From a virus: a DNA stretch of 45,524 bases. The stretch is taken from the IMG/VR virus record IMGVR_UViG_3300027857_000029, positions 1 through 45,524 of that record. One strand, written 5' to 3'. This document shows, one piece after another, positions 1 to 45,524 of the stretch. Within the stretch, counting starts at the first letter, position 1, and the number at the start of each line of letters is the position of its first letter. The position numbers and the translations under genes were made by a program. Below the pieces are notes generated by a model. That model was not told where the DNA came from, ran no database searches, and was given only the letters and a program-made list of their open reading frames with translations.

Positions 1-626
1 GCCGTGATGTTGAGCGTCAGTCCGCTGCCAATGCCCGCCTGCGGCTGGATCGGCGTGGTCGCGACGTTGGTGGTCCCGGTGTAGGTCGTGCCGGCATTGA
101 CCAGTGCGACCGCCGTCGCCGGGTTATTGGCAATCGCGGTGATCTGGATCTCGGGATACGCCGATTGCGTGCCCCCGTTGTTCGCCTTGAGCACCACCTT
201 GTCGCCAAGCTGATACAGCGAGCCGCCCTGGATTGTGCCACCCGTCAGAGGCAGTCCACCTGGCACAAGCCATGCGCCGGTCCCGTCCAGGATCAGAAGC
301 TGCTTGGTGTTCTGGAACATCGACACCGGCCCGGTGGTGCCGTTTACAGTGCCCAGGAGCGTCTTGGTGGCGTTTGCCGAGACGCTGTAGACTTCGCCGC
401 CAGAGACCACATACAGCGTGTCGTTAAGCGGCAACATACCCCGGATCGGCCCGTTACCCACCGTGTAAAGCAGGTCCAGGCCCGACATCAGCCGCAGGTA
501 GCCGGGAACGATGCCGTCCTTCGTCTCAATAATTTCGCAGGCTAAATTGATGGCTTCATTGTCTGCGGCATTAGGAGAACGTTGGGTAGAAAATCCCCCA
601 AGGATTGGAGAGGGTTTAGCTGGCAT
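1..626 (-). CDS. P22 gp10-like tail/packaged-DNA stabilisation protein (3' end outside window)
   Basis: The reading frame is open from ATG at 626 to the left edge (208 codons). The N-terminus reads MPAKPSPILGGFSTQRSPNA followed by ADNEAINLACEIIETKDG. This SPNAADN..INL..EIIETKDGK-like opening is typical of the gp10-like packaged-DNA stabilisation/tail needle-adaptor family of P22-type phages. The visible part then becomes beta-rich (YVVSGGEVYSVS, LLILDGTGAWLV), as expected for a propeller-like tail component. The start codon lies inside the last codons of the upstream endonuclease gene (11-nt overlap). The gene also follows a gp4-like gene, which is P22 order. The family call rests on N-terminal pattern and synteny only. 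Confidence 0.72.
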   Translation of the reverse strand, partial: MPAKPSPILGGFSTQRSPNAADNEAINLACEIIETKDGIVPGYLRLMSGLDLLYTVGNGPIRGMLPLNDTLYVVSGGEVYSVSANATKTLLGTVNGTTGPVSMFQNTKQLLILDGTGAWLVPGGLPLTGGTIQGGSLYQLGDKVVLKANNGGTQSAYPEIQITAIANNPATAVALVNAGTTYTGTTNVATTPIQPQAGIGSGLTLNIT

Positions 627-1137
627 TGGGGGACTTAAAGCGGCCGGTTACAACGTCTCTATCAAGCCGGGTGTTTTGATTTTGCTCCTGGACTGTGGCC
701 CATTTGCAGTTTGATTTCTCATAATCTCCGTTGTTGTCGATACGCTCAAGTGTGAAGCCCGGTGGAGGATCACCCATATCTCTGTTCCAGTTTTCGAACA
801 CCATCCATTCGTCGCAGACTTTGATCCCCCGGCCACCGTAATGAAGCCATCTCTGAGCCTTGGGGTTGGTGCAGCGATAAACCATATCGCGCCAAACCTG
901 ATATGCGCTACTGCCAGCGCGGCCGTGTTTCGTTCTGGCTTTGGCGATCAGGCTCGCCTTTTGACAACCGCACGAAACCGATTTCCCCTCGCGAAGCGTC
1001 TGAGCAACAACCTCGCGCTCAGTTCCACAATCGCACCTGCAAAAATAGACCGTTTGTCTATTCTCGTTCAGTCCCAGGAATTTCAGGACAGACCAATAGC
1101 CAATAACAGTGCCTTCGAGCGGTATCCGATTTGGCAT
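616..1137 (-). CDS. YGGRGI-type HNH-like homing endonuclease
   Basis: 173 aa from the ATG at 1137, chosen because AAGGGGGGAGAAATGTT precedes it; a longer frame to 1212 would overlap the gp4-like stop and has no such site. The N-terminal half has a CRCDCGTEREV...SCGC cysteine pattern (possible zinc-binding recognition module). The C-terminal half has RCTNPKAQRWLHYGGRGIKV, then LERIDNNGDYEKSNCKWAT, the signature of a widespread phage free-standing nuclease family usually annotated as HNH-like. It sits between gp4-like and gp10-like genes that are normally adjacent, so it is probably a mobile insertion. A second member lies at the right edge of the window. Confidence 0.75.
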   Translation of the reverse strand: MPNRIPLEGTVIGYWSVLKFLGLNENRQTVYFCRCDCGTEREVVAQTLREGKSVSCGCQKASLIAKARTKHGRAGSSAYQVWRDMVYRCTNPKAQRWLHYGGRGIKVCDEWMVFENWNRDMGDPPPGFTLERIDNNGDYEKSNCKWATVQEQNQNTRLDRDVVTGRFKSPNAS

Positions 1138-1208
1138 AACATTTCTCCCCCCTTGGACTGGGGGCACATTTACACCATCCCGGATTCCTGCAAAACAGTA
1201 GGCAGCGG

Positions 1209-1949
1209 TCATATTCTGCCGCTTCCCCGGTCAGAGTATATGTTATAGACTTGGTTCCCTCTGCTTATTAATTCCGGGTCGAATACTGCGATTTGTGTCC
1301 GCATATTATTCCTCTTTACGGTCGCCTTGCTCTCGCGGGCCTCCAGCCGGATATCCGGGTCAAGCTGGCTGTCCAGAAAGTATGGCTTCAGCATGACCGC
1401 CAGATTTGTCGAGATCGCCCGCTTGTAACCCGGTGGCAGGCTCAGAGCCTGATTTGGAGTGCTGAAATCGACCAGTTGCAGGTAGCTCAGGAACGAGCAC
1501 GTATAGCCAACATTGGGCGTCGGCCAGATATTGATGATCCCCAACGGGAATTGCGGGTCATAGAACAGGTGGTCGGGCAGGTCCGAACTGGCGACCGCGG
1601 TGGTGATCGTGTTCCATGCAAGCTGGTCATCGACGCTCATCAGATATTTGTTCTTATTGGCGTCGAGTAGATACGCCGAGCCGGGAGCGTCACTGACCCG
1701 GAGCGGCCGTGTGCCGTTGATAGCCCCACCTGGTCCGACGGTGTATTGCGACTTGTTCGGGACCAGCGTGAAGGTCTGGGTGAGCCACGCATAGCAGGTC
1801 AGGCTTTCGTTCGACCAGAGATCCATCATGTCGTTGAGGACCTCGATGCCCTTTGCCAGATCAGCATCGGAGAGGGGCTGATCGGCTGGGTAGACCTGCA
1901 ACATTTGCAGCGCGTCAGAAACAAGACCAGTGGCCGTCGTGGTCGCCAT
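1209..1949 (-). CDS. P22 gp4-like head-completion / tail accessory protein
   Basis: 246 aa. The opening MATTTATGLVSDALQMLQVY with ADLAKGIEVLNDMMDLWSNE is characteristic of the P22 gp4 family, which binds below the portal ring and closes the packaged head. Later motifs fit too: PLRVSDAPGSAYLLD, YDPQFPLGIINIWPTP and LPPGYKRAISTNLAVMLKPYF. Length is somewhat above P22 gp4. A conserved 25-nt motif (1975-1999) lies 25 nt upstream of the ATG and a terminator for the preceding gene lies just beyond, so this gene probably begins its own transcript with the endonuclease and gp10-like genes downstream. Confidence 0.85.
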   Translation of the reverse strand: MATTTATGLVSDALQMLQVYPADQPLSDADLAKGIEVLNDMMDLWSNESLTCYAWLTQTFTLVPNKSQYTVGPGGAINGTRPLRVSDAPGSAYLLDANKNKYLMSVDDQLAWNTITTAVASSDLPDHLFYDPQFPLGIINIWPTPNVGYTCSFLSYLQLVDFSTPNQALSLPPGYKRAISTNLAVMLKPYFLDSQLDPDIRLEARESKATVKRNNMRTQIAVFDPELISRGNQVYNIYSDRGSGRI

Positions 1950-1974
1950 TTGAGTATCCGAGCTAAATTGAATT

Positions 1975-1999
1975 AGCCCGAGGAGGCCCGTCTCGGTCC
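1975..1999 (-). promoter_or_regulatory. conserved 25-nt dyad motif, copy 1 (gp4-like leader)
   Basis: On the minus strand: GGACCGAG, then ACGGGCCTC, then CTCGGGCT. CCGAG can pair with CTCGG. Copies occur at 8526-8550, 19922-19946 and 24717-24741, always 25-34 nt upstream of a start codon. The stem changes as a pair between copies (GAG/CTC here, GTG/CAC in two others). Candidate phage promoter or leader RNA element. Confidence 0.6.
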
Positions 2000-2046
2000 G
2001 GCTGGCGTCACTCTACCATTCGGCGTCGGATAATCTCAACGCTCCA

Positions 2047-2079
2047 TAAAAGAACCCCGCCAACCGGGGGGAGGCGGGG
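2047..2079 (-). terminator. rho-independent terminator after the 295-aa gene
   Basis: Minus strand: CCCCGCC (2079-2073), loop, GGCGGGG (2061-2055), then TTCTTTT. A seven-base-pair GC stem followed by a U-rich run. It lies 42-74 nt downstream of the stop at 2121, and the gp4-like leader begins beyond it. Confidence 0.75.
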
Positions 2080-2120
2080 CACAGGTTAGGGAGGAAAAAA
2101 CGTCCAAGACCCCGGACGCA

Positions 2121-3008
2121 TCACTGAACCGGAGCGTCGCCACCCTGTTCGGCTGGGATGGATTCGGTCAATTGCGCTTTGCGCCGAGCCAGACCCGCCT
2201 TGATCGCCTCGGAGTGGTCGCGCTTCTGTTGCGCGGTCCGGACGACTGGCTTGCGAGCCTTCTTGGGTGCGGCCTTTTTGGCTTTGACCGGGCGCAGCGA
2301 CTGCTCGCTGTATTCTTCGATGATCAGCGGTGGGCCGTCCATCTTTTCCAGCGCACCGAGGGCCTTCTCCATCAGGACGGCCAACTTATCGACCTTGGAA
2401 TCAAGGCCGACCAGCTTATCGACCTTCGCTTCCAGGTCTTCGATGCGAAGCTGATCCAGGGACTTCTGCTCCCACGGCGCTGGATGAGCCAGAGGGTCAG
2501 GCGACACGCTCTCAGTGAGGGCAGGAATTGGCGCGTTGGGCACCACTTCGATGTTGAGCGCTGGCGCCGTATCCTCCGCGACAATCTGGGTCATGGTCGG
2601 ACCGCCGAGCACCTTCTGCTCTTCCTCGGCGTTGTTGCAGAGCGTGCCCTGCACCCACTTTGGGTATTCGAGCGGCTTGTAAGTCATCTGATTCGGGATC
2701 TGGCCGGCACCGACAGCACGATCAAACGCCGCAGCGTCGCACTTCCCCTGGCTCTCGTAGCCGAGCGAGGCGTGATATTCCTCATCCGCCTTGGTCTTGA
2801 CCAGCACGGGGGGAAACCGGACCGGCGTGCCGATCCCATGATAGGTGAACCCGGATGGATGCTTGATCGGATCGCTCGGCTTACCCGGCTGATATTGCGG
2901 GTGCGTCATCATCTTCGGGTATTCTTTGTAGTCGATGGTGGGTCTGCCTGCGGGGATAATGCCCGCTCCTGGGACCTGCATCGTTCTTTGTGCGGTTTGG
3001 TCAATCAC
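2121..3008 (-). CDS. unknown structural-region protein with coiled coil and basic tail
   Basis: 295 aa. The start is taken as GTG at 3008, which overlaps the upstream stop (GTGA) and has AGGAAG upstream; ATG at 2981 is an alternative. The N-terminal half is Pro/Tyr-rich (TIDYKEYPKMMTHPQYQPGK, YPKWVQGTLCNNAEEE). A predicted coiled coil follows (LDQLRIEDLEAKVDKLVG, DSKVDKLAVLMEKALGALEK). The C-terminus is Lys/Arg/Ala-rich (VKAKKAAPKKARKP). Function is not recognised. Its place between head genes suggests a virion-associated or assembly protein. Confidence 0.6.
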   Translation of the reverse strand: MIDQTAQRTMQVPGAGIIPAGRPTIDYKEYPKMMTHPQYQPGKPSDPIKHPSGFTYHGIGTPVRFPPVLVKTKADEEYHASLGYESQGKCDAAAFDRAVGAGQIPNQMTYKPLEYPKWVQGTLCNNAEEEQKVLGGPTMTQIVAEDTAPALNIEVVPNAPIPALTESVSPDPLAHPAPWEQKSLDQLRIEDLEAKVDKLVGLDSKVDKLAVLMEKALGALEKMDGPPLIIEEYSEQSLRPVKAKKAAPKKARKPVVRTAQQKRDHSEAIKAGLARRKAQLTESIPAEQGGDAPVQ

Positions 3009-3244
3009 GCTTTCTTCTTCCTGCCGATGATCTTGCCCAGCGCCTCTTTCTCGCTCTGAGCGTGCTTGTGGACGTGGGCCATGAGTTGCGGATCGTTCTT
3101 GATCTCGTGCGCCCGCTTCAGGGTGTGCAGCGCGTCCTGCGCCTTGTATTTCATTTCGTCCTCGTGCATCGCCGCGGGCATAGCGGTCGCCATGCTCATC
3201 AGAGCGTTGCCGCCCTTCGACTTGCCCTTTTTCGGTGGTTTCAT
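3005..3244 (-). CDS. small basic protein, unknown
   Basis: 79 aa, starting MKPPKKGKSKGGNALMS and ending GKIIGRKKKA. Lys-rich at both ends, with a helical His/Met-rich middle (LMAHVHKHAQSEKEALG). The ATG overlaps the stop of the glycosyltransferase gene (ATGA), and its own stop overlaps the next GTG, so three genes are translationally coupled. It resembles in composition the other tiny Lys-rich proteins at 29.2-29.8 kb. No function can be assigned. Confidence 0.6.
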   Translation of the reverse strand: MKPPKKGKSKGGNALMSMATAMPAAMHEDEMKYKAQDALHTLKRAHEIKNDPQLMAHVHKHAQSEKEALGKIIGRKKKA

Positions 3245-3945
3245 GATGCTGGTTCCATTTCAGCGAGTTTCTGCTTGGCCATTTCGACAGCCGGCGCAAA
3301 GCTGGCGGTCCAACGCTTCCGCCCCAGGTGGCTCAAGGTGATTTCGGGATCGACCCACATCCGGCCGCCCTTGGCCCGCCACCGGTTGGCGAAGTCCACG
3401 TCCTCGCCCCAGCGCTGGCCCTCGTAATACCCGGTGTGGAAGATGTTCTTGATGTGCTCGGTCACCCCATCGGACCGGTGATGCGGGTAGGTCGGCTGAT
3501 CGGCGGCCATCAATTCGATGGCGTGCCGTTTGATCCGCATGAAACCGGTCGGCAGGAACACCGCCTCAACCAGTCCGTTCTTCTCAATCAGTTTGCGGTT
3601 GCCGTCGGTCTCCAGCGAAATCGGGAAGCCGATCGGGTCCTGCTTCAGCGGGTAGACGCCGCCGACAATGTCTTCCTTGCGGTCCAGCAATTTGAGAACG
3701 CCATCCGACGTCCAGCCCAGGTCATCGTCAATGAAAAACAGGTCGGTCGCTTGCGGGAATTCATGAAGGAATTGATGGCAGAGCACGTTTCTCGCGTGGT
3801 CGATAAAGCAGATCCCGGCCTGAAGACGAACCGTGTGATCAATCCCACGCTGGCTCAGCGCCACGCTGGTGTGAATATAGGAACTGAAATAATCGAGATC
3901 GACTTTGGCACTCAGGCAGGGCGTAGCGAACAGAACGAACATCAT
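3241..3945 (-). CDS. GT-A fold glycosyltransferase-like protein
   Basis: 234 aa. The key motif DLFFIDDDLGWTSDGVLKLL contains the metal-binding DDD of GT-A enzymes. Supporting motifs are DIVGGVYPLKQDPIGF, FLPTGFMRIKRHAIE and GEDVDFANRWRAKGGRMWVD (the ED...F.R region near the acceptor site). AAGGAG stands upstream of two adjacent ATGs, of which the second (3942) has the better spacing. It follows the decoration-protein gene, so a role in sugar modification of virion proteins is an inference from position. Its substrate cannot be read from sequence. Confidence 0.75.
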   Translation of the reverse strand: MMFVLFATPCLSAKVDLDYFSSYIHTSVALSQRGIDHTVRLQAGICFIDHARNVLCHQFLHEFPQATDLFFIDDDLGWTSDGVLKLLDRKEDIVGGVYPLKQDPIGFPISLETDGNRKLIEKNGLVEAVFLPTGFMRIKRHAIELMAADQPTYPHHRSDGVTEHIKNIFHTGYYEGQRWGEDVDFANRWRAKGGRMWVDPEITLSHLGRKRWTASFAPAVEMAKQKLAEMEPAS

Positions 3946-3999
3946 TTGCTCCTTGACTGTCCGCTTCCTGCCCTCTGCTCACGGAGTCATGTCAAACTT

Positions 4000-4028
4000 G
4001 AAGGGGGTCCGAGAACCAGACCCCCTTC
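4000..4028 (-). terminator. terminator-like hairpin after the decoration gene
   Basis: GAAGGGGGTC (4000-4009) pairs perfectly with GACCCCCTTC (4019-4028) around a 9-nt loop, 9 nt after the stop at 4038. The minus-strand 3' side is only weakly T-rich (AAGTTTG), so termination may be partial; mRNA protection is an alternative role. Confidence 0.5.
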
Positions 4029-4037
4029 GTTGTTCGA

Positions 4038-5114
4038 TTACGGCGTGTGCAGACCCAACTGTGCCAGCACAGCTTCGCCGCTGCTCTTCTGGGACGGCAG
4101 AACGGTGCCAGACCCAGCGGCCGGTGCAGAGGTCGAGAAATACGCGATCGAGTAAAGCTCGGCCGGTGGAACGATCGCGGCGCCAGAGTTGTTCGCGAAG
4201 TTGATCGCCAGCGTGTTGGCGGCCGACACACGCACTCCAGCCACGGTGAGGTTCGCAGTGACCGTCGGCTTGGTCACATAGACCTCGGTGCCCGCCACCA
4301 GTCCTGCCACGGTGAAGGTCTGTTCTGCGGTGGTGTTGGCCGCGACAGAGGCAGGCGTCAGGGTCTGGGTGATCCGGGTCATCACCGGAGCCGGCGAAAT
4401 CGCTGCCATCAGAGCGAAGGTGTAAGTCTCCGCCGCGGTTGGCGTGATGGTCGCCGCCGTCAGGTTTTGGAACTGGATCGCGACCTGTCCAGCGCTTGCG
4501 ACCCTGGCGTTCAGGATCATCAGACCGGCCTGAGTGGTCGGCTTGTTGACGAACACCACCTGACCGGGCTGTGCACCGGTAACGGCGAAATACTGCTCCA
4601 CGGTCGTGTTCGGACCGACCGCTGTCGGCGTCAGTGCCTGGGTCTGCGCGAGCGCAGCACCGATGGTGATGACGTCGTAGGTCTCAGTGGTGGTCGGGGT
4701 GATGGTGGCCGCGGTGTCGTTGCCGAAGGTCACCTGGACGGTGTTGGCGGCCGACACACGCCCGGTTCCGACCAAGAGGCCGGCCTGGGTCGTTGGCTTG
4801 TTCACCACGGCGACCATATCGGTGGCGAGCACCCCGGTGATGGTCATTGCCTTCTCGGCCGACGTGTTCGGGCCAACCGCTGACGGGCTCTGGGTGGTCG
4901 CCCAGATCGTCACGTTGGCCGTTACCCGCTGCGGCAGGCCGTTGGTGCCCGGCTGCACCACGGGAGCGGTGCCGAAGAACCCGACCTTGTCGGCAGCCGA
5001 CCGGCCCAGACTGGTTCCCGGCCCACCCATTTCACCGTTGCCGTCCGACAACTGACGGACGTTTGAAGTCGTCGTTACAGTGCCGACAGTGGTCGGCTCG
5101 TTCGTTCCAGACAT
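4038..5114 (-). CDS. probable head decoration protein with three repeated beta domains
   Basis: 358 aa. An N-terminal segment (residues 1-65) ends in SLGRSAADKVGFFGTAPVVQ. Three tandem copies of an approximately 80-residue beta-rich domain follow. Each copy carries an NTxxEQxFxVxG strand, a VYVxKPTxxAxL strand and RVSAANTxxIxFxN (e.g. AVVNKPTTQAGLLVGTGRVS in copy 1, FVNKPTTQAGLMILNARVAS in copy 2, VYVTKPTVTANLTVAGVRVS in copy 3). A short tail closes the protein. It lies two genes downstream of the coat gene, the usual place for a decoration protein. Assignment as decoration rather than another surface protein is inference. Confidence 0.6.
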   Translation of the reverse strand: MSGTNEPTTVGTVTTTSNVRQLSDGNGEMGGPGTSLGRSAADKVGFFGTAPVVQPGTNGLPQRVTANVTIWATTQSPSAVGPNTSAEKAMTITGVLATDMVAVVNKPTTQAGLLVGTGRVSAANTVQVTFGNDTAATITPTTTETYDVITIGAALAQTQALTPTAVGPNTTVEQYFAVTGAQPGQVVFVNKPTTQAGLMILNARVASAGQVAIQFQNLTAATITPTAAETYTFALMAAISPAPVMTRITQTLTPASVAANTTAEQTFTVAGLVAGTEVYVTKPTVTANLTVAGVRVSAANTLAINFANNSGAAIVPPAELYSIAYFSTSAPAAGSGTVLPSQKSSGEAVLAQLGLHTP

Positions 5115-5491
5115 TAGTCTGCTCCTTCAATGCGCTGCACCGGGAGGACTTCCGCCATTCCCCAGTTTGGCCGCTTACCCTTGATGACCTGGCGATTGAT
5201 TGTTTCGGCGATGGAACCGCACGCATCGCGCCCCATCATGGGCGAGGCATGGAACATTTCCCCGGTGGTCTTGTCCGGAACCATGACCTGGAAAAGCTGA
5301 TCTTTCTTTTCTTTGGTCATTTTCGCCGCGATCTCGGGTGGCGTCGGACGGCCATTGGCCTCCTGCTCCATCTCCGACCGCATTGCTTCCGAATAGGCAC
5401 CGTTCAGGCGGCGGCGAGCCAATTCACCCAAGAACCGGTTCGCCGGACGCTTCTGAAACTGCTCCAGCCGACGTTGCGCGCGGTTACTCAT
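5114..5491 (-). CDS. small coat-adjacent protein, unknown
   Basis: 125 aa from ATG 5491, which shares one base with the coat stop (TGATG). A longer frame upstream lies within the coat gene in another register and is rejected. The protein is charged and helical (NRAQRRLEQFQKRPANRFLG, AYSEAMRSEMEQEANGRPTP) and ends GKRPNWGMAEVLPVQRIEG. The stop overlaps the start of the decoration gene. Tight coupling to coat suggests a head-assembly role, but no family is recognised. Confidence 0.65.
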   Translation of the reverse strand: MSNRAQRRLEQFQKRPANRFLGELARRRLNGAYSEAMRSEMEQEANGRPTPPEIAAKMTKEKKDQLFQVMVPDKTTGEMFHASPMMGRDACGSIAETINRQVIKGKRPNWGMAEVLPVQRIEGAD

Positions 5492-6705
5492 CAGTTGGTC
5501 AACCGGCAGGCAAGCTGCTGATAGAACGTGCTCACACCGTAAAGGATGTCGATACGGCATGGGGTGACGTCGTTCCACACGTCGTAGGCCCGGACGATAC
5601 GCATCGAGATATTGCGGAACATCTGACGTGCTGCGAAATCGACGCCGCCCGGAAGCTCCATCGGCACGCACACGAGACCAAAGGCATCGCGGGTGAATGC
5701 GATGTTCTGGAAGTATGTCGTGCTCGCGGAGCCCTTGACGGTGATCGCCGCACCATTGGCTGGTGATGCGTCCACGTTCTGATAGGCGCCAGTGGTCGTG
5801 ATGGCCGGCGAGATGTTGAGGGTCGCGTTGCCACCCGCGTCACTGTTCGTGATCGAAGTGATAACGAAATCCTGCAAGGTCCCGGTGGAGATGAAGCCAT
5901 TCGGTCCCGGCTGCGCGTTGACGTTGTGCACGCCAGCGAAGTTGACCACGTCGCCGACCGCCAACAGGCCGTTGATCGAAGCAGTCCAGCCATTGGTGAC
6001 GATCTGGGAACCGGTCTGAGCGGCGCCGTTGACCAGCGGAGTTCCAGCGTAGGCGCCAACGGTCTGAGCCTGGACGTTTTGATCCAGATAGATTTCGAAG
6101 TTGGCGATGACGGCCAGGAAGCCCTTGAGGGCCGGCTCGGCGACAGAACGAGTGAACAGGTTCGACACGCCGTTCGCCAGAGACCAGTAGGCCGCGGCAT
6201 TCAGGATCAGCGTGCGGCCTTCCTGCGGTGCGGCGTTTTCGTCCATGCGCTGGCCAACCGCGGCGATCGACGAGAACGCGGCCGGTGGCGAGCCAGGAGT
6301 GCCGACCTCGTTGTTGATCTGGTTGAACAGTTGCAGCAACGATACATCGACGGTGTTGGCCAGGGTTTCGGCGGCTGGCTTGCAATACCGCTCCGAGTAT
6401 TCCTCGATCGTCAGCGTCAGTTCCTGCGAACTGAACTGGAAATCGACGTGAGCCTGGGTCGAGATCGAGATCGACGTTGAGGGCTCGGTGATGTCCTGGA
6501 TCTGGAGCGCCGGCCCCAGGGTCACGGTGAAGCGGTTCGGCTTACGCACCGTCAGGGTGGTGCCGATCTTCACGAACTGGTTCTCGAACTGGCGATTGAC
6601 CTTGGCCGCTGCGACCAGGTTGTTCGTCAGAATTGTCAACGTCTCCTTGGTGATCAAGGCAGGCGTCAGAAGTGCGTTCGCAGCCACGGAATTCTCCTTC
6701 GCCAC
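5491..6705 (-). CDS. major coat protein, P22 gp5-like
   Basis: 404 aa. Motifs of the P22 coat family (HK97 fold with inserted domain): N-terminal LTPALITKETLTILTNNLVA, VNRQFENQFVKIGTTLTVRK, LTIEEYSERYCKPAAETLAN, GRTLILNAAAYWSL, the inserted domain in the 230-330 region, then FTRDAFGLVCVPMELPGGVD and the C-terminal ISMRIVRAYDVWNDVTPCRI. Length is close to P22 coat (430 aa). It is preceded by four tandem hairpins (6738-6839) and by the scaffold gene, as in P22. Start ATG 6705. Confidence 0.93.
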   Translation of the reverse strand: MAKENSVAANALLTPALITKETLTILTNNLVAAAKVNRQFENQFVKIGTTLTVRKPNRFTVTLGPALQIQDITEPSTSISISTQAHVDFQFSSQELTLTIEEYSERYCKPAAETLANTVDVSLLQLFNQINNEVGTPGSPPAAFSSIAAVGQRMDENAAPQEGRTLILNAAAYWSLANGVSNLFTRSVAEPALKGFLAVIANFEIYLDQNVQAQTVGAYAGTPLVNGAAQTGSQIVTNGWTASINGLLAVGDVVNFAGVHNVNAQPGPNGFISTGTLQDFVITSITNSDAGGNATLNISPAITTTGAYQNVDASPANGAAITVKGSASTTYFQNIAFTRDAFGLVCVPMELPGGVDFAARQMFRNISMRIVRAYDVWNDVTPCRIDILYGVSTFYQQLACRLTN

Positions 6706-6737
6706 TCAGGGCGACTGACAAGGTTTCACTGGTGATG

Positions 6738-6839
6738 TCCCCGGCCGTTCCGGGTGTGGTCTGAAACCCCGCCGTGGCGGGTAAGGTAGGCAAACCCCGC
6801 CGTAGCGGGTCGTTGGTCGTCATCCCCGCCGAAGCGGGT
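6738..6839 (-). promoter_or_regulatory. four tandem hairpins in the coat mRNA leader
   Basis: Minus strand has three near-identical units ACCCGC-TTCG-GCGGGG (6839-6824), ACCCGC-TACG-GCGGGG (6810-6795) and ACCCGC-CACG-GCGGGG (6782-6767), spaced 28-29 nt, plus a diverged fourth, CCCGG-AACGG-CCGGG, at about 6753-6738. The second and third are followed by GTTT. They separate the 132-aa gene from coat and could be partial terminators, RNase processing sites or stabilising structures that set coat expression apart from scaffold. Confidence 0.6.
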
Positions 6840-7238
6840 CTATTTCCGTTTGCCGGCTGGCTTTGACGCCTTCGGCACGGTGATGACAGCCTTGCCGGCG
6901 TTCACCGCAGCAAGTTTGGCATGACCGTATTTCTTCACGGCTGAAGTCCGCATGACGAACTCGCCGACCTGGGCCGGGATTTTGCCGTGGTCTTTGCCTA
7001 CCGGCTTGCCCGAGACCTTCTTGATGAGGCCGCCTTTGGCTGCGCCCGTCTCGCTGGTCACCATGTGGTCGCGAGCGGCGCGAGCCTTGTCGTCGATGTC
7101 AGGCCGATCCGGCGATGCAGGCGCGGACGTGTTCATCCGCTTATCGGGGTTGTCCCGCATCGGACGATTTTTGCTCAGGTTTTCGATCCAGGGATTGGAG
7201 CTTTTGCCCAGGTCCAGAGTGCCAACGGTTGAGGCCAT
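6840..7238 (-). CDS. small head-region protein, unknown
   Basis: 132 aa; the ATG at 7238 shares one base with the scaffold stop (TGATG). The N-terminus is disordered and charged. The C-terminus has VGEFVMRTSAVKKYGHAKLA followed by AVNAGK. This GEFVM..AVKKYG...L..(L/V)N.G signature is seen in many phage virion or tail-associated proteins. Its function is not established. The C-terminus is basic (KASKPAGKRK). Confidence 0.65.
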   Translation of the reverse strand: MASTVGTLDLGKSSNPWIENLSKNRPMRDNPDKRMNTSAPASPDRPDIDDKARAARDHMVTSETGAAKGGLIKKVSGKPVGKDHGKIPAQVGEFVMRTSAVKKYGHAKLAAVNAGKAVITVPKASKPAGKRK

Positions 7239-8491
7239 CAGTGCAGTCCCCCGTTCGGGAAGAATGGGCGCCGCTCTGCCATCGTCGCCTGGGTGCGCCG
7301 CTTGTAGTAGCTGTCCATGTCCTCATCGTCGGGGCTGGTCTGCACCGGTTCGTTCCGGGCGCCGTCGATCGGCTTGATGGGAGCCGGAATACGGGTGCGC
7401 GTCCGGGCCGTTGGCGCAGACAAACGACCGGAGATTTTCATGATCTCGCCGTATTGCAGGATCGGGTTTTGAAGCTCGGCGATCCGCACCGATTCCTCGG
7501 GATTGAGGGCGAGCCAATAAGCGACGTCGGGACCGTTATCGGTTCGCGTCATGGCCGTTGCCATCACTTCGGTCACCGTGGGTCCGCCGTCGGCCGGCGC
7601 CCGCATCACGATCTCGTCGTAGTCGCCATACTTCTCCTGCGCTGCGGCGGTCTTCGCCTGCCATTCGAGCGCGATCTTGGCATTCTCTTCGGCGACCAGA
7701 GCTTCCTGCTCTTCCTGCGCCTTCTTGTCGGCGGCTGACTTTTCTTCGGCGGCGATACGATCGGCCTCGGCCTTTTCGGCAGCCTGTCTCTTATCGAATT
7801 CACGCTGCTGATCGCGCTTGCCCCACTCAACCAGTGCTTCGGCGAACTGATCCGGGTCATCGAAGTCTTCACGGCTCGGCCGCGGGTCGGCTTTCGGCTC
7901 TTCGCGAGGTCCGGCAGCCTCAAGTTCGGCGATTTTCTTCGCCAGCGCTTCCCGCTCGGCCGCGACCGCCTCTTTCTCCCTGGCGACACGTGCGGCCTCG
8001 GCCTTGGCCGCCTTCACTTCATCACGGAACTTGCCGACGACATTTGCGTTGGCAGCTTCCCAGGCCTTGTCCCATTTCTCGTCGCCGACCTCGGCCTTGG
8101 CCGCATCACGGATAGCCTGCACACGCTCGGCAGACTTCTTGCGGATGTCGGCTACCTGCTTCTTGAAGGCGAACGGTGCGTTCTCATCGACCTGGATGCC
8201 GTCGTCCTCGTCCGGCTTGCCCTCATCGGGTTTCGCCTTCGCATCGACCGGCTTCTCTTTGCCGTCCTCGGTCAGTTCGGCTGTAGCAGGATCGCCTTTG
8301 CGCGCCGCGGCTGCGAGTGCTGCCTCTTCAGGCGATATCTCTTTCGGGACGCCGGCAGTCTGGTCGCCCTGATCATTTGAAGCTGACTCGGGTGGCCGAA
8401 CAATCTGGGCCAAGGGTGCATCTGAAGTTGCAGCCAACGGGATCGAAGGATTGAAGATGATGTCGTGTTGCGGACGAGCGGCAAGCGCCAT
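7238..8491 (-). CDS. capsid scaffolding protein
   Basis: 417 aa, highly charged, Ala/Lys/Glu-rich. Acidic disordered N-terminus (KPDEGKPDEDDGIQVDE), long predicted coiled coil from about residue 110 to 290 (EKEAVAAEREALAKKIAELE, KAEADRIAAEEKSAADKKAQ), then PESVRIAELQNPILQYGEIM-type segments and a C-terminal DEDMDSYYKRRTQ...ERR. This closing Y..RR....R arrangement matches scaffolds of P22-like podoviruses, where a basic C-terminal helix-turn-helix binds coat. Gene order (immediately before coat) supports the call. A conserved 25-nt motif lies 34 nt upstream of the ATG. Confidence 0.85.
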   Translation of the reverse strand: MALAARPQHDIIFNPSIPLAATSDAPLAQIVRPPESASNDQGDQTAGVPKEISPEEAALAAAARKGDPATAELTEDGKEKPVDAKAKPDEGKPDEDDGIQVDENAPFAFKKQVADIRKKSAERVQAIRDAAKAEVGDEKWDKAWEAANANVVGKFRDEVKAAKAEAARVAREKEAVAAEREALAKKIAELEAAGPREEPKADPRPSREDFDDPDQFAEALVEWGKRDQQREFDKRQAAEKAEADRIAAEEKSAADKKAQEEQEALVAEENAKIALEWQAKTAAAQEKYGDYDEIVMRAPADGGPTVTEVMATAMTRTDNGPDVAYWLALNPEESVRIAELQNPILQYGEIMKISGRLSAPTARTRTRIPAPIKPIDGARNEPVQTSPDDEDMDSYYKRRTQATMAERRPFFPNGGLH

Positions 8492-8525
8492 GAGTGGTGA
8501 ATATCCCGATAATCTTGGATTCCAT

Positions 8526-8550
8526 CACCCGTGGATGCTCGTCACGGTCC
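8526..8550 (-). promoter_or_regulatory. conserved 25-nt dyad motif, copy 2 (scaffold leader)
   Basis: Minus strand: GGACCGTG, ACGAGCATC, CACGGGTG. The stem is CCGTG/CACGG, so both arms changed relative to the gp4 copy while pairing is kept. It lies 34 nt upstream of the scaffold ATG, in the 103-nt gap after the HNH gene. Confidence 0.6.
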
Positions 8551-8594
8551 GAATAGTCCGCTCTCTAAACTGTTGGATTCCCTGGCGTCAAGTC

Positions 8595-9167
8595 TCACGG
8601 TTTGAGTTCGACGCTCCAATACAGCCATTCACTCCAGTTTTCTCTGGTTTCCGGGTCAAGAAATTCCATACCCGCTCTGAGCAATTCCATTGTTGTCGGC
8701 TGCCGCGGTGACTTCAACGGCCGCATCCCCGAACCCTTCTTGCCCGACCAGTTCGCCGGCAGGTTCCGCTTCGCGATGTTGCAGGCGACGCAGCACGACA
8801 GGATGTTGGACCAGACTGTCTGACCACCCTTTGACTTCGGGATGACGTGGTCGAACGTCAGATCCCGGCTTTCGAAGCGATCACCGCAATACTGGCACCT
8901 GAAACGATCCCGCAACAGAATGGACCGGCGGCAGAACTTTGGGGCTGCGTTGATCGGCACATATTCGTTGAGCGCGATCGTTTTGGGCACCAGGATCTCG
9001 CGGCTTGGCGAGCGGAATGCCTCGGTCCACTCCTCGACGACTGTAGCACGACCACGATAGACCGCCTTCACCGCCTCCTGGCCGCTGATCAGCGACAGGG
9101 GATAGGTGGCGATCGGACGATAGTCCGCGTTCAAAACGAGGGTGCGGCGGTCTGTAGCGGCGATCAT
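8595..9167 (-). CDS. HNH endonuclease, bacterial-type
   Basis: 190 aa. N-terminal domain RRTLVLNADYRPIATYPLSL with ISGQEAVKAVYRG, then the HNH core: CQYCGDRFESRDLTFDHVIP (first zinc Cys pair and catalytic DH), KGGQTVWSNILSCCVACN (Asn plus second Cys pair). This two-part architecture is common among bacterial and phage HNH proteins, some of which take part in packaging. It lies between the tRNA island and the scaffold gene. Confidence 0.85.
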   Translation of the reverse strand: MIAATDRRTLVLNADYRPIATYPLSLISGQEAVKAVYRGRATVVEEWTEAFRSPSREILVPKTIALNEYVPINAAPKFCRRSILLRDRFRCQYCGDRFESRDLTFDHVIPKSKGGQTVWSNILSCCVACNIAKRNLPANWSGKKGSGMRPLKSPRQPTTMELLRAGMEFLDPETRENWSEWLYWSVELKP

Positions 9168-9191
9168 GGGAGCTATCTAACAGCTTTTGAG

Positions 9192-9266
9192 TGGAGCCCG
9201 GTCAGGGAATCGAACCCTGGTCGGCCGCTTACGAGGCGGCTGCTCTCGCCACTGAGCTAATCGGGC
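9192..9266 (-). tRNA. tRNA-Thr (anticodon CGU)
   Basis: 75 nt including encoded CCA. Anticodon stem GCCGC/GCGGC with loop CUCGUAA (CGU reads ACG). T-loop UUCGAUU; the acceptor stem has one A-C mismatch. Last tRNA of the island in transcription order. Confidence 0.92.
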
Positions 9267-9269
9267 AGT

Positions 9270-9350
9270 TGGAGGGCCAGGTGGGAATCGAACCCAACCA
9301 TTGACACGGGTTAAGAGCCCGCCGCGCGCACCAGTGATCGCATCTGGCCC
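9270..9350 (-). tRNA. tRNA-Lys (anticodon CUU)
   Basis: 81 nt with encoded CCA. Acceptor GGGCCAG/CUGGCCC is perfect. Anticodon loop CUCUUAA (CUU reads AAG). The D region is expanded and the variable region is longer than usual; the other Lys tRNA (11715-11798) shares the expanded D region. Confidence 0.82.
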
Positions 9351-9354
9351 GTAT

Positions 9355-9431
9355 TGGTGCGCCACCCCGGAGTTGAACCGGGAAAACTCCCGCTTTTGAG
9401 GCGGGCGACTTTACCTTTTGCCCAGTGGCGC
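9355..9431 (-). tRNA. tRNA-Leu (anticodon CAA) with short variable arm
   Basis: 77 nt with CCA. Acceptor GCGCCAC/GUGGCGC, anticodon stem CCCGC/GCGGG with loop CUCAAAA (CAA reads UUG). The D arm (GGCAAAAGGUAAAGUC) resembles bacterial Leu tRNAs, but the long class II variable arm is absent: only about five nucleotides separate anticodon and T stems. Confidence 0.82.
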
Positions 9432-9434
9432 AAT

Positions 9435-9508
9435 TGGTGACCCAGGGTTGAATCGAACAACCGCGTCCAACCTTCGGAGGGTCGGCGCCGAAATCCATCG
9501 GCTGGGCC
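9435..9508 (-). tRNA. tRNA-Arg (anticodon CCG)
   Basis: 74 nt with CCA. Anticodon stem CGACC/GGUUG, loop CUCCGAA (CCG reads CGG). Acceptor GGCCCAG/CUGGGUC. Its first base directly follows the stop codon of the endonuclease gene at 9509. Confidence 0.9.
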
Positions 9509-10141
9509 TTACCACGTTACTTCGTCCAGGTTTCTGCCGGGCCGGCCGTTCTGGCCAGGGACAAGCCTTATGATGACGTAACGCTTCCCGTCAAACGATT
9601 CAGGCCCAACCCGCACAACCTTATCAACGGACGGTAAATATATCAGAATGATGTCGATTTCGGCCTTGGAATAGGTCTTTCCGTTCCTTTTCGCCAATCC
9701 CAAGTGGACGGAACACCCAACCATCTGTCGGTCGCAATACTTGATTTGGGCTCGCAACAGACGCTCGCCATCGTCAAGAACAGCGTCATAGCGGCATTCG
9801 ATTGTTGGCCGGCTGATAATGAACCCCAACTCCGCCGCACGAAGCGAGCATTTCAACATCGCAATTTCCCCCTTCTGGACCGTGGTCAGGCCGCGAATGC
9901 CGGCGTTCGATAGAGGGATCGCACCACGCATAAGGCCGGCGGTAATCGCTTTCGAGCGGCGCAGTGCCTCTAAACGTGTTTTTTCGCGTTCGTCCTTTGT
10001 CAGCGGATGTCTGCGTAACACCAAAGAGGCCGAGGACTTCGCTATTCCCATTCGAGCGGATATCGCGGAAAGCGGCAGCCGCTCCTCGACGCGAAGCCGG
10101 ACCATCTCGGAGATGATCGAAGTTGACAATCGTTTTGGCAT
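9509..10141 (-). CDS. PD-(D/E)XK homing-endonuclease-like protein with N-terminal HTH
   Basis: 210 aa. Residues about 10-50 look like a helix-turn-helix (RVEERLPLSAISARMGIAKS followed by SASLVLRR). The second half fits the PD-(D/E)XK fold of I-Ssp6803I-type intron endonucleases: a helix with Glu (KGEIAMLKCSLRAAELGFII), then IECRYDAVLDDG (catalytic Asp) and LLRAQIKYCDR (QxK). The family's known members cut tRNA genes, and this gene stops one base before the tRNA-Arg(CCG) 5' end. I saw no intron in the flanking tRNAs, so it is probably a free-standing homing nuclease. Confidence 0.65.
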   Translation of the reverse strand: MPKRLSTSIISEMVRLRVEERLPLSAISARMGIAKSSASLVLRRHPLTKDEREKTRLEALRRSKAITAGLMRGAIPLSNAGIRGLTTVQKGEIAMLKCSLRAAELGFIISRPTIECRYDAVLDDGERLLRAQIKYCDRQMVGCSVHLGLAKRNGKTYSKAEIDIILIYLPSVDKVVRVGPESFDGKRYVIIRLVPGQNGRPGRNLDEVTW

Positions 10142-10196
10142 AGCGAACCGGGAATTGTGTAAAACGTCTCGGTTCGAATGTCGATTAGTTTTTGGG

Positions 10197-10265
10197 TGAC
10201 CCGCCGAGGGATCGAACCTCGCGACATGGGCTTAGAAGACCCTGTCCGCAGCCAGCAGGCGGGCC
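10197..10265 (-). tRNA. tRNA-Arg (anticodon UCU)
   Basis: 69 nt to the discriminator A. Loop CUUCUAA (UCU reads AGA) on a weak stem (three strong pairs). The D arm is shortened. The 3' end reads ACCC, so CCA is not encoded, unlike nearly all others in the array. Confidence 0.75.
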
Positions 10266-10271
10266 GAGTTT

Positions 10272-10348
10272 TGGAGACCCTGGAGGGATTTGAACCCCCA
10301 TCCTTGCGGTTCGTAGCCGCCTGCACGGTCCAATCGTGCTACAGGGCC
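10272..10348 (-). tRNA. tRNA-Arg (anticodon ACG)
   Basis: 77 nt with CCA. Acceptor GGCCCUG with its 3' partner, loop CUACGAA (ACG; would read CGU, and all CGN if A34 is deaminated by host TadA). T-loop UUCAAAU. Confidence 0.9.
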
Positions 10349-10433
10349 AATTCATGTATAGCTGCCTCAGAGGCGTGGCGGGCTGCGGAACCGACCGCAA
10401 GGGGCTTCCCTGGTGCGGGAGTGGGTTTGCCGT

Positions 10434-10829
10434 TCAATTCGGCGTTCCGGCCCTGTCGGGAACCCGCTGCGCCTCTGCCTTTGGAGCGGCCCATTCCTTC
10501 ACGGTCGGCCATTCCAGCGTGCGATCAGCGCCATACTTGGCCGCGAGCTTGGTCACCCGCACCCAGTCGATCGGGTTGCTTTGGCGACTGCCGTTGTCCT
10601 TGCCGGTCGGCTCGGTGTGCGAATACGGCCGCCCTCGCAGGAAGGCGTAGGCCAACTGGGCAGCGCGGGCCTCGGTGCGGACGTCCATCTTGCGGTGTGA
10701 GCGCAGTCCAAAGAACGTCGGCCGGCCTCTGTCGGTCTCCCGGTGGCGCCAGACCTCTTCCTCGTGACGGATTATTCTCGCCTCAGCGGCGAGCGACTTG
10801 ATTTTGACCTTCAGGTAAGCGATCGACAT
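10434..10829 (-). CDS. conserved-looking phage protein, unknown
   Basis: 131 aa from ATG 10829, chosen for the GGAG eight bases upstream; an upstream in-frame ATG lacks a site. The N-terminus is MSIAYLKVKIKSLAAEARII with RHEEEVWR, and the middle has HRKMDVRTEARAAQLAYAFL followed by RGRPYSHTEP. The protein is basic and helical, and this pattern recurs in unrelated phages as a hypothetical protein. It interrupts the tRNA array on the same strand. Function unknown. Confidence 0.7.
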   Translation of the reverse strand: MSIAYLKVKIKSLAAEARIIRHEEEVWRHRETDRGRPTFFGLRSHRKMDVRTEARAAQLAYAFLRGRPYSHTEPTGKDNGSRQSNPIDWVRVTKLAAKYGADRTLEWPTVKEWAAPKAEAQRVPDRAGTPN

Positions 10830-10925
10830 CTGATTTCTCCGTTTTATGAGCAAGCAAAAGAGCGTCATGCTCATGGTCGGAGGTCCCGTGGCCGGATGTA
10901 ATTCAGAAGTCGTGCAGTCGCTTCA

Positions 10926-10996
10926 TGGTGCCCGGTGCGAGGATCAAACTCGCCTCCCATTGGATTGAAGGCCGCGGGCCGCTCAGCGGACCGGGC
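10926..10996 (-). tRNA. degenerate tRNA (anticodon arm not canonical; possibly Glu UUC)
   Basis: 71 nt. The acceptor stem GCCCGGU/ACCGGGC, the T arm GCGAG-UUUGAUC-CUCGC and the terminal CCA are intact, but no five-pair anticodon stem forms. The best reading places CCUUCAA in the loop, like the neighbouring tRNA-Glu. Either a decaying gene or one damaged by an indel. Confidence 0.55.
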
Positions 10997-11033
10997 TTGG
11001 CCGAGATATGCCGCGCGACCGCCCGCTGGTCAA

Positions 11034-11106
11034 TGGTGCCGCGTAGGGGGATCGAACCCCTCTGCCCCGGTTTGAAGGACCAGGTGCCTCCCAGAAGCAA
11101 CGCGGC
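11034..11106 (-). tRNA. tRNA-Glu (anticodon UUC), C33
   Basis: 73 nt with CCA. Acceptor GCCGCGU/ACGCGGC; anticodon stem CUGGU/ACCGG with loop CCUUCAA, placing UUC at 34-36 and C instead of U at 33. Confidence 0.85.
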
Positions 11107-11110
11107 GAAT

Positions 11111-11187
11111 TGGTAAGCGGCCAGGGGATCGAACCCTGCTCTGTTCGGTTTGTAGGACCGATGCCATCCCCAGATGACTAGCCGCCC
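11111..11187 (-). tRNA. tRNA-Val (anticodon UAC), C33
   Basis: 77 nt with CCA. Anticodon stem UCGGU/ACCGA is perfect; loop CCUACAA (UAC reads GUA) with C33. The first ten bases overlap the 3' end of the 97-aa ORF upstream. Confidence 0.87.
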
Positions 11188-11471
11188 ATGCGACGACGTT
11201 CCCGCCGATCCCACTGAATGGACCAATGCGGCACGCCGGCCTCAATCTCAGCGCGCCCTCGTTCGGCGCTCATCGGTTCGACTGTCAGGCACCAAAGCGC
11301 CTCAAAGTCACCGTCTCCCAGGTCCCGGAGCCTTCCCCCGAGCCCCTGCTTTATGTTCAGCACTCGATACGCCCGCCGCGTCCGTGGACCGACACCCATG
11401 AGAATGTGCCCGACAGCCGGGATGCCATGGGAAAGCGGACACCGATATCTTATGCGCGGCAACTTCAGCAT
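11178..11471 (-). CDS. small protein between tRNAs, unknown
   Basis: 97 aa from ATG 11471, which stands four bases after the tRNA-Arg(CCU) CCA end. A longer frame runs through tRNAs and is rejected. Readable segments: RIRYRCPLSHGIPAVGHILM, RRAYRVLNIKQGLGG, DFEALWCLTVEPMSAERG and AGVPHWSIQWDRRERRR. Composition and hydrophobic pattern look like a real protein. No ribosome site is visible other than tRNA sequence. The stop codon lies inside the acceptor stem of tRNA-Val. Confidence 0.6.
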   Translation of the reverse strand: MLKLPRIRYRCPLSHGIPAVGHILMGVGPRTRRAYRVLNIKQGLGGRLRDLGDGDFEALWCLTVEPMSAERGRAEIEAGVPHWSIQWDRRERRRMGG

Positions 11472-11475
11472 GGTT

Positions 11476-11546
11476 TGGAGCCCTCGGGCGGGATCGAACC
11501 GCCATACCTTGGCATAGGAGGCCAGGACCGCTCCATCGGCGAGGGC
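11476..11546 (-). tRNA. tRNA-Arg (anticodon CCU)
   Basis: 71 nt with CCA. Acceptor GCCCUCG/CGAGGGC, loop CUCCUAU (CCU reads AGG), T arm GGCGG-UUCGAUC-CCGCC. Confidence 0.9.
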
Positions 11547-11549
11547 AAA

Positions 11550-11625
11550 TGGTCTGCGCGGATGGATTCGAACCACCGTCTGCTTGCTTCCAGGGCAAGC
11601 CGTCTGGCCACTGACTTACGCGCAG
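11550..11625 (-). tRNA. tRNA-Pro (anticodon UGG), C33
   Basis: 76 nt with CCA. Acceptor CUGCGCG/CGCGCAG, anticodon stem CUUGC/GCAAG, loop CCUGGAA (UGG reads CCA), with C33. Confidence 0.87.
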
Positions 11626-11630
11626 ATAAC

Positions 11631-11706
11631 TGGCGCGTCCGATGGGTGCTGCCCCCACCTAAGCCGCCTCGACAGGGCGGTGCCATCGCTGGATGACTAC
11701 GGACGC
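11631..11706 (-). tRNA. tRNA-Asp (anticodon GUC), atypical T-loop
   Basis: 76 nt with G73 and CCA. Acceptor GCGUCCG/CGGACGC, anticodon stem CCGCC/GGCGG, loop CUGUCGA (GUC). The T arm can pair (GGUG/CACC) but the loop is GGGGCAG rather than UUCRA, so elbow contacts would be unusual. Confidence 0.8.
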
Positions 11707-11714
11707 ATAGTTTT

Positions 11715-11798
11715 TGGAGGGACGGTGGGGATTCGAACCCCTTGCGGGTGGGTTAAAAAGCCACTGGCGCACCATGCTTGCCTTTACGCTACCGGCCC
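11715..11798 (-). tRNA. tRNA-Lys (anticodon UUU)
   Basis: 84 nt with CCA. Acceptor GGGCCGG/CCGUCCC (one mismatch). Loop UUUUUAA with UUU anticodon on a GUGG/CCAC stem. The D region is expanded, as in tRNA-Lys(CUU). Confidence 0.82.
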
Positions 11799-11801
11799 AA
11801 A

Positions 11802-11877
11802 TGGTTGACCCGGCCGGTGTCGAACCGGCGACCTCTCGCTTATCGGGCGAGCGCACAGAGCCGCTATGCTTCGGGTC
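11802..11877 (-). tRNA. tRNA-Ile (anticodon GAU), C33
   Basis: 76 nt with CCA. Anticodon stem CUCGC/GCGAG, loop CCGAUAA (GAU reads AUC), with C33. T arm GCCGG-UUCGACA-CCGGC. Confidence 0.88.
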
Positions 11878-11883
11878 GTCAAC

Positions 11884-11969
11884 TGGTGGGTGGGTGAGGT
11901 ATCGAACCTCGCCCCCATACGGGGAGCCGATTTACAGTCGGCGTCCGGAGCCTTCCGGTTTACCCACCC
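11884..11969 (-). tRNA. tRNA-Tyr (anticodon GUA)
   Basis: 86 nt with CCA. Acceptor GGGUGGG/CCCACCC, stem GCCGA/UCGGC, loop CUGUAAA. A class II long variable arm is present (CCCCGUAUGGGG), as expected for bacterial Tyr. Confidence 0.92.
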
Positions 11970-12005
11970 GAGAAAATACGCAAATGTGTGGATATGGAGG
12001 AACCC

Positions 12006-12368
12006 ATGTCCGACACAAAGCGACCGATCGAAGACTTCTTCGCCGCCGCCGCCACAGCAGCCGCCGCATTGGATCTGCGTCCGACTGAGGCCCGCTTGAT
12101 CCGGAATTGTCTCTGGGCCAGGTCCCAGACCCCGAACGGTTGGTTCCTTTCCCCGCCTCGGACGATCCCGTCAGCGCTGCGACTGATCGAGCGAGGCTAT
12201 CTGACCAAAGCGGCGGAACAACCAGTCTCGTTTGGAGGGCGGCTAAAAGACGGCATCGACCTGGATTTCGGGATCGTGGTCGTGCTTGAGACCGACAACT
12301 GGAACAAATTCATCACCGATGCCATCGCCGCACAAAAGGTGGAGCCCGACCAGGGAATTGAACCCTGA
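12006..12368 (+). CDS. plus-strand small protein inside the tRNA array, unknown
   Basis: 120 aa from ATG 12006, preceded by GGAGGAACCC. Readable features: an Ala-rich helical N-terminus (IEDFFAAAATAAAALDLRPT), LIRNCLWARSQTPNGWFLSP and LRLIERGYLTKAAEQPVSFG, compatible with a small winged-helix-like domain, then DLDFGIVVVLETDNWNKFIT. It is the only plus-strand gene between 1 and 40,665 that I support. Its last 29 bases run antisense through tRNA-Thr(GGU), where the stop falls. Confidence 0.6.
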   Translation: MSDTKRPIEDFFAAAATAAAALDLRPTEARLIRNCLWARSQTPNGWFLSPPRTIPSALRLIERGYLTKAAEQPVSFGGRLKDGIDLDFGIVVVLETDNWNKFITDAIAAQKVEPDQGIEP

Positions 12369-12414
12369 CCATCCGCATACCAAGCGGAAGCACAGACCAC
12401 TATGCTAGTCGGGC
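12340..12414 (-). tRNA. tRNA-Thr (anticodon GGU)
   Basis: 75 nt with CCA. Acceptor GCCCGAC/GUCGGGC, stem UCCGC/GCGGA, loop UUGGUAU. Its 5' end is two bases from the 3' discriminator of tRNA-Ser(GCU). Confidence 0.9.
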
Positions 12415-12416
12415 GG

Positions 12417-12502
12417 CGGAGCGCGGGGGATTCGAACCCCTCCCCCATACAGGGGCAACGGGGTAGCAGCCCGCCGCTGAAGCCCTTCAGCTTCTACGCT
12501 CC
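12417..12502 (-). tRNA. tRNA-Ser (anticodon GCU)
   Basis: 86 nt to discriminator G. Loop CUGCUAC (GCU reads AGC), long variable arm with CCCC/GGGG stem. CCA is not encoded; only two C residues precede the next tRNA, so the end must be completed by nucleotidyltransferase. Confidence 0.88.
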
Positions 12503-12525
12503 AATTTTGATGGTCTAATTAGTCA

Positions 12526-13137
12526 CTAACTAGTGCATGGAAATTGGCGGAGGGCCGAGGAATCGAACCCCCAACCTTGCGGTGCCTCGGTTTTCAAGAC
12601 CGACTGCCGAACCATTTCAGCGGGACCCTCCGATATCTTGACTGTTTTTCTCGCGCCAAACGTCTCGGTCTGGCTATGGCAATTCGGACAAAGAAGCCTG
12701 AAGTTGCCGAAGGCTCTATTCCTCCGATCGCCGTCTATGTGATCAAGTTGAAGCACCAGCCGCTTCCCCTGCCATACAGGCGGAATGCCGCACATCTGGC
12801 ATTTGTCTCCGTCTCGCTGGCGGACAGCTTCTTTCAGTTTCGGATGGCTTACAACCTTGGAAGCCGACCACGTCCCGTCATATTTAATCCCGGTCCTGGC
12901 GCGGTTGGAACATGCCCGGCTGCAATATTTTGCATCGCTCGCAGCCCCGCTCTTAAAGGGGCCTCCACATAACGGGCACGTCAGCGGCTTTTTGCGATAT
13001 CGATGCGGATTATAACAAGCAACCGAACAAAAGGCCCGGCGTCCGAGGGCGCGTTCTTTTGGCCTCTGATACACAGGAAGCTCGCAAGCCACACATCTCA
13101 CGTTCGATTTTCGTGGCATTGGTGCATCATGCCACAA
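12526..13137 (-). CDS. HNH endonuclease whose ORF runs through tRNA-Ser(UGA)
   Basis: 203 aa as an open frame. Two N-terminal zinc-ribbon-like Cys clusters (VRCVACELPVYQ..FCSVAC, LTCPLCGGPFKSG..YCSRAC) precede an HNH core: CQMCGIPPVWQGKRLVLQLD, HIDGDRRNRAFGNFRLLCPN and CHSQT. The catalytic domain ends at about 12,640; the last 35 or so codons are the tRNA-Ser(UGA) sequence read in frame. ATG 13119 (MPRKSNVRCVACE) is an alternative start. Probably a mobile nuclease whose own stop was replaced by a tRNA junction. Confidence 0.75.
   Translation of the reverse strand: MWHDAPMPRKSNVRCVACELPVYQRPKERALGRRAFCSVACYNPHRYRKKPLTCPLCGGPFKSGAASDAKYCSRACSNRARTGIKYDGTWSASKVVSHPKLKEAVRQRDGDKCQMCGIPPVWQGKRLVLQLDHIDGDRRNRAFGNFRLLCPNCHSQTETFGARKTVKISEGPAEMVRQSVLKTEAPQGWGFDSSALRQFPCTS
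12545..12631 (-). tRNA. tRNA-Ser (anticodon UGA)
   Basis: 87 nt with G73 and CCA. Acceptor GGAGGGU/GCCCUCC, stem UCGGU/ACCGA, loop CUUGAAA (UGA reads UCA), long variable arm. It lies wholly inside the 3' part of the HNH open frame, on the same strand. Confidence 0.92.
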
Positions 13138-13143
13138 AAAATT

Positions 13144-13221
13144 TGGTGCCCGGTGAGGGATTCGAACCCATCACTGCTCCGTTTCTAAAACGGATGCCTC
13201 CTACCGTTGGGCTAACCGGGC
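13144..13221 (-). tRNA. tRNA-Leu (anticodon UAG) with short variable arm
   Basis: 78 nt with CCA. Acceptor GCCCGGU/ACCGGGC, stem UCCGU/ACGGA, loop UUUAGAA (UAG reads CUA). As in the Leu(CAA) gene, the class II variable arm is missing; about six to eight nucleotides are present. Confidence 0.85.
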
Positions 13222-13270
13222 AATTCTGTTGTCGTCTCTCCGACTGCCACGCCTCCCTTTCGGTCCCGGT

Positions 13271-13507
13271 TCAAGCGGGAGTTCGACCGGCGTTCGCCGT
13301 TGGCTCTGCAATTCGTTGGAAACGGTCGGCGTTGTCGATGGTCATGCCGGTTTTGAGTAATGCAAAGGTTGCCAACTGCGCCCCTTCGGGGAACAACGAG
13401 GCCAGCGGCCCAGTGTATGGCTCCAATTTGATTATGGTGTCCCGGCCAGGAGACCACCAGACTTCAATCGTGTCCAAGACATTCAACTGCTTCCCTGAGA
13501 CCCACAT
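13271..13507 (-). CDS. small phage protein, unknown
   Basis: 78 aa from ATG 13507, preceded by GGGAGGTCTCGCC; the longer frame overlaps a tRNA. Sequence: MWVSGKQLNVLDTIEVWWSP, GRDTIIKLEPYTGPLASLFP, EGAQLATFALLKTGMTIDN. The pattern of short beta strands around EVWW and LEPYTGPL...P.GA is seen in other phage hypothetical proteins. It lies between two tRNAs. Confidence 0.68.
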   Translation of the reverse strand: MWVSGKQLNVLDTIEVWWSPGRDTIIKLEPYTGPLASLFPEGAQLATFALLKTGMTIDNADRFQRIAEPTANAGRTPA

Positions 13508-13527
13508 GGCGAGACCTCCCTGGTTTG

Positions 13528-13602
13528 TGGTGCCCCATCCGGGTTTCGATCCCGGTTCTCCAGTTTGAGGGACTGGTGACTTAGCCACTGGTCGAATGGG
13601 GC
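13528..13602 (-). tRNA. tRNA-Glu (anticodon CUC), C33
   Basis: 75 nt with CCA. Acceptor GCCCCAU/AUGGGGC, stem CCAGU/ACUGG, loop CCCUCAA (CUC reads GAG), with C33. T-loop AUCGAAA. Confidence 0.86.
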
Positions 13603-13605
13603 AAT

Positions 13606-13677
13606 TGGCAGCGGGTGAAGGTTACGATCCCTCGCGGACAGGCTTCAAAGGCCCGCCTGCTCCCAGAGCTACCCGCC
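13606..13677 (-). tRNA. tRNA-Gln (anticodon UUG)
   Basis: 72 nt with G73 and CCA. Acceptor GGCGGGU/ACCCGCU, stem CGGGC/GCCUG, loop CUUUGAA. The T-loop AUCGUAA departs from consensus. Confidence 0.86.
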
Positions 13678-13776
13678 ATTGCTCCAGCCTCCCACACCCG
13701 TTCACAAGGCCCCACGGGGTCGATCCCGTTCAACGTGGGGTAGGACGTGGTAAAACGGCCGGGGCTAGATTGAAAG

Positions 13777-13852
13777 TGGCGCCGGGCGTGGAATTGAACC
13801 ACATTCGCCTCCAGGCCATGAACCCCTTTGGCGGCGTCGTGCCAGACCCAGC
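13777..13852 (-). tRNA. tRNA-Met-like (anticodon CAU)
   Basis: 76 nt with G73 and CCA. Acceptor GCUGGGU/GCCCGGC. Loop UUCAUGG on a weak stem (three pairs). T arm UGUGG-UUCAAUU-CCACG. One of four CAU tRNAs; its identity (Met or lysidine-modified Ile) is open. Confidence 0.75.
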
Positions 13853-13857
13853 ATGAA

Positions 13858-13930
13858 TGGAAGCGACCCTGGGTGTCGAACCCAGCCCGAGCGCGCTCAG
13901 AACGCGCCGTGCCATCCGAGGCAGATCGCC
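13858..13930 (-). tRNA. tRNA-Gln (anticodon CUG)
   Basis: 73 nt with CCA. Stem GCGCG/CGCGC, loop UUCUGAG (CUG reads CAG). Acceptor GGCGAUC with its partner, including G-U pairs. Confidence 0.9.
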
Positions 13931-13933
13931 AAA

Positions 13934-14009
13934 TGGAGCCCGGTGGCTGGATTTGAACCGCCGACCTGCCCCTTACAGGGGGGCTGCACTGCCACTGTGC
14001 TAACCGGGC
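13934..14009 (-). tRNA. tRNA-Thr (anticodon UGU), C33
   Basis: 76 nt with CCA. Acceptor GCCCGGU/ACCGGGC, stem GCCCC/GGGGC, loop CCUGUAA (UGU reads ACA), with C33. The T stem contains a bulged A. Confidence 0.86.
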
Positions 14010-14011
14010 GA

Positions 14012-14086
14012 TGGGGTGGTTGACGGGGATCGAACCCGCCGTGACGCGGTCACAACGCGCCGTGTTCGCCAGTTCACCACAACCAC
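14012..14086 (-). tRNA. tRNA-His (anticodon GUG)
   Basis: 75 nt with CCA. C73 and a genomic G at -1, both His identity elements. Stem GCGCG/CGCGU, loop UUGUGAC. Confidence 0.92.
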
Positions 14087-14345
14087 CATCGAAAAGTCTC
14101 CAGGACCGGGCTTGATACCGGCTGTCCTTCTTGCACGGCTCGCGAGAGGCGATTGCAATACCCGTAAGCGTCCAAACGGGCTCTACCTGATCCTCGGCGT
14201 CCACTAACCCCGACCATCGTCATAGGGTGAGGCACCTCGCGCTGGTGGTGTGTCCTTCCACACCGCCTGGAGTGGTCTAGCGAGCCGTCTGATATTCCCG
14301 TCCGGCCTCTTACACCCCCAGGGGTCGCAGGGGGGTTGCTGTCTT

Positions 14346-14421
14346 TGGAGAAGCGCCAAGGAATCGAACCTTGTCGTGCAGTTTTGCAGACTGCCGCTTA
14401 GACCACCCAGCACCGCGCTTC
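14346..14421 (-). tRNA. tRNA-Cys (anticodon GCA)
   Basis: 76 nt with U73 (a Cys identity base) and CCA. Acceptor GAAGCGC/GCGCUUC, stem GCAGU/ACUGC, loop CUGCAAA. Its first two bases are shared with the stop codon of the endonuclease gene upstream. Confidence 0.92.
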
Positions 14422-14959
14422 ATTCTGTCCATGTCTTTCCGGTCTTGATCAGGGAGATCGTGGCGGGGTTGACCGAGAAGGCCGCAGCTATAGCGGCATT
14501 TGTTTGCCCCGAAGCCAGCCTTTCCCGTATTTTTCTAACGCTCTCCCAGGTCAACACCGCGCTCCCGCTGTCCTCTCCACGTTGGCCGCCACGCGGCCGA
14601 CCAGTCCGCCGGGACTTACGCCAACCTGCCATGTAGGACCGGTTAAACGTGACACAAACCTCGCACCGACAACCGCGCCGATAAGACGCATGGGACCCAT
14701 GCCCTTTGGCTTCCGGCCAGTGCTCCGCACTGTGACACTGTCGGCAAAGCAATATGCACTTTTCGAGTTCCGCCTCGATGACCTCGATACGGCAACGGAG
14801 TAAAGTCGTCAGGTTGGCCAACTTCGAGGCTTTGTCGGGATGATGGAAATCCAGCCCATCTGTCCCGCCACATCGAACACATCGAGCGCCCTTCTGGGCG
14901 AGTGCCATCGCCTTTCTGTCGGCGTAATGGGCTCGAAATTGTTCAGCAGTCCATGCCAT
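14420..14959 (-). CDS. HNH endonuclease with C-terminal HTH
   Basis: 179 aa from ATG 14959; longer frames run into tRNA-Trp. HNH core: CVRCGGTDGLDFHHPD and CILLCRQCHSAEHWPEAKG. A Cys-rich linker follows (SHASYRRGCRCEVC, RSYMAGWRKSRR), then a helix-turn-helix (VRKIRERLASGQTNAAIAAA, FSVNPATISLIKTGKTW) for DNA recognition. The stop TGA overlaps the first two bases of tRNA-Cys. Nuclease plus HTH is a common homing-endonuclease layout. Confidence 0.82.
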   Translation of the reverse strand: MAWTAEQFRAHYADRKAMALAQKGARCVRCGGTDGLDFHHPDKASKLANLTTLLRCRIEVIEAELEKCILLCRQCHSAEHWPEAKGHGSHASYRRGCRCEVCVTFNRSYMAGWRKSRRTGRPRGGQRGEDSGSAVLTWESVRKIRERLASGQTNAAIAAAFSVNPATISLIKTGKTWTE

Positions 14960-14995
14960 CCGTGGATGTGTGCGTGAGCGAATTAAGTAAGTCAA

Positions 14996-15066
14996 TGGCA
15001 CCGGAGGAAGGAATCGAACCCTCGTCCTGGGTTTTGGAGACCCAGTTGACACCACGTCGCCCCGGT
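14996..15066 (-). tRNA. tRNA-Trp (anticodon CCA)
   Basis: 71 nt with G73 (Trp identity) and CCA. Acceptor ACCGGGG/CUCCGGU, stem UGGGU/ACCCA, loop CUCCAAA. Confidence 0.92.
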
Positions 15067-15070
15067 AACT

Positions 15071-15144
15071 TGGCTCTCAGGGACGGACTCGAACCGCCAT
15101 GACCGCGTTAACAGCGCAGCATATTGCCATTATATGACCCGAGA
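15071..15144 (-). tRNA. tRNA-Asn (anticodon GUU)
   Basis: 74 nt with G73 (Asn identity) and CCA. Acceptor UCUCGGG/CCUGAGA, stem CUGCG/CGCGG, loop CUGUUAA. Confidence 0.92.
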
Positions 15145-15151
15145 AAACAAA

Positions 15152-15226
15152 TGGAGCGGGCGACGGGATTCGAACCCGTGTCATCAGATTGGAAGTCTGA
15201 GGCCCTAGCCCCTGGACGACGCCCGC
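15152..15226 (-). tRNA. tRNA-Gly (anticodon UCC)
   Basis: 75 nt with U73 and CCA. Acceptor GCGGGCG/CGCCCGC, stem UCAGA/UCUGA, loop CUUCCAA. Confidence 0.93.
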
Positions 15227-15232
15227 AAAATC

Positions 15233-15307
15233 TGGTGCCCGAGGGGGGAATCGAACCGCCTACGCGCTGGTCTTCAACCAACCGCTCTACCAATGAGCTA
15301 CTCGGGC
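15233..15307 (-). tRNA. tRNA-Phe (anticodon GAA)
   Basis: 75 nt with A73 and CCA. Acceptor GCCCGAG/CUCGGGC, stem GUUGG/CCAGC, loop UUGAAGA. One mismatch in the T stem. Confidence 0.92.
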
Positions 15308-15442
15308 TTTGGTGGACGTCTCTCCGCCCTGTCACGCGTCATATTCCGCGTCGTCAATAGTGTGCGCCCACTGCAAGCCTACTAGGCCATCAACCCCTTG
15401 AGCAGTTCAGCCCACTCTCAAGTCCGGCCGTTCGCACGGCAT

Positions 15443-15521
15443 TGGTAGCGGGGGCAGGATTTGAACCTACGGTCTTCCGGGTATGAACCGGATGAGGACA
15501 GCCGGACTCCTCTACCCCGCA
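15443..15521 (-). tRNA. initiator-like tRNA-fMet (anticodon CAU)
   Basis: 79 nt with CCA. Begins UGCGGGGUAGAGGAG and ends GGUUCAAAUCC-UGCCCCCGC-UACCA, closely matching bacterial initiator tRNA. Position 1-72 is an unpaired U-U, corresponding to the C-A mismatch that lets formyltransferase act and keeps EF-Tu off. Loop UUCAUAC. Only two of the three G-C pairs typical of the initiator anticodon stem are kept (the third is C-G). Confidence 0.85.
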
Positions 15522-15524
15522 TCA

Positions 15525-15595
15525 TGGTCGCTTGCCCCAGTGTCGAACTGGGCGAGCCGGCGTATGAAACCAGCGTGCTCGCCGGAGCGCAAGCG
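15525..15595 (-). tRNA. tRNA with CAU anticodon (elongator Met or Ile2)
   Basis: 71 nt with CCA. Acceptor CGCUUGC/GCAAGCG fully paired, T arm CCCAG-UUCGACA-CUGGG, loop UUCAUAC. Identity depends on whether C34 is converted to lysidine. Confidence 0.85.
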
Positions 15596-15601
15596 GTATC
15601 T

Positions 15602-15677
15602 TGGTAGGCCGTCCCCGGATCGAACGGGGGTCAGACCGTTATGAGCGGCCGGCTCTGAGCCACTGAGCTAACGGCCC
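15602..15677 (-). tRNA. tRNA with CAU anticodon, Ile2-like
   Basis: 76 nt with CCA. The 5' half GGGCCGUUAGCUCAGUGGCU and loop CUCAUAA resemble bacterial tRNA-Ile2, which reads AUA after lysidine modification by TilS; elongator Met remains possible. Acceptor GGGCCGU/ACGGCCU. Confidence 0.85.
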
Positions 15678-15683
15678 AAAAAC

Positions 15684-15758
15684 TGGAGCGGCGTCCCGGT
15701 GTCGAACCGGGTGATCGACCTTGGCAAGGTCGCAGGCAAACCGTCGCCCACACGCCGC
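15684..15758 (-). tRNA. tRNA-Gly (anticodon GCC)
   Basis: 75 nt with U73 and CCA. Acceptor GCGGCGU/ACGCCGC, stem CGACC/GGUCG, loop UUGCCAA. Confidence 0.93.
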
Positions 15759-15762
15759 ATAT

Positions 15763-15835
15763 TGGTGGAGCATGTCGGGATCGAACCGACCAGAACCGGT
15801 TTGCAGGACCAGTCACCGAACCCAGCGGATGCCCC
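15763..15835 (-). tRNA. tRNA-Ala (anticodon UGC), C33
   Basis: 73 nt with A73 and CCA. Acceptor GGGGCAU/AUGCUCC; no G3-U70 pair in the canonical place, but G-U occurs in the stem. Anticodon stem CUGGU/ACCGG, loop CCUGCAA, with C33. First tRNA of the island in transcription order. Confidence 0.87.
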
Positions 15836-15836
15836 T

Positions 15837-16040
15837 TTAGTCCCGCCGCCTCGCAGCGGCGTTAGCTCTCGCGACCTCGTCATTGAGGCGCTTAATCAAG
15901 TCCTTCCAGCTTCGCTTGCCCGTGAGACCGTGTCGGTCCTGCCGGCCGACGTCATCGGACTTCGCCAGACCCGTTCCAAAGCGACGCTTTCGCGCTGCCC
16001 CGTTGAGGCCATGGAAAAACTTGCTCGACTTTTTATACAT
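15837..16040 (-). CDS. small basic protein at the head of the tRNA island
   Basis: 67 aa, preceded by GAAGGAGG about 12 nt before the ATG. Very basic: MYKKSSKFFHGLNGAARKRR at the N-terminus, then WKDLIKRLNDEVARANAAAR near the end. The stop lies one base before the 5' end of tRNA-Ala. It may be the first gene of a transcript that carries the whole island. No family recognised; an RNA-binding role is conceivable only from charge. Confidence 0.6.
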   Translation of the reverse strand: MYKKSSKFFHGLNGAARKRRFGTGLAKSDDVGRQDRHGLTGKRSWKDLIKRLNDEVARANAAARRRD

Positions 16041-16119
16041 GGCCGCACCCTACCTCCTTCAGCAGGGGCTGTCATGATCGTGCTACAGATTCAGCGCTTC
16101 AAAGAACGTAGGCACGGCA

Positions 16120-16153
16120 ATAAAAAAGGCCCCCTGGTTGCCCTGGGAGCCTT
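16120..16153 (-). terminator. rho-independent terminator upstream of the tRNA island
   Basis: Minus strand AAGGCTCCC (16153-16145) pairs with GGGGGCCTT (16134-16126) with a single T-G wobble, followed immediately by TTTTTTA. It should stop transcripts from the portal/methyltransferase side and isolate the tRNA island. Confidence 0.82.
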
Positions 16154-16338
16154 CGGATGTGACCGAAAGAGCGGTCCTCAGACCACCTAAACCCCCATAC
16201 GCACAGCAAACCAGGACCCGACGAGTTCGGGTTGCTGATTATGCCGTCGATATGTGGCGATCGGTTTCATGATGGTTGGGAATTAGGCCCGCTGGCAGGT
16301 TTCGTCAACACCGAATTCGTGCTTTGTTTTGGTCGCTA

Positions 16339-16453
16339 GGCGCGCTGCATCGCCGGGGCTTCGGTCAACGTGGTGCAGGCGTTGGATGTCACGGAACGGC
16401 GGTCATGGTTTGGTCCGCCAGGCCAAGATTTGGCTGGGTTAGCCAGGGCCGTC
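16339..16453. repeat. diverged intergenic repeat, copy A
   Basis: Starts GGCGCGCTG, contains GCAGGCGTTGG and ends GGCCGTC. It aligns over its whole length with 17370-17512, with scattered substitutions and an approximately 25-nt gap. Each copy follows the 3' end of a minus-strand gene (methyltransferase here, portal for copy B). Confidence 0.55.
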
Positions 16454-16457
16454 TTAC

Positions 16458-17123
16458 CTAAGACCCCCTCTCCATCTCAGGGGAGGGGGTCTTTCGAACC
16501 CGGCCTTTCCCTTTCATGCTCTCGATCTCGAAACCTTCAAAGAACTGATCCGCCGCCGCTTTCACTTCAGGCCAGTTGTCTCCAGAGGGATGATAATCGT
16601 CGATGATGAAGAGCCCGTTCGACTGAAGGAGCGGCCACCATGCCGCCAGATCGGCTGTCACCGAGTTCACGTCGTGACCGGCATCGACGTGGATCACATC
16701 GGGCCTGATTGAGTGACGGGCGAGCAACCGGGCGGCATTCAAGGAATCAAGCCGCAAAGGGACGACGAAATTCTTGAGACCGGCGTTGCCGATGTTTTCG
16801 AGGAAGGTGGCATACAAAAAAGCAAGGTCTTTTGACCACTCATCGGACAACCAATGCTCCGAGCTACCGAGCCACGTATCGACGGCGATCACGACTGAGT
16901 CCAAGCCCAGTTCGGCCATTTTGAGTGCCATCTGAGCGACTGACCCGCCCTTCCACACGCCGATCTCGACCACGATCCGCGGCCTGATCTCGGCGATTGC
17001 CTCCTGTAGCCAGGGATGGCCGCTGTTCCAACCCTGAATGCGCGTTGGGCCGCCTGGAAGGATGATGCCGCTCCATGGATCGTTCTGGCGATGGAGCTTC
17101 GCCATGATCTCGTCCCGGATCAC
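16458..17123 (-). CDS. class I SAM-dependent methyltransferase
   Basis: 221 aa, with GTG start 17123 overlapping the upstream stop (GTGA); ATG 17105 is an alternative. Rossmann motifs: RIVVEIGVWKGGSVAQMALK (motif I, with the usual GxxxGGS loop), VVIAVDTWLGS (acidic residue that binds ribose), DVIHVDAGHD and NGLFIIDDYHPSGDNWPEV (metal-type DD). The pattern fits the Methyltransf_24/macrocin O-methyltransferase-like group, which often modifies sugars. The gene neighbours the portal, and other sugar-modifying genes lie in the structural region. Its last codons form one arm of a hairpin (16460-16494). Confidence 0.78.
   Translation of the reverse strand: MIRDEIMAKLHRQNDPWSGIILPGGPTRIQGWNSGHPWLQEAIAEIRPRIVVEIGVWKGGSVAQMALKMAELGLDSVVIAVDTWLGSSEHWLSDEWSKDLAFLYATFLENIGNAGLKNFVVPLRLDSLNAARLLARHSIRPDVIHVDAGHDVNSVTADLAAWWPLLQSNGLFIIDDYHPSGDNWPEVKAAADQFFEGFEIESMKGKGRVRKTPSPEMERGS
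16460..16494. terminator. GC-rich hairpin at the methyltransferase 3' end
   Basis: AAGACCCCCTC (16460-16470) pairs with GAGGGGGTCTT (16483-16493). It overlaps the final codons of the methyltransferase. There is no U-run on the minus strand; the plus-strand side is followed by TCG, so it is a weak terminator at best, or a 3'-end stabiliser. Confidence 0.4.
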
Positions 17124-17356
17124 TCGCCACCCATCTTCGCCAGGATGGCTTGCAGCACCTTGGTGTTCTCCTGGATCGCGGTGACGACCGCCTTGGTGAA
17201 ATCGGCCGGCAGTTCCAGACTGAGCATGACCGTGGACTTGCTCTCGCCTCCTCCGCCCTTGCTCTCGCGCTTCTGCGGTGCGGGCTTTTGCACGCCTGGA
17301 CCTTCTTCGGCATCAATTTCTTCGTGGTGAATTGGTATCCATTGATTATCGCTCAT
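17120..17356 (-). CDS. small protein between portal and methyltransferase, unknown
   Basis: 78 aa from ATG 17356, with GGGAG seven bases upstream; the longer upstream frame lies in the repeat element. Acidic/Gly-rich N-terminal half (HHEEIDAEEGPGVQ) and a helical C-terminal half (LELPADFTKAVVTAIQENTK, VLQAILAKMGGE). Its stop overlaps the methyltransferase start. Function unknown. Confidence 0.62.
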   Translation of the reverse strand: MSDNQWIPIHHEEIDAEEGPGVQKPAPQKRESKGGGGESKSTVMLSLELPADFTKAVVTAIQENTKVLQAILAKMGGE

Positions 17357-17369
17357 GTTAATCTCCCAA

Positions 17370-17512
17370 GGCGCGCTGTCTCGGCGGGGACCTCGGTTCA
17401 ACCTGGGGCAGGCGTTGGCTGTCAAGGTGTGGCGGTTTCGGCGAGCCCAGGCGTGGTTGGACCCGTTTTGGTGCGGCAAGCCCGGCTGTGGCTGGGCCTG
17501 TTCCGGCCGTCA
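17370..17512. repeat. diverged intergenic repeat, copy B
   Basis: Begins GGCGCGCTGTCTCGGCGGGG and ends GGCCGTC, matching copy A (16339-16453). It sits between the portal stop and the 78-aa gene. No coding content is supported. Confidence 0.55.
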
Positions 17513-17543
17513 AAGGTGGGGTGAACCGGTCAGTTTGGCTAGT

Positions 17544-19892
17544 TCACCCTTTCTTTTCCGGTGCCACTTTCAGCGGCTTCCCGTCCGGCGCCAAAGTCCA
17601 TGTGCTTCCATTCTGGAAACGGGTGTGGCGACCGGGCTTCAGATGTTGGATAGCCTCTGGCGGGGGTGTTTCTTCATTCTCACCACCTTGGTCATTGGCG
17701 GCCATGGCGCTCTCCACCGATTTGCCCAGTTCGGCCGCGCCTTTGCCGAGGGCTTGCATTTGACTTGAAATATGAGTGTTGATGTTGGCGATTGCCGCTT
17801 CCTGGATTTTCGCCATTTTTGTTTCGGTGTCGGCTACGATCTTCAGCACAGCAACTTCGTATTGTTTTTGAATTTTGTCCATGTCGATGGCGCGGTCTGC
17901 ATTTTTGTCCTGCAAAGCGGCCATGGCCTGGCGAAGCTGCTCGTTCAGCGCCTTTAGTTGGGTGTCCTGCGACTGGAGCAGCGCCTGGATCTGCGGCGGC
18001 ACATCTTTCATTTCCGGCGCCATAAGCCCAGGCGGGATAGTTTTCGCCAAACGGGCGGCGATCTTCTCCGCACCCGGCCAGTCCTGCTCGGCCGCCAACA
18101 GGTCGGCGACCAGCGCCGCGGTGTTGGGCAGCGCCCGCATGAACGCCATCATGTTTTCCGAGGCTTCGATCCGCTTCGTCGCGTAGCTCGGGCCGATCGT
18201 CACCGTGACGCCGTATTTGCCGAACGTCGGGTTGAAGAGCTTGCGGCTCTTGCCGTCGCGCTTCTTTTCCTCGCCGGTCGGCTTCATCAGGTTCGGATCG
18301 ACCCGGACCTGCTCTTCCTTGTCGTCCTCGCGGAGAATGGTGACCACCCGGCGCTCGTTGTAGATTTTCGGGATGATCTCGACCAGGATTTCACCGCAGC
18401 GGCGCAGCGACTGGGCCAGGTTGTCCACGTAGTGGGCAGCGCCGATGTCGCCGGCACGGCGCAGTTCCCGGATCGCCTTGCCGCTCTCGTCGATCATCCG
18501 CTCGTTGGCCGTGGCGTCGAACCGGATACCGGTGACCGCCATCATATCCTGGGCAGCGCCTGCCGAGGCCTGGACGACGCCCTGAGGGATGCCGGCCATG
18601 GGCTGCCGCTGCGGTGGCGGGGCCGGCGTGTTGCCGATGCTGGTGCCCTTGTAGCTCAGATACGGCTGGTTCTTGACGTTGGCGTTCTTCCACTCGTCCT
18701 CGTGGCCTTCGATCTGGCCCTCTTCGACAATCCATGGGGATTTCGGCTGGAGCGCGATCAGTTCGGTTTCCGACGTCTTCCAGTAGTTATACATCCGCTG
18801 AGGGTCTTTGGCGTGCCGGATCAGACCGGACAGCTTGAGCTTGCCCTCGATGTCGATCGAATTGCCGATGACCCGGATGACCGGGATGGTGGTGCCGATC
18901 CACTCGCTCTCTTCGAGGATATCCACGGCCGTGGCTTTATACCACATGACCTTGGGCACTTCGCTCTCGCGCTCTTCCTCGATCCAGAGTTGCGTGCCGC
19001 GCTTCACTCTGGCCTTGGTGAACTCGTCCAGTTCGTCTTCCCAGCCGACATGGCCGTTACTCAGCTTTACCAGCTTCCTTTTCTCGGTCTTGATGACAAA
19101 ATATTCAACGATCCGGATTTCGTCTTTGGTTGCCCAGCTTTGATACTTCTCACCGATACCGGCATCGTTGAACGGGACTTCCACCGCATCGGGCCACCGC
19201 TCGCGGAATTCCTCGCGGGGGATCATGTCGCTGATGAAGCACCAGCGTGCGTCAGCGCCAGTGGGGTCCTGACACATCGGGTCCATGTAGACGGTGAAGG
19301 CGTTGCGGACCCGCTTGATCTGGATGATTTGGTCGAAGGTATCCGGCGCCTCGTAGTCGGTGATGATCCGGAAATAGCCCCAGCCCATGGTCACGGCATC
19401 GTCGAACGCGGTGTCATAGGCTCCGTCGGCGTGGCAATCTCGTTCAATGAACCGGATCAGGCCGCGATACATTTTGGCGACTTCGGGATCGCCCATGTCG
19501 CCGGTTGGGCTGATATTGATGCTCGGCCGGTTCTCACGCTGGCCGTTGACCACCTGGGCCACGAACGTCGGCAGCTTGTTGATGGTCAGGCACGGCCGCT
19601 TGTCCAGGTTCCGCTGGGCCATGACTTCGGTCGGCCACTGGTTGCCGGCGAGAAACATCTTGTCGTCGAGCCCGGATTTCCGGTTCTCGGCTTCTGCGGA
19701 GATGACCTGTTCCATGCGTTTGCGCATGGCCTCAAGGATCTTCTCCTTGCTGTCCTCATCGTCGTCGTAGCCCAGCATGGTGCCCTTTTTGTCGGGCAAC
19801 CCGAAGGACGGGGCGATCTTGATCATCGCCACATCGGGACGCGGCATACGGATGCGGCCGTTATCGCGGGGCTTTAATGGGTCTTGCGCCAA
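17544..19892 (-). CDS. portal protein, P22 gp1-like
   Basis: 782 aa with a TTG start at 19892; no better start with a ribosome site is visible. Motifs: LDDKMFLAGNQWPTEVMAQR, NLDKRPCLTINKLPTFVAQV, VNGQRENRPSINISPTGD, FDDAVTMGWGYFRIITDYEA, YMDPMCQDPTGADARWCFIS, KDPQRMYNYWKTSETELIAL and ATANERMIDESGKAIRELRR, all typical of the P22 portal family. The C-terminus has a long helical barrel-like region (LQSQDTQLKALNEQLRQAMA). Twelve copies would form the DNA-packaging vertex. Gene order terminase-portal-scaffold-coat holds, but with tail genes and the tRNA island inserted. Confidence 0.9.
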   Translation of the reverse strand: MAQDPLKPRDNGRIRMPRPDVAMIKIAPSFGLPDKKGTMLGYDDDEDSKEKILEAMRKRMEQVISAEAENRKSGLDDKMFLAGNQWPTEVMAQRNLDKRPCLTINKLPTFVAQVVNGQRENRPSINISPTGDMGDPEVAKMYRGLIRFIERDCHADGAYDTAFDDAVTMGWGYFRIITDYEAPDTFDQIIQIKRVRNAFTVYMDPMCQDPTGADARWCFISDMIPREEFRERWPDAVEVPFNDAGIGEKYQSWATKDEIRIVEYFVIKTEKRKLVKLSNGHVGWEDELDEFTKARVKRGTQLWIEEERESEVPKVMWYKATAVDILEESEWIGTTIPVIRVIGNSIDIEGKLKLSGLIRHAKDPQRMYNYWKTSETELIALQPKSPWIVEEGQIEGHEDEWKNANVKNQPYLSYKGTSIGNTPAPPPQRQPMAGIPQGVVQASAGAAQDMMAVTGIRFDATANERMIDESGKAIRELRRAGDIGAAHYVDNLAQSLRRCGEILVEIIPKIYNERRVVTILREDDKEEQVRVDPNLMKPTGEEKKRDGKSRKLFNPTFGKYGVTVTIGPSYATKRIEASENMMAFMRALPNTAALVADLLAAEQDWPGAEKIAARLAKTIPPGLMAPEMKDVPPQIQALLQSQDTQLKALNEQLRQAMAALQDKNADRAIDMDKIQKQYEVAVLKIVADTETKMAKIQEAAIANINTHISSQMQALGKGAAELGKSVESAMAANDQGGENEETPPPEAIQHLKPGRHTRFQNGSTWTLAPDGKPLKVAPEKKG

Positions 19893-19921
19893 TTTGGTTG
19901 ATCCGCTTTGCAGCGTGGAAG

Positions 19922-19946
19922 AACCCGAGGAACCCCGTCTCGGTTC
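19922..19946 (-). promoter_or_regulatory. conserved 25-nt dyad motif, copy 3 (portal leader)
   Basis: Minus strand: GAACCGAG, ACGGGGTTC, CTCGGGTT. CCGAG pairs with CTCGG. It lies 29 nt upstream of the portal TTG in the 97-nt gap after the Gly-rich gene. Confidence 0.6.
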
Positions 19947-19989
19947 GGCCGGGACACAATAACACCGCCGATGACGAAATGGTCAATCA

Positions 19990-21018
19990 TCAGAACAGAG
20001 TGTTGAAGAAGAACGAATTCAACGCCTCGGTGTTCGAAACATAGGTGATTAATATGGCGCCCTGCGCTCCGCTGCCCGGCTTCTGCGAGCCAGTTGGCGG
20101 ACCGGCCTGACCACCACCACCGCCGCCGCCGCCCCAGCGACCACCATTCCCGCCAAGCGACACCGTCGGGCTTGAACCAGTGCCAACACCGCCTCCGCCT
20201 CCGGAACCAAAATTGGCGCCCCACAACTGACCGTCGCCACCGTTGCCGCCGGTAGATGACGTGCCTCCGAAGCCACCGCCACCACCACCACCTTTCGTGC
20301 CGTTGCCGCCCGGCACACCGTTGGACGGTGCTCCGACACCAGCACTCCCAGACCCGCCTGCGGTGTTGAAACCTCCGTTTGCTCCGGGGCTGGTGCCTGG
20401 TGCATTGCCGCCGCCGCTGGCGCCTCCGGTATCGGCGCCGGCACCACCGCCAGCGCCACCATTGGTGCCAGAGCCGCCCTGCCCACCGGCGGCCCCGTCG
20501 CCGCCAGAACCTCCAGCACCGCCGCCGCCGCTGGAGGTTCCCCCGTTGGGTCCACCATTACCACCGCTGTGCTTGATGTTGCCTGTGCCAAGAGCAATGC
20601 CGGATGCCGCAGCGCCGCCTGTGCCGCCTGCCCCCGTCCCAAAGCCGCCATGTATGGCGCCGTTTCCGCCCTTGGCTCCGCAGATTACGCCGGAAGACGA
20701 AATGTTGGTGGCGGTGTTGTTGTTGGCGATCCAGGTATCACCGCCGGGCGGACCGTCCGTGCTGGAGGTCGCGGCTGGAACGCCACCCGTCCCGATATTA
20801 ATGTTGACCGTTGCGCCGGGAACGAGCGCTTGAGCGAGCGATTTCGAATAACCGCCGCCACCACCCCCCAAAGACGCAAAACTGGATGTGTCCCAGGTAG
20901 ACGGAGCGCCACCGCCGCCGATGCACTCGATCGTGCTACCTGTCGTTGACCAGTCTGACGGCACAACCCAGGTGGTTTGAGCGGTGTTGCTGAGCAAGAC
21001 GGTCTTTGTCACCGCCAT
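19990..21018 (-). CDS. glycine-rich tail fibre / adhesin-like protein
   Basis: 342 aa. The N-terminal beta segment TTWVVPSDWSTTGSTIECIG leads into a very long Gly-rich region (about residues 35-325; e.g. GGGGGGYSKSLAQALVPGAT, GGNGGRWGGGGGGG). It closes with GSGAQGAILITYVSNTEALN. WVVP.DW......ECIGGGGAG at the start and GA.GAI.I.Y at the end are the signature of the glycine-rich domain found on phage tail fibres and gp38-like adhesins, where poly-Gly helices carry receptor-binding loops. Start ATG 21018 overlaps the upstream stop. The TTC/Phe-rich C-terminus (SFFFNTLF) is unusual. Confidence 0.75.
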   Translation of the reverse strand: MAVTKTVLLSNTAQTTWVVPSDWSTTGSTIECIGGGGAPSTWDTSSFASLGGGGGGYSKSLAQALVPGATVNINIGTGGVPAATSSTDGPPGGDTWIANNNTATNISSSGVICGAKGGNGAIHGGFGTGAGGTGGAAASGIALGTGNIKHSGGNGGPNGGTSSGGGGAGGSGGDGAAGGQGGSGTNGGAGGGAGADTGGASGGGNAPGTSPGANGGFNTAGGSGSAGVGAPSNGVPGGNGTKGGGGGGGFGGTSSTGGNGGDGQLWGANFGSGGGGGVGTGSSPTVSLGGNGGRWGGGGGGGGQAGPPTGSQKPGSGAQGAILITYVSNTEALNSFFFNTLF

Positions 21019-21848
21019 TAGACGACAAATCCTTGGTTCAAGCCCTCAAACCGCAGCAAATTTGTCGTGCCAGCGACCGTTCCGGGAGCAATAAAGGTCA
21101 GGTTGTCTGTCGTATTTGGCGCACTGCCCGTGTAGTTCGACAGAGGCAGGGTGGCTGATGAGAGAAAACCTGCTGCTGCGGTCGAACCAGCCTGGAACGT
21201 CACGGTCCCGACTGTTGGGCCATTGATCACGTCGATCATGACCCGTTGGCGGGTTTGCACGGTGCCCACGTTGAGCGTGATCGTGCCGCCCGCGGTCGGC
21301 ATCGTCAGGATCACATCCATGCCCACGGTTGGAGACAGAGTGATCGTGCCGCCTGCGGTGGTCGTGCAGTTGGTGATGGTCTGGGAGAACGTCGGTCCCG
21401 TGGCTCCGGTGGCTCCAGTCGCGCCCGTAGGTCCGGTGGGTCCCGGCACTGTCGAGGCTGCACCGGTAGCGCCCGTGGGGCCTGCTGGCCCGGTGGGTCC
21501 CTGAGGTCCGATTGCGCCGCCGATCTGGAGATACCACACTCGCGGCTGCAAACTGAGGGGGGTCTCGGTCGCGTTGACCGCCACCGAGAGGCCTGGATTG
21601 AGGGTCAGCGGCTGATTGATGGCAAAGCCGAAGATCTGGTCCCCGTTCGACGGGTAGATGAACAACGGGTTGGTGCCATTGTTCAGAATGGTCAGATTGA
21701 CATTGATGACCGCCGGCAGGCGGCAGCCGGTGCCGCTCGGCACGTTGGTGAATTCGTTGAACTGCCGCGTGATCGGTGCAGCATCGGACTGTTTGGTGCC
21801 GGCCGCCGATAGGTTCGACAGCCCGAGAACCGGGAAGCCGAAACTCAT
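21018..21848 (-). CDS. tail fibre-like protein with collagen-like repeats
   Basis: 276 aa from ATG 21848, which overlaps the upstream stop (ATGA). N-terminal beta domain (residues about 1-115, e.g. LPAVINVNLTILNNGTNPLF), then a Gly-X-Y collagen-like stretch (IGPQGPTGPAGPTGATGAAS, GPTGPTGATGATGATGP), then a beta-rich C-terminal domain (GTITLSPTVGMDVILTMPTA). Collagen-like shafts occur in phage fibres and trimerise. It is probably a virion surface fibre or plug. Confidence 0.72.
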   Translation of the reverse strand: MSFGFPVLGLSNLSAAGTKQSDAAPITRQFNEFTNVPSGTGCRLPAVINVNLTILNNGTNPLFIYPSNGDQIFGFAINQPLTLNPGLSVAVNATETPLSLQPRVWYLQIGGAIGPQGPTGPAGPTGATGAASTVPGPTGPTGATGATGATGPTFSQTITNCTTTAGGTITLSPTVGMDVILTMPTAGGTITLNVGTVQTRQRVMIDVINGPTVGTVTFQAGSTAAAGFLSSATLPLSNYTGSAPNTTDNLTFIAPGTVAGTTNLLRFEGLNQGFVV

Positions 21849-24277
21849 CTTGAACGCTGCCTTAGGGTCAACAGCGCGCACCATGTCATAAGGACCAGCA
21901 CTGCAACAAAAAGTGCTCGGATCTCCCATTGCTGCCTCTGCGCCGTTACCACCAGTGCGGCAATGATGCCCTCTTGGCGGTAGCTCTTTGGCGTCGTCAG
22001 ATCGTCTTCGTAAATAGCGAGGCGGGGATCAACCGCTGCCACATTTTCGGCAGTCAGCCCAATCTGCGGGCGGTCATAGTTCGGATCGGCGTTTGGCTCC
22101 CCCGGGGTCTTCATCTTGAACTCTAGCGGATGGAGCGCCATCACATCGGCCACCATTCGATCGGCATCCAGTTCGCCAAGTGCGTCCTTGAAGCGGAGCG
22201 ACGAAATCGTGCAAGCCGACGTCTGCAGGGTCAGCACGTTGCCCGCTGCCATGCAAACAAAGTCTGCGTTGGTGCCGGTCGTCACTGCTGGCAATGTGAT
22301 ATTGCCAGCCCCGTCCATGGAAAATCCTTTGACGCCCCCGAACATCTGGAACGACAGATTATTGGCTGCACTACCAGGCCCCACCAGGTTGAATGCTATG
22401 ACCACATCCTGATCAGTGCTCTCGCCCACACCCAGGTGGATGGATGTATTGGTCCCAGTGTTCATGTTCGGGGCCAAAACCAGTAACGGGTTAGACAGTG
22501 TCGCTACAGACGTGCTGACCGTCTGCGCATCCGACCCTGCCAGATTGATGTGGAGAGTCCCGTTGAGGTTCGATGTAGTCGCACTGAGCGTGCCGACGGT
22601 GATCGGGCCTGTCGTGACCAGTCGCCCGGCGGGGCCGTTGAGATTATACACCCCGAGTGAGCCGGGCGGATTAAAGGTCCAACCGTTGAAGTTGTTCATC
22701 GAGACATTGTTGAGCGCGTTGTCGGTCGCAGTAACCGCAGTCCACCCAGCAGTGAACGCTGTGTCAACCGAGTTCCCGACCATCTCTAGCGCGCCGCCGG
22801 ACTGCGCTACGTATTGGCCATTGGTGGCGTTACCTGGGCCTGAGAAGTGCACGCCGTTGATGTGCAGCGAACCGCCAGCCTGCGAAATCAGAGCTGGCGT
22901 GCCGCCGCCGCTTCGGATCAGGCTGCCGCCGTTGATGTCCAGGCCACCCTGGGTTAACACCACGGACGGCGCGGCGACGTAGTTACTCCCCAGGTAGTAG
23001 TTGCTGATGCTCGTCACGAATGAGGCATTGGAGTTGACGGCGAGTGCGCCGGCACCGGAAAATGCGCCGAGCGTGGAATACATGTCGGTGATCTTAAGGA
23101 AGCCAGAACCGCTCGTGGCCAGCACATTCAGGATCGCGTTGCTGCCGTCCATTTGCAGCGAGGTGATGGTGCCCCAGGTAAATGGCGCCTTTACGTTGAC
23201 GATGCCAGTCCAGTCCTGGAACTTACCGATGACCACGCCGTCCATCTCGCCAAAGTTCGCCGCGACGGTAGTGCCGTCGTAGAAGACACTGGACAGGGCT
23301 TTCTGGGCCAGCGCATTGGTGCCGAAGTTATAGAATACGTAAGTGTCGATCTGCGGGAAATTGAAGCCGCTGTCGGTGTCCAAGCCTATGTCGAACGCCT
23401 CTCCCTGGAGCACGCCAAAGTGGAAGGTCGAGCCACGCTGGTAAACACCGTCCCAGGCGCCGACGAACAGCACCCGATCGAGGAACAGGTTCACAGCGCC
23501 GTTATTGTAGATCGCCCACGGGTATTTGCAGCCCGTCCCGCCGACCGTCGTCGTGCAGCCCTGCGCCAGTGTTTTGAATTGCGAGCGCGGCGCGGCGAAC
23601 CGGATCGTGTCGCCATTGCCTACGCCAGGGGCTGCCACGTTCGCAGACAACGTAGCGGTCAGACCGGACACCGTAGCAGTCGTCGCCGCCGACGCCGTGA
23701 AATAGGCTGTGGAGGGGATCGCAGCGGACGCGGTGCTATCGATCACAACCATGCCGTTGACCACGCCGGATGCCGACGCCAGAGCGATGGTATTACCGCC
23801 GGCCGCTGTGGCCGCCGTTGTGGTCGTGGTGATATCATTCGGCTGGTGGAACAGGAACTGCACGCCGATGACGCAGGGTTGAACCATCGTGCCGTTGCCG
23901 GTCGTCACGACCACTACGCCTGATGCAGCGCTGTTGAAGTCCGAATTAACGTCGATGATGGTGCCGTCGCCGTCTCCGACGAGACATTGCGACTGCGTCG
24001 TGCTGCCGAGGTTGATCTGGTTCTTGACGTGATAGGTCCCCGCAGGGAGATACACGTTGGCGATGGTGCCGTTGCGGGTGGCCGCGAGCGCGGAGTTTAT
24101 GGCGACTGAGTTGTCGGATGTCTGGCTCCCGGTGGCATCAGCCCCGTAATTCAGCACATTAACCATCAACTGGCTCACCGGGGCGCCGGCTGGCGGGGTT
24201 GGCCCCTGGCCAACCTGCGCCAAAGCGTTCGAGCCAATCAGCCCAGCAAGAACCAGGAATACAGGGAGAAGCCTCAT
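21845..24277 (-). CDS. tailspike-like protein with signal peptide and S74-type chaperone domain
   Basis: 810 aa. Residues 1-21 (MRLLPVFLVLAGLIGSNALA) look like a Sec signal peptide. Then comes a pectate-lyase-like beta-helix start: VNVLNYGADATGSQTSDNSV, AINSALAATRNGTIANVYLP and AGTYHVKNQINL, followed by long beta-rich repeats. Near the C-terminus, SLRFKDALGELDADRMVADV, LHPLEFKMKTPG and RPQIGLTAENVAAVDPRLAI match the peptidase S74 intramolecular chaperone, with Ser before LRFK as the expected self-cleavage residue. After it a hydrophobic segment (ALFVAVLVLMTWCALLTLRQ) could span a membrane. Signal peptide plus terminal membrane helix are atypical for a tailspike. Confidence 0.78.
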   Translation of the reverse strand: MRLLPVFLVLAGLIGSNALAQVGQGPTPPAGAPVSQLMVNVLNYGADATGSQTSDNSVAINSALAATRNGTIANVYLPAGTYHVKNQINLGSTTQSQCLVGDGDGTIIDVNSDFNSAASGVVVVTTGNGTMVQPCVIGVQFLFHQPNDITTTTTAATAAGGNTIALASASGVVNGMVVIDSTASAAIPSTAYFTASAATTATVSGLTATLSANVAAPGVGNGDTIRFAAPRSQFKTLAQGCTTTVGGTGCKYPWAIYNNGAVNLFLDRVLFVGAWDGVYQRGSTFHFGVLQGEAFDIGLDTDSGFNFPQIDTYVFYNFGTNALAQKALSSVFYDGTTVAANFGEMDGVVIGKFQDWTGIVNVKAPFTWGTITSLQMDGSNAILNVLATSGSGFLKITDMYSTLGAFSGAGALAVNSNASFVTSISNYYLGSNYVAAPSVVLTQGGLDINGGSLIRSGGGTPALISQAGGSLHINGVHFSGPGNATNGQYVAQSGGALEMVGNSVDTAFTAGWTAVTATDNALNNVSMNNFNGWTFNPPGSLGVYNLNGPAGRLVTTGPITVGTLSATTSNLNGTLHINLAGSDAQTVSTSVATLSNPLLVLAPNMNTGTNTSIHLGVGESTDQDVVIAFNLVGPGSAANNLSFQMFGGVKGFSMDGAGNITLPAVTTGTNADFVCMAAGNVLTLQTSACTISSLRFKDALGELDADRMVADVMALHPLEFKMKTPGEPNADPNYDRPQIGLTAENVAAVDPRLAIYEDDLTTPKSYRQEGIIAALVVTAQRQQWEIRALFVAVLVLMTWCALLTLRQRSR

Positions 24278-24290
24278 TTGAGGGGCGTCC

Positions 24291-24689
24291 TTAGTTGCGG
24301 AACTGGACGAGATTTGGCGACGAGCACCCGGCGGTTGAGAACAGGCTGGGGACGTTCTGGGTGCCGGTCAGGTCCACCGTGTCACTGCTTAGGTTGGTGC
24401 CACCGAACTGTTCGCCTGAGGTCGCCGTCGCGGTTCCGCCGCCCCAGTTGACAGTGAACTGGCAGCCGCTTCCTGGTGCGATAAAGGTCAGTCGCCCGAA
24501 CGAGCCCGGCTGCGGCAACGCGCCAGAGCCTGGACTCATGGTCACGTTGGCGGCTGTCAGTGGCGTGCTGACACCTGCCGTGAGCGCCATGGTGCCCTGG
24601 TAGGTTGTTCTACCTGTGGTGACCGCCTGCTGTGCAAAGGCGGAACCGGGAACCAGCAACAAAAGGAAAAGGAGGAACCGGAACAACAT
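24291..24689 (-). CDS. secreted small protein of the tail region
   Basis: 132 aa from ATG 24689 (a GTG at 24719 would lie inside the conserved motif). Residues 1-19 (MLFRFLLFLLLLVPGSAFAQ) form a clear Sec signal peptide with an A-x-A cleavage site. The mature part is a small beta-rich domain (TYQGTMALTAGVSTPLTAAN, GRLTFIAPGSGCQFTVNWGG) with two Cys residues. It starts a transcription unit with the tailspike, collagen-like and Gly-rich genes if the upstream motif is a promoter. Confidence 0.68.
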   Translation of the reverse strand: MLFRFLLFLLLLVPGSAFAQQAVTTGRTTYQGTMALTAGVSTPLTAANVTMSPGSGALPQPGSFGRLTFIAPGSGCQFTVNWGGGTATATSGEQFGGTNLSSDTVDLTGTQNVPSLFSTAGCSSPNLVQFRN

Positions 24690-24716
24690 GGATGCACCAG
24701 GAAAAAACTGTCTGGA

Positions 24717-24741
24717 CACCCGTGAAGGCCCGTCACGGTTC
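24717..24741 (-). promoter_or_regulatory. conserved 25-nt dyad motif, copy 4 (tail gene leader)
   Basis: Minus strand: GAACCGTG, ACGGGCCTT, CACGGGTG. CCGTG pairs with CACGG. It lies 27 nt upstream of the ATG at 24689. Confidence 0.6.
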
Positions 24742-24765
24742 GGCGCTTAATCTATGCCCTACCGG

Positions 24766-25848
24766 TCAGGGTTTCGCAACAATCAGTGCTCGTCGGGCGA
24801 AGGCGGCGTTGGTCTTCACCCGATCGACGTGCGGACATTTGCCTTCGGCCAGAAGCAATTCGCTGGCATCGAGCGACAGCCGGTAATGGCCTGCCCAATA
24901 GGCGTTGATCGCCAGTTCGTCGATCAGAGCCCACTCGTAGATCCATGGTTCGACGAACAGGCCATTGCTGGGTGGAAGGCTGGTGTGGCGGACGCCTTCC
25001 TGAGCATACAAAAGACCGTCGGCGAACTGCTTTCTGGCGCGGCACAGTCGGGCCGCTCCGTGATAGGCCTCGGCTCGGCTCATGTTTACCCGGATGGCCT
25101 GTTGGTAGAAGCCAAGCGCCTCGTCCGGTTTGATTTCCTCGGCGATCCGGCCGGCGTTCAACAGGCTGACGTAGACCTCCTCGGACCATAAGCCCTGAGC
25201 GGCTCGCCACTCGTATGAGACCAGGGCGTGGTGTTTTTCGCCGCAGTCACGCCAGCTTTGCGCCAGATAAAACCCATATCGGGCCTTCAAGAAGCTCTCC
25301 TTTTCCTCGGAAAAGGCTTTTTCCAGGATCAGCGCGTCCTTGCGATAGGTCTCCGGGTCTTTGCCGCGGGCACCGCCTGAGCCGACCTGGATAACCCACG
25401 GCACGCCGTCACCGGGACCGGCGTCCGAGCATTCCAGGAACTCATGGAGCACCCCCCGGTAGCGCCAGGGCAGCTTGTTGCTGACAAGCTGAACCCGCGG
25501 GTAGGTGATCCCCTGATACCGGAAAAGCACGCTATAGCTGTCCGCGGTGAGCGGCACCTGTGCCCATTCTGCAAGGATGTCGTCGGCGTCGATGATGAAC
25601 GAATAATCGGCCATCGGCCGGGCCAGGGCGAGCGCTTCGCTGCGGTTGTGTGCGAAATCGACCCACGGCCGTTCGATCAAATAGCCGGGCTTCAGGTCCA
25701 GGAACGTCGCCTTGATCAGATCCTGGGTGCCATCGGTCGAACCGGTGTCCACGATACACCACGTGTCGATCACCGGCATCACGGACTTCAGGCAGCGCAC
25801 GATGACGTCCGCCTCGTTCTTCACGATCATCGACAGGCAAATGGTCAT
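24766..25848 (-). CDS. family 2 glycosyltransferase with C-terminal helical repeats
   Basis: 360 aa. Classical GT2 N-terminus: ICLSMIVKNEADVIVRCLKS, then WCIVDTGSTDGTQDLIK, FAHNRSEALALARPMADYSF and IIDADDILAEW (DxD metal site). This matches the WaaE/KdtX-like group. From about residue 170 come helical TPR-like repeats (EAYHGAARLCRARKQFADGL). The start ATG 25848 overlaps the previous stop. Its substrate is unknown; it may glycosylate the tail proteins encoded next to it or host surface sugars. Confidence 0.88.
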   Translation of the reverse strand: MTICLSMIVKNEADVIVRCLKSVMPVIDTWCIVDTGSTDGTQDLIKATFLDLKPGYLIERPWVDFAHNRSEALALARPMADYSFIIDADDILAEWAQVPLTADSYSVLFRYQGITYPRVQLVSNKLPWRYRGVLHEFLECSDAGPGDGVPWVIQVGSGGARGKDPETYRKDALILEKAFSEEKESFLKARYGFYLAQSWRDCGEKHHALVSYEWRAAQGLWSEEVYVSLLNAGRIAEEIKPDEALGFYQQAIRVNMSRAEAYHGAARLCRARKQFADGLLYAQEGVRHTSLPPSNGLFVEPWIYEWALIDELAINAYWAGHYRLSLDASELLLAEGKCPHVDRVKTNAAFARRALIVAKP

Positions 25849-26126
25849 TTGATGCGGTAGCCTTCTTCCTCAGGTGTTTCGCCCATCGCCTGCTTCAGCA
25901 CGGTGACGTTCAGTTGATCGACGTAGGTTTGAATGTTGTCCCGGTCGAGCAACCGCACATAGACGTAAAGCTCGGCCTTCGGGTGGAACAGAATGATGGC
26001 CGGCTCCAGGCCCTCCACGTTGAGCAAACGAGCTTCCATGCTCTTGGGGATTGGCGGTATCGCGTCGGGCGCGAGCAAATCCAACTTTCGGATGTCAATA
26101 TCCGTCGGGATCAAACGTGTAGTCAT
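25845..26126 (-). CDS. small protein, unknown
   Basis: 93 aa from ATG 26126 with GGAGAGG upstream; the gene overlaps the 3' end of the preceding one by 32 nt. Sequence includes IRKLDLLAPDAIPPIPKSME, PAIILFHPKAELYVYVRLLD and TVLKQAMGETPEEEGYRIK. A mixed alpha/beta small domain; no family recognised. It sits directly before the glycosyltransferase, with stop/start overlap. Confidence 0.6.
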   Translation of the reverse strand: MTTRLIPTDIDIRKLDLLAPDAIPPIPKSMEARLLNVEGLEPAIILFHPKAELYVYVRLLDRDNIQTYVDQLNVTVLKQAMGETPEEEGYRIK

Positions 26127-26364
26127 CAAGCCTCTCCGGTCTGGGGCGGTCCATGCTCACTTCGCCGGGGGGCTGGTCGGTTTCGACCGCGTCAGCAAGC
26201 CGGGCCAGCATCTCTTCCTTCTGGGCGCGTCGCTTGCGGCCCTCAGGCGCCTTGGGCGCCCTGATCCAGTAGGCCCCTTTTCCGGTGTGGCAAATGTAGG
26301 TGATGGCCTCAGCGTCAAGCCCAGGGTCGTAGTGGATGATCGGCGGTTGGAAGACCAGAGGCAC
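26095..26364 (-). CDS. small protein, unknown
   Basis: 89 aa, GTG start. Starts MPLVFQPPIIHYDPGLDAEA, with ICHTGKGAYWIRAPKAPEG and a basic-acidic C-terminal half. Coupled to both neighbours by short overlaps. No function recognised. Confidence 0.55.
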   Translation of the reverse strand: MPLVFQPPIIHYDPGLDAEAITYICHTGKGAYWIRAPKAPEGRKRRAQKEEMLARLADAVETDQPPGEVSMDRPRPERLDDYTFDPDGY

Positions 26365-26754
26365 TCAGGCGTGGCCCGCCTGAGAGTGGTGGAGGCGCTT
26401 GAAGCCCATCCGGCCGACCGCTCTGTCCACCAGCGCCGGCACGTCGGGCTGGTTACAGTCCGTGCAGATCAAGCCCCACAAGGCATCTTCGCCTGGGGCG
26501 ATCTGTTTTGAGACGAAAAGCAGGAGCGCGACGCCGTTCAGATCGGCCTCACGGCCGCACAGAACGCACCGTTGGCCGCCCTTCAGGATCACGGGAACCG
26601 CTTTGCCGACCGCACTGAGGCGCATCTGCGCGTCCTCGTCGCCACCCTGGGCCGCCACGTAGATGCTCGGCATCTCCGAGGACTGGACCACCATCACCGA
26701 TGCGGTGCCCCACTCAAGCAGTTCGTCGTAGGCCTTCTTGACCTCGTCGCTCAT
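26365..26754 (-). CDS. small zinc-ribbon-like protein
   Basis: 129 aa. Central CVLCGREADLNGVALLLFVS and later LICTDCNQPDVPALVDRAVG give two CxxC pairs about 40 residues apart, enough for one zinc site. N-terminal helix DEVKKAYDELLEWGTASVMV. ATG overlaps the stop of the preceding gene (ATGA). Function unknown. Confidence 0.62.
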   Translation of the reverse strand: MSDEVKKAYDELLEWGTASVMVVQSSEMPSIYVAAQGGDEDAQMRLSAVGKAVPVILKGGQRCVLCGREADLNGVALLLFVSKQIAPGEDALWGLICTDCNQPDVPALVDRAVGRMGFKRLHHSQAGHA

Positions 26755-26945
26755 CCCGACAGTTCCGCCGAGGTCCGCCAGCGCTCCCGGATCTGGGCAA
26801 TGTCCTCGCTCAACCGCTGCTCCATGCCACGGAACTCAGCAACGAACCGGCCAAAAGCGTCCGCCTTGGCCTGAAGAACGTCGATGTCCGCCTGGTTGGC
26901 TTCACGTGAAGCGCCCATCGCTGGGTCCCATATTGTCAGCGCCAT
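26751..26945 (-). CDS. small helical protein, possibly 5'-truncated
   Basis: 64 aa from ATG 26945: MALTIWDPAMGASREANQAD, then a helical AKADAFGRFVAEFRGMEQRL. In the same frame directly upstream the sequence reads CNSWCVYDKGVCKFCGWPKD, a convincing CxxC pair, but no usual start codon precedes it before the HNH gene. The visible ORF may be the remnant of a longer zinc-finger protein interrupted by that insertion. Confidence 0.5.
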   Translation of the reverse strand: MALTIWDPAMGASREANQADIDVLQAKADAFGRFVAEFRGMEQRLSEDIAQIRERWRTSAELSG

Positions 26946-27025
26946 GCTTGTTCGGTCCTTCGGCCAGCCACAAAATTTGCATACGCCTTTGTCATAGACG
27001 CACCAGGAGTTGCAACGTTCGATCC

Positions 27026-27544
27026 TCAGATAAGTAAGCCCTGACCGTTGGAGGCGAACGGGCGAGCGCCTTTCGACGAATTGCAGGGCTTGCAGATAAT
27101 TCTGAGGTTCCGGATTTCGTGCCGGCCACCTTTTGCAAGGGCGGTCACATGGTCAACGGATTTCTCTCGCACGTTGGAGAATTTGTTTTTGCAGTCAGGG
27201 CAGGTTTTTGCCCTCCGGATCATCCTAGGAAGCGCATTCCTTGGGAGGCGTTCGACCGTAGCTCCACGCTCCAGGGCACAGCGGCGGCTTTCCCTAGCCT
27301 TTTTGATGACGACATATTTATCCGTCTTCCGATAACGATCCTGGATCTGCTTGGCTCTTTCTCGGTTTCTGGCGCCCCACCCAGCCCTGATGCGGTTTCG
27401 GTCAACTTCACATGCCAAACACCGGGAATACTTCGTGCAACGCTCCTCCACGTGGCCATGTTTGCACGGCTTCCCGGTGAAATAACGCGGAAGGCCGGCG
27501 GCCCGCGCTTGTTCCAGGCTCAGAAGTGGCGGCATCTCGGTCAA
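27026..27544 (-). CDS. HNH endonuclease
   Basis: 172 aa. N-terminal Cys/His module KPCKHGHVEERCTKYSRCLA (often seen in phage HNH proteins), basic linker, then CPDCKNKFSNVREKSVDHVT (zinc Cys and catalytic DH) and NLRIICKPCNSSKGARP (Asn and second Cys pair). Stop at 27026, start overlapping the glycosyltransferase-like gene end. Probably a mobile endonuclease inserted within this operon. Confidence 0.85.
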   Translation of the reverse strand: MTEMPPLLSLEQARAAGLPRYFTGKPCKHGHVEERCTKYSRCLACEVDRNRIRAGWGARNRERAKQIQDRYRKTDKYVVIKKARESRRCALERGATVERLPRNALPRMIRRAKTCPDCKNKFSNVREKSVDHVTALAKGGRHEIRNLRIICKPCNSSKGARPFASNGQGLLI

Positions 27545-28560
27545 ACGCTTAATGAATCCTCATTCCGCTGAGTGAAGTAAGCCCGGATATCGTCTCTTAG
27601 CCTGATTTGGCGTGGTTCATAAGTCTCCAACTGCAAAAGTCCGTTGGCACCGTATTTAATGTCCGTGTCAGGGTCGTATTTTGCCCGGATCAGAATTTCG
27701 TTCCTCGTGGAATATCGCCGGCCGACCTTACTGCCGTGCCAGTCATGCCAAAGCGTTCCCGGAACGTAGCCCACATCGCGCTTGATCCACCGCTCGGCCA
27801 GAGTTTGCCAGTGGAGCAGCCGACGGACATAACCGATCGAACTGTTGATGTTGCCGGGCAGGACTACCTCCACAGAGCCGATCAGAGCCCAGGCTTGATA
27901 CCAATCGGCTGCCCCGAGAATGGAAAAATCAATAAGCCGACCGACTTTGTCCAGTGCATCGACGTTCGCTGCCCAGGCGAGCCCTGGCCGACCAAACGAC
28001 TTAATCCCGTAGGGATATTTTTGGTGCAGGCGGGTCAACTGCTGCGGGTTGGGTGTCCCGAAATTGATGTAATTGAACATAAAGCTGGGCGCCGCCCGCT
28101 CCATCGCCTCCTGATTTTCATTTACGTCAATCATGGACGACCAAAGTTGGACGACTTCGTATCGCTGAAGGGCGTGCCAGGTTTCTTCGAACCACCGACG
28201 CGGCGGTTGCAATGGTCCGCAGTCTGCGTCGATCCAGGCGACCTTGGTGGCGCCGTGTTGGACGGCCCGCTGGATGCCGATATTGATCATCGCCTCTTTC
28301 AGCCAAAGCTCTTCGAAACTCCGGACCTGGACGTGATGCGGGTTATTCGCCTCGGTCACCATGAACGGCCGCTCGCCGAAGGCCTGTTCGACGGTGATCA
28401 GATTGACGCCGGCAGCGTCGCACATCTCTTTGAAGCGCCAGTAGAGTTCGTATCGGCGCATGAACCGCACCGGGTTGCTGATCACGGTCACCACGAAGAA
28501 CTGGGAGAGGTCCGCGGCCGGCCGGAACGGGTGCGGGCATTCAACGTGGTGGAACGTCAT
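27541..28560 (-). CDS. phage glycosyltransferase-like protein
   Basis: 339 aa from ATG 28560 with AAGGA six bases upstream. DLSQFFVVTVISNPVRFMRR at the start, GATKVAWIDADCGPLQPPRR (DxD-like metal site of the GT-A fold), NYINFGTPNPQQLTRLHQKY and LGAADWYQAWALIG with GNINSSIGYVRRLLHW near the end. Related proteins are encoded in large phages close to tail genes. Acceptor unknown. A partial copy of the terL/wHTH leader motif lies at 28596-28614, 35 nt upstream. Confidence 0.7.
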   Translation of the reverse strand: MTFHHVECPHPFRPAADLSQFFVVTVISNPVRFMRRYELYWRFKEMCDAAGVNLITVEQAFGERPFMVTEANNPHHVQVRSFEELWLKEAMINIGIQRAVQHGATKVAWIDADCGPLQPPRRWFEETWHALQRYEVVQLWSSMIDVNENQEAMERAAPSFMFNYINFGTPNPQQLTRLHQKYPYGIKSFGRPGLAWAANVDALDKVGRLIDFSILGAADWYQAWALIGSVEVVLPGNINSSIGYVRRLLHWQTLAERWIKRDVGYVPGTLWHDWHGSKVGRRYSTRNEILIRAKYDPDTDIKYGANGLLQLETYEPRQIRLRDDIRAYFTQRNEDSLSV

Positions 28561-28642
28561 TGCAGGTCCTTGGCGGGGGTTTCGGCTGATTTGACCCAAA
28601 TCAGGGCGATTCCCAAGCCGTATGCTGCATTACGGTATGAAG

Positions 28643-29230
28643 TCAGACGGCCCGGTAGTTTGCATGGTGCCAGATCCGTGCGCGAATTCGCGCACATTCA
28701 GCGCAATCTCCAGAGCGATTTTTCCGCTTAATAATATTTTCCGCCACGAACGAATGACCGCAAGCAAACTCTGTCTTTGGCGGCTTGGGTTGACGCTCCA
28801 TCAGTGCGCGTTCCCGTCTGGCCTTGGCCCTGGTTTGCATACAGGCTCTGCACCACCGCCCATACTTCGTTTCTCGCCAGATTGTATTGGTCTCATCGTA
28901 GGGATGGCCCTTTGGGCAATGGGTTTTGTCCATTTGCCGACGGCGGGCCGTTTCGCCCGTCAGGCCACGTCCGATGTTCACCTTGCAGGTCACCGCCTCA
29001 AGATGGTCAGGATTTACGCAGCAGTGCAGCCGGCATAAATGGTCCAGCTCCAGTCCCTCGGGAATTGGTCCACGATGAATTTCATAGGACACACGGTGAG
29101 CCAGTCGGTTCCGTCCGCCGCAGCCAATGTAGCCATAGCCATCCGATGATGCGCCGAACCAGAGCCAACAACCGGAATTAGGTTCCGGAATGAACTTGGC
29201 TTCGAACCGCTCCAAGAAAGACGCCCTCAC
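28643..29230 (-). CDS. HNH endonuclease
   Basis: 195 aa, GTG start overlapping the upstream stop (GTGA). Typical motifs: IPEPNSGCWLWFGASSDGYG, RLAHRVSYEIHRGPIPEGLE, LDHLCRLHCCVNPDHLEAVT (catalytic DH, Asn), then a second Cys/His part CPKGHPYDETNTIW and WCRACMQTRAKARRERA. Same subfamily as the gene at 32071. Confidence 0.87.
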   Translation of the reverse strand: MRASFLERFEAKFIPEPNSGCWLWFGASSDGYGYIGCGGRNRLAHRVSYEIHRGPIPEGLELDHLCRLHCCVNPDHLEAVTCKVNIGRGLTGETARRRQMDKTHCPKGHPYDETNTIWRETKYGRWCRACMQTRAKARRERALMERQPKPPKTEFACGHSFVAENIIKRKNRSGDCAECARIRARIWHHANYRAV

Positions 29231-29418
29231 ATGCGTTGTGTGGGTTTTGGCTGCCCATAGGTGGTGGTCGCCACGGTCTGCGGCACCGATTCCTTTTTCA
29301 TGAGCGCGTTCACCCCGGTGCCCTTGCGCTTGCCGGATTTGGCCTTCTCCATGGTGGTCGGTCCGCCAGCGGCCTTGGCTGCCTTCTTGGGCGTCGCCAT
29401 TTTGGTGGGCTTTCTCAT
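29227..29418 (-). CDS. tiny Lys-rich protein
   Basis: 63 aa: MRKPTKMATPKKAAKAAGGP, then KSGKRKGTGVNALMKKESVP. ATG overlaps the previous stop. Composition (Lys/Ala/Gly) resembles the 79-aa protein at 3005. Function unknown; a DNA-binding or virion-core role is only a guess from charge. Confidence 0.55.
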   Translation of the reverse strand: MRKPTKMATPKKAAKAAGGPTTMEKAKSGKRKGTGVNALMKKESVPQTVATTTYGQPKPTQRM

Positions 29419-29564
29419 TTCTTCTTCTTCCTCATCGGCTTTTTCTTCGGAGCCGGCTGGTTGGTGGCGTTCAGCTTAGGCGTGCCCGCCTTGGTGAAAT
29501 TGATTTCCTTGGCCCGGTCCGGCGTGCCGATCAAGCTCGGGCTCATCATGCTGTTGGTCGCCAT
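29415..29564 (-). CDS. tiny Lys-rich protein
   Basis: 49 aa: MATNSMMSPSLIGTPDRAKE, INFTKAGTPKLNATNQPAPK, ending KKPMRKKK. Start ATG 29564 lies four bases beyond the ATGA of the preceding stop and the stop overlaps the next ATG, giving a tightly coupled trio of small basic proteins. Confidence 0.5.
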   Translation of the reverse strand: MATNSMMSPSLIGTPDRAKEINFTKAGTPKLNATNQPAPKKKPMRKKKK

Positions 29565-29726
29565 TCATTTTGCTCGCTTTGGCAGTTTCCCGCCCTTGTC
29601 GGCGGCGAGCTTCTCTTTACCAACGCTTTTGGGAATTCCGATAGTGGAATGTCCGGACGCCGCGGCACCCATGGCCAGGCGTTGAGCTTCCGAAACGGGC
29701 GGCTTGGCTTTCTTTCCACCGGGCAT
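29565..29726 (-). CDS. tiny basic protein
   Basis: 53 aa from ATG 29726 (GGGAAG upstream). Contains GIPKSVGKEKLAADKGGKLP followed by KRAK; the IPKSVG.E..AADK..KLP motif recurs in small proteins of other phages, function unknown. Confidence 0.55.
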   Translation of the reverse strand: MPGGKKAKPPVSEAQRLAMGAAASGHSTIGIPKSVGKEKLAADKGGKLPKRAK

Positions 29727-29777
29727 GTGAGGGCTTCCCATCCAACACGCCCGCACCATAGGCAAATTCAGCCGTTG

Positions 29778-29936
29778 TCAGTCAATCTTCCTGGTCAGCC
29801 GTTCGATGATCACTTCCGCGACCGAAATCTTTCGCTCCAGGGCCTCGCGCTCCAATTGCTCATAGAGCCCGAGCGGACAGCGGAAATTGACCGTCCTACG
29901 GTTCATTGAGAATTCAGACTGGCGTGCCCCACTCAT
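29778..29936 (-). CDS. ribbon-helix-helix small DNA-binding protein
   Basis: 52 aa from ATG 29936, overlapping the upstream stop (ATGA). The core RRTVNFRCPLGLYEQLEREA, then LERKISVAEVIIERLTRKI, fits an Arc/MetJ-type RHH: a beta strand (TVNFRCP) and two helices. It could be an operon regulator. ATG 29906 is an alternative start. Confidence 0.62.
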   Translation of the reverse strand: MSGARQSEFSMNRRTVNFRCPLGLYEQLEREALERKISVAEVIIERLTRKID

Positions 29937-30118
29937 TTCGGCAACATTGCACGGAGACGGCTGACGCACTCGTCAATCGCCTCCTGGCGAGTAAAGATCC
30001 CGATCGTGCTGACGGCCTCGCAGACCATAATGGCATATTCCATGGTGCGATCCCGCACCCATTTGTCGCGCTGGGCCAGGTGCGACAGGCACTCAGGCAG
30101 CGGGTTTATGTCGGGCAT
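29933..30118 (-). CDS. small helical protein, unknown
   Basis: 61 aa: MPDINPLPECLSHLAQRDKW, VRDRTMEYAIMVCEAVSTIG, then TRQEAIDECVSRLRAMLPK. All-helical. Overlaps the 3' end of the preceding gene by 13 nt. Confidence 0.55.
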   Translation of the reverse strand: MPDINPLPECLSHLAQRDKWVRDRTMEYAIMVCEAVSTIGIFTRQEAIDECVSRLRAMLPK

Positions 30119-30396
30119 TGCACGACCTCCACGGTAAACGCGGTCAGCGGCCGGTTGGGCTTGCCGTCCGGTCGCCGCGGCTTGACGCGGCTCTGGGTGC
30201 TCCAGAAGAGCAGCGCTTCACCGGCATTTTCAAAATGCCTGGCCTCTTCGATCTTGTCGGTCGTTGGTATCGGGAAGTGCTCGACGCGGCCGTCGTGTGC
30301 ACCGACGTCGAAATCCTTCAGGAATTTCCCGGTTTCAGGCGTGGTCATCGTGCCACCGAATGTTTGGGCGCCCAAGATTTTGATTGCACAGGTCAT
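30106..30396 (-). CDS. small protein, unknown
   Basis: 96 aa with CGGAG upstream of ATG 30396. MTCAIKILGAQTFGGTMTTP, GKFLKDFDVGAHDGRVEHFP and RHFENAGEALLFWSTQSRVK suggest a compact mixed fold. Unknown function. Confidence 0.57.
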   Translation of the reverse strand: MTCAIKILGAQTFGGTMTTPETGKFLKDFDVGAHDGRVEHFPIPTTDKIEEARHFENAGEALLFWSTQSRVKPRRPDGKPNRPLTAFTVEVVQCPT

Positions 30397-30397
30397 T

Positions 30398-30583
30398 TTA
30401 GAACTCCGGTGGGACCGGGATGGCCCAGGCTATTGGTTGCGAAACTTCACCGCCCGTTGTGCACCACCACTTTTTGTCATCTCTCTGATAGACCACCATC
30501 AGAAACGCCCGTGATACCGGCCAAAAGCCGAGCACAGCGCGGTTCGACGTCGGCTTCTCTTCGGCGGAGCGGTGCCAGTCCAT
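30398..30583 (-). CDS. DUF551-like small protein
   Basis: 61 aa: MDWHRSAEEKPTSNRAVLGF, WPVSRAFLMVVYQRDDKKWW and EVSQPIAWAIPVPPE. The W...EEKP....VLGF......V.Y....W......Q.I.W...P.P pattern matches the DUF551 phage family, function unknown. A dyad with a DnaA-box-like arm lies 50 nt upstream. Confidence 0.65.
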   Translation of the reverse strand: MDWHRSAEEKPTSNRAVLGFWPVSRAFLMVVYQRDDKKWWCTTGGEVSQPIAWAIPVPPEF

Positions 30584-30633
30584 TTATTCAGCATGGCGGA
30601 ACGGCCGCAGTCGGTAAATACCGATTGGCCGAT

Positions 30634-30653
30634 TTATCCACAGATTTGTGGAT
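30634..30653. promoter_or_regulatory. palindrome containing a DnaA-box-like sequence
   Basis: TTATCCACA (30634-30642) is identical to the consensus DnaA box and forms part of the dyad ATCCACA/TGTGGAT (30636-30653). Related dyads occur at 33508-33521 and 40521-40533. It could be a host DnaA contact or the operator of a phage regulator. Confidence 0.4.
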
Positions 30654-30911
30654 TTAATATCCCAGAGCCTGGAGCGCAGCGGCCACCAGATACCAGACGT
30701 GCTTGCCGAGGCGCGGCCAGTTCTTCACGTCGTCGAGCCGCAGGGTCATTCTCCGGTCCAGATATTCCTTGGACCGGCCCTTCAAGGTGCGAACGATATA
30801 ATTGCCCCTGGCCAGATTGGTCGATGAGCCGTCGTTGATGATTTCCATCCGGGCGATCTCGGTCACCCGGTGAGTGATCGCGGAGTGCAGTTCAACGCGG
30901 ATGATCAGCAT
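30654..30911 (-). CDS. small phage protein, unknown
   Basis: 85 aa from ATG 30911; the N-terminal extension of the longer frame is the previous gene in another register. MLIIRVELHSAITHRVTEIA, RMEIINDGSSTNLARGNYIV and RTLKGRSKEYLDRR give a beta-rich small domain (I.VELHSA.T......ARM.I.N) met in many phage genomes without known function. It overlaps the preceding gene by 20 nt. Confidence 0.68.
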   Translation of the reverse strand: MLIIRVELHSAITHRVTEIARMEIINDGSSTNLARGNYIVRTLKGRSKEYLDRRMTLRLDDVKNWPRLGKHVWYLVAAALQALGY

Positions 30912-31413
30912 TGGGGGCTGGGCAGCGTTGGTTGTTGGTGATCTCGCCGGCACGCCATTTGCGCCAATACTCCCTGCGGGCCTCGGCAATGGCCTCGTTG
31001 TTGCGCGCATTGCGGAGCAGCTTAAATTTGCCGACCCGGACCTGCACCGCATGAGGAGTGATGTCGGTTCGGCCGAGCATTTGATTGATGTGTTCGGCCA
31101 GTTCCTCCAGGGTCATGCCGGTCGGGTAGTGTTCCTTCAGGAAATTGTCGGCCGCCTCGGACCATTTGCGGGTGCGTTCGCCGATGTTCCGGGCCAGCGT
31201 CTCAGGCGAGTAGCGCTTGCGCCGCTCCACGCAGCCGCCGCCATGATCGGCTGGCCGGCCACATGGGCACACGCCGCGGCGGGGCACGTCGCTGGTGTAG
31301 CGTATCAGGGTTTTCTGATTGATCCCGGTCGCCTCGCGCAGGCCCGCCAGGGACACGCCCTTGCCTCGCATCTCCCGCAGGAGTTCGACGAGCTTAACCG
31401 GTAACTGGCCCAC
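30892..31413 (-). CDS. two-domain DNA-binding protein (HTH plus GcrA/Myb-like)
   Basis: 173 aa, GTG start. N-terminal HTH: LVELLREMRGKGVSLAGLRE, ATGINQKTLIRYTSD. A Cys cluster CPCGRPADHGGGC follows. Then a Myb/GcrA-like domain: TRKWSEAADNFLKEHYPTGM, TLEELAEHINQMLGRTDITP, HAVQVRVGKFKLLRNARNNE. Likely a transcriptional regulator; GcrA-type domains are most common in alphaproteobacteria and their phages. Target unknown. Confidence 0.68.
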   Translation of the reverse strand: MGQLPVKLVELLREMRGKGVSLAGLREATGINQKTLIRYTSDVPRRGVCPCGRPADHGGGCVERRKRYSPETLARNIGERTRKWSEAADNFLKEHYPTGMTLEELAEHINQMLGRTDITPHAVQVRVGKFKLLRNARNNEAIAEARREYWRKWRAGEITNNQRCPAPNADHPR

Positions 31414-31606
31414 TCGAAAGCTCGGCCTTCAGGCGATCCTTTGAGATATCCAGTCCGGCCAGCAGGGTCAGTTTGCCGATACCGTCGGCCACCGTGGCAG
31501 TCGAAACCTTACCGGTGGCGTCCACCATGATCAAAGCAAGCGACTGGATTTCGTTGGCTTCGATCCGCGTTCTGGCGTTCTCGAAAAGGTCACTGATGGT
31601 TGGCAA
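31394..31606 (-). CDS. small protein, unknown
   Basis: 70 aa, TTG start with GGGGG upstream. MPTISDLFENARTRIEANEI, QSLALIMVDATGKVSTATVA. Possible small alpha/beta protein. It begins a unit just after the terminator hairpin at 31625-31658. Confidence 0.5.
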   Translation of the reverse strand: MPTISDLFENARTRIEANEIQSLALIMVDATGKVSTATVADGIGKLTLLAGLDISKDRLKAELSSGPVTG

Positions 31607-31624
31607 ACAAACCCCCGAAAAGTC

Positions 31625-31658
31625 TTGGGGCGGGCGCTCCCCAGAGAACCCGCCCCAA
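31625..31658 (-). terminator. terminator-like hairpin
   Basis: TTGGGGCGGG (31625-31634) is perfectly complementary to CCCGCCCCAA (31649-31658). On the minus strand the stem is followed by GACTTTTC. It lies between the HiPIP-like gene and the next unit. Confidence 0.6.
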
Positions 31659-31728
31659 CCCCACTTGCGTCCTTCGAACCACGATCGAACCGAAGCCGGA
31701 TTACCCCCTCAATGGATTCGGGGCAAGC

Positions 31729-31908
31729 TCACTTTGCTTTGAACAAGCGGCACCAATACTCAGGGTCGATCCGGCCGGCCACTTTCTCGCAGCCGTCGGG
31801 TTTCTCGAAATACCTGCAAAGACCGCACCGACGATCTGCCATCCCACGGCTGTAATCGACCGAGGTCTTCTTGACCTGTGAGGTCAGTTTCGCCCGTGAT
31901 GCGTCCAT
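31729..31908 (-). CDS. HiPIP-like iron-sulphur small protein
   Basis: 59 aa from ATG 31908. KTSVDYSRGMADRRCGLCRY, then FEKPDGCEKVAGRIDPEYWC and RLF. The Y..G.....C..C.YF.....C.KV.G.I.P..WC pattern with four Cys matches the high-potential iron-sulphur-like small proteins often encoded by phages. The redox role is unproven. Almost the whole gene overlaps, in another frame, the 3' part of the membrane-protein ORF at 31760. Confidence 0.65.
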   Translation of the reverse strand: MDASRAKLTSQVKKTSVDYSRGMADRRCGLCRYFEKPDGCEKVAGRIDPEYWCRLFKAK

Positions 31909-32074
31909 GCAACCCCCACAACCGCAGCAGGACCGCGGCACTGACCATGATCGGCACACATACCACGGTCACCAAAACCAGCACAGCAAGAGACCCGGCA
32001 AGGATCGTCACTCCGAGAAATACGCAGCAAGCCAACAACAGGACCATGGCGGCATTTGAGATGAAGTCCTTCAT
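31760..32074 (-). CDS. two-helix membrane protein, holin-like candidate
   Basis: 104 aa from ATG 32074, which overlaps the upstream HNH stop (ATGA). Two strong membrane segments: SNAAMVLLLACCVFLGVTIL and LAVLVLVTVVCVPIMVSAAV, then a charged tail (GETDLTGQEDLGRLQ, FRETRRLRESGRPDRP). The size and topology suit a class II holin, but no endolysin is visible nearby. The tail overlaps the HiPIP-like ORF by about 150 nt, so one of the two tails may not be real. Confidence 0.5.
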   Translation of the reverse strand: MKDFISNAAMVLLLACCVFLGVTILAGSLAVLVLVTVVCVPIMVSAAVLLRLWGLHGRITGETDLTGQEDLGRLQPWDGRSSVRSLQVFRETRRLRESGRPDRP

Positions 32075-32553
32075 CCCCGCAACTCGCAACCCATGTGATC
32101 CGTCTTTGGCCCCTTGCGCCACCGTCCAACGTCTCGGGTCCTGACGCACATCTTACACCCCCTCGAGCCGTTCGGACGTATGTAGAGGGTGTCACCAGAG
32201 AACGGATGACCGAACTTGCAGTGGGTTTTTGCCCGCTGTCGTTGCCCTGAGACCCACATCGCATTGCCTCGTCTGGTATTTTCAGCAGAAGTCACCGGCT
32301 CCATGTGATCTGGATTCACACAGCATCTGACGCGGCAAAGGTGATCTATTTCAAGGTCAGTTGGGATCGGTCCGACATAAGAAACGTAGGATATGCGATG
32401 CGCCAAGTTGCCACCTAGCCTGGCATAGCCGTCAGGATCGACATACCCATCCCATAGCCAGCATCCGCTATTCGGCTCCGGTGAGACGTGCCGCTCAAAT
32501 CTTTGCAGTCGAGTGCCCTTCCCACCATTGCGCTTCCGGGTCACCACCGCCAT
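32071..32553 (-). CDS. HNH endonuclease
   Basis: 160 aa. VSPEPNSGCWLWDGYVDPDG, LAHRISYVSYVGPIPTDLEI, DHLCRVRCCVNPDHMEPVTS, then CKFGHPFSGDTLYIRPNGSR and CKMCVRTRD. Same subfamily as the gene at 28643 (PNSGCWLW ... LEIDHLCR ... CVNPDH). ATG 32553 overlaps the end of the upstream gene. Confidence 0.87.
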   Translation of the reverse strand: MAVVTRKRNGGKGTRLQRFERHVSPEPNSGCWLWDGYVDPDGYARLGGNLAHRISYVSYVGPIPTDLEIDHLCRVRCCVNPDHMEPVTSAENTRRGNAMWVSGQRQRAKTHCKFGHPFSGDTLYIRPNGSRGCKMCVRTRDVGRWRKGPKTDHMGCELRG

Positions 32554-33230
32554 CCGATTTTTCGTGGGTCGTCAGTCGGAGTTTTTGTGGGCAGCGGCGC
32601 TTTCACCCGAGGGCATTGCTTGAGTGCCTCTTGCATCTGTCTGCGGGCTTCCGGCATCACCTTGCCGGCGAGCACGTCACCCACGGCACCGTGGAAACGC
32701 TCGTGCACGGGATCGGGGACCGGCACTGGGCGGCCGGTGTCAGGGTCCGGTTTGGTTGGACCGTGGTAATCGTGGGCTCCTGGTTCGGTCGGCAGCCATA
32801 GCTGCTTCCGCAGGCGAGTGATCTCGGCCAGCAATCGGCCTTCCCGGTCGGTCACCGGCTGGATCATCTCGCGCAGTTTGATGTTCTCGACGTTTTTCTC
32901 GTCGTAGAACTTGTGCCATGCGTCCCGCTCGGAGCGGAGCATGATGTTTTCCCTGGTCAGTTCGGCCTCGCGGGTCTGGATCTCCAGGCTCCGCCCAGGA
33001 GGCGGGTCAGTTTTGATGGGCAGCCAGGGCGAAGGCGATTGCTGAAGCCGCTCCCAACTGGGGGCTAACTCTTCAGCGGGGACCGAGACACTGCGGGGCA
33101 GTCCTATCGGCTCTTGCCCGTGCAGTGCCAGGGGAACGACCGGGTGCCACCCGCCATGAAGCAGGATTTCCCGCCGCTGAAGCTCGTAGTTGAAGCGCTC
33201 GGTGCCAATCCGCGTCGGTTCACTTTCCAT
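32541..33230 (-). CDS. coiled-coil protein, unknown
   Basis: 229 aa from ATG 33230 with a very good site (AGGAGGGTGAA). N-terminal RIGTERFNYELQRREILLHG, a Pro-rich linker, a coiled coil (RSLEIQTREAELTRENIMLR, NIKLREMIQPVTDREGRLLA), and a helical C-terminal part (VHERFHGAVGDVLAGKVMPE). No function recognised. Confidence 0.65.
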   Translation of the reverse strand: MESEPTRIGTERFNYELQRREILLHGGWHPVVPLALHGQEPIGLPRSVSVPAEELAPSWERLQQSPSPWLPIKTDPPPGRSLEIQTREAELTRENIMLRSERDAWHKFYDEKNVENIKLREMIQPVTDREGRLLAEITRLRKQLWLPTEPGAHDYHGPTKPDPDTGRPVPVPDPVHERFHGAVGDVLAGKVMPEARRQMQEALKQCPRVKAPLPTKTPTDDPRKIGWRW

Positions 33231-33241
33231 TTCACCCTCCT

Positions 33242-33457
33242 TTATTGCCGCGGCGAGCCGTCGGCGTGGCGGGTGACTGCGACGTTGGCCCACATCGCCG
33301 TGGTCCGGTGGTTCCGGATGGTCGCGGTCTTGTCCGGGCCGTCCGGCAGCAGTGCGACCAAAACATCATGGTAATACTTGGCGGCCTTCCGCAGGGCTTC
33401 CATGGTGGTCAACTGAGCATCGGTCGGCTTCAGGTATTCGAATGTGCTTTCGTGCAT
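33242..33457 (-). CDS. Acb2/Tad1-like candidate anti-defence protein
   Basis: 71 aa from ATG 33457 (GGGGGTTGAG upstream; ATG 33469 possible). MHESTFEYLKPTDAQLTTME, ALRKAAKYYHDVLVALLPDG, PDKTATIRNHRTTAMWANVA, VTRHADGSPRQ. Two helices joined at PDGPDK, ending in the MWANVA(V/I)TR signature of the Acb2/Tad1 hairpin family. Characterised members form multimers that sequester the cyclic nucleotide messengers of CBASS and Thoeris. Whether this member binds a messenger cannot be seen from sequence; the call rests on length, pattern and the MWAN...R motif. Confidence 0.62.
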   Translation of the reverse strand: MHESTFEYLKPTDAQLTTMEALRKAAKYYHDVLVALLPDGPDKTATIRNHRTTAMWANVAVTRHADGSPRQ

Positions 33458-33532
33458 CTCAACCCCCATTTCTGTTGCGCGACACCTTACGGCCTCCTGG
33501 CCAATCTCCACAAGTGTGTGGTTTGGACAAAT

Positions 33533-33646
33533 TTACCGGCAGCCTCTGGTCAGGCATTCGACTGCGGCCCAAATCACCGTCAGCGAAACCGCAGCCGACA
33601 CCAGCATGAAGAGAAAGCCGATCCGGCGTCCTCTCCGGTCGCTCAC
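33533..33646 (-). CDS. tiny membrane peptide
   Basis: 37 aa, GTG start overlapping the previous stop (GTGA): MSDRRGRRIGFLFMLVSAAV, SLTVIWAAVECLTRGCR. Positively charged N-terminus, one membrane helix, two Cys at the outside end. Forms a coupled pair with the 28-aa peptide upstream. Confidence 0.5.
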   Translation of the reverse strand: MSDRRGRRIGFLFMLVSAAVSLTVIWAAVECLTRGCR

Positions 33647-33729
33647 CGCCGCCGCCAGACGAACGCGAGAAGAAGGCAGGCCGCGATTAGCTCAAGCGCG
33701 AGCATCAGTTTGTCGCCAATTTCGATCAT
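33643..33729 (-). CDS. tiny membrane peptide
   Basis: 28 aa: MIEIGDKLMLALELIAACLL then LAFVWRRR. One membrane helix with a triple-Arg end. ATG overlaps the stop of the upstream gene (ATGA), with GGGAG upstream; its stop overlaps the next GTG. The double coupling argues that it is translated. Could act in lysis or membrane defence; nothing specific is shown. Confidence 0.5.
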   Translation of the reverse strand: MIEIGDKLMLALELIAACLLLAFVWRRR

Positions 33730-34082
33730 TGTTGCGGCTCCCAGGTGACGTCGATCCGCAGCCGGTCCACGTCCCACCAAACGTCGTAGGCCATCACCAT
33801 GCGGACGGTCAGCCCGCCACGCCGAACTCTGGCACAGGGCTTGCAGTCCGGCAGTTCCAGCGACGGCACCGTTTCCACCGGGCAATACCGGTTGACCGCG
33901 GTGTCGGCCGCCTCATGGAGATACCGCTCAATGAAGCTGTCGATCGTGTCGGCCAGGTGCTCGCGGTTGTAGGTGGTCTCGTAGGTGCTCACGAACCGCG
34001 GGTCATAGGGCCGGATCTGAGGCTCGATCAGCATAAAGGTCCATTTGACGAGGATGTTCGCCGTCAGGTCCTGAATGATCAT
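33726..34082 (-). CDS. small protein with coat-like C-terminal motif
   Basis: 118 aa from ATG 34082, overlapping the previous stop (ATGA). N-terminal MIIQDLTANILVKWTFMLIE, a helix with HLADTIDSFIERYLHEAADT, and a C-terminal end GLTVRMVMAYDVWWDVDRLR with IDVTW. The latter resembles the coat protein end (RIVRAYDVWNDVTPCRIDIL). Function unknown. Confidence 0.58.
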   Translation of the reverse strand: MIIQDLTANILVKWTFMLIEPQIRPYDPRFVSTYETTYNREHLADTIDSFIERYLHEAADTAVNRYCPVETVPSLELPDCKPCARVRRGGLTVRMVMAYDVWWDVDRLRIDVTWEPQQ

Positions 34083-34306
34083 GCGGCCCTCGGTGGATAT
34101 GGCCACACAGGCGGCTCAGGAGCCCGCACAGCCCGGCGGTGCATCGCCAGCACCCTATATGGCTCGCGGTGCCTGATCGCGTGTGAGCGGGCCAGCCTGC
34201 CCATCACGAGGGACAATTCGCGGCGCGGCCGCACCGAAGCATCGGTCTGGTGATACGGCCGCCTGAAGGCCTGATCGGTGATCAGGCCAAAACACATCGG
34301 GGTCAT
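34079..34306 (-). CDS. small basic protein after terminase, unknown
   Basis: 75 aa from ATG 34306, overlapping the terminase stop (ATGA). MTPMCFGLITDQAFRRPYHQ, TDASVRPRRELSLVMGRLAR, SHAIRHREPYRVLAMHRRAV. Strongly basic. Its own stop overlaps the next ATG. No family recognised. Confidence 0.52.
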   Translation of the reverse strand: MTPMCFGLITDQAFRRPYHQTDASVRPRRELSLVMGRLARSHAIRHREPYRVLAMHRRAVRAPEPPVWPYPPRAA

Positions 34307-35889
34307 GTGCCCATCCAACTGGTTCCTGGTCCGGTCGGCATTTGCATCGGAGTGAGTTCCGTCGGGTTAGCAACCCGGATCGATTCCCGCACCGGCTCTG
34401 CGAACGTCAGCACCACCGCGTCCCACTCGTCCGGCGATTTCACCCCTCTCGCCCGCATCTGCTCCTTGCTTTCCAGCCGCAGCTTCTGATCGGTGGTCTG
34501 GTAGGTGTAGGCCGGCGCACAGGCATCGGACTGGAGGGTGTCGGAATCCGGGATGTCAGCACCCGCTGGCTGCTCCAACCAGTCTTTCGACCGCATCCAC
34601 ATCTCCGCTCGCCGGTCCACTGGTCCAGGCCGCTTGGTGCCGTCGCGCATCATCCGGACACCGGTCTGCGGCCGGCCGCCGAAGTTCACCAGCTTGACCA
34701 CCTTCGAATAAGGCTCACCCCAGCTTTCCAGGATGTCATACAGCCGGTCGCCGCCGCCGCCCGCGTCGATGAACATCCGGGTCGGCTTGTCCTGGTCGAT
34801 GATATCCCTGAGCCAGGCCAGCGCCTCGGTCGTGCCGATCTTGTTGCGGCTCTCCACCTTGGAGACCTTACGCCCCTTCCGCCACGCCACTGAGAAGCGA
34901 TCGTCGCCAAAGCGCGAGGGATCGACGCCCACCACCAGCGGGCCGAAGCCTTCCTTGTTGGCCTTGCGGGCAGCCAGCACCGTTTCCGGGTCGATATATG
35001 ACTGCTTCCCGGTCGCTTCGAACATCTCGACCGCCGAAGCCGGGTATTCCTGCTTGAAGAGCTTCGGGTCCTTCAGTTCGACGATTTTGGCCCGTCTCCA
35101 GGCCATTTGCCCGTCAGTCAGCCCATAAGCGCCCTGGTAGAACCGCTCTTCCTCGGTTGGCGACCAGTCCGGATCGAACCCTCTTGTGTATTCCGCGGTC
35201 CAGAACCACGGCACAAACAGCGCCATGTAGTCACCGATCCCGCGCTCGGCGTCCTGCCAGTGGTCGTAGTAGGCCCCTGACGGCCCGGCTCCAGTGCTCT
35301 CCAGCACGATCTCAGTGCCAGCGAAGTCCGGCACGGTCTGCACGATGCCGGCGAAGTGCCCCTTCGCATTCGGGCTTGCCGCGACCTCCGACCAGTGCAG
35401 CAACTGAATGGTCTGTGACCGGCCGCCCGCCTTGGTGCCCGCGGTGCCGACCTCATACGACGAGCCCAGCCGGTCGAAGACCAGTTCCTTGGCGTTGTCC
35501 ACGCCGGTCGAAGGCCTGAGAGGGTTATGCTCCTGGAACCGCTCAACCATTTCAAACAGGTTGTCGGTCGCAGGCTGCTCGTGGGTCATGATGTAAGTAT
35601 GAATGCCGCGCCAGAAGATGCTGCGGTGGTAAAACCGAGCCGCTATGTAAGTAGAGACGCCGCTTTGTCTGCCTTTTCCAATAATAACCCGGACCTTGCC
35701 AGTCCGTTTCTTCTGGTCCTCAAGTCGCTGATGCACAAATCTCTGGGTTTGATTGAATACCAACGGCAGTAACGGATTGCTTTCAACGTCCTTTGGCTGT
35801 ATCCGCAGGCATTCCTCGGCGAATGTCGGCAGGTCGCCGCGCAACCGCTCCAGGGCTTCTAGCCGTCGCTCGATATCTGAATCTGACAT
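34303..35889 (-). CDS. terL: terminase large subunit
   Basis: 528 aa. ATPase part: VRVIIGKGRQSGVSTYIAAR (Walker A-like GKGRQSGVST), IYIM-type strand after it, QTIQLLHWSEVAASPNAKGH (Walker B region) and AGTEIVLESTGAGPSGAYYD (coupling motif). Nuclease part: GPLVVGVDPSRFGDDRFSVA (first catalytic Asp), RMFIDAGGGGDRLYDILESW (second), and KSPDEWDAVVLTFAEPVR (third, DEWDA). This is the P22/Sf6-type headful-packaging organisation. The start ATG 35889 follows a repeat element shared with the upstream wHTH gene. Confidence 0.93.
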   Translation of the reverse strand: MSDSDIERRLEALERLRGDLPTFAEECLRIQPKDVESNPLLPLVFNQTQRFVHQRLEDQKKRTGKVRVIIGKGRQSGVSTYIAARFYHRSIFWRGIHTYIMTHEQPATDNLFEMVERFQEHNPLRPSTGVDNAKELVFDRLGSSYEVGTAGTKAGGRSQTIQLLHWSEVAASPNAKGHFAGIVQTVPDFAGTEIVLESTGAGPSGAYYDHWQDAERGIGDYMALFVPWFWTAEYTRGFDPDWSPTEEERFYQGAYGLTDGQMAWRRAKIVELKDPKLFKQEYPASAVEMFEATGKQSYIDPETVLAARKANKEGFGPLVVGVDPSRFGDDRFSVAWRKGRKVSKVESRNKIGTTEALAWLRDIIDQDKPTRMFIDAGGGGDRLYDILESWGEPYSKVVKLVNFGGRPQTGVRMMRDGTKRPGPVDRRAEMWMRSKDWLEQPAGADIPDSDTLQSDACAPAYTYQTTDQKLRLESKEQMRARGVKSPDEWDAVVLTFAEPVRESIRVANPTELTPMQMPTGPGTSWMGT

Positions 35890-35894
35890 GGGAA

Positions 35895-35925
35895 CCGGCT
35901 ACCAATTGCAGCCGATTCCCGTTAA
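35895..35925 (-). promoter_or_regulatory. repeat element upstream of terL
   Basis: Plus-strand CCGGCTACCAA, seven bases, CGATTCCCGTTAA. The same two blocks with the same seven-base spacer occur at 36343-36373 upstream of the wHTH gene; a partial copy (CCAA, seven bases, CGATTCCC) lies at 28596-28614 before a glycosyltransferase-like gene. Candidate promoter, operator or translation element. Confidence 0.5.
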
Positions 35926-36335
35926 CCGCCCTCGTAGAGCGCTCGCAGCAAAGCCTTGTTCTTCTCGTCCATCCACCAGCCCCGGTATCTGGCCGTATGG
36001 ATGAAGATCGGCGGCGACAACGCCTTCAACTTCCTGCGGAGCCGGCAAATGAGCACATCGACATGCCGCGCATGGACCGGCTTCCGGCGCTTCAGACCGA
36101 CGTCCAGGCGCGTGCACAGAGCGTGGTGATTGAGCGGCGTAGTCGAACCACTCAGAGCCATCAAAATTATCTCGGTCGCCCGGTTCATCGGAAGTTTGGG
36201 CTGCTGCGGAGGCGCCGTCGGAACCAGCGCTTCTTCCAGCGCCCGGATTTGCTCTCTGGCTTCGTGCAAAGCCAACCGACACAGGCCCAGGTCGGCCTTG
36301 CAGATCGCCAATGCGCGATAATCAGACTGGCTCAT
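35922..36335 (-). CDS. winged-helix protein with N-terminal coiled coil
   Basis: 137 aa from ATG 36335. N-terminal helix LCRLALHEAREQIRALEEAL; then an OmpR/PhoB-type DNA-binding domain: NRATEIILMALSGSTTPLNH, HALCTRLDVGLKRRKPVHAR, HVDVLICRLRRKLKALSPPI, FIHTARYRGWWM. The recognition helix (HVDVLICRLRRKL) and the winged hairpin (I.T.RY.GW) are clear, but the receiver domain is absent. Directly upstream of terL, it may be the DNA-recognition (small terminase) partner or a regulator; I cannot decide. Confidence 0.7.
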   Translation of the reverse strand: MSQSDYRALAICKADLGLCRLALHEAREQIRALEEALVPTAPPQQPKLPMNRATEIILMALSGSTTPLNHHALCTRLDVGLKRRKPVHARHVDVLICRLRRKLKALSPPIFIHTARYRGWWMDEKNKALLRALYEGG

Positions 36336-36342
36336 GGCCAGC

Positions 36343-36373
36343 CCGGCTACCAACCCAGAGCGATTCCCGTTAA
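36343..36373 (-). promoter_or_regulatory. repeat element upstream of the wHTH gene
   Basis: Second copy of the terL-leader element: CCGGCTACCAA (36343-36353), seven bases, CGATTCCCGTTAA (36361-36373). Confidence 0.5.
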
Positions 36374-36451
36374 GACCTCACCGGCCCGGAGTGGCCCGAC
36401 GCCGTGAGGCTCGGGGGAACCGCCCCAAGCGGGAACGCCCACCGCTCCGGG

Positions 36452-36691
36452 TCACCCCTTGGTCAGCGTCACCCGTATCCAGTCGTCGTCCACCCTGTCG
36501 ATCCGCTCCACCCACCCGTTCGCCATCGCCATCGCCTCAATCGTCGTCCGGCACTCCGCAGGCAGCATCCCGTCAATCGGCGACCGCCCCGATTTCATCT
36601 GCTCCCAGACCCGGCCGCAAGCGAACCCGTGCGCAAAGCTCGGCGACTGGTCCGGGAACGCCATCACCAATTGCCAGCCGTCGTCGCTCAT
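36452..36691 (-). CDS. small phage protein, unknown
   Basis: 79 aa: MSDDGWQLVMAFPDQSPSFA, HGFACGRVWEQMKSGRSPID, TTIEAMAMANGWVERIDRVD. The W.L...FPDQS.SF..GF.CG..W..M pattern recurs among phage small proteins. Last gene of a coupled trio (36452-37408). The 94 nt between it and the wHTH leader hold no gene. Confidence 0.65.
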   Translation of the reverse strand: MSDDGWQLVMAFPDQSPSFAHGFACGRVWEQMKSGRSPIDGMLPAECRTTIEAMAMANGWVERIDRVDDDWIRVTLTKG

Positions 36692-36906
36692 ACCCCCGTC
36701 CCCATGATCTTGGCATTCTCTGGAACCAGTTGCCGCACATGATCAATGTGCATCGTCAACAGCCGCTCCCGTAGCTCCGGTGGATGACCCGCCAGCCAGA
36801 TCGACAGCAACTCAGCCAGCGCCGCACCCTGAACACCACCACTCTCGCCTGCCAATGCGGGACGGAGCTTACGGGCAAGTTCCAATGCCGCCTTTGCCGG
36901 GTCCAT
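36688..36906 (-). CDS. small helical protein, unknown
   Basis: 72 aa from ATG 36906 (TGATG with the upstream stop). PAKAALELARKLRPALAGES, AALAELLSIWLAGHPPELRE, RLLTMHIDHVRQLVPEN. All-helical; coupled to neighbours by overlapping stop and start. Confidence 0.58.
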   Translation of the reverse strand: MDPAKAALELARKLRPALAGESGGVQGAALAELLSIWLAGHPPELRERLLTMHIDHVRQLVPENAKIMGTGV

Positions 36907-37202
36907 CACTCACCCTCCAGCCGCTTGATCAAATCGTGCGCCGCAATCGTAGCATCCCAGGGCTCGCCGCTCTTGCTCGGGAAAAACGGGTCCATACCCC
37001 CGCTGTGCGTCGCCTCAACCAGCATCGCAAACAGCGTGTCGATCGTCGCATGGCACCGCTTCAACGCCGCAGCCATCTCAGGCGCCAGAGCCATCTGACG
37101 GCCCAGGTCCGGGTGCGCCTCGTGAGCAAGCCGGCTCACATAAGCCACCGGCAACGTGCTCTCGTCCCGGATAATCCCCCCGCCCGCATCAAACCGCAGC
37201 AT
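36906..37202 (-). CDS. small protein, unknown
   Basis: 98 aa from the ATG at 37202. MLRFDAGGGIIRDESTLPVA, YVSRLAHEAHPDLGRQMALA, ALKRCHATIDTLFAMLVEAT, then GEPWDATIAAHDLIKRLEGE. Helical with a conserved-looking beta start. Unknown. Confidence 0.58.
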   Translation of the reverse strand: MLRFDAGGGIIRDESTLPVAYVSRLAHEAHPDLGRQMALAPEMAAALKRCHATIDTLFAMLVEATHSGGMDPFFPSKSGEPWDATIAAHDLIKRLEGE

Positions 37203-37408
37203 CACTCAGCCTCCACCGGTGGACCACTCAGCAACTGCCGAAGCATCCTCAAAGCCGGACCATGGTCCACACCAACCAGACACGCATCAATCAACGCCCG
37301 CTCAGCCGTCCGGATCGCCATGTGACGCTCAACCGCCGTCGGAGGACCCTTCTCAGCCCAATACCGATCAGCCGCAGCCATATCCCCAACCTCAGAAATT
37401 TCCATCAC
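37202..37408 (-). CDS. small protein, unknown
   Basis: 68 aa (start 37408 or 37405). DMAAADRYWAEKGPPTAVER, HMAIRTAERALIDACLVGVD. First gene of the trio. Its leader (37409-37489) is strikingly AT-rich (AAATTTTTATTATTT) and probably holds a minus-strand promoter. Confidence 0.58.
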   Translation of the reverse strand: MMEISEVGDMAAADRYWAEKGPPTAVERHMAIRTAERALIDACLVGVDHGPALRMLRQLLSGPPVEAE

Positions 37409-37489
37409 ACCAAGCCCCCTAAATTGACCCGGCAGAAATATCAGAAATAATAAAAATTTGCCAGCCGATATCCACTAATCTGGGTGTCC
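37409..37489 (-). promoter_or_regulatory. AT-rich leader, probable promoter region
   Basis: Minus strand runs GGCAAATTTTTATTATTTCT then GATATTTCTG, far more AT-rich than its surroundings, about 40-60 nt before the start at 37408. TGGCAA and GATATT are plausible but imperfect -35/-10 elements. Confidence 0.4.
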
Positions 37490-37517
37490 TCATTCAGACA
37501 CCGGCAGGGGGTTTTTC

Positions 37518-37664
37518 TCAGTGGAGGTCGTTTTCCCTGCGCTCGCTCTCTTCCCGACGGTCAAACGACTTGTGCACCAACACCCCCTCGTCCCAAAATG
37601 GGCCGCACCGACAATCCTCACTGTCGATGTCATGCTCCGCAATGTCTTCCAGCGGATATACCAC
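37518..37664 (-). CDS. small Cys-containing protein, unknown
   Basis: 48 aa, GTG start 37664: MVYPLEDIAEHDIDSEDCRC, GPFWDEGVLVHKSFDRREES, ERRENDLH. The P..D..EH....C.CGP......V.VH.S.D.RE pattern is that of a small protein common in phages. No strong ribosome site. Its 3' end (RRENDLH) is repeated in sequence at about 37768-37806. Confidence 0.5.
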   Translation of the reverse strand: MVYPLEDIAEHDIDSEDCRCGPFWDEGVLVHKSFDRREESERRENDLH

Positions 37665-37866
37665 CGCAGGAAGGCCCTGAGCGTAGTCAGGACCAAGGCT
37701 CGCCCAATATCAAAAAAATAATTTTGCCCAGCGGGGGGACGTATAGGGTGTGGGTGCATATTCACATGCACCGGGGTATTTCCACAGTGGGGATCGTTTT
37801 CCTGGCGGGTCCGGCCCGGATCGGCCCGGATCGGTCCCCGCCTCGGCGCGGTCGGCGCTGGCCGCC

Positions 37867-38124
37867 TCACGGCAGCGGCATCGACCACATCGCCTCGCGC
37901 TCGCTGACCTCGGCCGCCACCAACGCCAAGCGCTCGGTCTCCAGGGCCTGGGCCTGTTGCTGGCGTCGCGACCGCTCCGCCCCCTCCCGGGCGCAGTCGT
38001 CGCACCGGAACCGGCCGTGCCAGTCGTTGCCATCGCTGCATCGCTTGCCGCACTGGCAGCACCGCACCAGTCCGCTCGCCCGACCGTGCACCGCCGCCGC
38101 CGCCACTCCCCAGTCCGCTACCAT
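37867..38124 (-). CDS. small zinc-ribbon protein
   Basis: 85 aa with AGGAGGCGGCG before ATG 38124. LVRCCQCGKRCSDGNDWHGR, FRCDDCAREGAERSRRQQQA: two CxxC pairs for one zinc, then a helical charged tail (LETERLALVAAEVSEREAMW). Possibly regulatory. Its leader carries an 18-bp perfect palindrome (38165-38182). The 202 nt between it and the next gene (37665-37866) hold no gene I support. Confidence 0.68.
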   Translation of the reverse strand: MVADWGVAAAAVHGRASGLVRCCQCGKRCSDGNDWHGRFRCDDCAREGAERSRRQQQAQALETERLALVAAEVSEREAMWSMPLP

Positions 38125-38164
38125 CGCCGCCTCCTGTTAGTGGCCATACAGAACTCGCCACGCC

Positions 38165-38182
38165 TTCAAACGACCGTTTGAA
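38165..38182. promoter_or_regulatory. 18-bp perfect palindrome, candidate operator
   Basis: TTCAAACG-AC-CGTTTGAA, 41 nt upstream of the zinc-ribbon gene start. A second inverted repeat, CTGTAGG/CCTACAG, lies at about 38184-38218. Both are in the 119-nt gap between the RHH gene and the zinc-ribbon gene. Confidence 0.5.
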
Positions 38183-38243
38183 CTGTAGGCCGACCGTCCG
38201 AATAGACCTTGCCCTACAGGACAACCCCACATCTTGTGGTCTG

Positions 38244-38648
38244 TTAGCTCTTGGCCGCCTTGTCGGCCGCCGTGCCAGGCCGGAAGAACGGCCGCGCCTC
38301 GCCCTGGACCTTGAGCCGTGGTTCGAGGATCGGGCCGGCCGGGTGGTGGCCAATGGTCTTGGTCGCGACCGCATCGACGCGAGGGACCGGCACGCCGGCC
38401 TTGGCTTCGACGATGGCCTTGGCACGGGTGCGCCATTGGTCGCGCTGCTCCGTGAGGCTCGCGACCTCGGCCTCCAGCTTGGCGACCTTGGCGGCGTCGA
38501 TGTCAACGATCACCGGTCCGTCCCGCAGGTTGACCAACGCAGCGGCGATGACCTCGGCCTTGCTGCCGCTCTGCGTCTTGATCCATTCGAGCAAATCGAC
38601 CGGCAGCCGCACGGTCACTTGCTCCGTCTTGCTCGATGTCCCTGGCAT
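38244..38648 (-). CDS. ribbon-helix-helix regulator with coiled-coil tail
   Basis: 134 aa from ATG 38648. N-terminal RHH: KTEQVTVRLPVDLLEWIKTQ, SGSKAEVIAAALVNLRDGP (beta strand VTVRLP, two helices). Then a coiled coil AAKVAKLEAEVASLTEQRDQ, WRTRAKAIVEAKAG. No ribosome site precedes the ATG; instead two identical 17-bp dyads (38654-38670, 38686-38702) lie right before it, so it is probably self-regulated. The downstream tail is Pro/Lys-rich. Confidence 0.75.
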   Translation of the reverse strand: MPGTSSKTEQVTVRLPVDLLEWIKTQSGSKAEVIAAALVNLRDGPVIVDIDAAKVAKLEAEVASLTEQRDQWRTRAKAIVEAKAGVPVPRVDAVATKTIGHHPAGPILEPRLKVQGEARPFFRPGTAADKAAKS

Positions 38649-38653
38649 GGGTC

Positions 38654-38702
38654 GGGTGCATACCACCCGCGACCGATTCCACCACGGGTGCATACCACCC
38701 GC
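38654..38702 (-). promoter_or_regulatory. paired identical operators before the RHH gene
   Basis: GGGTG-CATAC-CACCC-GC occurs identically at 38654-38670 and 38686-38702, 32 bp apart (about three helical turns). Each site is itself an inverted repeat (GGGTG/CACCC). The first site ends six bases from the RHH start codon, as expected for an autoregulated ribbon-helix-helix repressor. Confidence 0.68.
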
Positions 38703-38767
38703 TATACCCCCGTCGGGGTCTTCTCCTGCCTGTCTGGGGCTACCTTTTGCGCCGTTTCCTGCGGGTT

Positions 38768-39256
38768 TCAGTTGTCTGGTTCGACAAGCCAGTCGGTGAT
38801 TGGTTGCTCGTCCTGGCTGGCCTGCTGCGCGCTTACATGCGCTTCTCTGGTATCTGCCTGGGGTTCGTTGTCGATGGCTTCGAAGCTGCCGTCGGCGGTC
38901 ACCTGAAGCTCGATGGCTTGGATTGGTTCGGGCTTGCCGAGGCGGCGGCTTTCGAGCCGATCAAGCAGGCTTTCGAAGCTCTCATCGGCTGAATGGCTTA
39001 GTGGTTGGCTGGGGAAACCGTATGCGCGGTTCAGGATATGGCTCAGGGCCACGACCTGAGTTGCTTCGGACTTGGCTGGTTCCTCGCCATTGCGGAGCTT
39101 GGCCTTTGGGATCAGTCCGCCCAACACTGCGAGCCTTCTGACAGCGGCGGGACCGTAGTCGGCTGCGATGGCGCGGATCTCTCTGGTGACCTTGTTGGTC
39201 GATCCTTTGGGGCGTCCGCCGCGGTTCTTTGGTGGGGCTTGAACAAGGTCGCTCAT
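38768..39256 (-). CDS. AT-hook-like / DUF5681-type phage protein
   Basis: 162 aa. N-terminal KNRGGRPKGSTNKVTREIRA and IAADYGPAAVRRLAVLGGLI: a GRPKG AT-hook-like element followed by helices, as in small phage proteins sometimes annotated as DUF5681 or terminase-small-like. C-terminal half acidic (GSFEAIDNEPQADTREAHVS). A 20-bp palindrome lies 53 nt upstream of the ATG. Function uncertain. Confidence 0.6.
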   Translation of the reverse strand: MSDLVQAPPKNRGGRPKGSTNKVTREIRAIAADYGPAAVRRLAVLGGLIPKAKLRNGEEPAKSEATQVVALSHILNRAYGFPSQPLSHSADESFESLLDRLESRRLGKPEPIQAIELQVTADGSFEAIDNEPQADTREAHVSAQQASQDEQPITDWLVEPDN

Positions 39257-39309
39257 GAGGCTTTCCGTCGGTTTTCTGGAATTGATGCGACGGTTGTCTC
39301 AGTTGCTGC

Positions 39310-39329
39310 TTATTTGCAAGTGCGAATAA
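39310..39329. promoter_or_regulatory. 20-bp palindrome, candidate operator
   Basis: TTATTTGCAAGTGCGAATAA: arms TTATT.GCA and TGC.AATAA around a two-base centre. In the AT-rich gap between the 73-aa gene and the DUF5681-like gene; distinct in sequence from the other operators nearby. Confidence 0.5.
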
Positions 39330-39352
39330 ATCAAATAGTTCTTTGGTTTTGA

Positions 39353-39571
39353 TTACTTTGGTTTTCCGAGTTCGCTAAGTGGAACTGGCCTTTCGCCGGT
39401 AATCGCTTCCATGGCGTCTTCAACGGTTTCGTATCGACCGTCGTTGACTGCCTGAACGGCCTGCCTGAGGTTTGCGACCATTTCGCGGGCTTTGGCCTGG
39501 ACCTTTGGTGGTGCGGCCTCCAGGCTGGCCAGGTAGTCTGGTCCGATTTCGACGGTGATGGGCTGGCGCAT
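39353..39571 (-). CDS. small helical protein, unknown
   Basis: 72 aa from ATG 39571. ITVEIGPDYLASLEAAPPKV, QAKAREMVANLRQAVQAVND, GRYETVEDAMEAITGERPVP. Helical; overlaps the previous gene's stop. Confidence 0.58.
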   Translation of the reverse strand: MRQPITVEIGPDYLASLEAAPPKVQAKAREMVANLRQAVQAVNDGRYETVEDAMEAITGERPVPLSELGKPK

Positions 39572-39753
39572 CACTCGCTCCCTGCGAACCTGAGAAGCCT
39601 GCTTGCGATGTAGGCCGCCTGGGATGGGCTACAGCGGTAGTAGACGTGGGTCCGTCCATCCTTGTCCAGAATGGCGACGATGGCTTCCTGGGCTTCAGGG
39701 TGGCGGCGCTGCGCCTCTTCCAGGACCGCTGCGGCGCTGACGAACTCTGGCAT
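39571..39753 (-). CDS. small protein, unknown
   Basis: 60 aa: MPEFVSAAAVLEEAQRRHPE, AQEAIVAILDKDGRTHVYYR, SPSQAAYIASRLLRFAGSE. Alpha/beta pattern. Overlaps the preceding gene's tail. Confidence 0.58.
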   Translation of the reverse strand: MPEFVSAAAVLEEAQRRHPEAQEAIVAILDKDGRTHVYYRCSPSQAAYIASRLLRFAGSE

Positions 39754-39976
39754 TGCGTTCCCTTTCGAGATAGGCGCTGCAAAGCGCTGCGGCCTCTGGT
39801 GTCGATGGGCGTTCGTGGTGATCGCGGGCTGCGTTCATCCAGCCGTGCCAGTAGGCCTTGCCACGGTTTTCTCCTGGCTCTGGGTCGCCCTTTTCGAACG
39901 AGCGGTAGCCTTCAACGATCTCATCGCTGGGCAGGCTGTCTAGGTCCTCCAGCGTGCTGACCGGCGCGAAGCTCAT
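39695..39976 (-). CDS. small phage protein, unknown
   Basis: 93 aa. TLEDLDSLPSDEIVEGYRSF, GENRGKAYWHGWMNAARDHH: the GYR.F..GD..P......YWHGW.NA..D motif occurs in many phage small proteins. The last 59 nt overlap the next gene in another frame, so the basic C-terminus (QRRSGPGRGAAPPP) may be extra. Confidence 0.6.
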   Translation of the reverse strand: MSFAPVSTLEDLDSLPSDEIVEGYRSFEKGDPEPGENRGKAYWHGWMNAARDHHERPSTPEAAALCSAYLERERNARVRQRRSGPGRGAAPPP

Positions 39977-40152
39977 GACACCGGGCTCAGGTCTGCGGCG
40001 GCCTCCAGGACCGTGCAGGCGAAGCGGCGGGCTGTATCAGCGTCGAAGTGCGTATCGTAGGTCGGACCGATGCCATCGAGCGGCTTGAGCCTGATGTGCA
40101 CGTGGTTCTCCGTGCACGTGGTGATGCTGATCTCTGCGGCTTCAAGCTCCAT
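39973..40152 (-). CDS. small protein, unknown
   Basis: 59 aa from ATG 40152: MELEAAEISITTCTENHVHI, RLKPLDGIGPTYDTHFDADT, ARRFACTVLEAAADLSPVS. Beta-beta-helix pattern. The stop overlaps the next ATG (ATGA), supporting translation. Confidence 0.58.
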   Translation of the reverse strand: MELEAAEISITTCTENHVHIRLKPLDGIGPTYDTHFDADTARRFACTVLEAAADLSPVS

Positions 40153-40228
40153 GCGAATCCCGCTGAAACGAACGATGGCCCGCCGAACGATCGACGGACC
40201 ACCGGACTAGCCTCGGATGTGTGGCTTG

Positions 40229-40438
40229 TCAGCCCCTGGCTTTCTCGCCGCCCAGTCCCAGACCGCCCTTCGGCGGGTCGCGATCGAGCGTGTAGGCGTC
40301 AACCGGCGCTGACGTTTCGATCGGGAAGCGGCTTGATGAGCCTGGCCGGCTGCCTGAACCAACGCTCGTTGCCAGTTTCGACGACGACTGAGCCGGCGCC
40401 TTGATGGTGTGTTTGTCGGTTCCGAGTGGTCCCGCCAT
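40229..40438 (-). CDS. small protein at the head of the minus-strand operon
   Basis: 69 aa from ATG 40438 with GGAGG nine bases upstream. MAGPLGTDKHTIKAPAQSSS, FPIETSAPVDAYTLDRDPPK. Polar and probably disordered. First gene of the leftward unit, facing the divergent plus-strand operon. Confidence 0.55.
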   Translation of the reverse strand: MAGPLGTDKHTIKAPAQSSSKLATSVGSGSRPGSSSRFPIETSAPVDAYTLDRDPPKGGLGLGGEKARG

Positions 40439-40665
40439 TTTGAAATCCTCCAATGGAGTCAGTTGTGCACCAGGATTGACTACACACCGAAAAGACCGTT
40501 TCGCAAGTCTTCCATTAAATCCACAGATGTGTGTTGACGCTGGATTGATTTTCTGGCCTTATTCCGTCTCTACCGCCTACGTGACAAGCCGAAAAGACCA
40601 AAACCTAAGGATTTCTGCCATTTTGCTTACCCGCGCCTCGGGGTTTTCAGGGGCGGAGACAGACA
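40439..40665. promoter_or_regulatory. divergent intergenic region between the two operons
   Basis: 227 nt without a gene. Holds a DnaA-box-like half dyad (ATTAAATCCACAGATGTGTG, 40514-40533), a plus-strand TTGACG (-35-like, 40534-40539) and two copies of CCGAAAAGACC (about 40488 and 40586). Promoters for both directions are expected here but I cannot place the -10 elements securely. Confidence 0.45.
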
Positions 40666-40917
40666 GTGATCTACCGCGTTAACGCTCACGACGCTCTCAA
40701 CGGCACCGTCAACCGCACCCGTTGGGAAGCCAAAAGCTCCGCAATCAGCGCAGCCAAAACCTACTTCCAATCCGGCGCGTATCTCTGGGTTGACGTTGTT
40801 GCCGAGGACAAGGCGCGCCGCATCACCTACCCGCTGCACCTGGAACGGGTCGCGACCGATGAGGAAAAGGTCGCGATCTGCACCCGCTACGCTGCCCGCG
40901 TTGAGGGAGGTTGCTAA
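40666..40917 (+). CDS. small protein, first of the rightward operon
   Basis: 83 aa, GTG start with GGAG upstream. MIYRVNAHDALNGTVNRTRW, EAKSSAISAAKTYFQSGAYL, WVDVVAEDKARRITYPLHLE. Alpha/beta small domain. Unknown function. Confidence 0.6.
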   Translation: MIYRVNAHDALNGTVNRTRWEAKSSAISAAKTYFQSGAYLWVDVVAEDKARRITYPLHLERVATDEEKVAICTRYAARVEGGC

Positions 40918-40918
40918 C

Positions 40919-41146
40919 ATGGCAAAGACCATCAAGGTCGCTCGCTTGGTCGAGAAGGCTAATCAGTTCTTCAAGACCTCGCCCGATAGCGCTCGCCTGG
41001 ATCGCCTGCACGTCGCGACCTTCCTCGATAGCGTCTTGCACGAGACCAAGACCTACGCGGGCTTTGGCTACCTCACGGCCTACGGGGAACCAGGCAACGA
41101 TAGTTCTCGGGTGTTCTACTACCTGCACCGCAGTCTGGAGGCCTGA
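40919..41146 (+). CDS. small protein, unknown
   Basis: 75 aa with GGGAGG before ATG 40919. KTIKVARLVEKANQFFKTSP, RLDRLHVATFLDSVLHETKT, YAGFGYLTAYGEPGNDSSRV. The helix followed by YAGFGYL...G...DSSR resembles small proteins in other phages; function unknown. Confidence 0.65.
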   Translation: MAKTIKVARLVEKANQFFKTSPDSARLDRLHVATFLDSVLHETKTYAGFGYLTAYGEPGNDSSRVFYYLHRSLEA

Positions 41147-41148
41147 GC

Positions 41149-41313
41149 ATGGACAAGCAACTAGCTTCCATCGTGCTTTGCGCCGCCTCAGGTGGCTGTC
41201 TCGTTGGCGCGCTGCGCTGCATTCCGATCCGCTACACCAGGAGGGGCGCAATGCGCTTCCTCCGCGTGGGCCGTTTCCAGGCGTCCTGGGTAATGTGCAG
41301 GGAGTCAATCTGA
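41149..41313 (+). CDS. tiny protein, possible membrane segment
   Basis: 54 aa: MDKQLASIVLCAASGGCLVG, ALRCIPIRYTRRGAMRFLRV. Short hydrophobic N-terminal stretch and basic C-terminal half. Stop shares a base with the next ATG (TGATG). Confidence 0.45.
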   Translation: MDKQLASIVLCAASGGCLVGALRCIPIRYTRRGAMRFLRVGRFQASWVMCRESI

Positions 41314-41642
41314 TGGACCGCTATTATGCCGACCTCAATCCCCGCGCCCTCGATACCCCATGGGGACCCGCGGAAAGCGTGCAAGACATCGGCGCCGGTA
41401 TCCTCCATGTCACGACTGCCTCGCATGGCGGGTATTTCGTCCCTCGCGAGCTAAACGCGCTGATCCCGTTGGCCTGGCGCACTCACACGTTCGTCGCTCG
41501 CGGTATGATCGGCTGGTATGAGGAAGACTGCGACTGGTGCCTTGTGGCGCTGGCCTTCCCCACGACGTTCCCCCCCCCCCATGCTGCCGACGCTGCCAAG
41601 CGCATGTTTGACGCCACCATCGCCAAGAAGATCGGCCGATGA
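41313..41642 (+). CDS. DUF7007-like protein with an 11-C tract
   Basis: 109 aa. ALDTPWGPAESVQDIGAGIL, HVTTASHGGYFVPRELNALI, GWYEEDCDWCLVALAFPTTF. The DTPWG.A.S...I..GI..V.T.SHGG and WYEEDCDW motifs fit the DUF7007 phage/plasmid family of unknown function. A run of 11 C residues (41570-41580) encodes FPPP near the end: a possible slippage or sequencing-error site. Confidence 0.68.
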   Translation: MDRYYADLNPRALDTPWGPAESVQDIGAGILHVTTASHGGYFVPRELNALIPLAWRTHTFVARGMIGWYEEDCDWCLVALAFPTTFPPPHAADAAKRMFDATIAKKIGR

Positions 41643-41812
41643 CCGTCCGCGAACTGCTTGAAGCCCGCCGCGCTGACCTTGCCAGTCAGATCGACAAGCT
41701 GACCGCCAGACTGGCCGAGATCGACCATCTGTTGGTTGTCACCGCTGACCCTCGCGTCAGCAACGTCACGACTGCCCGCAACCCCCGCAAAATCAAGAGA
41801 GAGCAATCATGA
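41639..41812 (+). CDS. tiny coiled-coil protein
   Basis: 57 aa, ATGA overlap with the previous stop. MTVRELLEARRADLASQIDK, LTARLAEIDHLLVVTADPRV: heptad-like helix. Unknown. Confidence 0.5.
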   Translation: MTVRELLEARRADLASQIDKLTARLAEIDHLLVVTADPRVSNVTTARNPRKIKREQS

Positions 41813-41928
41813 ACGCTTCCCCGACCATCGTTGTCGTCATCGTCGCGCTGGCCCTCTGCTTGCCGTTCGTCCGCCTGATGGGCGCGCCCGACTATCACCA
41901 ACTCCCCCAGGTTCACACGCCGCGCTGA
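41809..41928 (+). CDS. tiny membrane peptide
   Basis: 39 aa, ATGA overlap. MNASPTIVVVIVALALCLPF, VRLMGAPDYHQLPQ. One membrane helix. Unknown. The 233 nt after it hold two GTGGCAATGGCCAG-like repeats but no gene I support. Confidence 0.45.
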   Translation: MNASPTIVVVIVALALCLPFVRLMGAPDYHQLPQVHTPR

Positions 41929-42161
41929 CCATGCCGTGGCCAGCCTGCGGGCTGGTTACGCAATGGCCAGCGCCATTGACCTCGCAACCCACACCAAGGA
42001 CTCCCCAGATGCCAACCGAACGCAGCTACGAGATCCAGGTAATTCGATACCAGTCTGTAGCAGTTGCTGCCTGACCATTGCGGCCCACGGCTTCGGCCGT
42101 GGTGGCAATGGCCAGTGTCATTGACGGGCGCCTCGCCGGTTCTCAGGGGCAGGATAGAACG

Positions 42162-42383
42162 ATGAACGAGCACCAGAAGCACCTGTATCGCCTACTGGTC
42201 CAAGCGGGTGAAGCACTCCGAGCCTTCCAGCTTTACGAGATGGGCCGTGGCAACGGTCAGGTCGCGACCGCGGTCAACATCAACGTGACGCAAGCTCTGG
42301 TCCGGGTCTTCGAAGCCCAGCGCTCGATGGAGCGTGTTGGACTGGCGCAGTCACGACTGATGGAGGGCAACACCCGTGGTTAA
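42162..42383 (+). CDS. small helical protein, unknown
   Basis: 73 aa with AGGA before ATG 42162. HQKHLYRLLVQAGEALRAFQ, ATAVNINVTQALVRVFEAQR. All-helical. Overlaps the next GTG start. Confidence 0.55.
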   Translation: MNEHQKHLYRLLVQAGEALRAFQLYEMGRGNGQVATAVNINVTQALVRVFEAQRSMERVGLAQSRLMEGNTRG

Positions 42384-42597
42384 TCACCCCAACAGGAACA
42401 AGCGACGCCCGCGCCTTCAACAGGTCTGCGCCTATTGTCGCGGCTCGAATGTGAGCATCGACGCGACCGGGGTCTGGAACTTCACCAGACAGCGGTGGGA
42501 AGCGTCCGAGTTCGACGAAACCAACGCCTATTGCATCGACTGCGGCGGAGAAACCCGCATCGAGGAAGTCCAAATCGCCAGGGAGCCGCAGTCATGA
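42376..42597 (+). CDS. small zinc-ribbon protein
   Basis: 73 aa, GTG start. RLQQVCAYCRGSNVSIDATG, VWNFTRQRWEASEFDETNAY, CIDCGGETRIEEV. CAYC and CIDC give one zinc site; the N-VS.DA...W....Q.W......D....C..CG layout is a common phage zinc ribbon. Stop overlaps the AAA ATPase start. Confidence 0.65.
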   Translation: MVNHPNRNKRRPRLQQVCAYCRGSNVSIDATGVWNFTRQRWEASEFDETNAYCIDCGGETRIEEVQIAREPQS

Positions 42598-44180
42598 GCA
42601 CCAAAACCAAGGCCGACATTCAGGCGGCCGATATCGCGGCCCTTCTGCGCGCTCGCAATCCGCTGATCTGGATCGTATCGCGGGAAGAGGCTCGCGTTGA
42701 GGGCTACGTCATGGAGGCCGCCGCCGCTGCCAAATACGCGACACGGACCTGGGACGTGGCTCAGGGCGTTTGCGGCATGGACGGCAAGCCACAGACCAAT
42801 ATCGGCGACGCAGACCCAGGCAATATGCTTCGGGCGATCCAGGACCGCGCTCAGTCTGGCCGCGAGCGGTGCGTTTGGATCATGCGGGACCTGCCGCCGT
42901 GGCTTGAAGGGTCCATCGGTCTCACGACGTGCCGGATGTTGCGGAACGTGGCCCGCATCCTGCCTACCATCGGTCAGGACAGCGCTCAGGCGATTGTCAT
43001 CTTGTCACCGTCCGCCAACGTGCCGGCCGAACTGACGAACCATTGCACGGTTGTGGAGTGGGACTTGCCGGACCGTGCGGAGATTGCCCGCATCCTGGAC
43101 TCCTCCATCGCCGGCCTGCCGGAAGAGATCAAGAAGACCGCCGCGCCCAACGGTAGCCGCGACGCTGCCATTGACGCCGCTGTGGGTCTCACCGGGGAGG
43201 AAGCCCAGGCCTGCTACGCTCGCTCGCTGGTCCAGCATCGCCGCATTGATCCCGCGACGGTCGCGCAAGAAAAAAAGCGGGTTGTCGCGAGGGAGCGAGT
43301 TATCGAGTGGTATGACCCGATCCCTGGCGGTCTCGATGCCGTTGGCGGGCTTGACCTCCTGAAGGATTGGCTTGTGTCCCGCCGCTCCGCCTACAGCCCC
43401 GCAGCCCGCGCCTATGGCCTGCCAGCACCGAAGGGCGCGCTCCTGGTGGGCATTCCAGGGTGCGGCAAGAGCTTGACCGCCAAGGCCATTGCTACCGCCT
43501 GGGGCGTGCCCCTCCTGAAGTTGGACCTCAATGCGCTGAAGTCCAAGTTTGTCGGGGAGTCCGAGGGCAATCTACGGCGCGCACTGAAGGTTATCGAGGC
43601 CATTGGCCGGTGCGTGGTGTGGATTGATGAGTTGGAAAAAGCGCTTGCCGGTGCGACGGGTGGCGGCGCTGACGGCGGCGTGTCGATGGACGCCCTCGGC
43701 ACAGTCCTTAACTGGATGCAGGAGCGGGCCGGCGAAGCGTTCGTGATCGCAACCGCGAACGACGTGACCAGCTTGCCACCTGAGTTGATGCGCAAGGGCC
43801 GGTTCGATGAAATCTGGTGGGTCGATCTGCCTACCCGGACGGAACGGGCTGATATCTGCATCGCCGCTCTGAAGGCGCACGGTCGGAAGGATGCACCGGT
43901 CGATTTCGTCGCGGTGTCCGATGCCAGCGAAGGGTTTACCGGTTCCGAGATCGCCAGCCTGATCCCGGACGCGATGTATGCGGCCTTTGCCGACAACCAA
44001 CGCGAGATCACGACCGCCGATATCCTCACCGCTGCAAAGACGGTCGTGCCGATGTCCAAGACCTCGGCCGAGAAGATTGCGCGCCTGAGGGAGTGGGGTA
44101 ATGCCCGCGCTCGCGCTGCCACCACACCAGAGATTGCTACGGGCGGGATCGTAACCGGCCGGCAACTCGATTTCGCCTAA
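42594..44180 (+). CDS. AAA+ ATPase, Ycf46-like
   Basis: 528 aa from ATG 42594 (AGGGAG upstream, ATGA overlap). N-terminal domain with DIAALLRARNPLIWIVSREE and a degenerate ATPase-like fold (CVWIMRDLPPWLEGSIGLTT). C-terminal AAA+: PKGALLVGIPGCGKSLTAKA (Walker A), LDLNALKSKFVGESEGNLRR (pore/ClpB-like GESE), GRCVVWIDELEKALAGATGG (Walker B), AFVIATANDVTSLPPELMRK (sensor 1), GRFDEIWWVDLPTRTERADI (Arg finger), EGFTGSEIASLIPDAMYAAF (sensor 2). This is the Ycf46 architecture. The target is unknown; it probably acts with the following 262-aa protein. Confidence 0.85.
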   Translation: MSTKTKADIQAADIAALLRARNPLIWIVSREEARVEGYVMEAAAAAKYATRTWDVAQGVCGMDGKPQTNIGDADPGNMLRAIQDRAQSGRERCVWIMRDLPPWLEGSIGLTTCRMLRNVARILPTIGQDSAQAIVILSPSANVPAELTNHCTVVEWDLPDRAEIARILDSSIAGLPEEIKKTAAPNGSRDAAIDAAVGLTGEEAQACYARSLVQHRRIDPATVAQEKKRVVARERVIEWYDPIPGGLDAVGGLDLLKDWLVSRRSAYSPAARAYGLPAPKGALLVGIPGCGKSLTAKAIATAWGVPLLKLDLNALKSKFVGESEGNLRRALKVIEAIGRCVVWIDELEKALAGATGGGADGGVSMDALGTVLNWMQERAGEAFVIATANDVTSLPPELMRKGRFDEIWWVDLPTRTERADICIAALKAHGRKDAPVDFVAVSDASEGFTGSEIASLIPDAMYAAFADNQREITTADILTAAKTVVPMSKTSAEKIARLREWGNARARAATTPEIATGGIVTGRQLDFA

Positions 44181-44219
44181 CCCATCCTTGCAACCTATCA
44201 ATCTGACAGGCACCAAACC

Positions 44220-45008
44220 ATGAACATCTCCACGCTCCGCCCCGGTCTCCTGGTCTCGCTGAAGACCTCCTTGTCCGGGAACGTCGCCTACCAACGGCGC
44301 GATATCGAGGCCGATCACATCGCCGCTGACGGCACTGCCCGCGCCAAGTGGGAAACGGACAGGATCATTGAAAACCCCGCTGAGTATGACTTAGCGGTGA
44401 AGACCCGCTCCAAGGCGCGGTCCATCGTGACCAGCGTTTGCACCCCCAGCCAGTTCGGCCTGCTTTGCCCGGAAGCGGACCGCGAGAAACTTGACGCTGC
44501 CATGGCGGAGGCGCGCGAGGTTGTCGCCTCCTTCAACCGTGAGGCTTCGCTGACCCAGGTCGCGGTGTTCATCCTGATTGGTCGGGTTGCGGCCGATGAG
44601 GTTGAAGCCGTGAGGGCAATCAACTCCGAGATTTCCGACCTCATGTTTTCGATGGAACAGGGGTTGAAGCGCCTGGACGTGACGGTCGTTCGGCAGGCCG
44701 CTGAGAAGGCCAAGCAACTGGCAACGATGCTGTCTCCTGAGGCTGCGCAGCGGGCGGAGAAGGCTATCGCCGTGGCGCGCAGCGCTGCCCGCAAGATCGT
44801 CAAGGCCGGCGAAGCCGCTGCCCTGGAGATCGACGAAGCCACCCTTCGCACGATCCGGGAAAGCCGCACGATGTTCCTGGACGTCACTGAGGCCGAGGAA
44901 ATCCAGGCACCCGAGATCACCGGTCGCGCGATCGACCTGGAGCCGGTTGCGGACCTGGACATGCCCGCTACCCCCGCCATCCCCGTTGTTTCGAACCTGG
45001 AGTTCTGA
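44220..45008 (+). CDS. helical partner of the AAA+ ATPase, unknown
   Basis: 262 aa. N-terminal MNISTLRPGLLVSLKTSLSG, NVAYQRRDIEADHIAADGTA; middle CTPSQFGLLCPEADREKLDA; then long helices (AEKAKQLATMLSPEAAQRAE, KAIAVARSAARKIVKAGEAA). Located 39 nt after the ATPase. The fixed pairing of such a protein with the Ycf46-type ATPase in phages suggests an adaptor or substrate, an inference from context. Confidence 0.65.
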   Translation: MNISTLRPGLLVSLKTSLSGNVAYQRRDIEADHIAADGTARAKWETDRIIENPAEYDLAVKTRSKARSIVTSVCTPSQFGLLCPEADREKLDAAMAEAREVVASFNREASLTQVAVFILIGRVAADEVEAVRAINSEISDLMFSMEQGLKRLDVTVVRQAAEKAKQLATMLSPEAAQRAEKAIAVARSAARKIVKAGEAAALEIDEATLRTIRESRTMFLDVTEAEEIQAPEITGRAIDLEPVADLDMPATPAIPVVSNLEF

Positions 45009-45011
45009 GCC

Positions 45012-45362
45012 ATGCCTTGCGACCGCACCCTGAAGCCCCAGCAGACCATCAAGCAACGCGCGGATGAAATCCGCGTGGTTGTGGCTAAAGCCGTCCAGGC
45101 GTTGGTCAGCGGCCGGATCAAGCCCAAGATCGGGCCTACCGGCGCCGTGGCCTTTACCGGCTTGACCGACGATGAGCGGGACGGCGTTACCGACAACTGC
45201 CTCTATCGCCGGATCGTGGCGACGGGCGGAGCACTGGCAAACGCTCAAATCGCCAAGGCTGAAGCGCTGGCCGGCCGCTCAGTGAACAAGCAGGCGATTG
45301 CGCACGGCCATCATGCCCACATGGTTGACGGAAAGCTCCATTGGCATGACCACAAGGGCTGA
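45012..45362 (+). CDS. small His-rich protein, unknown
   Basis: 116 aa. LKPQQTIKQRADEIRVVVAK, KPKIGPTGAVAFTGLTDDER, DGVTDNCLYRRIVATGGALA. Ends in a His-rich tail (AHGHHAHMVDGKLHWHDHKG) that could bind metal. Third gene of the ATPase cluster; its 3' end overlaps the next start by 17 nt. Confidence 0.6.
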   Translation: MPCDRTLKPQQTIKQRADEIRVVVAKAVQALVSGRIKPKIGPTGAVAFTGLTDDERDGVTDNCLYRRIVATGGALANAQIAKAEALAGRSVNKQAIAHGHHAHMVDGKLHWHDHKG

Positions 45363-45524
45363 CCTTGCCGCCCGCAACTTCAAACATGGGCACGCGCTCC
45401 GGGGGAAGGAAACCCCGGAGTTCCGTGCATGGCGGGCCATGATCGAACGGTGCGAGAACCCGAACCACGTCGGCTACCAGTATTACGGCGGACGGGGGAT
45501 CAAGGTCAGCCCAAGGTGGCGCAC
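45346..45524 (+). CDS. YGGRGI-type HNH-like endonuclease (5' part, runs off window)
   Basis: At least 59 codons, open to the window edge. MTTRADLAARNFKHGHALRG, KETPEFRAWRAMIERCENPN, HVGYQYYGGRGIKVSPRWR. Same family as the gene at 616: W..M..RC.NP....Y.YYGGRGI.V...W. It overlaps the preceding gene, as mobile endonucleases here often do. Confidence 0.72.
   Translation, partial: MTTRADLAARNFKHGHALRGKETPEFRAWRAMIERCENPNHVGYQYYGGRGIKVSPRWR

Follow-up and report, generated by a model that had tools for sequence, protein, structure and literature searches.

The stretch of viral DNA analyzed here (the window; IMG/VR record IMGVR_UViG_3300027857_000029, 45,524 nt) is, judging from its neighboring genes, a fragment of a P22-like podovirus. 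It encodes members of the portal (phrog_156), coat (phrog_283), scaffold (phrog_8865), gp4/Ad3-like (phrog_12985/637), and terminase (phrog_2) families. The late region between the scaffold and portal genes contains 26 tRNA genes predicted by ARAGORN (9192-15758, minus strand), with HNH and PD-(D/E)XK endonuclease ORFs scattered through the array. A tRNA overlooked by ARAGORN lies within it at 12418-12502 (minus strand); this sequence scored 50 bits against the Rfam tRNA-Sec model (cut-off 47), has a 7-bp D stem, and yet carries a GCT (Ser) anticodon, which would make it a phage-encoded serine tRNA of a SelC-like or allo-tRNA-like kind. On the strand opposite the late genes, an AAA+ ATPase gene of unassigned role (42435-44180, plus strand; phrog_8638, PF00004) is located beside a phrog_11021 gene.

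A scan of the window with GRACCGWGACGRGNNTYCWCGGG produced four exact matches, all on the minus strand (1977-1999, 8528-8550, 19924-19946, and 24719-24741) and where the initial annotation had placed four copies of a hairpin-capable motif; no fifth match was found in the window when up to three mismatches were tolerated. Chance expectation for the pattern was 0.07, and 0 of 100 dinucleotide shuffles reached four copies. Random intragenic occurrence was likewise not observed, as every copy lies outside credible genes, in a gap preceding a start codon. The closing G of the CGGG is 27, 36, 31, and 29 nt from the start codon in copies 1-4, respectively, which upholds the proximity to start codons reported earlier with a slightly different range (25-34 nt, end points being counted slightly differently). 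A terminator said to precede one of the gaps found no support around copy 2. The first base of the element proper lies 2 nt upstream of the motif as originally drawn (minus-strand positions 2001, 8552, 19948, and 24743), and the extra 5′ bases form a YCG that pairs with a CGR inside the presumed loop. The four elements are as follows:

1978-2001, minus strand: pseudoknot copy 1 (S1 CCG:CGG, S2 CCGAG:CTCGG), leading the gp4/head-tail adaptor-like gene at 1209-1949 (phrog_12985/phrog_637)
8529-8552, minus strand: pseudoknot copy 2 (S1 TCG:CGA, S2 CCGTG:CACGG), leading the scaffold gene at 7238-8491 (phrog_8865)
19925-19948, minus strand: pseudoknot copy 3 (S1 CCG:CGG, S2 CCGAG:CTCGG), leading the portal gene at 17544-19892 (phrog_156)
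24720-24743, minus strand: pseudoknot copy 4 (S1 CCG:CGG, S2 CCGTG:CACGG), leading a gene for a 132-aa protein without a family (ATG at 24689)

By its base-pairing pattern, each copy is a 24-nt H-type RNA pseudoknot with the consensus NCG-RA-CCGNN-N-CGN-GNNTN-NNCGG-G. From 5′ to 3′ it consists of S1 (3 nt), L1 (2), the 5′ arm of S2 (5), L2 (1), the 3′ arm of S1 (3), L3 (usually 5), the 3′ arm of S2 (5), and a final G; S1 forms when the bases just 5′ of the previously described stem pair with the loop of that stem. The loop lengths are those typical of classical H-type pseudoknots. Some members of the clade carry a 22-nt form (L1 of one base, no L2) or a form with an L3 of 6-7 nt. Strictly conserved are A5, the CCG:CGG pairs and G13, and G15 and T18 are mostly so. 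Two earlier candidate structures were abandoned. A simple hairpin (5-bp stem, 9-nt loop) was superseded by the pseudoknot when GCG:CGC and GCT:AGC variants of S1 turned up, and an additional GRA/TYC covariation (R2-Y17), drawn from the four window copies alone, was broken in the relatives L002 and L004.

Relatives were gathered from IMG/VR by pattern scan, portal search, and coat-protein search and contributed further elements, in which compensatory changes affect both S1 and S2. The stem covariation described in the window (CCGAG..CTCGG and CCGTG..CACGG) held and was extended in relatives by CCGCG..CGCGG and CCGGG..CCCGG, while S1 occurred as CCG:CGG, TCG:CGA, GCG:CGC, GCT:AGC, GCC:GGC, CCC:GGG, and ACC:GGT. 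In an alignment of 23 elements (A1), three to four Watson-Crick types and no broken pair were seen at each of pairs 1 and 3 of S1 and pairs 4 and 5 of S2, and covariation was 0.546, compared with 0.096 in shuffled and at most 0.114 in slid alignments, the set having been selected for pairing. Because of this preselection, an independent test was carried out on sites picked solely by A-CCG-N13-CGGG, without selection on S1. A complete S1 of three pairs was found at 25 of 33 sites at which both free S2 pairs matched, vs. 3 of 118 other sites (Fisher p = 1.6e-18), and the three exceptions resemble true members that carry one weak S2 pair.

These patterns also bear on the suggestion that the motif is bound as DNA. 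CCGNG-N9-CNCGG is indeed a dyad, as expected of an operator for a dimeric DNA-binding protein, but all four bases occur at N and are always matched, the center is conserved and asymmetric, and the pairs of S1 and of the helix P3 described below fall outside the dyad. We therefore give the dyad-binding factor of the initial annotation almost no credence. Another of its suggestions, a leader RNA hairpin, was borne out in the RNA-type covariation; the fold, however, is a pseudoknot followed by a second helix and not a single hairpin.

All close relatives (coat identity ~70% or more) of which long stretches could be read carried the element (examples are G001-G008, L017, L106, L160, L161, and L164-L166), with the exception of L167, which had no match. 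More distant relatives mostly or entirely lacked it, with none in G009 and G012 and one doubtful match in G010, and it was absent from the sole relative in a bacterial genome (Rhodanobacteraceae, portal 51%). Presence in close relatives and absence from most or all distant ones indicate a feature of the clade and not the chance repeat of one genome. The nearest isolated phages are only ~40% identical in coat and portal. Since late-region DNA searches of isolated phages were empty, leader searches gave chance matches only, and the best coat match was 40%, no named phage is known as a carrier. The genes directly 3′ of elements encode portal, scaffold, coat, gp4-like adaptor, DNA ejection protein (phrog_598), and tail fiber/collar, in addition to one HNH endonuclease and a handful of proteins of unassigned function.

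Immediately after S2 comes a second helix, P3, whose first base is the G of CGGG. P3 covaries independently, and compensatory change exceeded chance in P3 as in S1 and S2, as in an RNA with conserved secondary structure. P3 pairings included GTG..CAC, GTT..AAC, GCG..CGC, GCTAA..TTAGC, GCAA..TTGC, and GCATCTC..GAGATGT. Mean pairing was 0.86 for native helices and 0.41 when 5′ arms were permuted, and the native value was reached in 0 of 2000 permutations. For this arm-swap test, some start codons had been re-assigned manually. By folding, 25 of 28 leaders possessed an SD-like trimer or better, which was paired inside P3 in 22 of those 25, and the median distance from the end of P3 to the start codon was 3 nt. 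By contrast, ordinary AAGGAG sites precede several genes inside operons of the window. In the window, P3 takes these forms:

1962-1977, minus strand: P3 of copy 1, GCTAA-TTAGC, with the GGA falling outside the helix
8494-8528, minus strand: P3 of copy 2, GTG..CAC plus AATCC..GGGAT, masking an SD-like GGGA
19897-19924, minus strand: P3 of copy 3, GTT..AAC, masking an SD-like GCGGA
24692-24719, minus strand: P3 of copy 4, GTGTCCAG..CTGGtGCAT

The portal leader of the relative G006 (L082:16650-16715) also contains an apparent 8-codon peptide, MSRVPPVR, the stop codon of which overlaps the portal start (TGATG); the overlap suggests translational coupling.

Directly upstream of the elements we found a sigma70-like promoter, TTGnnn-N18-TAnnnT, in which the 18-nt spacer is dominant. 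Promoter scores of the 40-nt stretches preceding 37 elements averaged 5.9, compared with -1.0 at random positions (z = 12.9), and the score maximum coincided exactly with the first base of the pseudoknot. The boxes have the -35 and -10 hexamers, 16-19 nt spacing, and fixed distance of sigma70-type promoters, the end of the -10 hexamer usually lying 5-11 nt, and typically 6-9 nt, from S1. Four such promoters precede the window copies:

2010-2039, minus strand: promoter of copy 1, TTGAGA-N18-TAGAGT, 8 nt from -10 to pseudoknot, the second-best such site in the window
8562-8591, minus strand: promoter of copy 2, TTGACG-N18-TAGAGA, from box scoring
19956-19986, minus strand: promoter of copy 3, TTGACC-N19-TATTGT, with an extended TG, the third-best such site in the window
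24749-24779, minus strand: promoter of copy 4, TTGCGA-N19-TAGATT, from box scoring

The strongest sigma70-like site of the window belongs to a divergent pair at 37446 (minus strand) and 37452 (plus strand), which may be early promoters and lack a pseudoknot.

A host-type promoter 5-11 nt upstream implies that the motif is transcribed, and from the box spacing the transcript would be expected to start at, or a few bases from, the first base of S1. This arrangement argues against the earlier interpretation of the motif, with its 3′ GGG, as a phage-specific promoter. Such a promoter would be DNA read by a phage RNA polymerase, either T7-like or, with hairpins on single-stranded DNA as its signal, N4-like. 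The repetition before late genes, the GGG end, and the capacity to form a hairpin are what it would offer, but the host-type boxes and the 9-nt loop speak against it, and covariation in S1, S2, and P3 is not expected of a duplex promoter. Moreover, a search of eight genomes for a phage polymerase or sigma-like factor revealed neither a T7-type polymerase (PF00940; a weak test, as the control was also silent and the records are possibly incomplete) nor sigma70 region 2. We regard a phage-specific promoter as very improbable.

With the element beginning near position +1 of each late promoter, a put-like antiterminator is conceivable, in which the nascent pseudoknot and P3 would bind the elongating host polymerase in cis so that terminators are ignored in long late operons. 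Phage HK022 has a similarly placed RNA, putL, of ~70 nt immediately behind PL; it is built of two stems, the first of which forms a triplex, and acts without a phage protein (PMC9378689). However, neither sequence nor Rfam similarity was found, and a narrow distance to the start codon with P3 over the RBS would be unexpected if the RNA bound polymerase only. That the element is always tied to a start codon favors translation over pure antitermination, which we consider rather unlikely.

A possible, though still doubtful, explanation is 5′-end protection, whereby the pseudoknot would bury the triphosphate end of abundant late mRNAs and block pyrophosphohydrolase and 5′-end-dependent RNases, with P3 as a spacer or an ordinary RBS hairpin. 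The predicted start is a few nt from S1 and would leave few unpaired 5′ bases; in support, bacterial mRNA is stabilized by 5′-terminal stem-loops, and purified B. subtilis RppH requires two or more unpaired nucleotides at the 5′ end (PMC3997798). Yet a plain hairpin would suffice for this purpose, whereas the strict A5, CCG:CGG, and G13 and the mostly kept G15 and T18 demand a specific fold or binder, and the covariation and RBS placement of P3 would be left unexplained. Tandem structures ahead of the coat gene would also suit a stabilizer. Some relatives have 2-4 tandem pseudoknots or hairpins in the scaffold-coat gap; these are pseudoknots in L160, L161, L163, and G006, with a 41-nt period in L161, and the same gap of the window holds an associated array outside the core element:

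6739-6839, minus strand: four tandem ACCCG-S-NNCG-S-GGGG tetraloop hairpins

No promoter was found ahead of the tandem pseudoknots in the cases scored (G006); copies of this kind would not be needed for a strict 5′-end role and count against the leader function preferred below. Given its 5′-terminal position, the element may also stabilize mRNA.

The interpretation we prefer, in which we place about even confidence, is that the late virion mRNAs of one clade of P22-like podoviruses share the element as a cis-acting 5′-leader RNA, which gates their translation and perhaps also their stability. Transcription from the host-type sigma70 promoter would start at the first base of S1 or a few bases away, and the nascent RNA would fold into the H-type pseudoknot for which covariation was observed. 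As P3 starts on the base next to S2, it could stack on S2; as its 3′ strand usually holds an SD-like GGA or GGAG and ends ~3 nt before the start codon, it may close the RBS by default or hold it in a defined geometry. The pseudoknot would then serve to recognize and anchor either an RNA-binding protein of phage or host origin or the ribosome itself, and the bound factor would either open P3 or keep it shut. Coordinated translation of portal, scaffold, coat, adaptor, ejection, and tail genes would result, and burial of the mRNA 5′ end in S1 may slow 5′-end-dependent decay. The fixed place beside the start codon across unrelated genes points to a function in translation initiation, and the absence of the element from the possible early promoter pair at 37446/37452 counts in favor of a late leader. 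Counted against it were the weak P3 of several leaders (-4 to -6 kcal/mol), the GGA outside P3 in copy 1, and the HNH endonuclease among the targets. A phylogenetic profile for a binding protein returned several small proteins restricted to the clade (relatives of L072:2929-3312, 3425-3637, and 5093-5392), and none of them matched a family. More tentatively, the leaders may define a post-transcriptional late regulon, in which one trans-acting phage or host factor would free translation of the structural genes together through the pseudoknot and P3. Late timing would then be set at the RNA level, with transcription from host sigma70 promoters.

Compact, strongly covarying leader repeats thus precede virion genes across the clade and join a host-type promoter to the RBS in a leader of <70 nt. 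If the interpretation is confirmed, they would constitute a previously undescribed RNA family, and also a rare case of late phage genes coordinated by a common mRNA leader, in place of a late sigma factor, a phage polymerase, or Q. Searches of Rfam 15 returned only tRNAs for the window, nothing for copy 3 up to E = 5, and chance matches only for the tandem array of a relative. Like preQ1 and other small pseudoknot riboswitches, the element is a small H-type pseudoknot beside an SD sequence, but here the SD lies outside the pseudoknot, the genes are not metabolic, and Rfam gave no match. The STAXI motif (RF01728) comprises tandem arrays of two or three pseudoknots (PMC2864571), as in the scaffold-coat gap of relatives, but its gene context is different and the relatives' array did not match Rfam. 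The stabilizing stem-loops of ompA and papA occupy the extreme 5′ end of the mRNA, as here, but are simple and not a repeated family with conserved loops. HK022 putL and putR share two structured domains in ~70 nt, putL lying directly behind a phage sigma70 promoter; they serve early operons, however, and form two long stem-loops with no pseudoknot and no contact with a start codon, whereas the first domain here is a pseudoknot. The put RNAs suppress termination in cis by way of the β′ zinc-binding domain of the polymerase. The closest parallel in form is the translational operator of gene 32 in T4, T2, and RB69, a ~28-nt H-type pseudoknot 5′ of the RBS (PMC535899, PMC3014915), which a 2010 review of T4 described as perhaps still the only viral pseudoknot in translational autoregulation (PMC3014915). 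As in that operator, an H-type pseudoknot is found here 5′ of the RBS of phage genes. The T4 operator has one target, the gene for a ssDNA-binding protein that itself binds the operator, and an unstructured, A+U-rich UUAAA tract over the RBS; here there are many unrelated virion genes, the tract is absent and the leaders are structured, with a GC-rich pseudoknot followed by a covarying helix that covers the SD. Because these systems differ and Rfam 15 holds no matching family, we call the element, as defined by its sequence, a new family of phage 5′-leader RNA.
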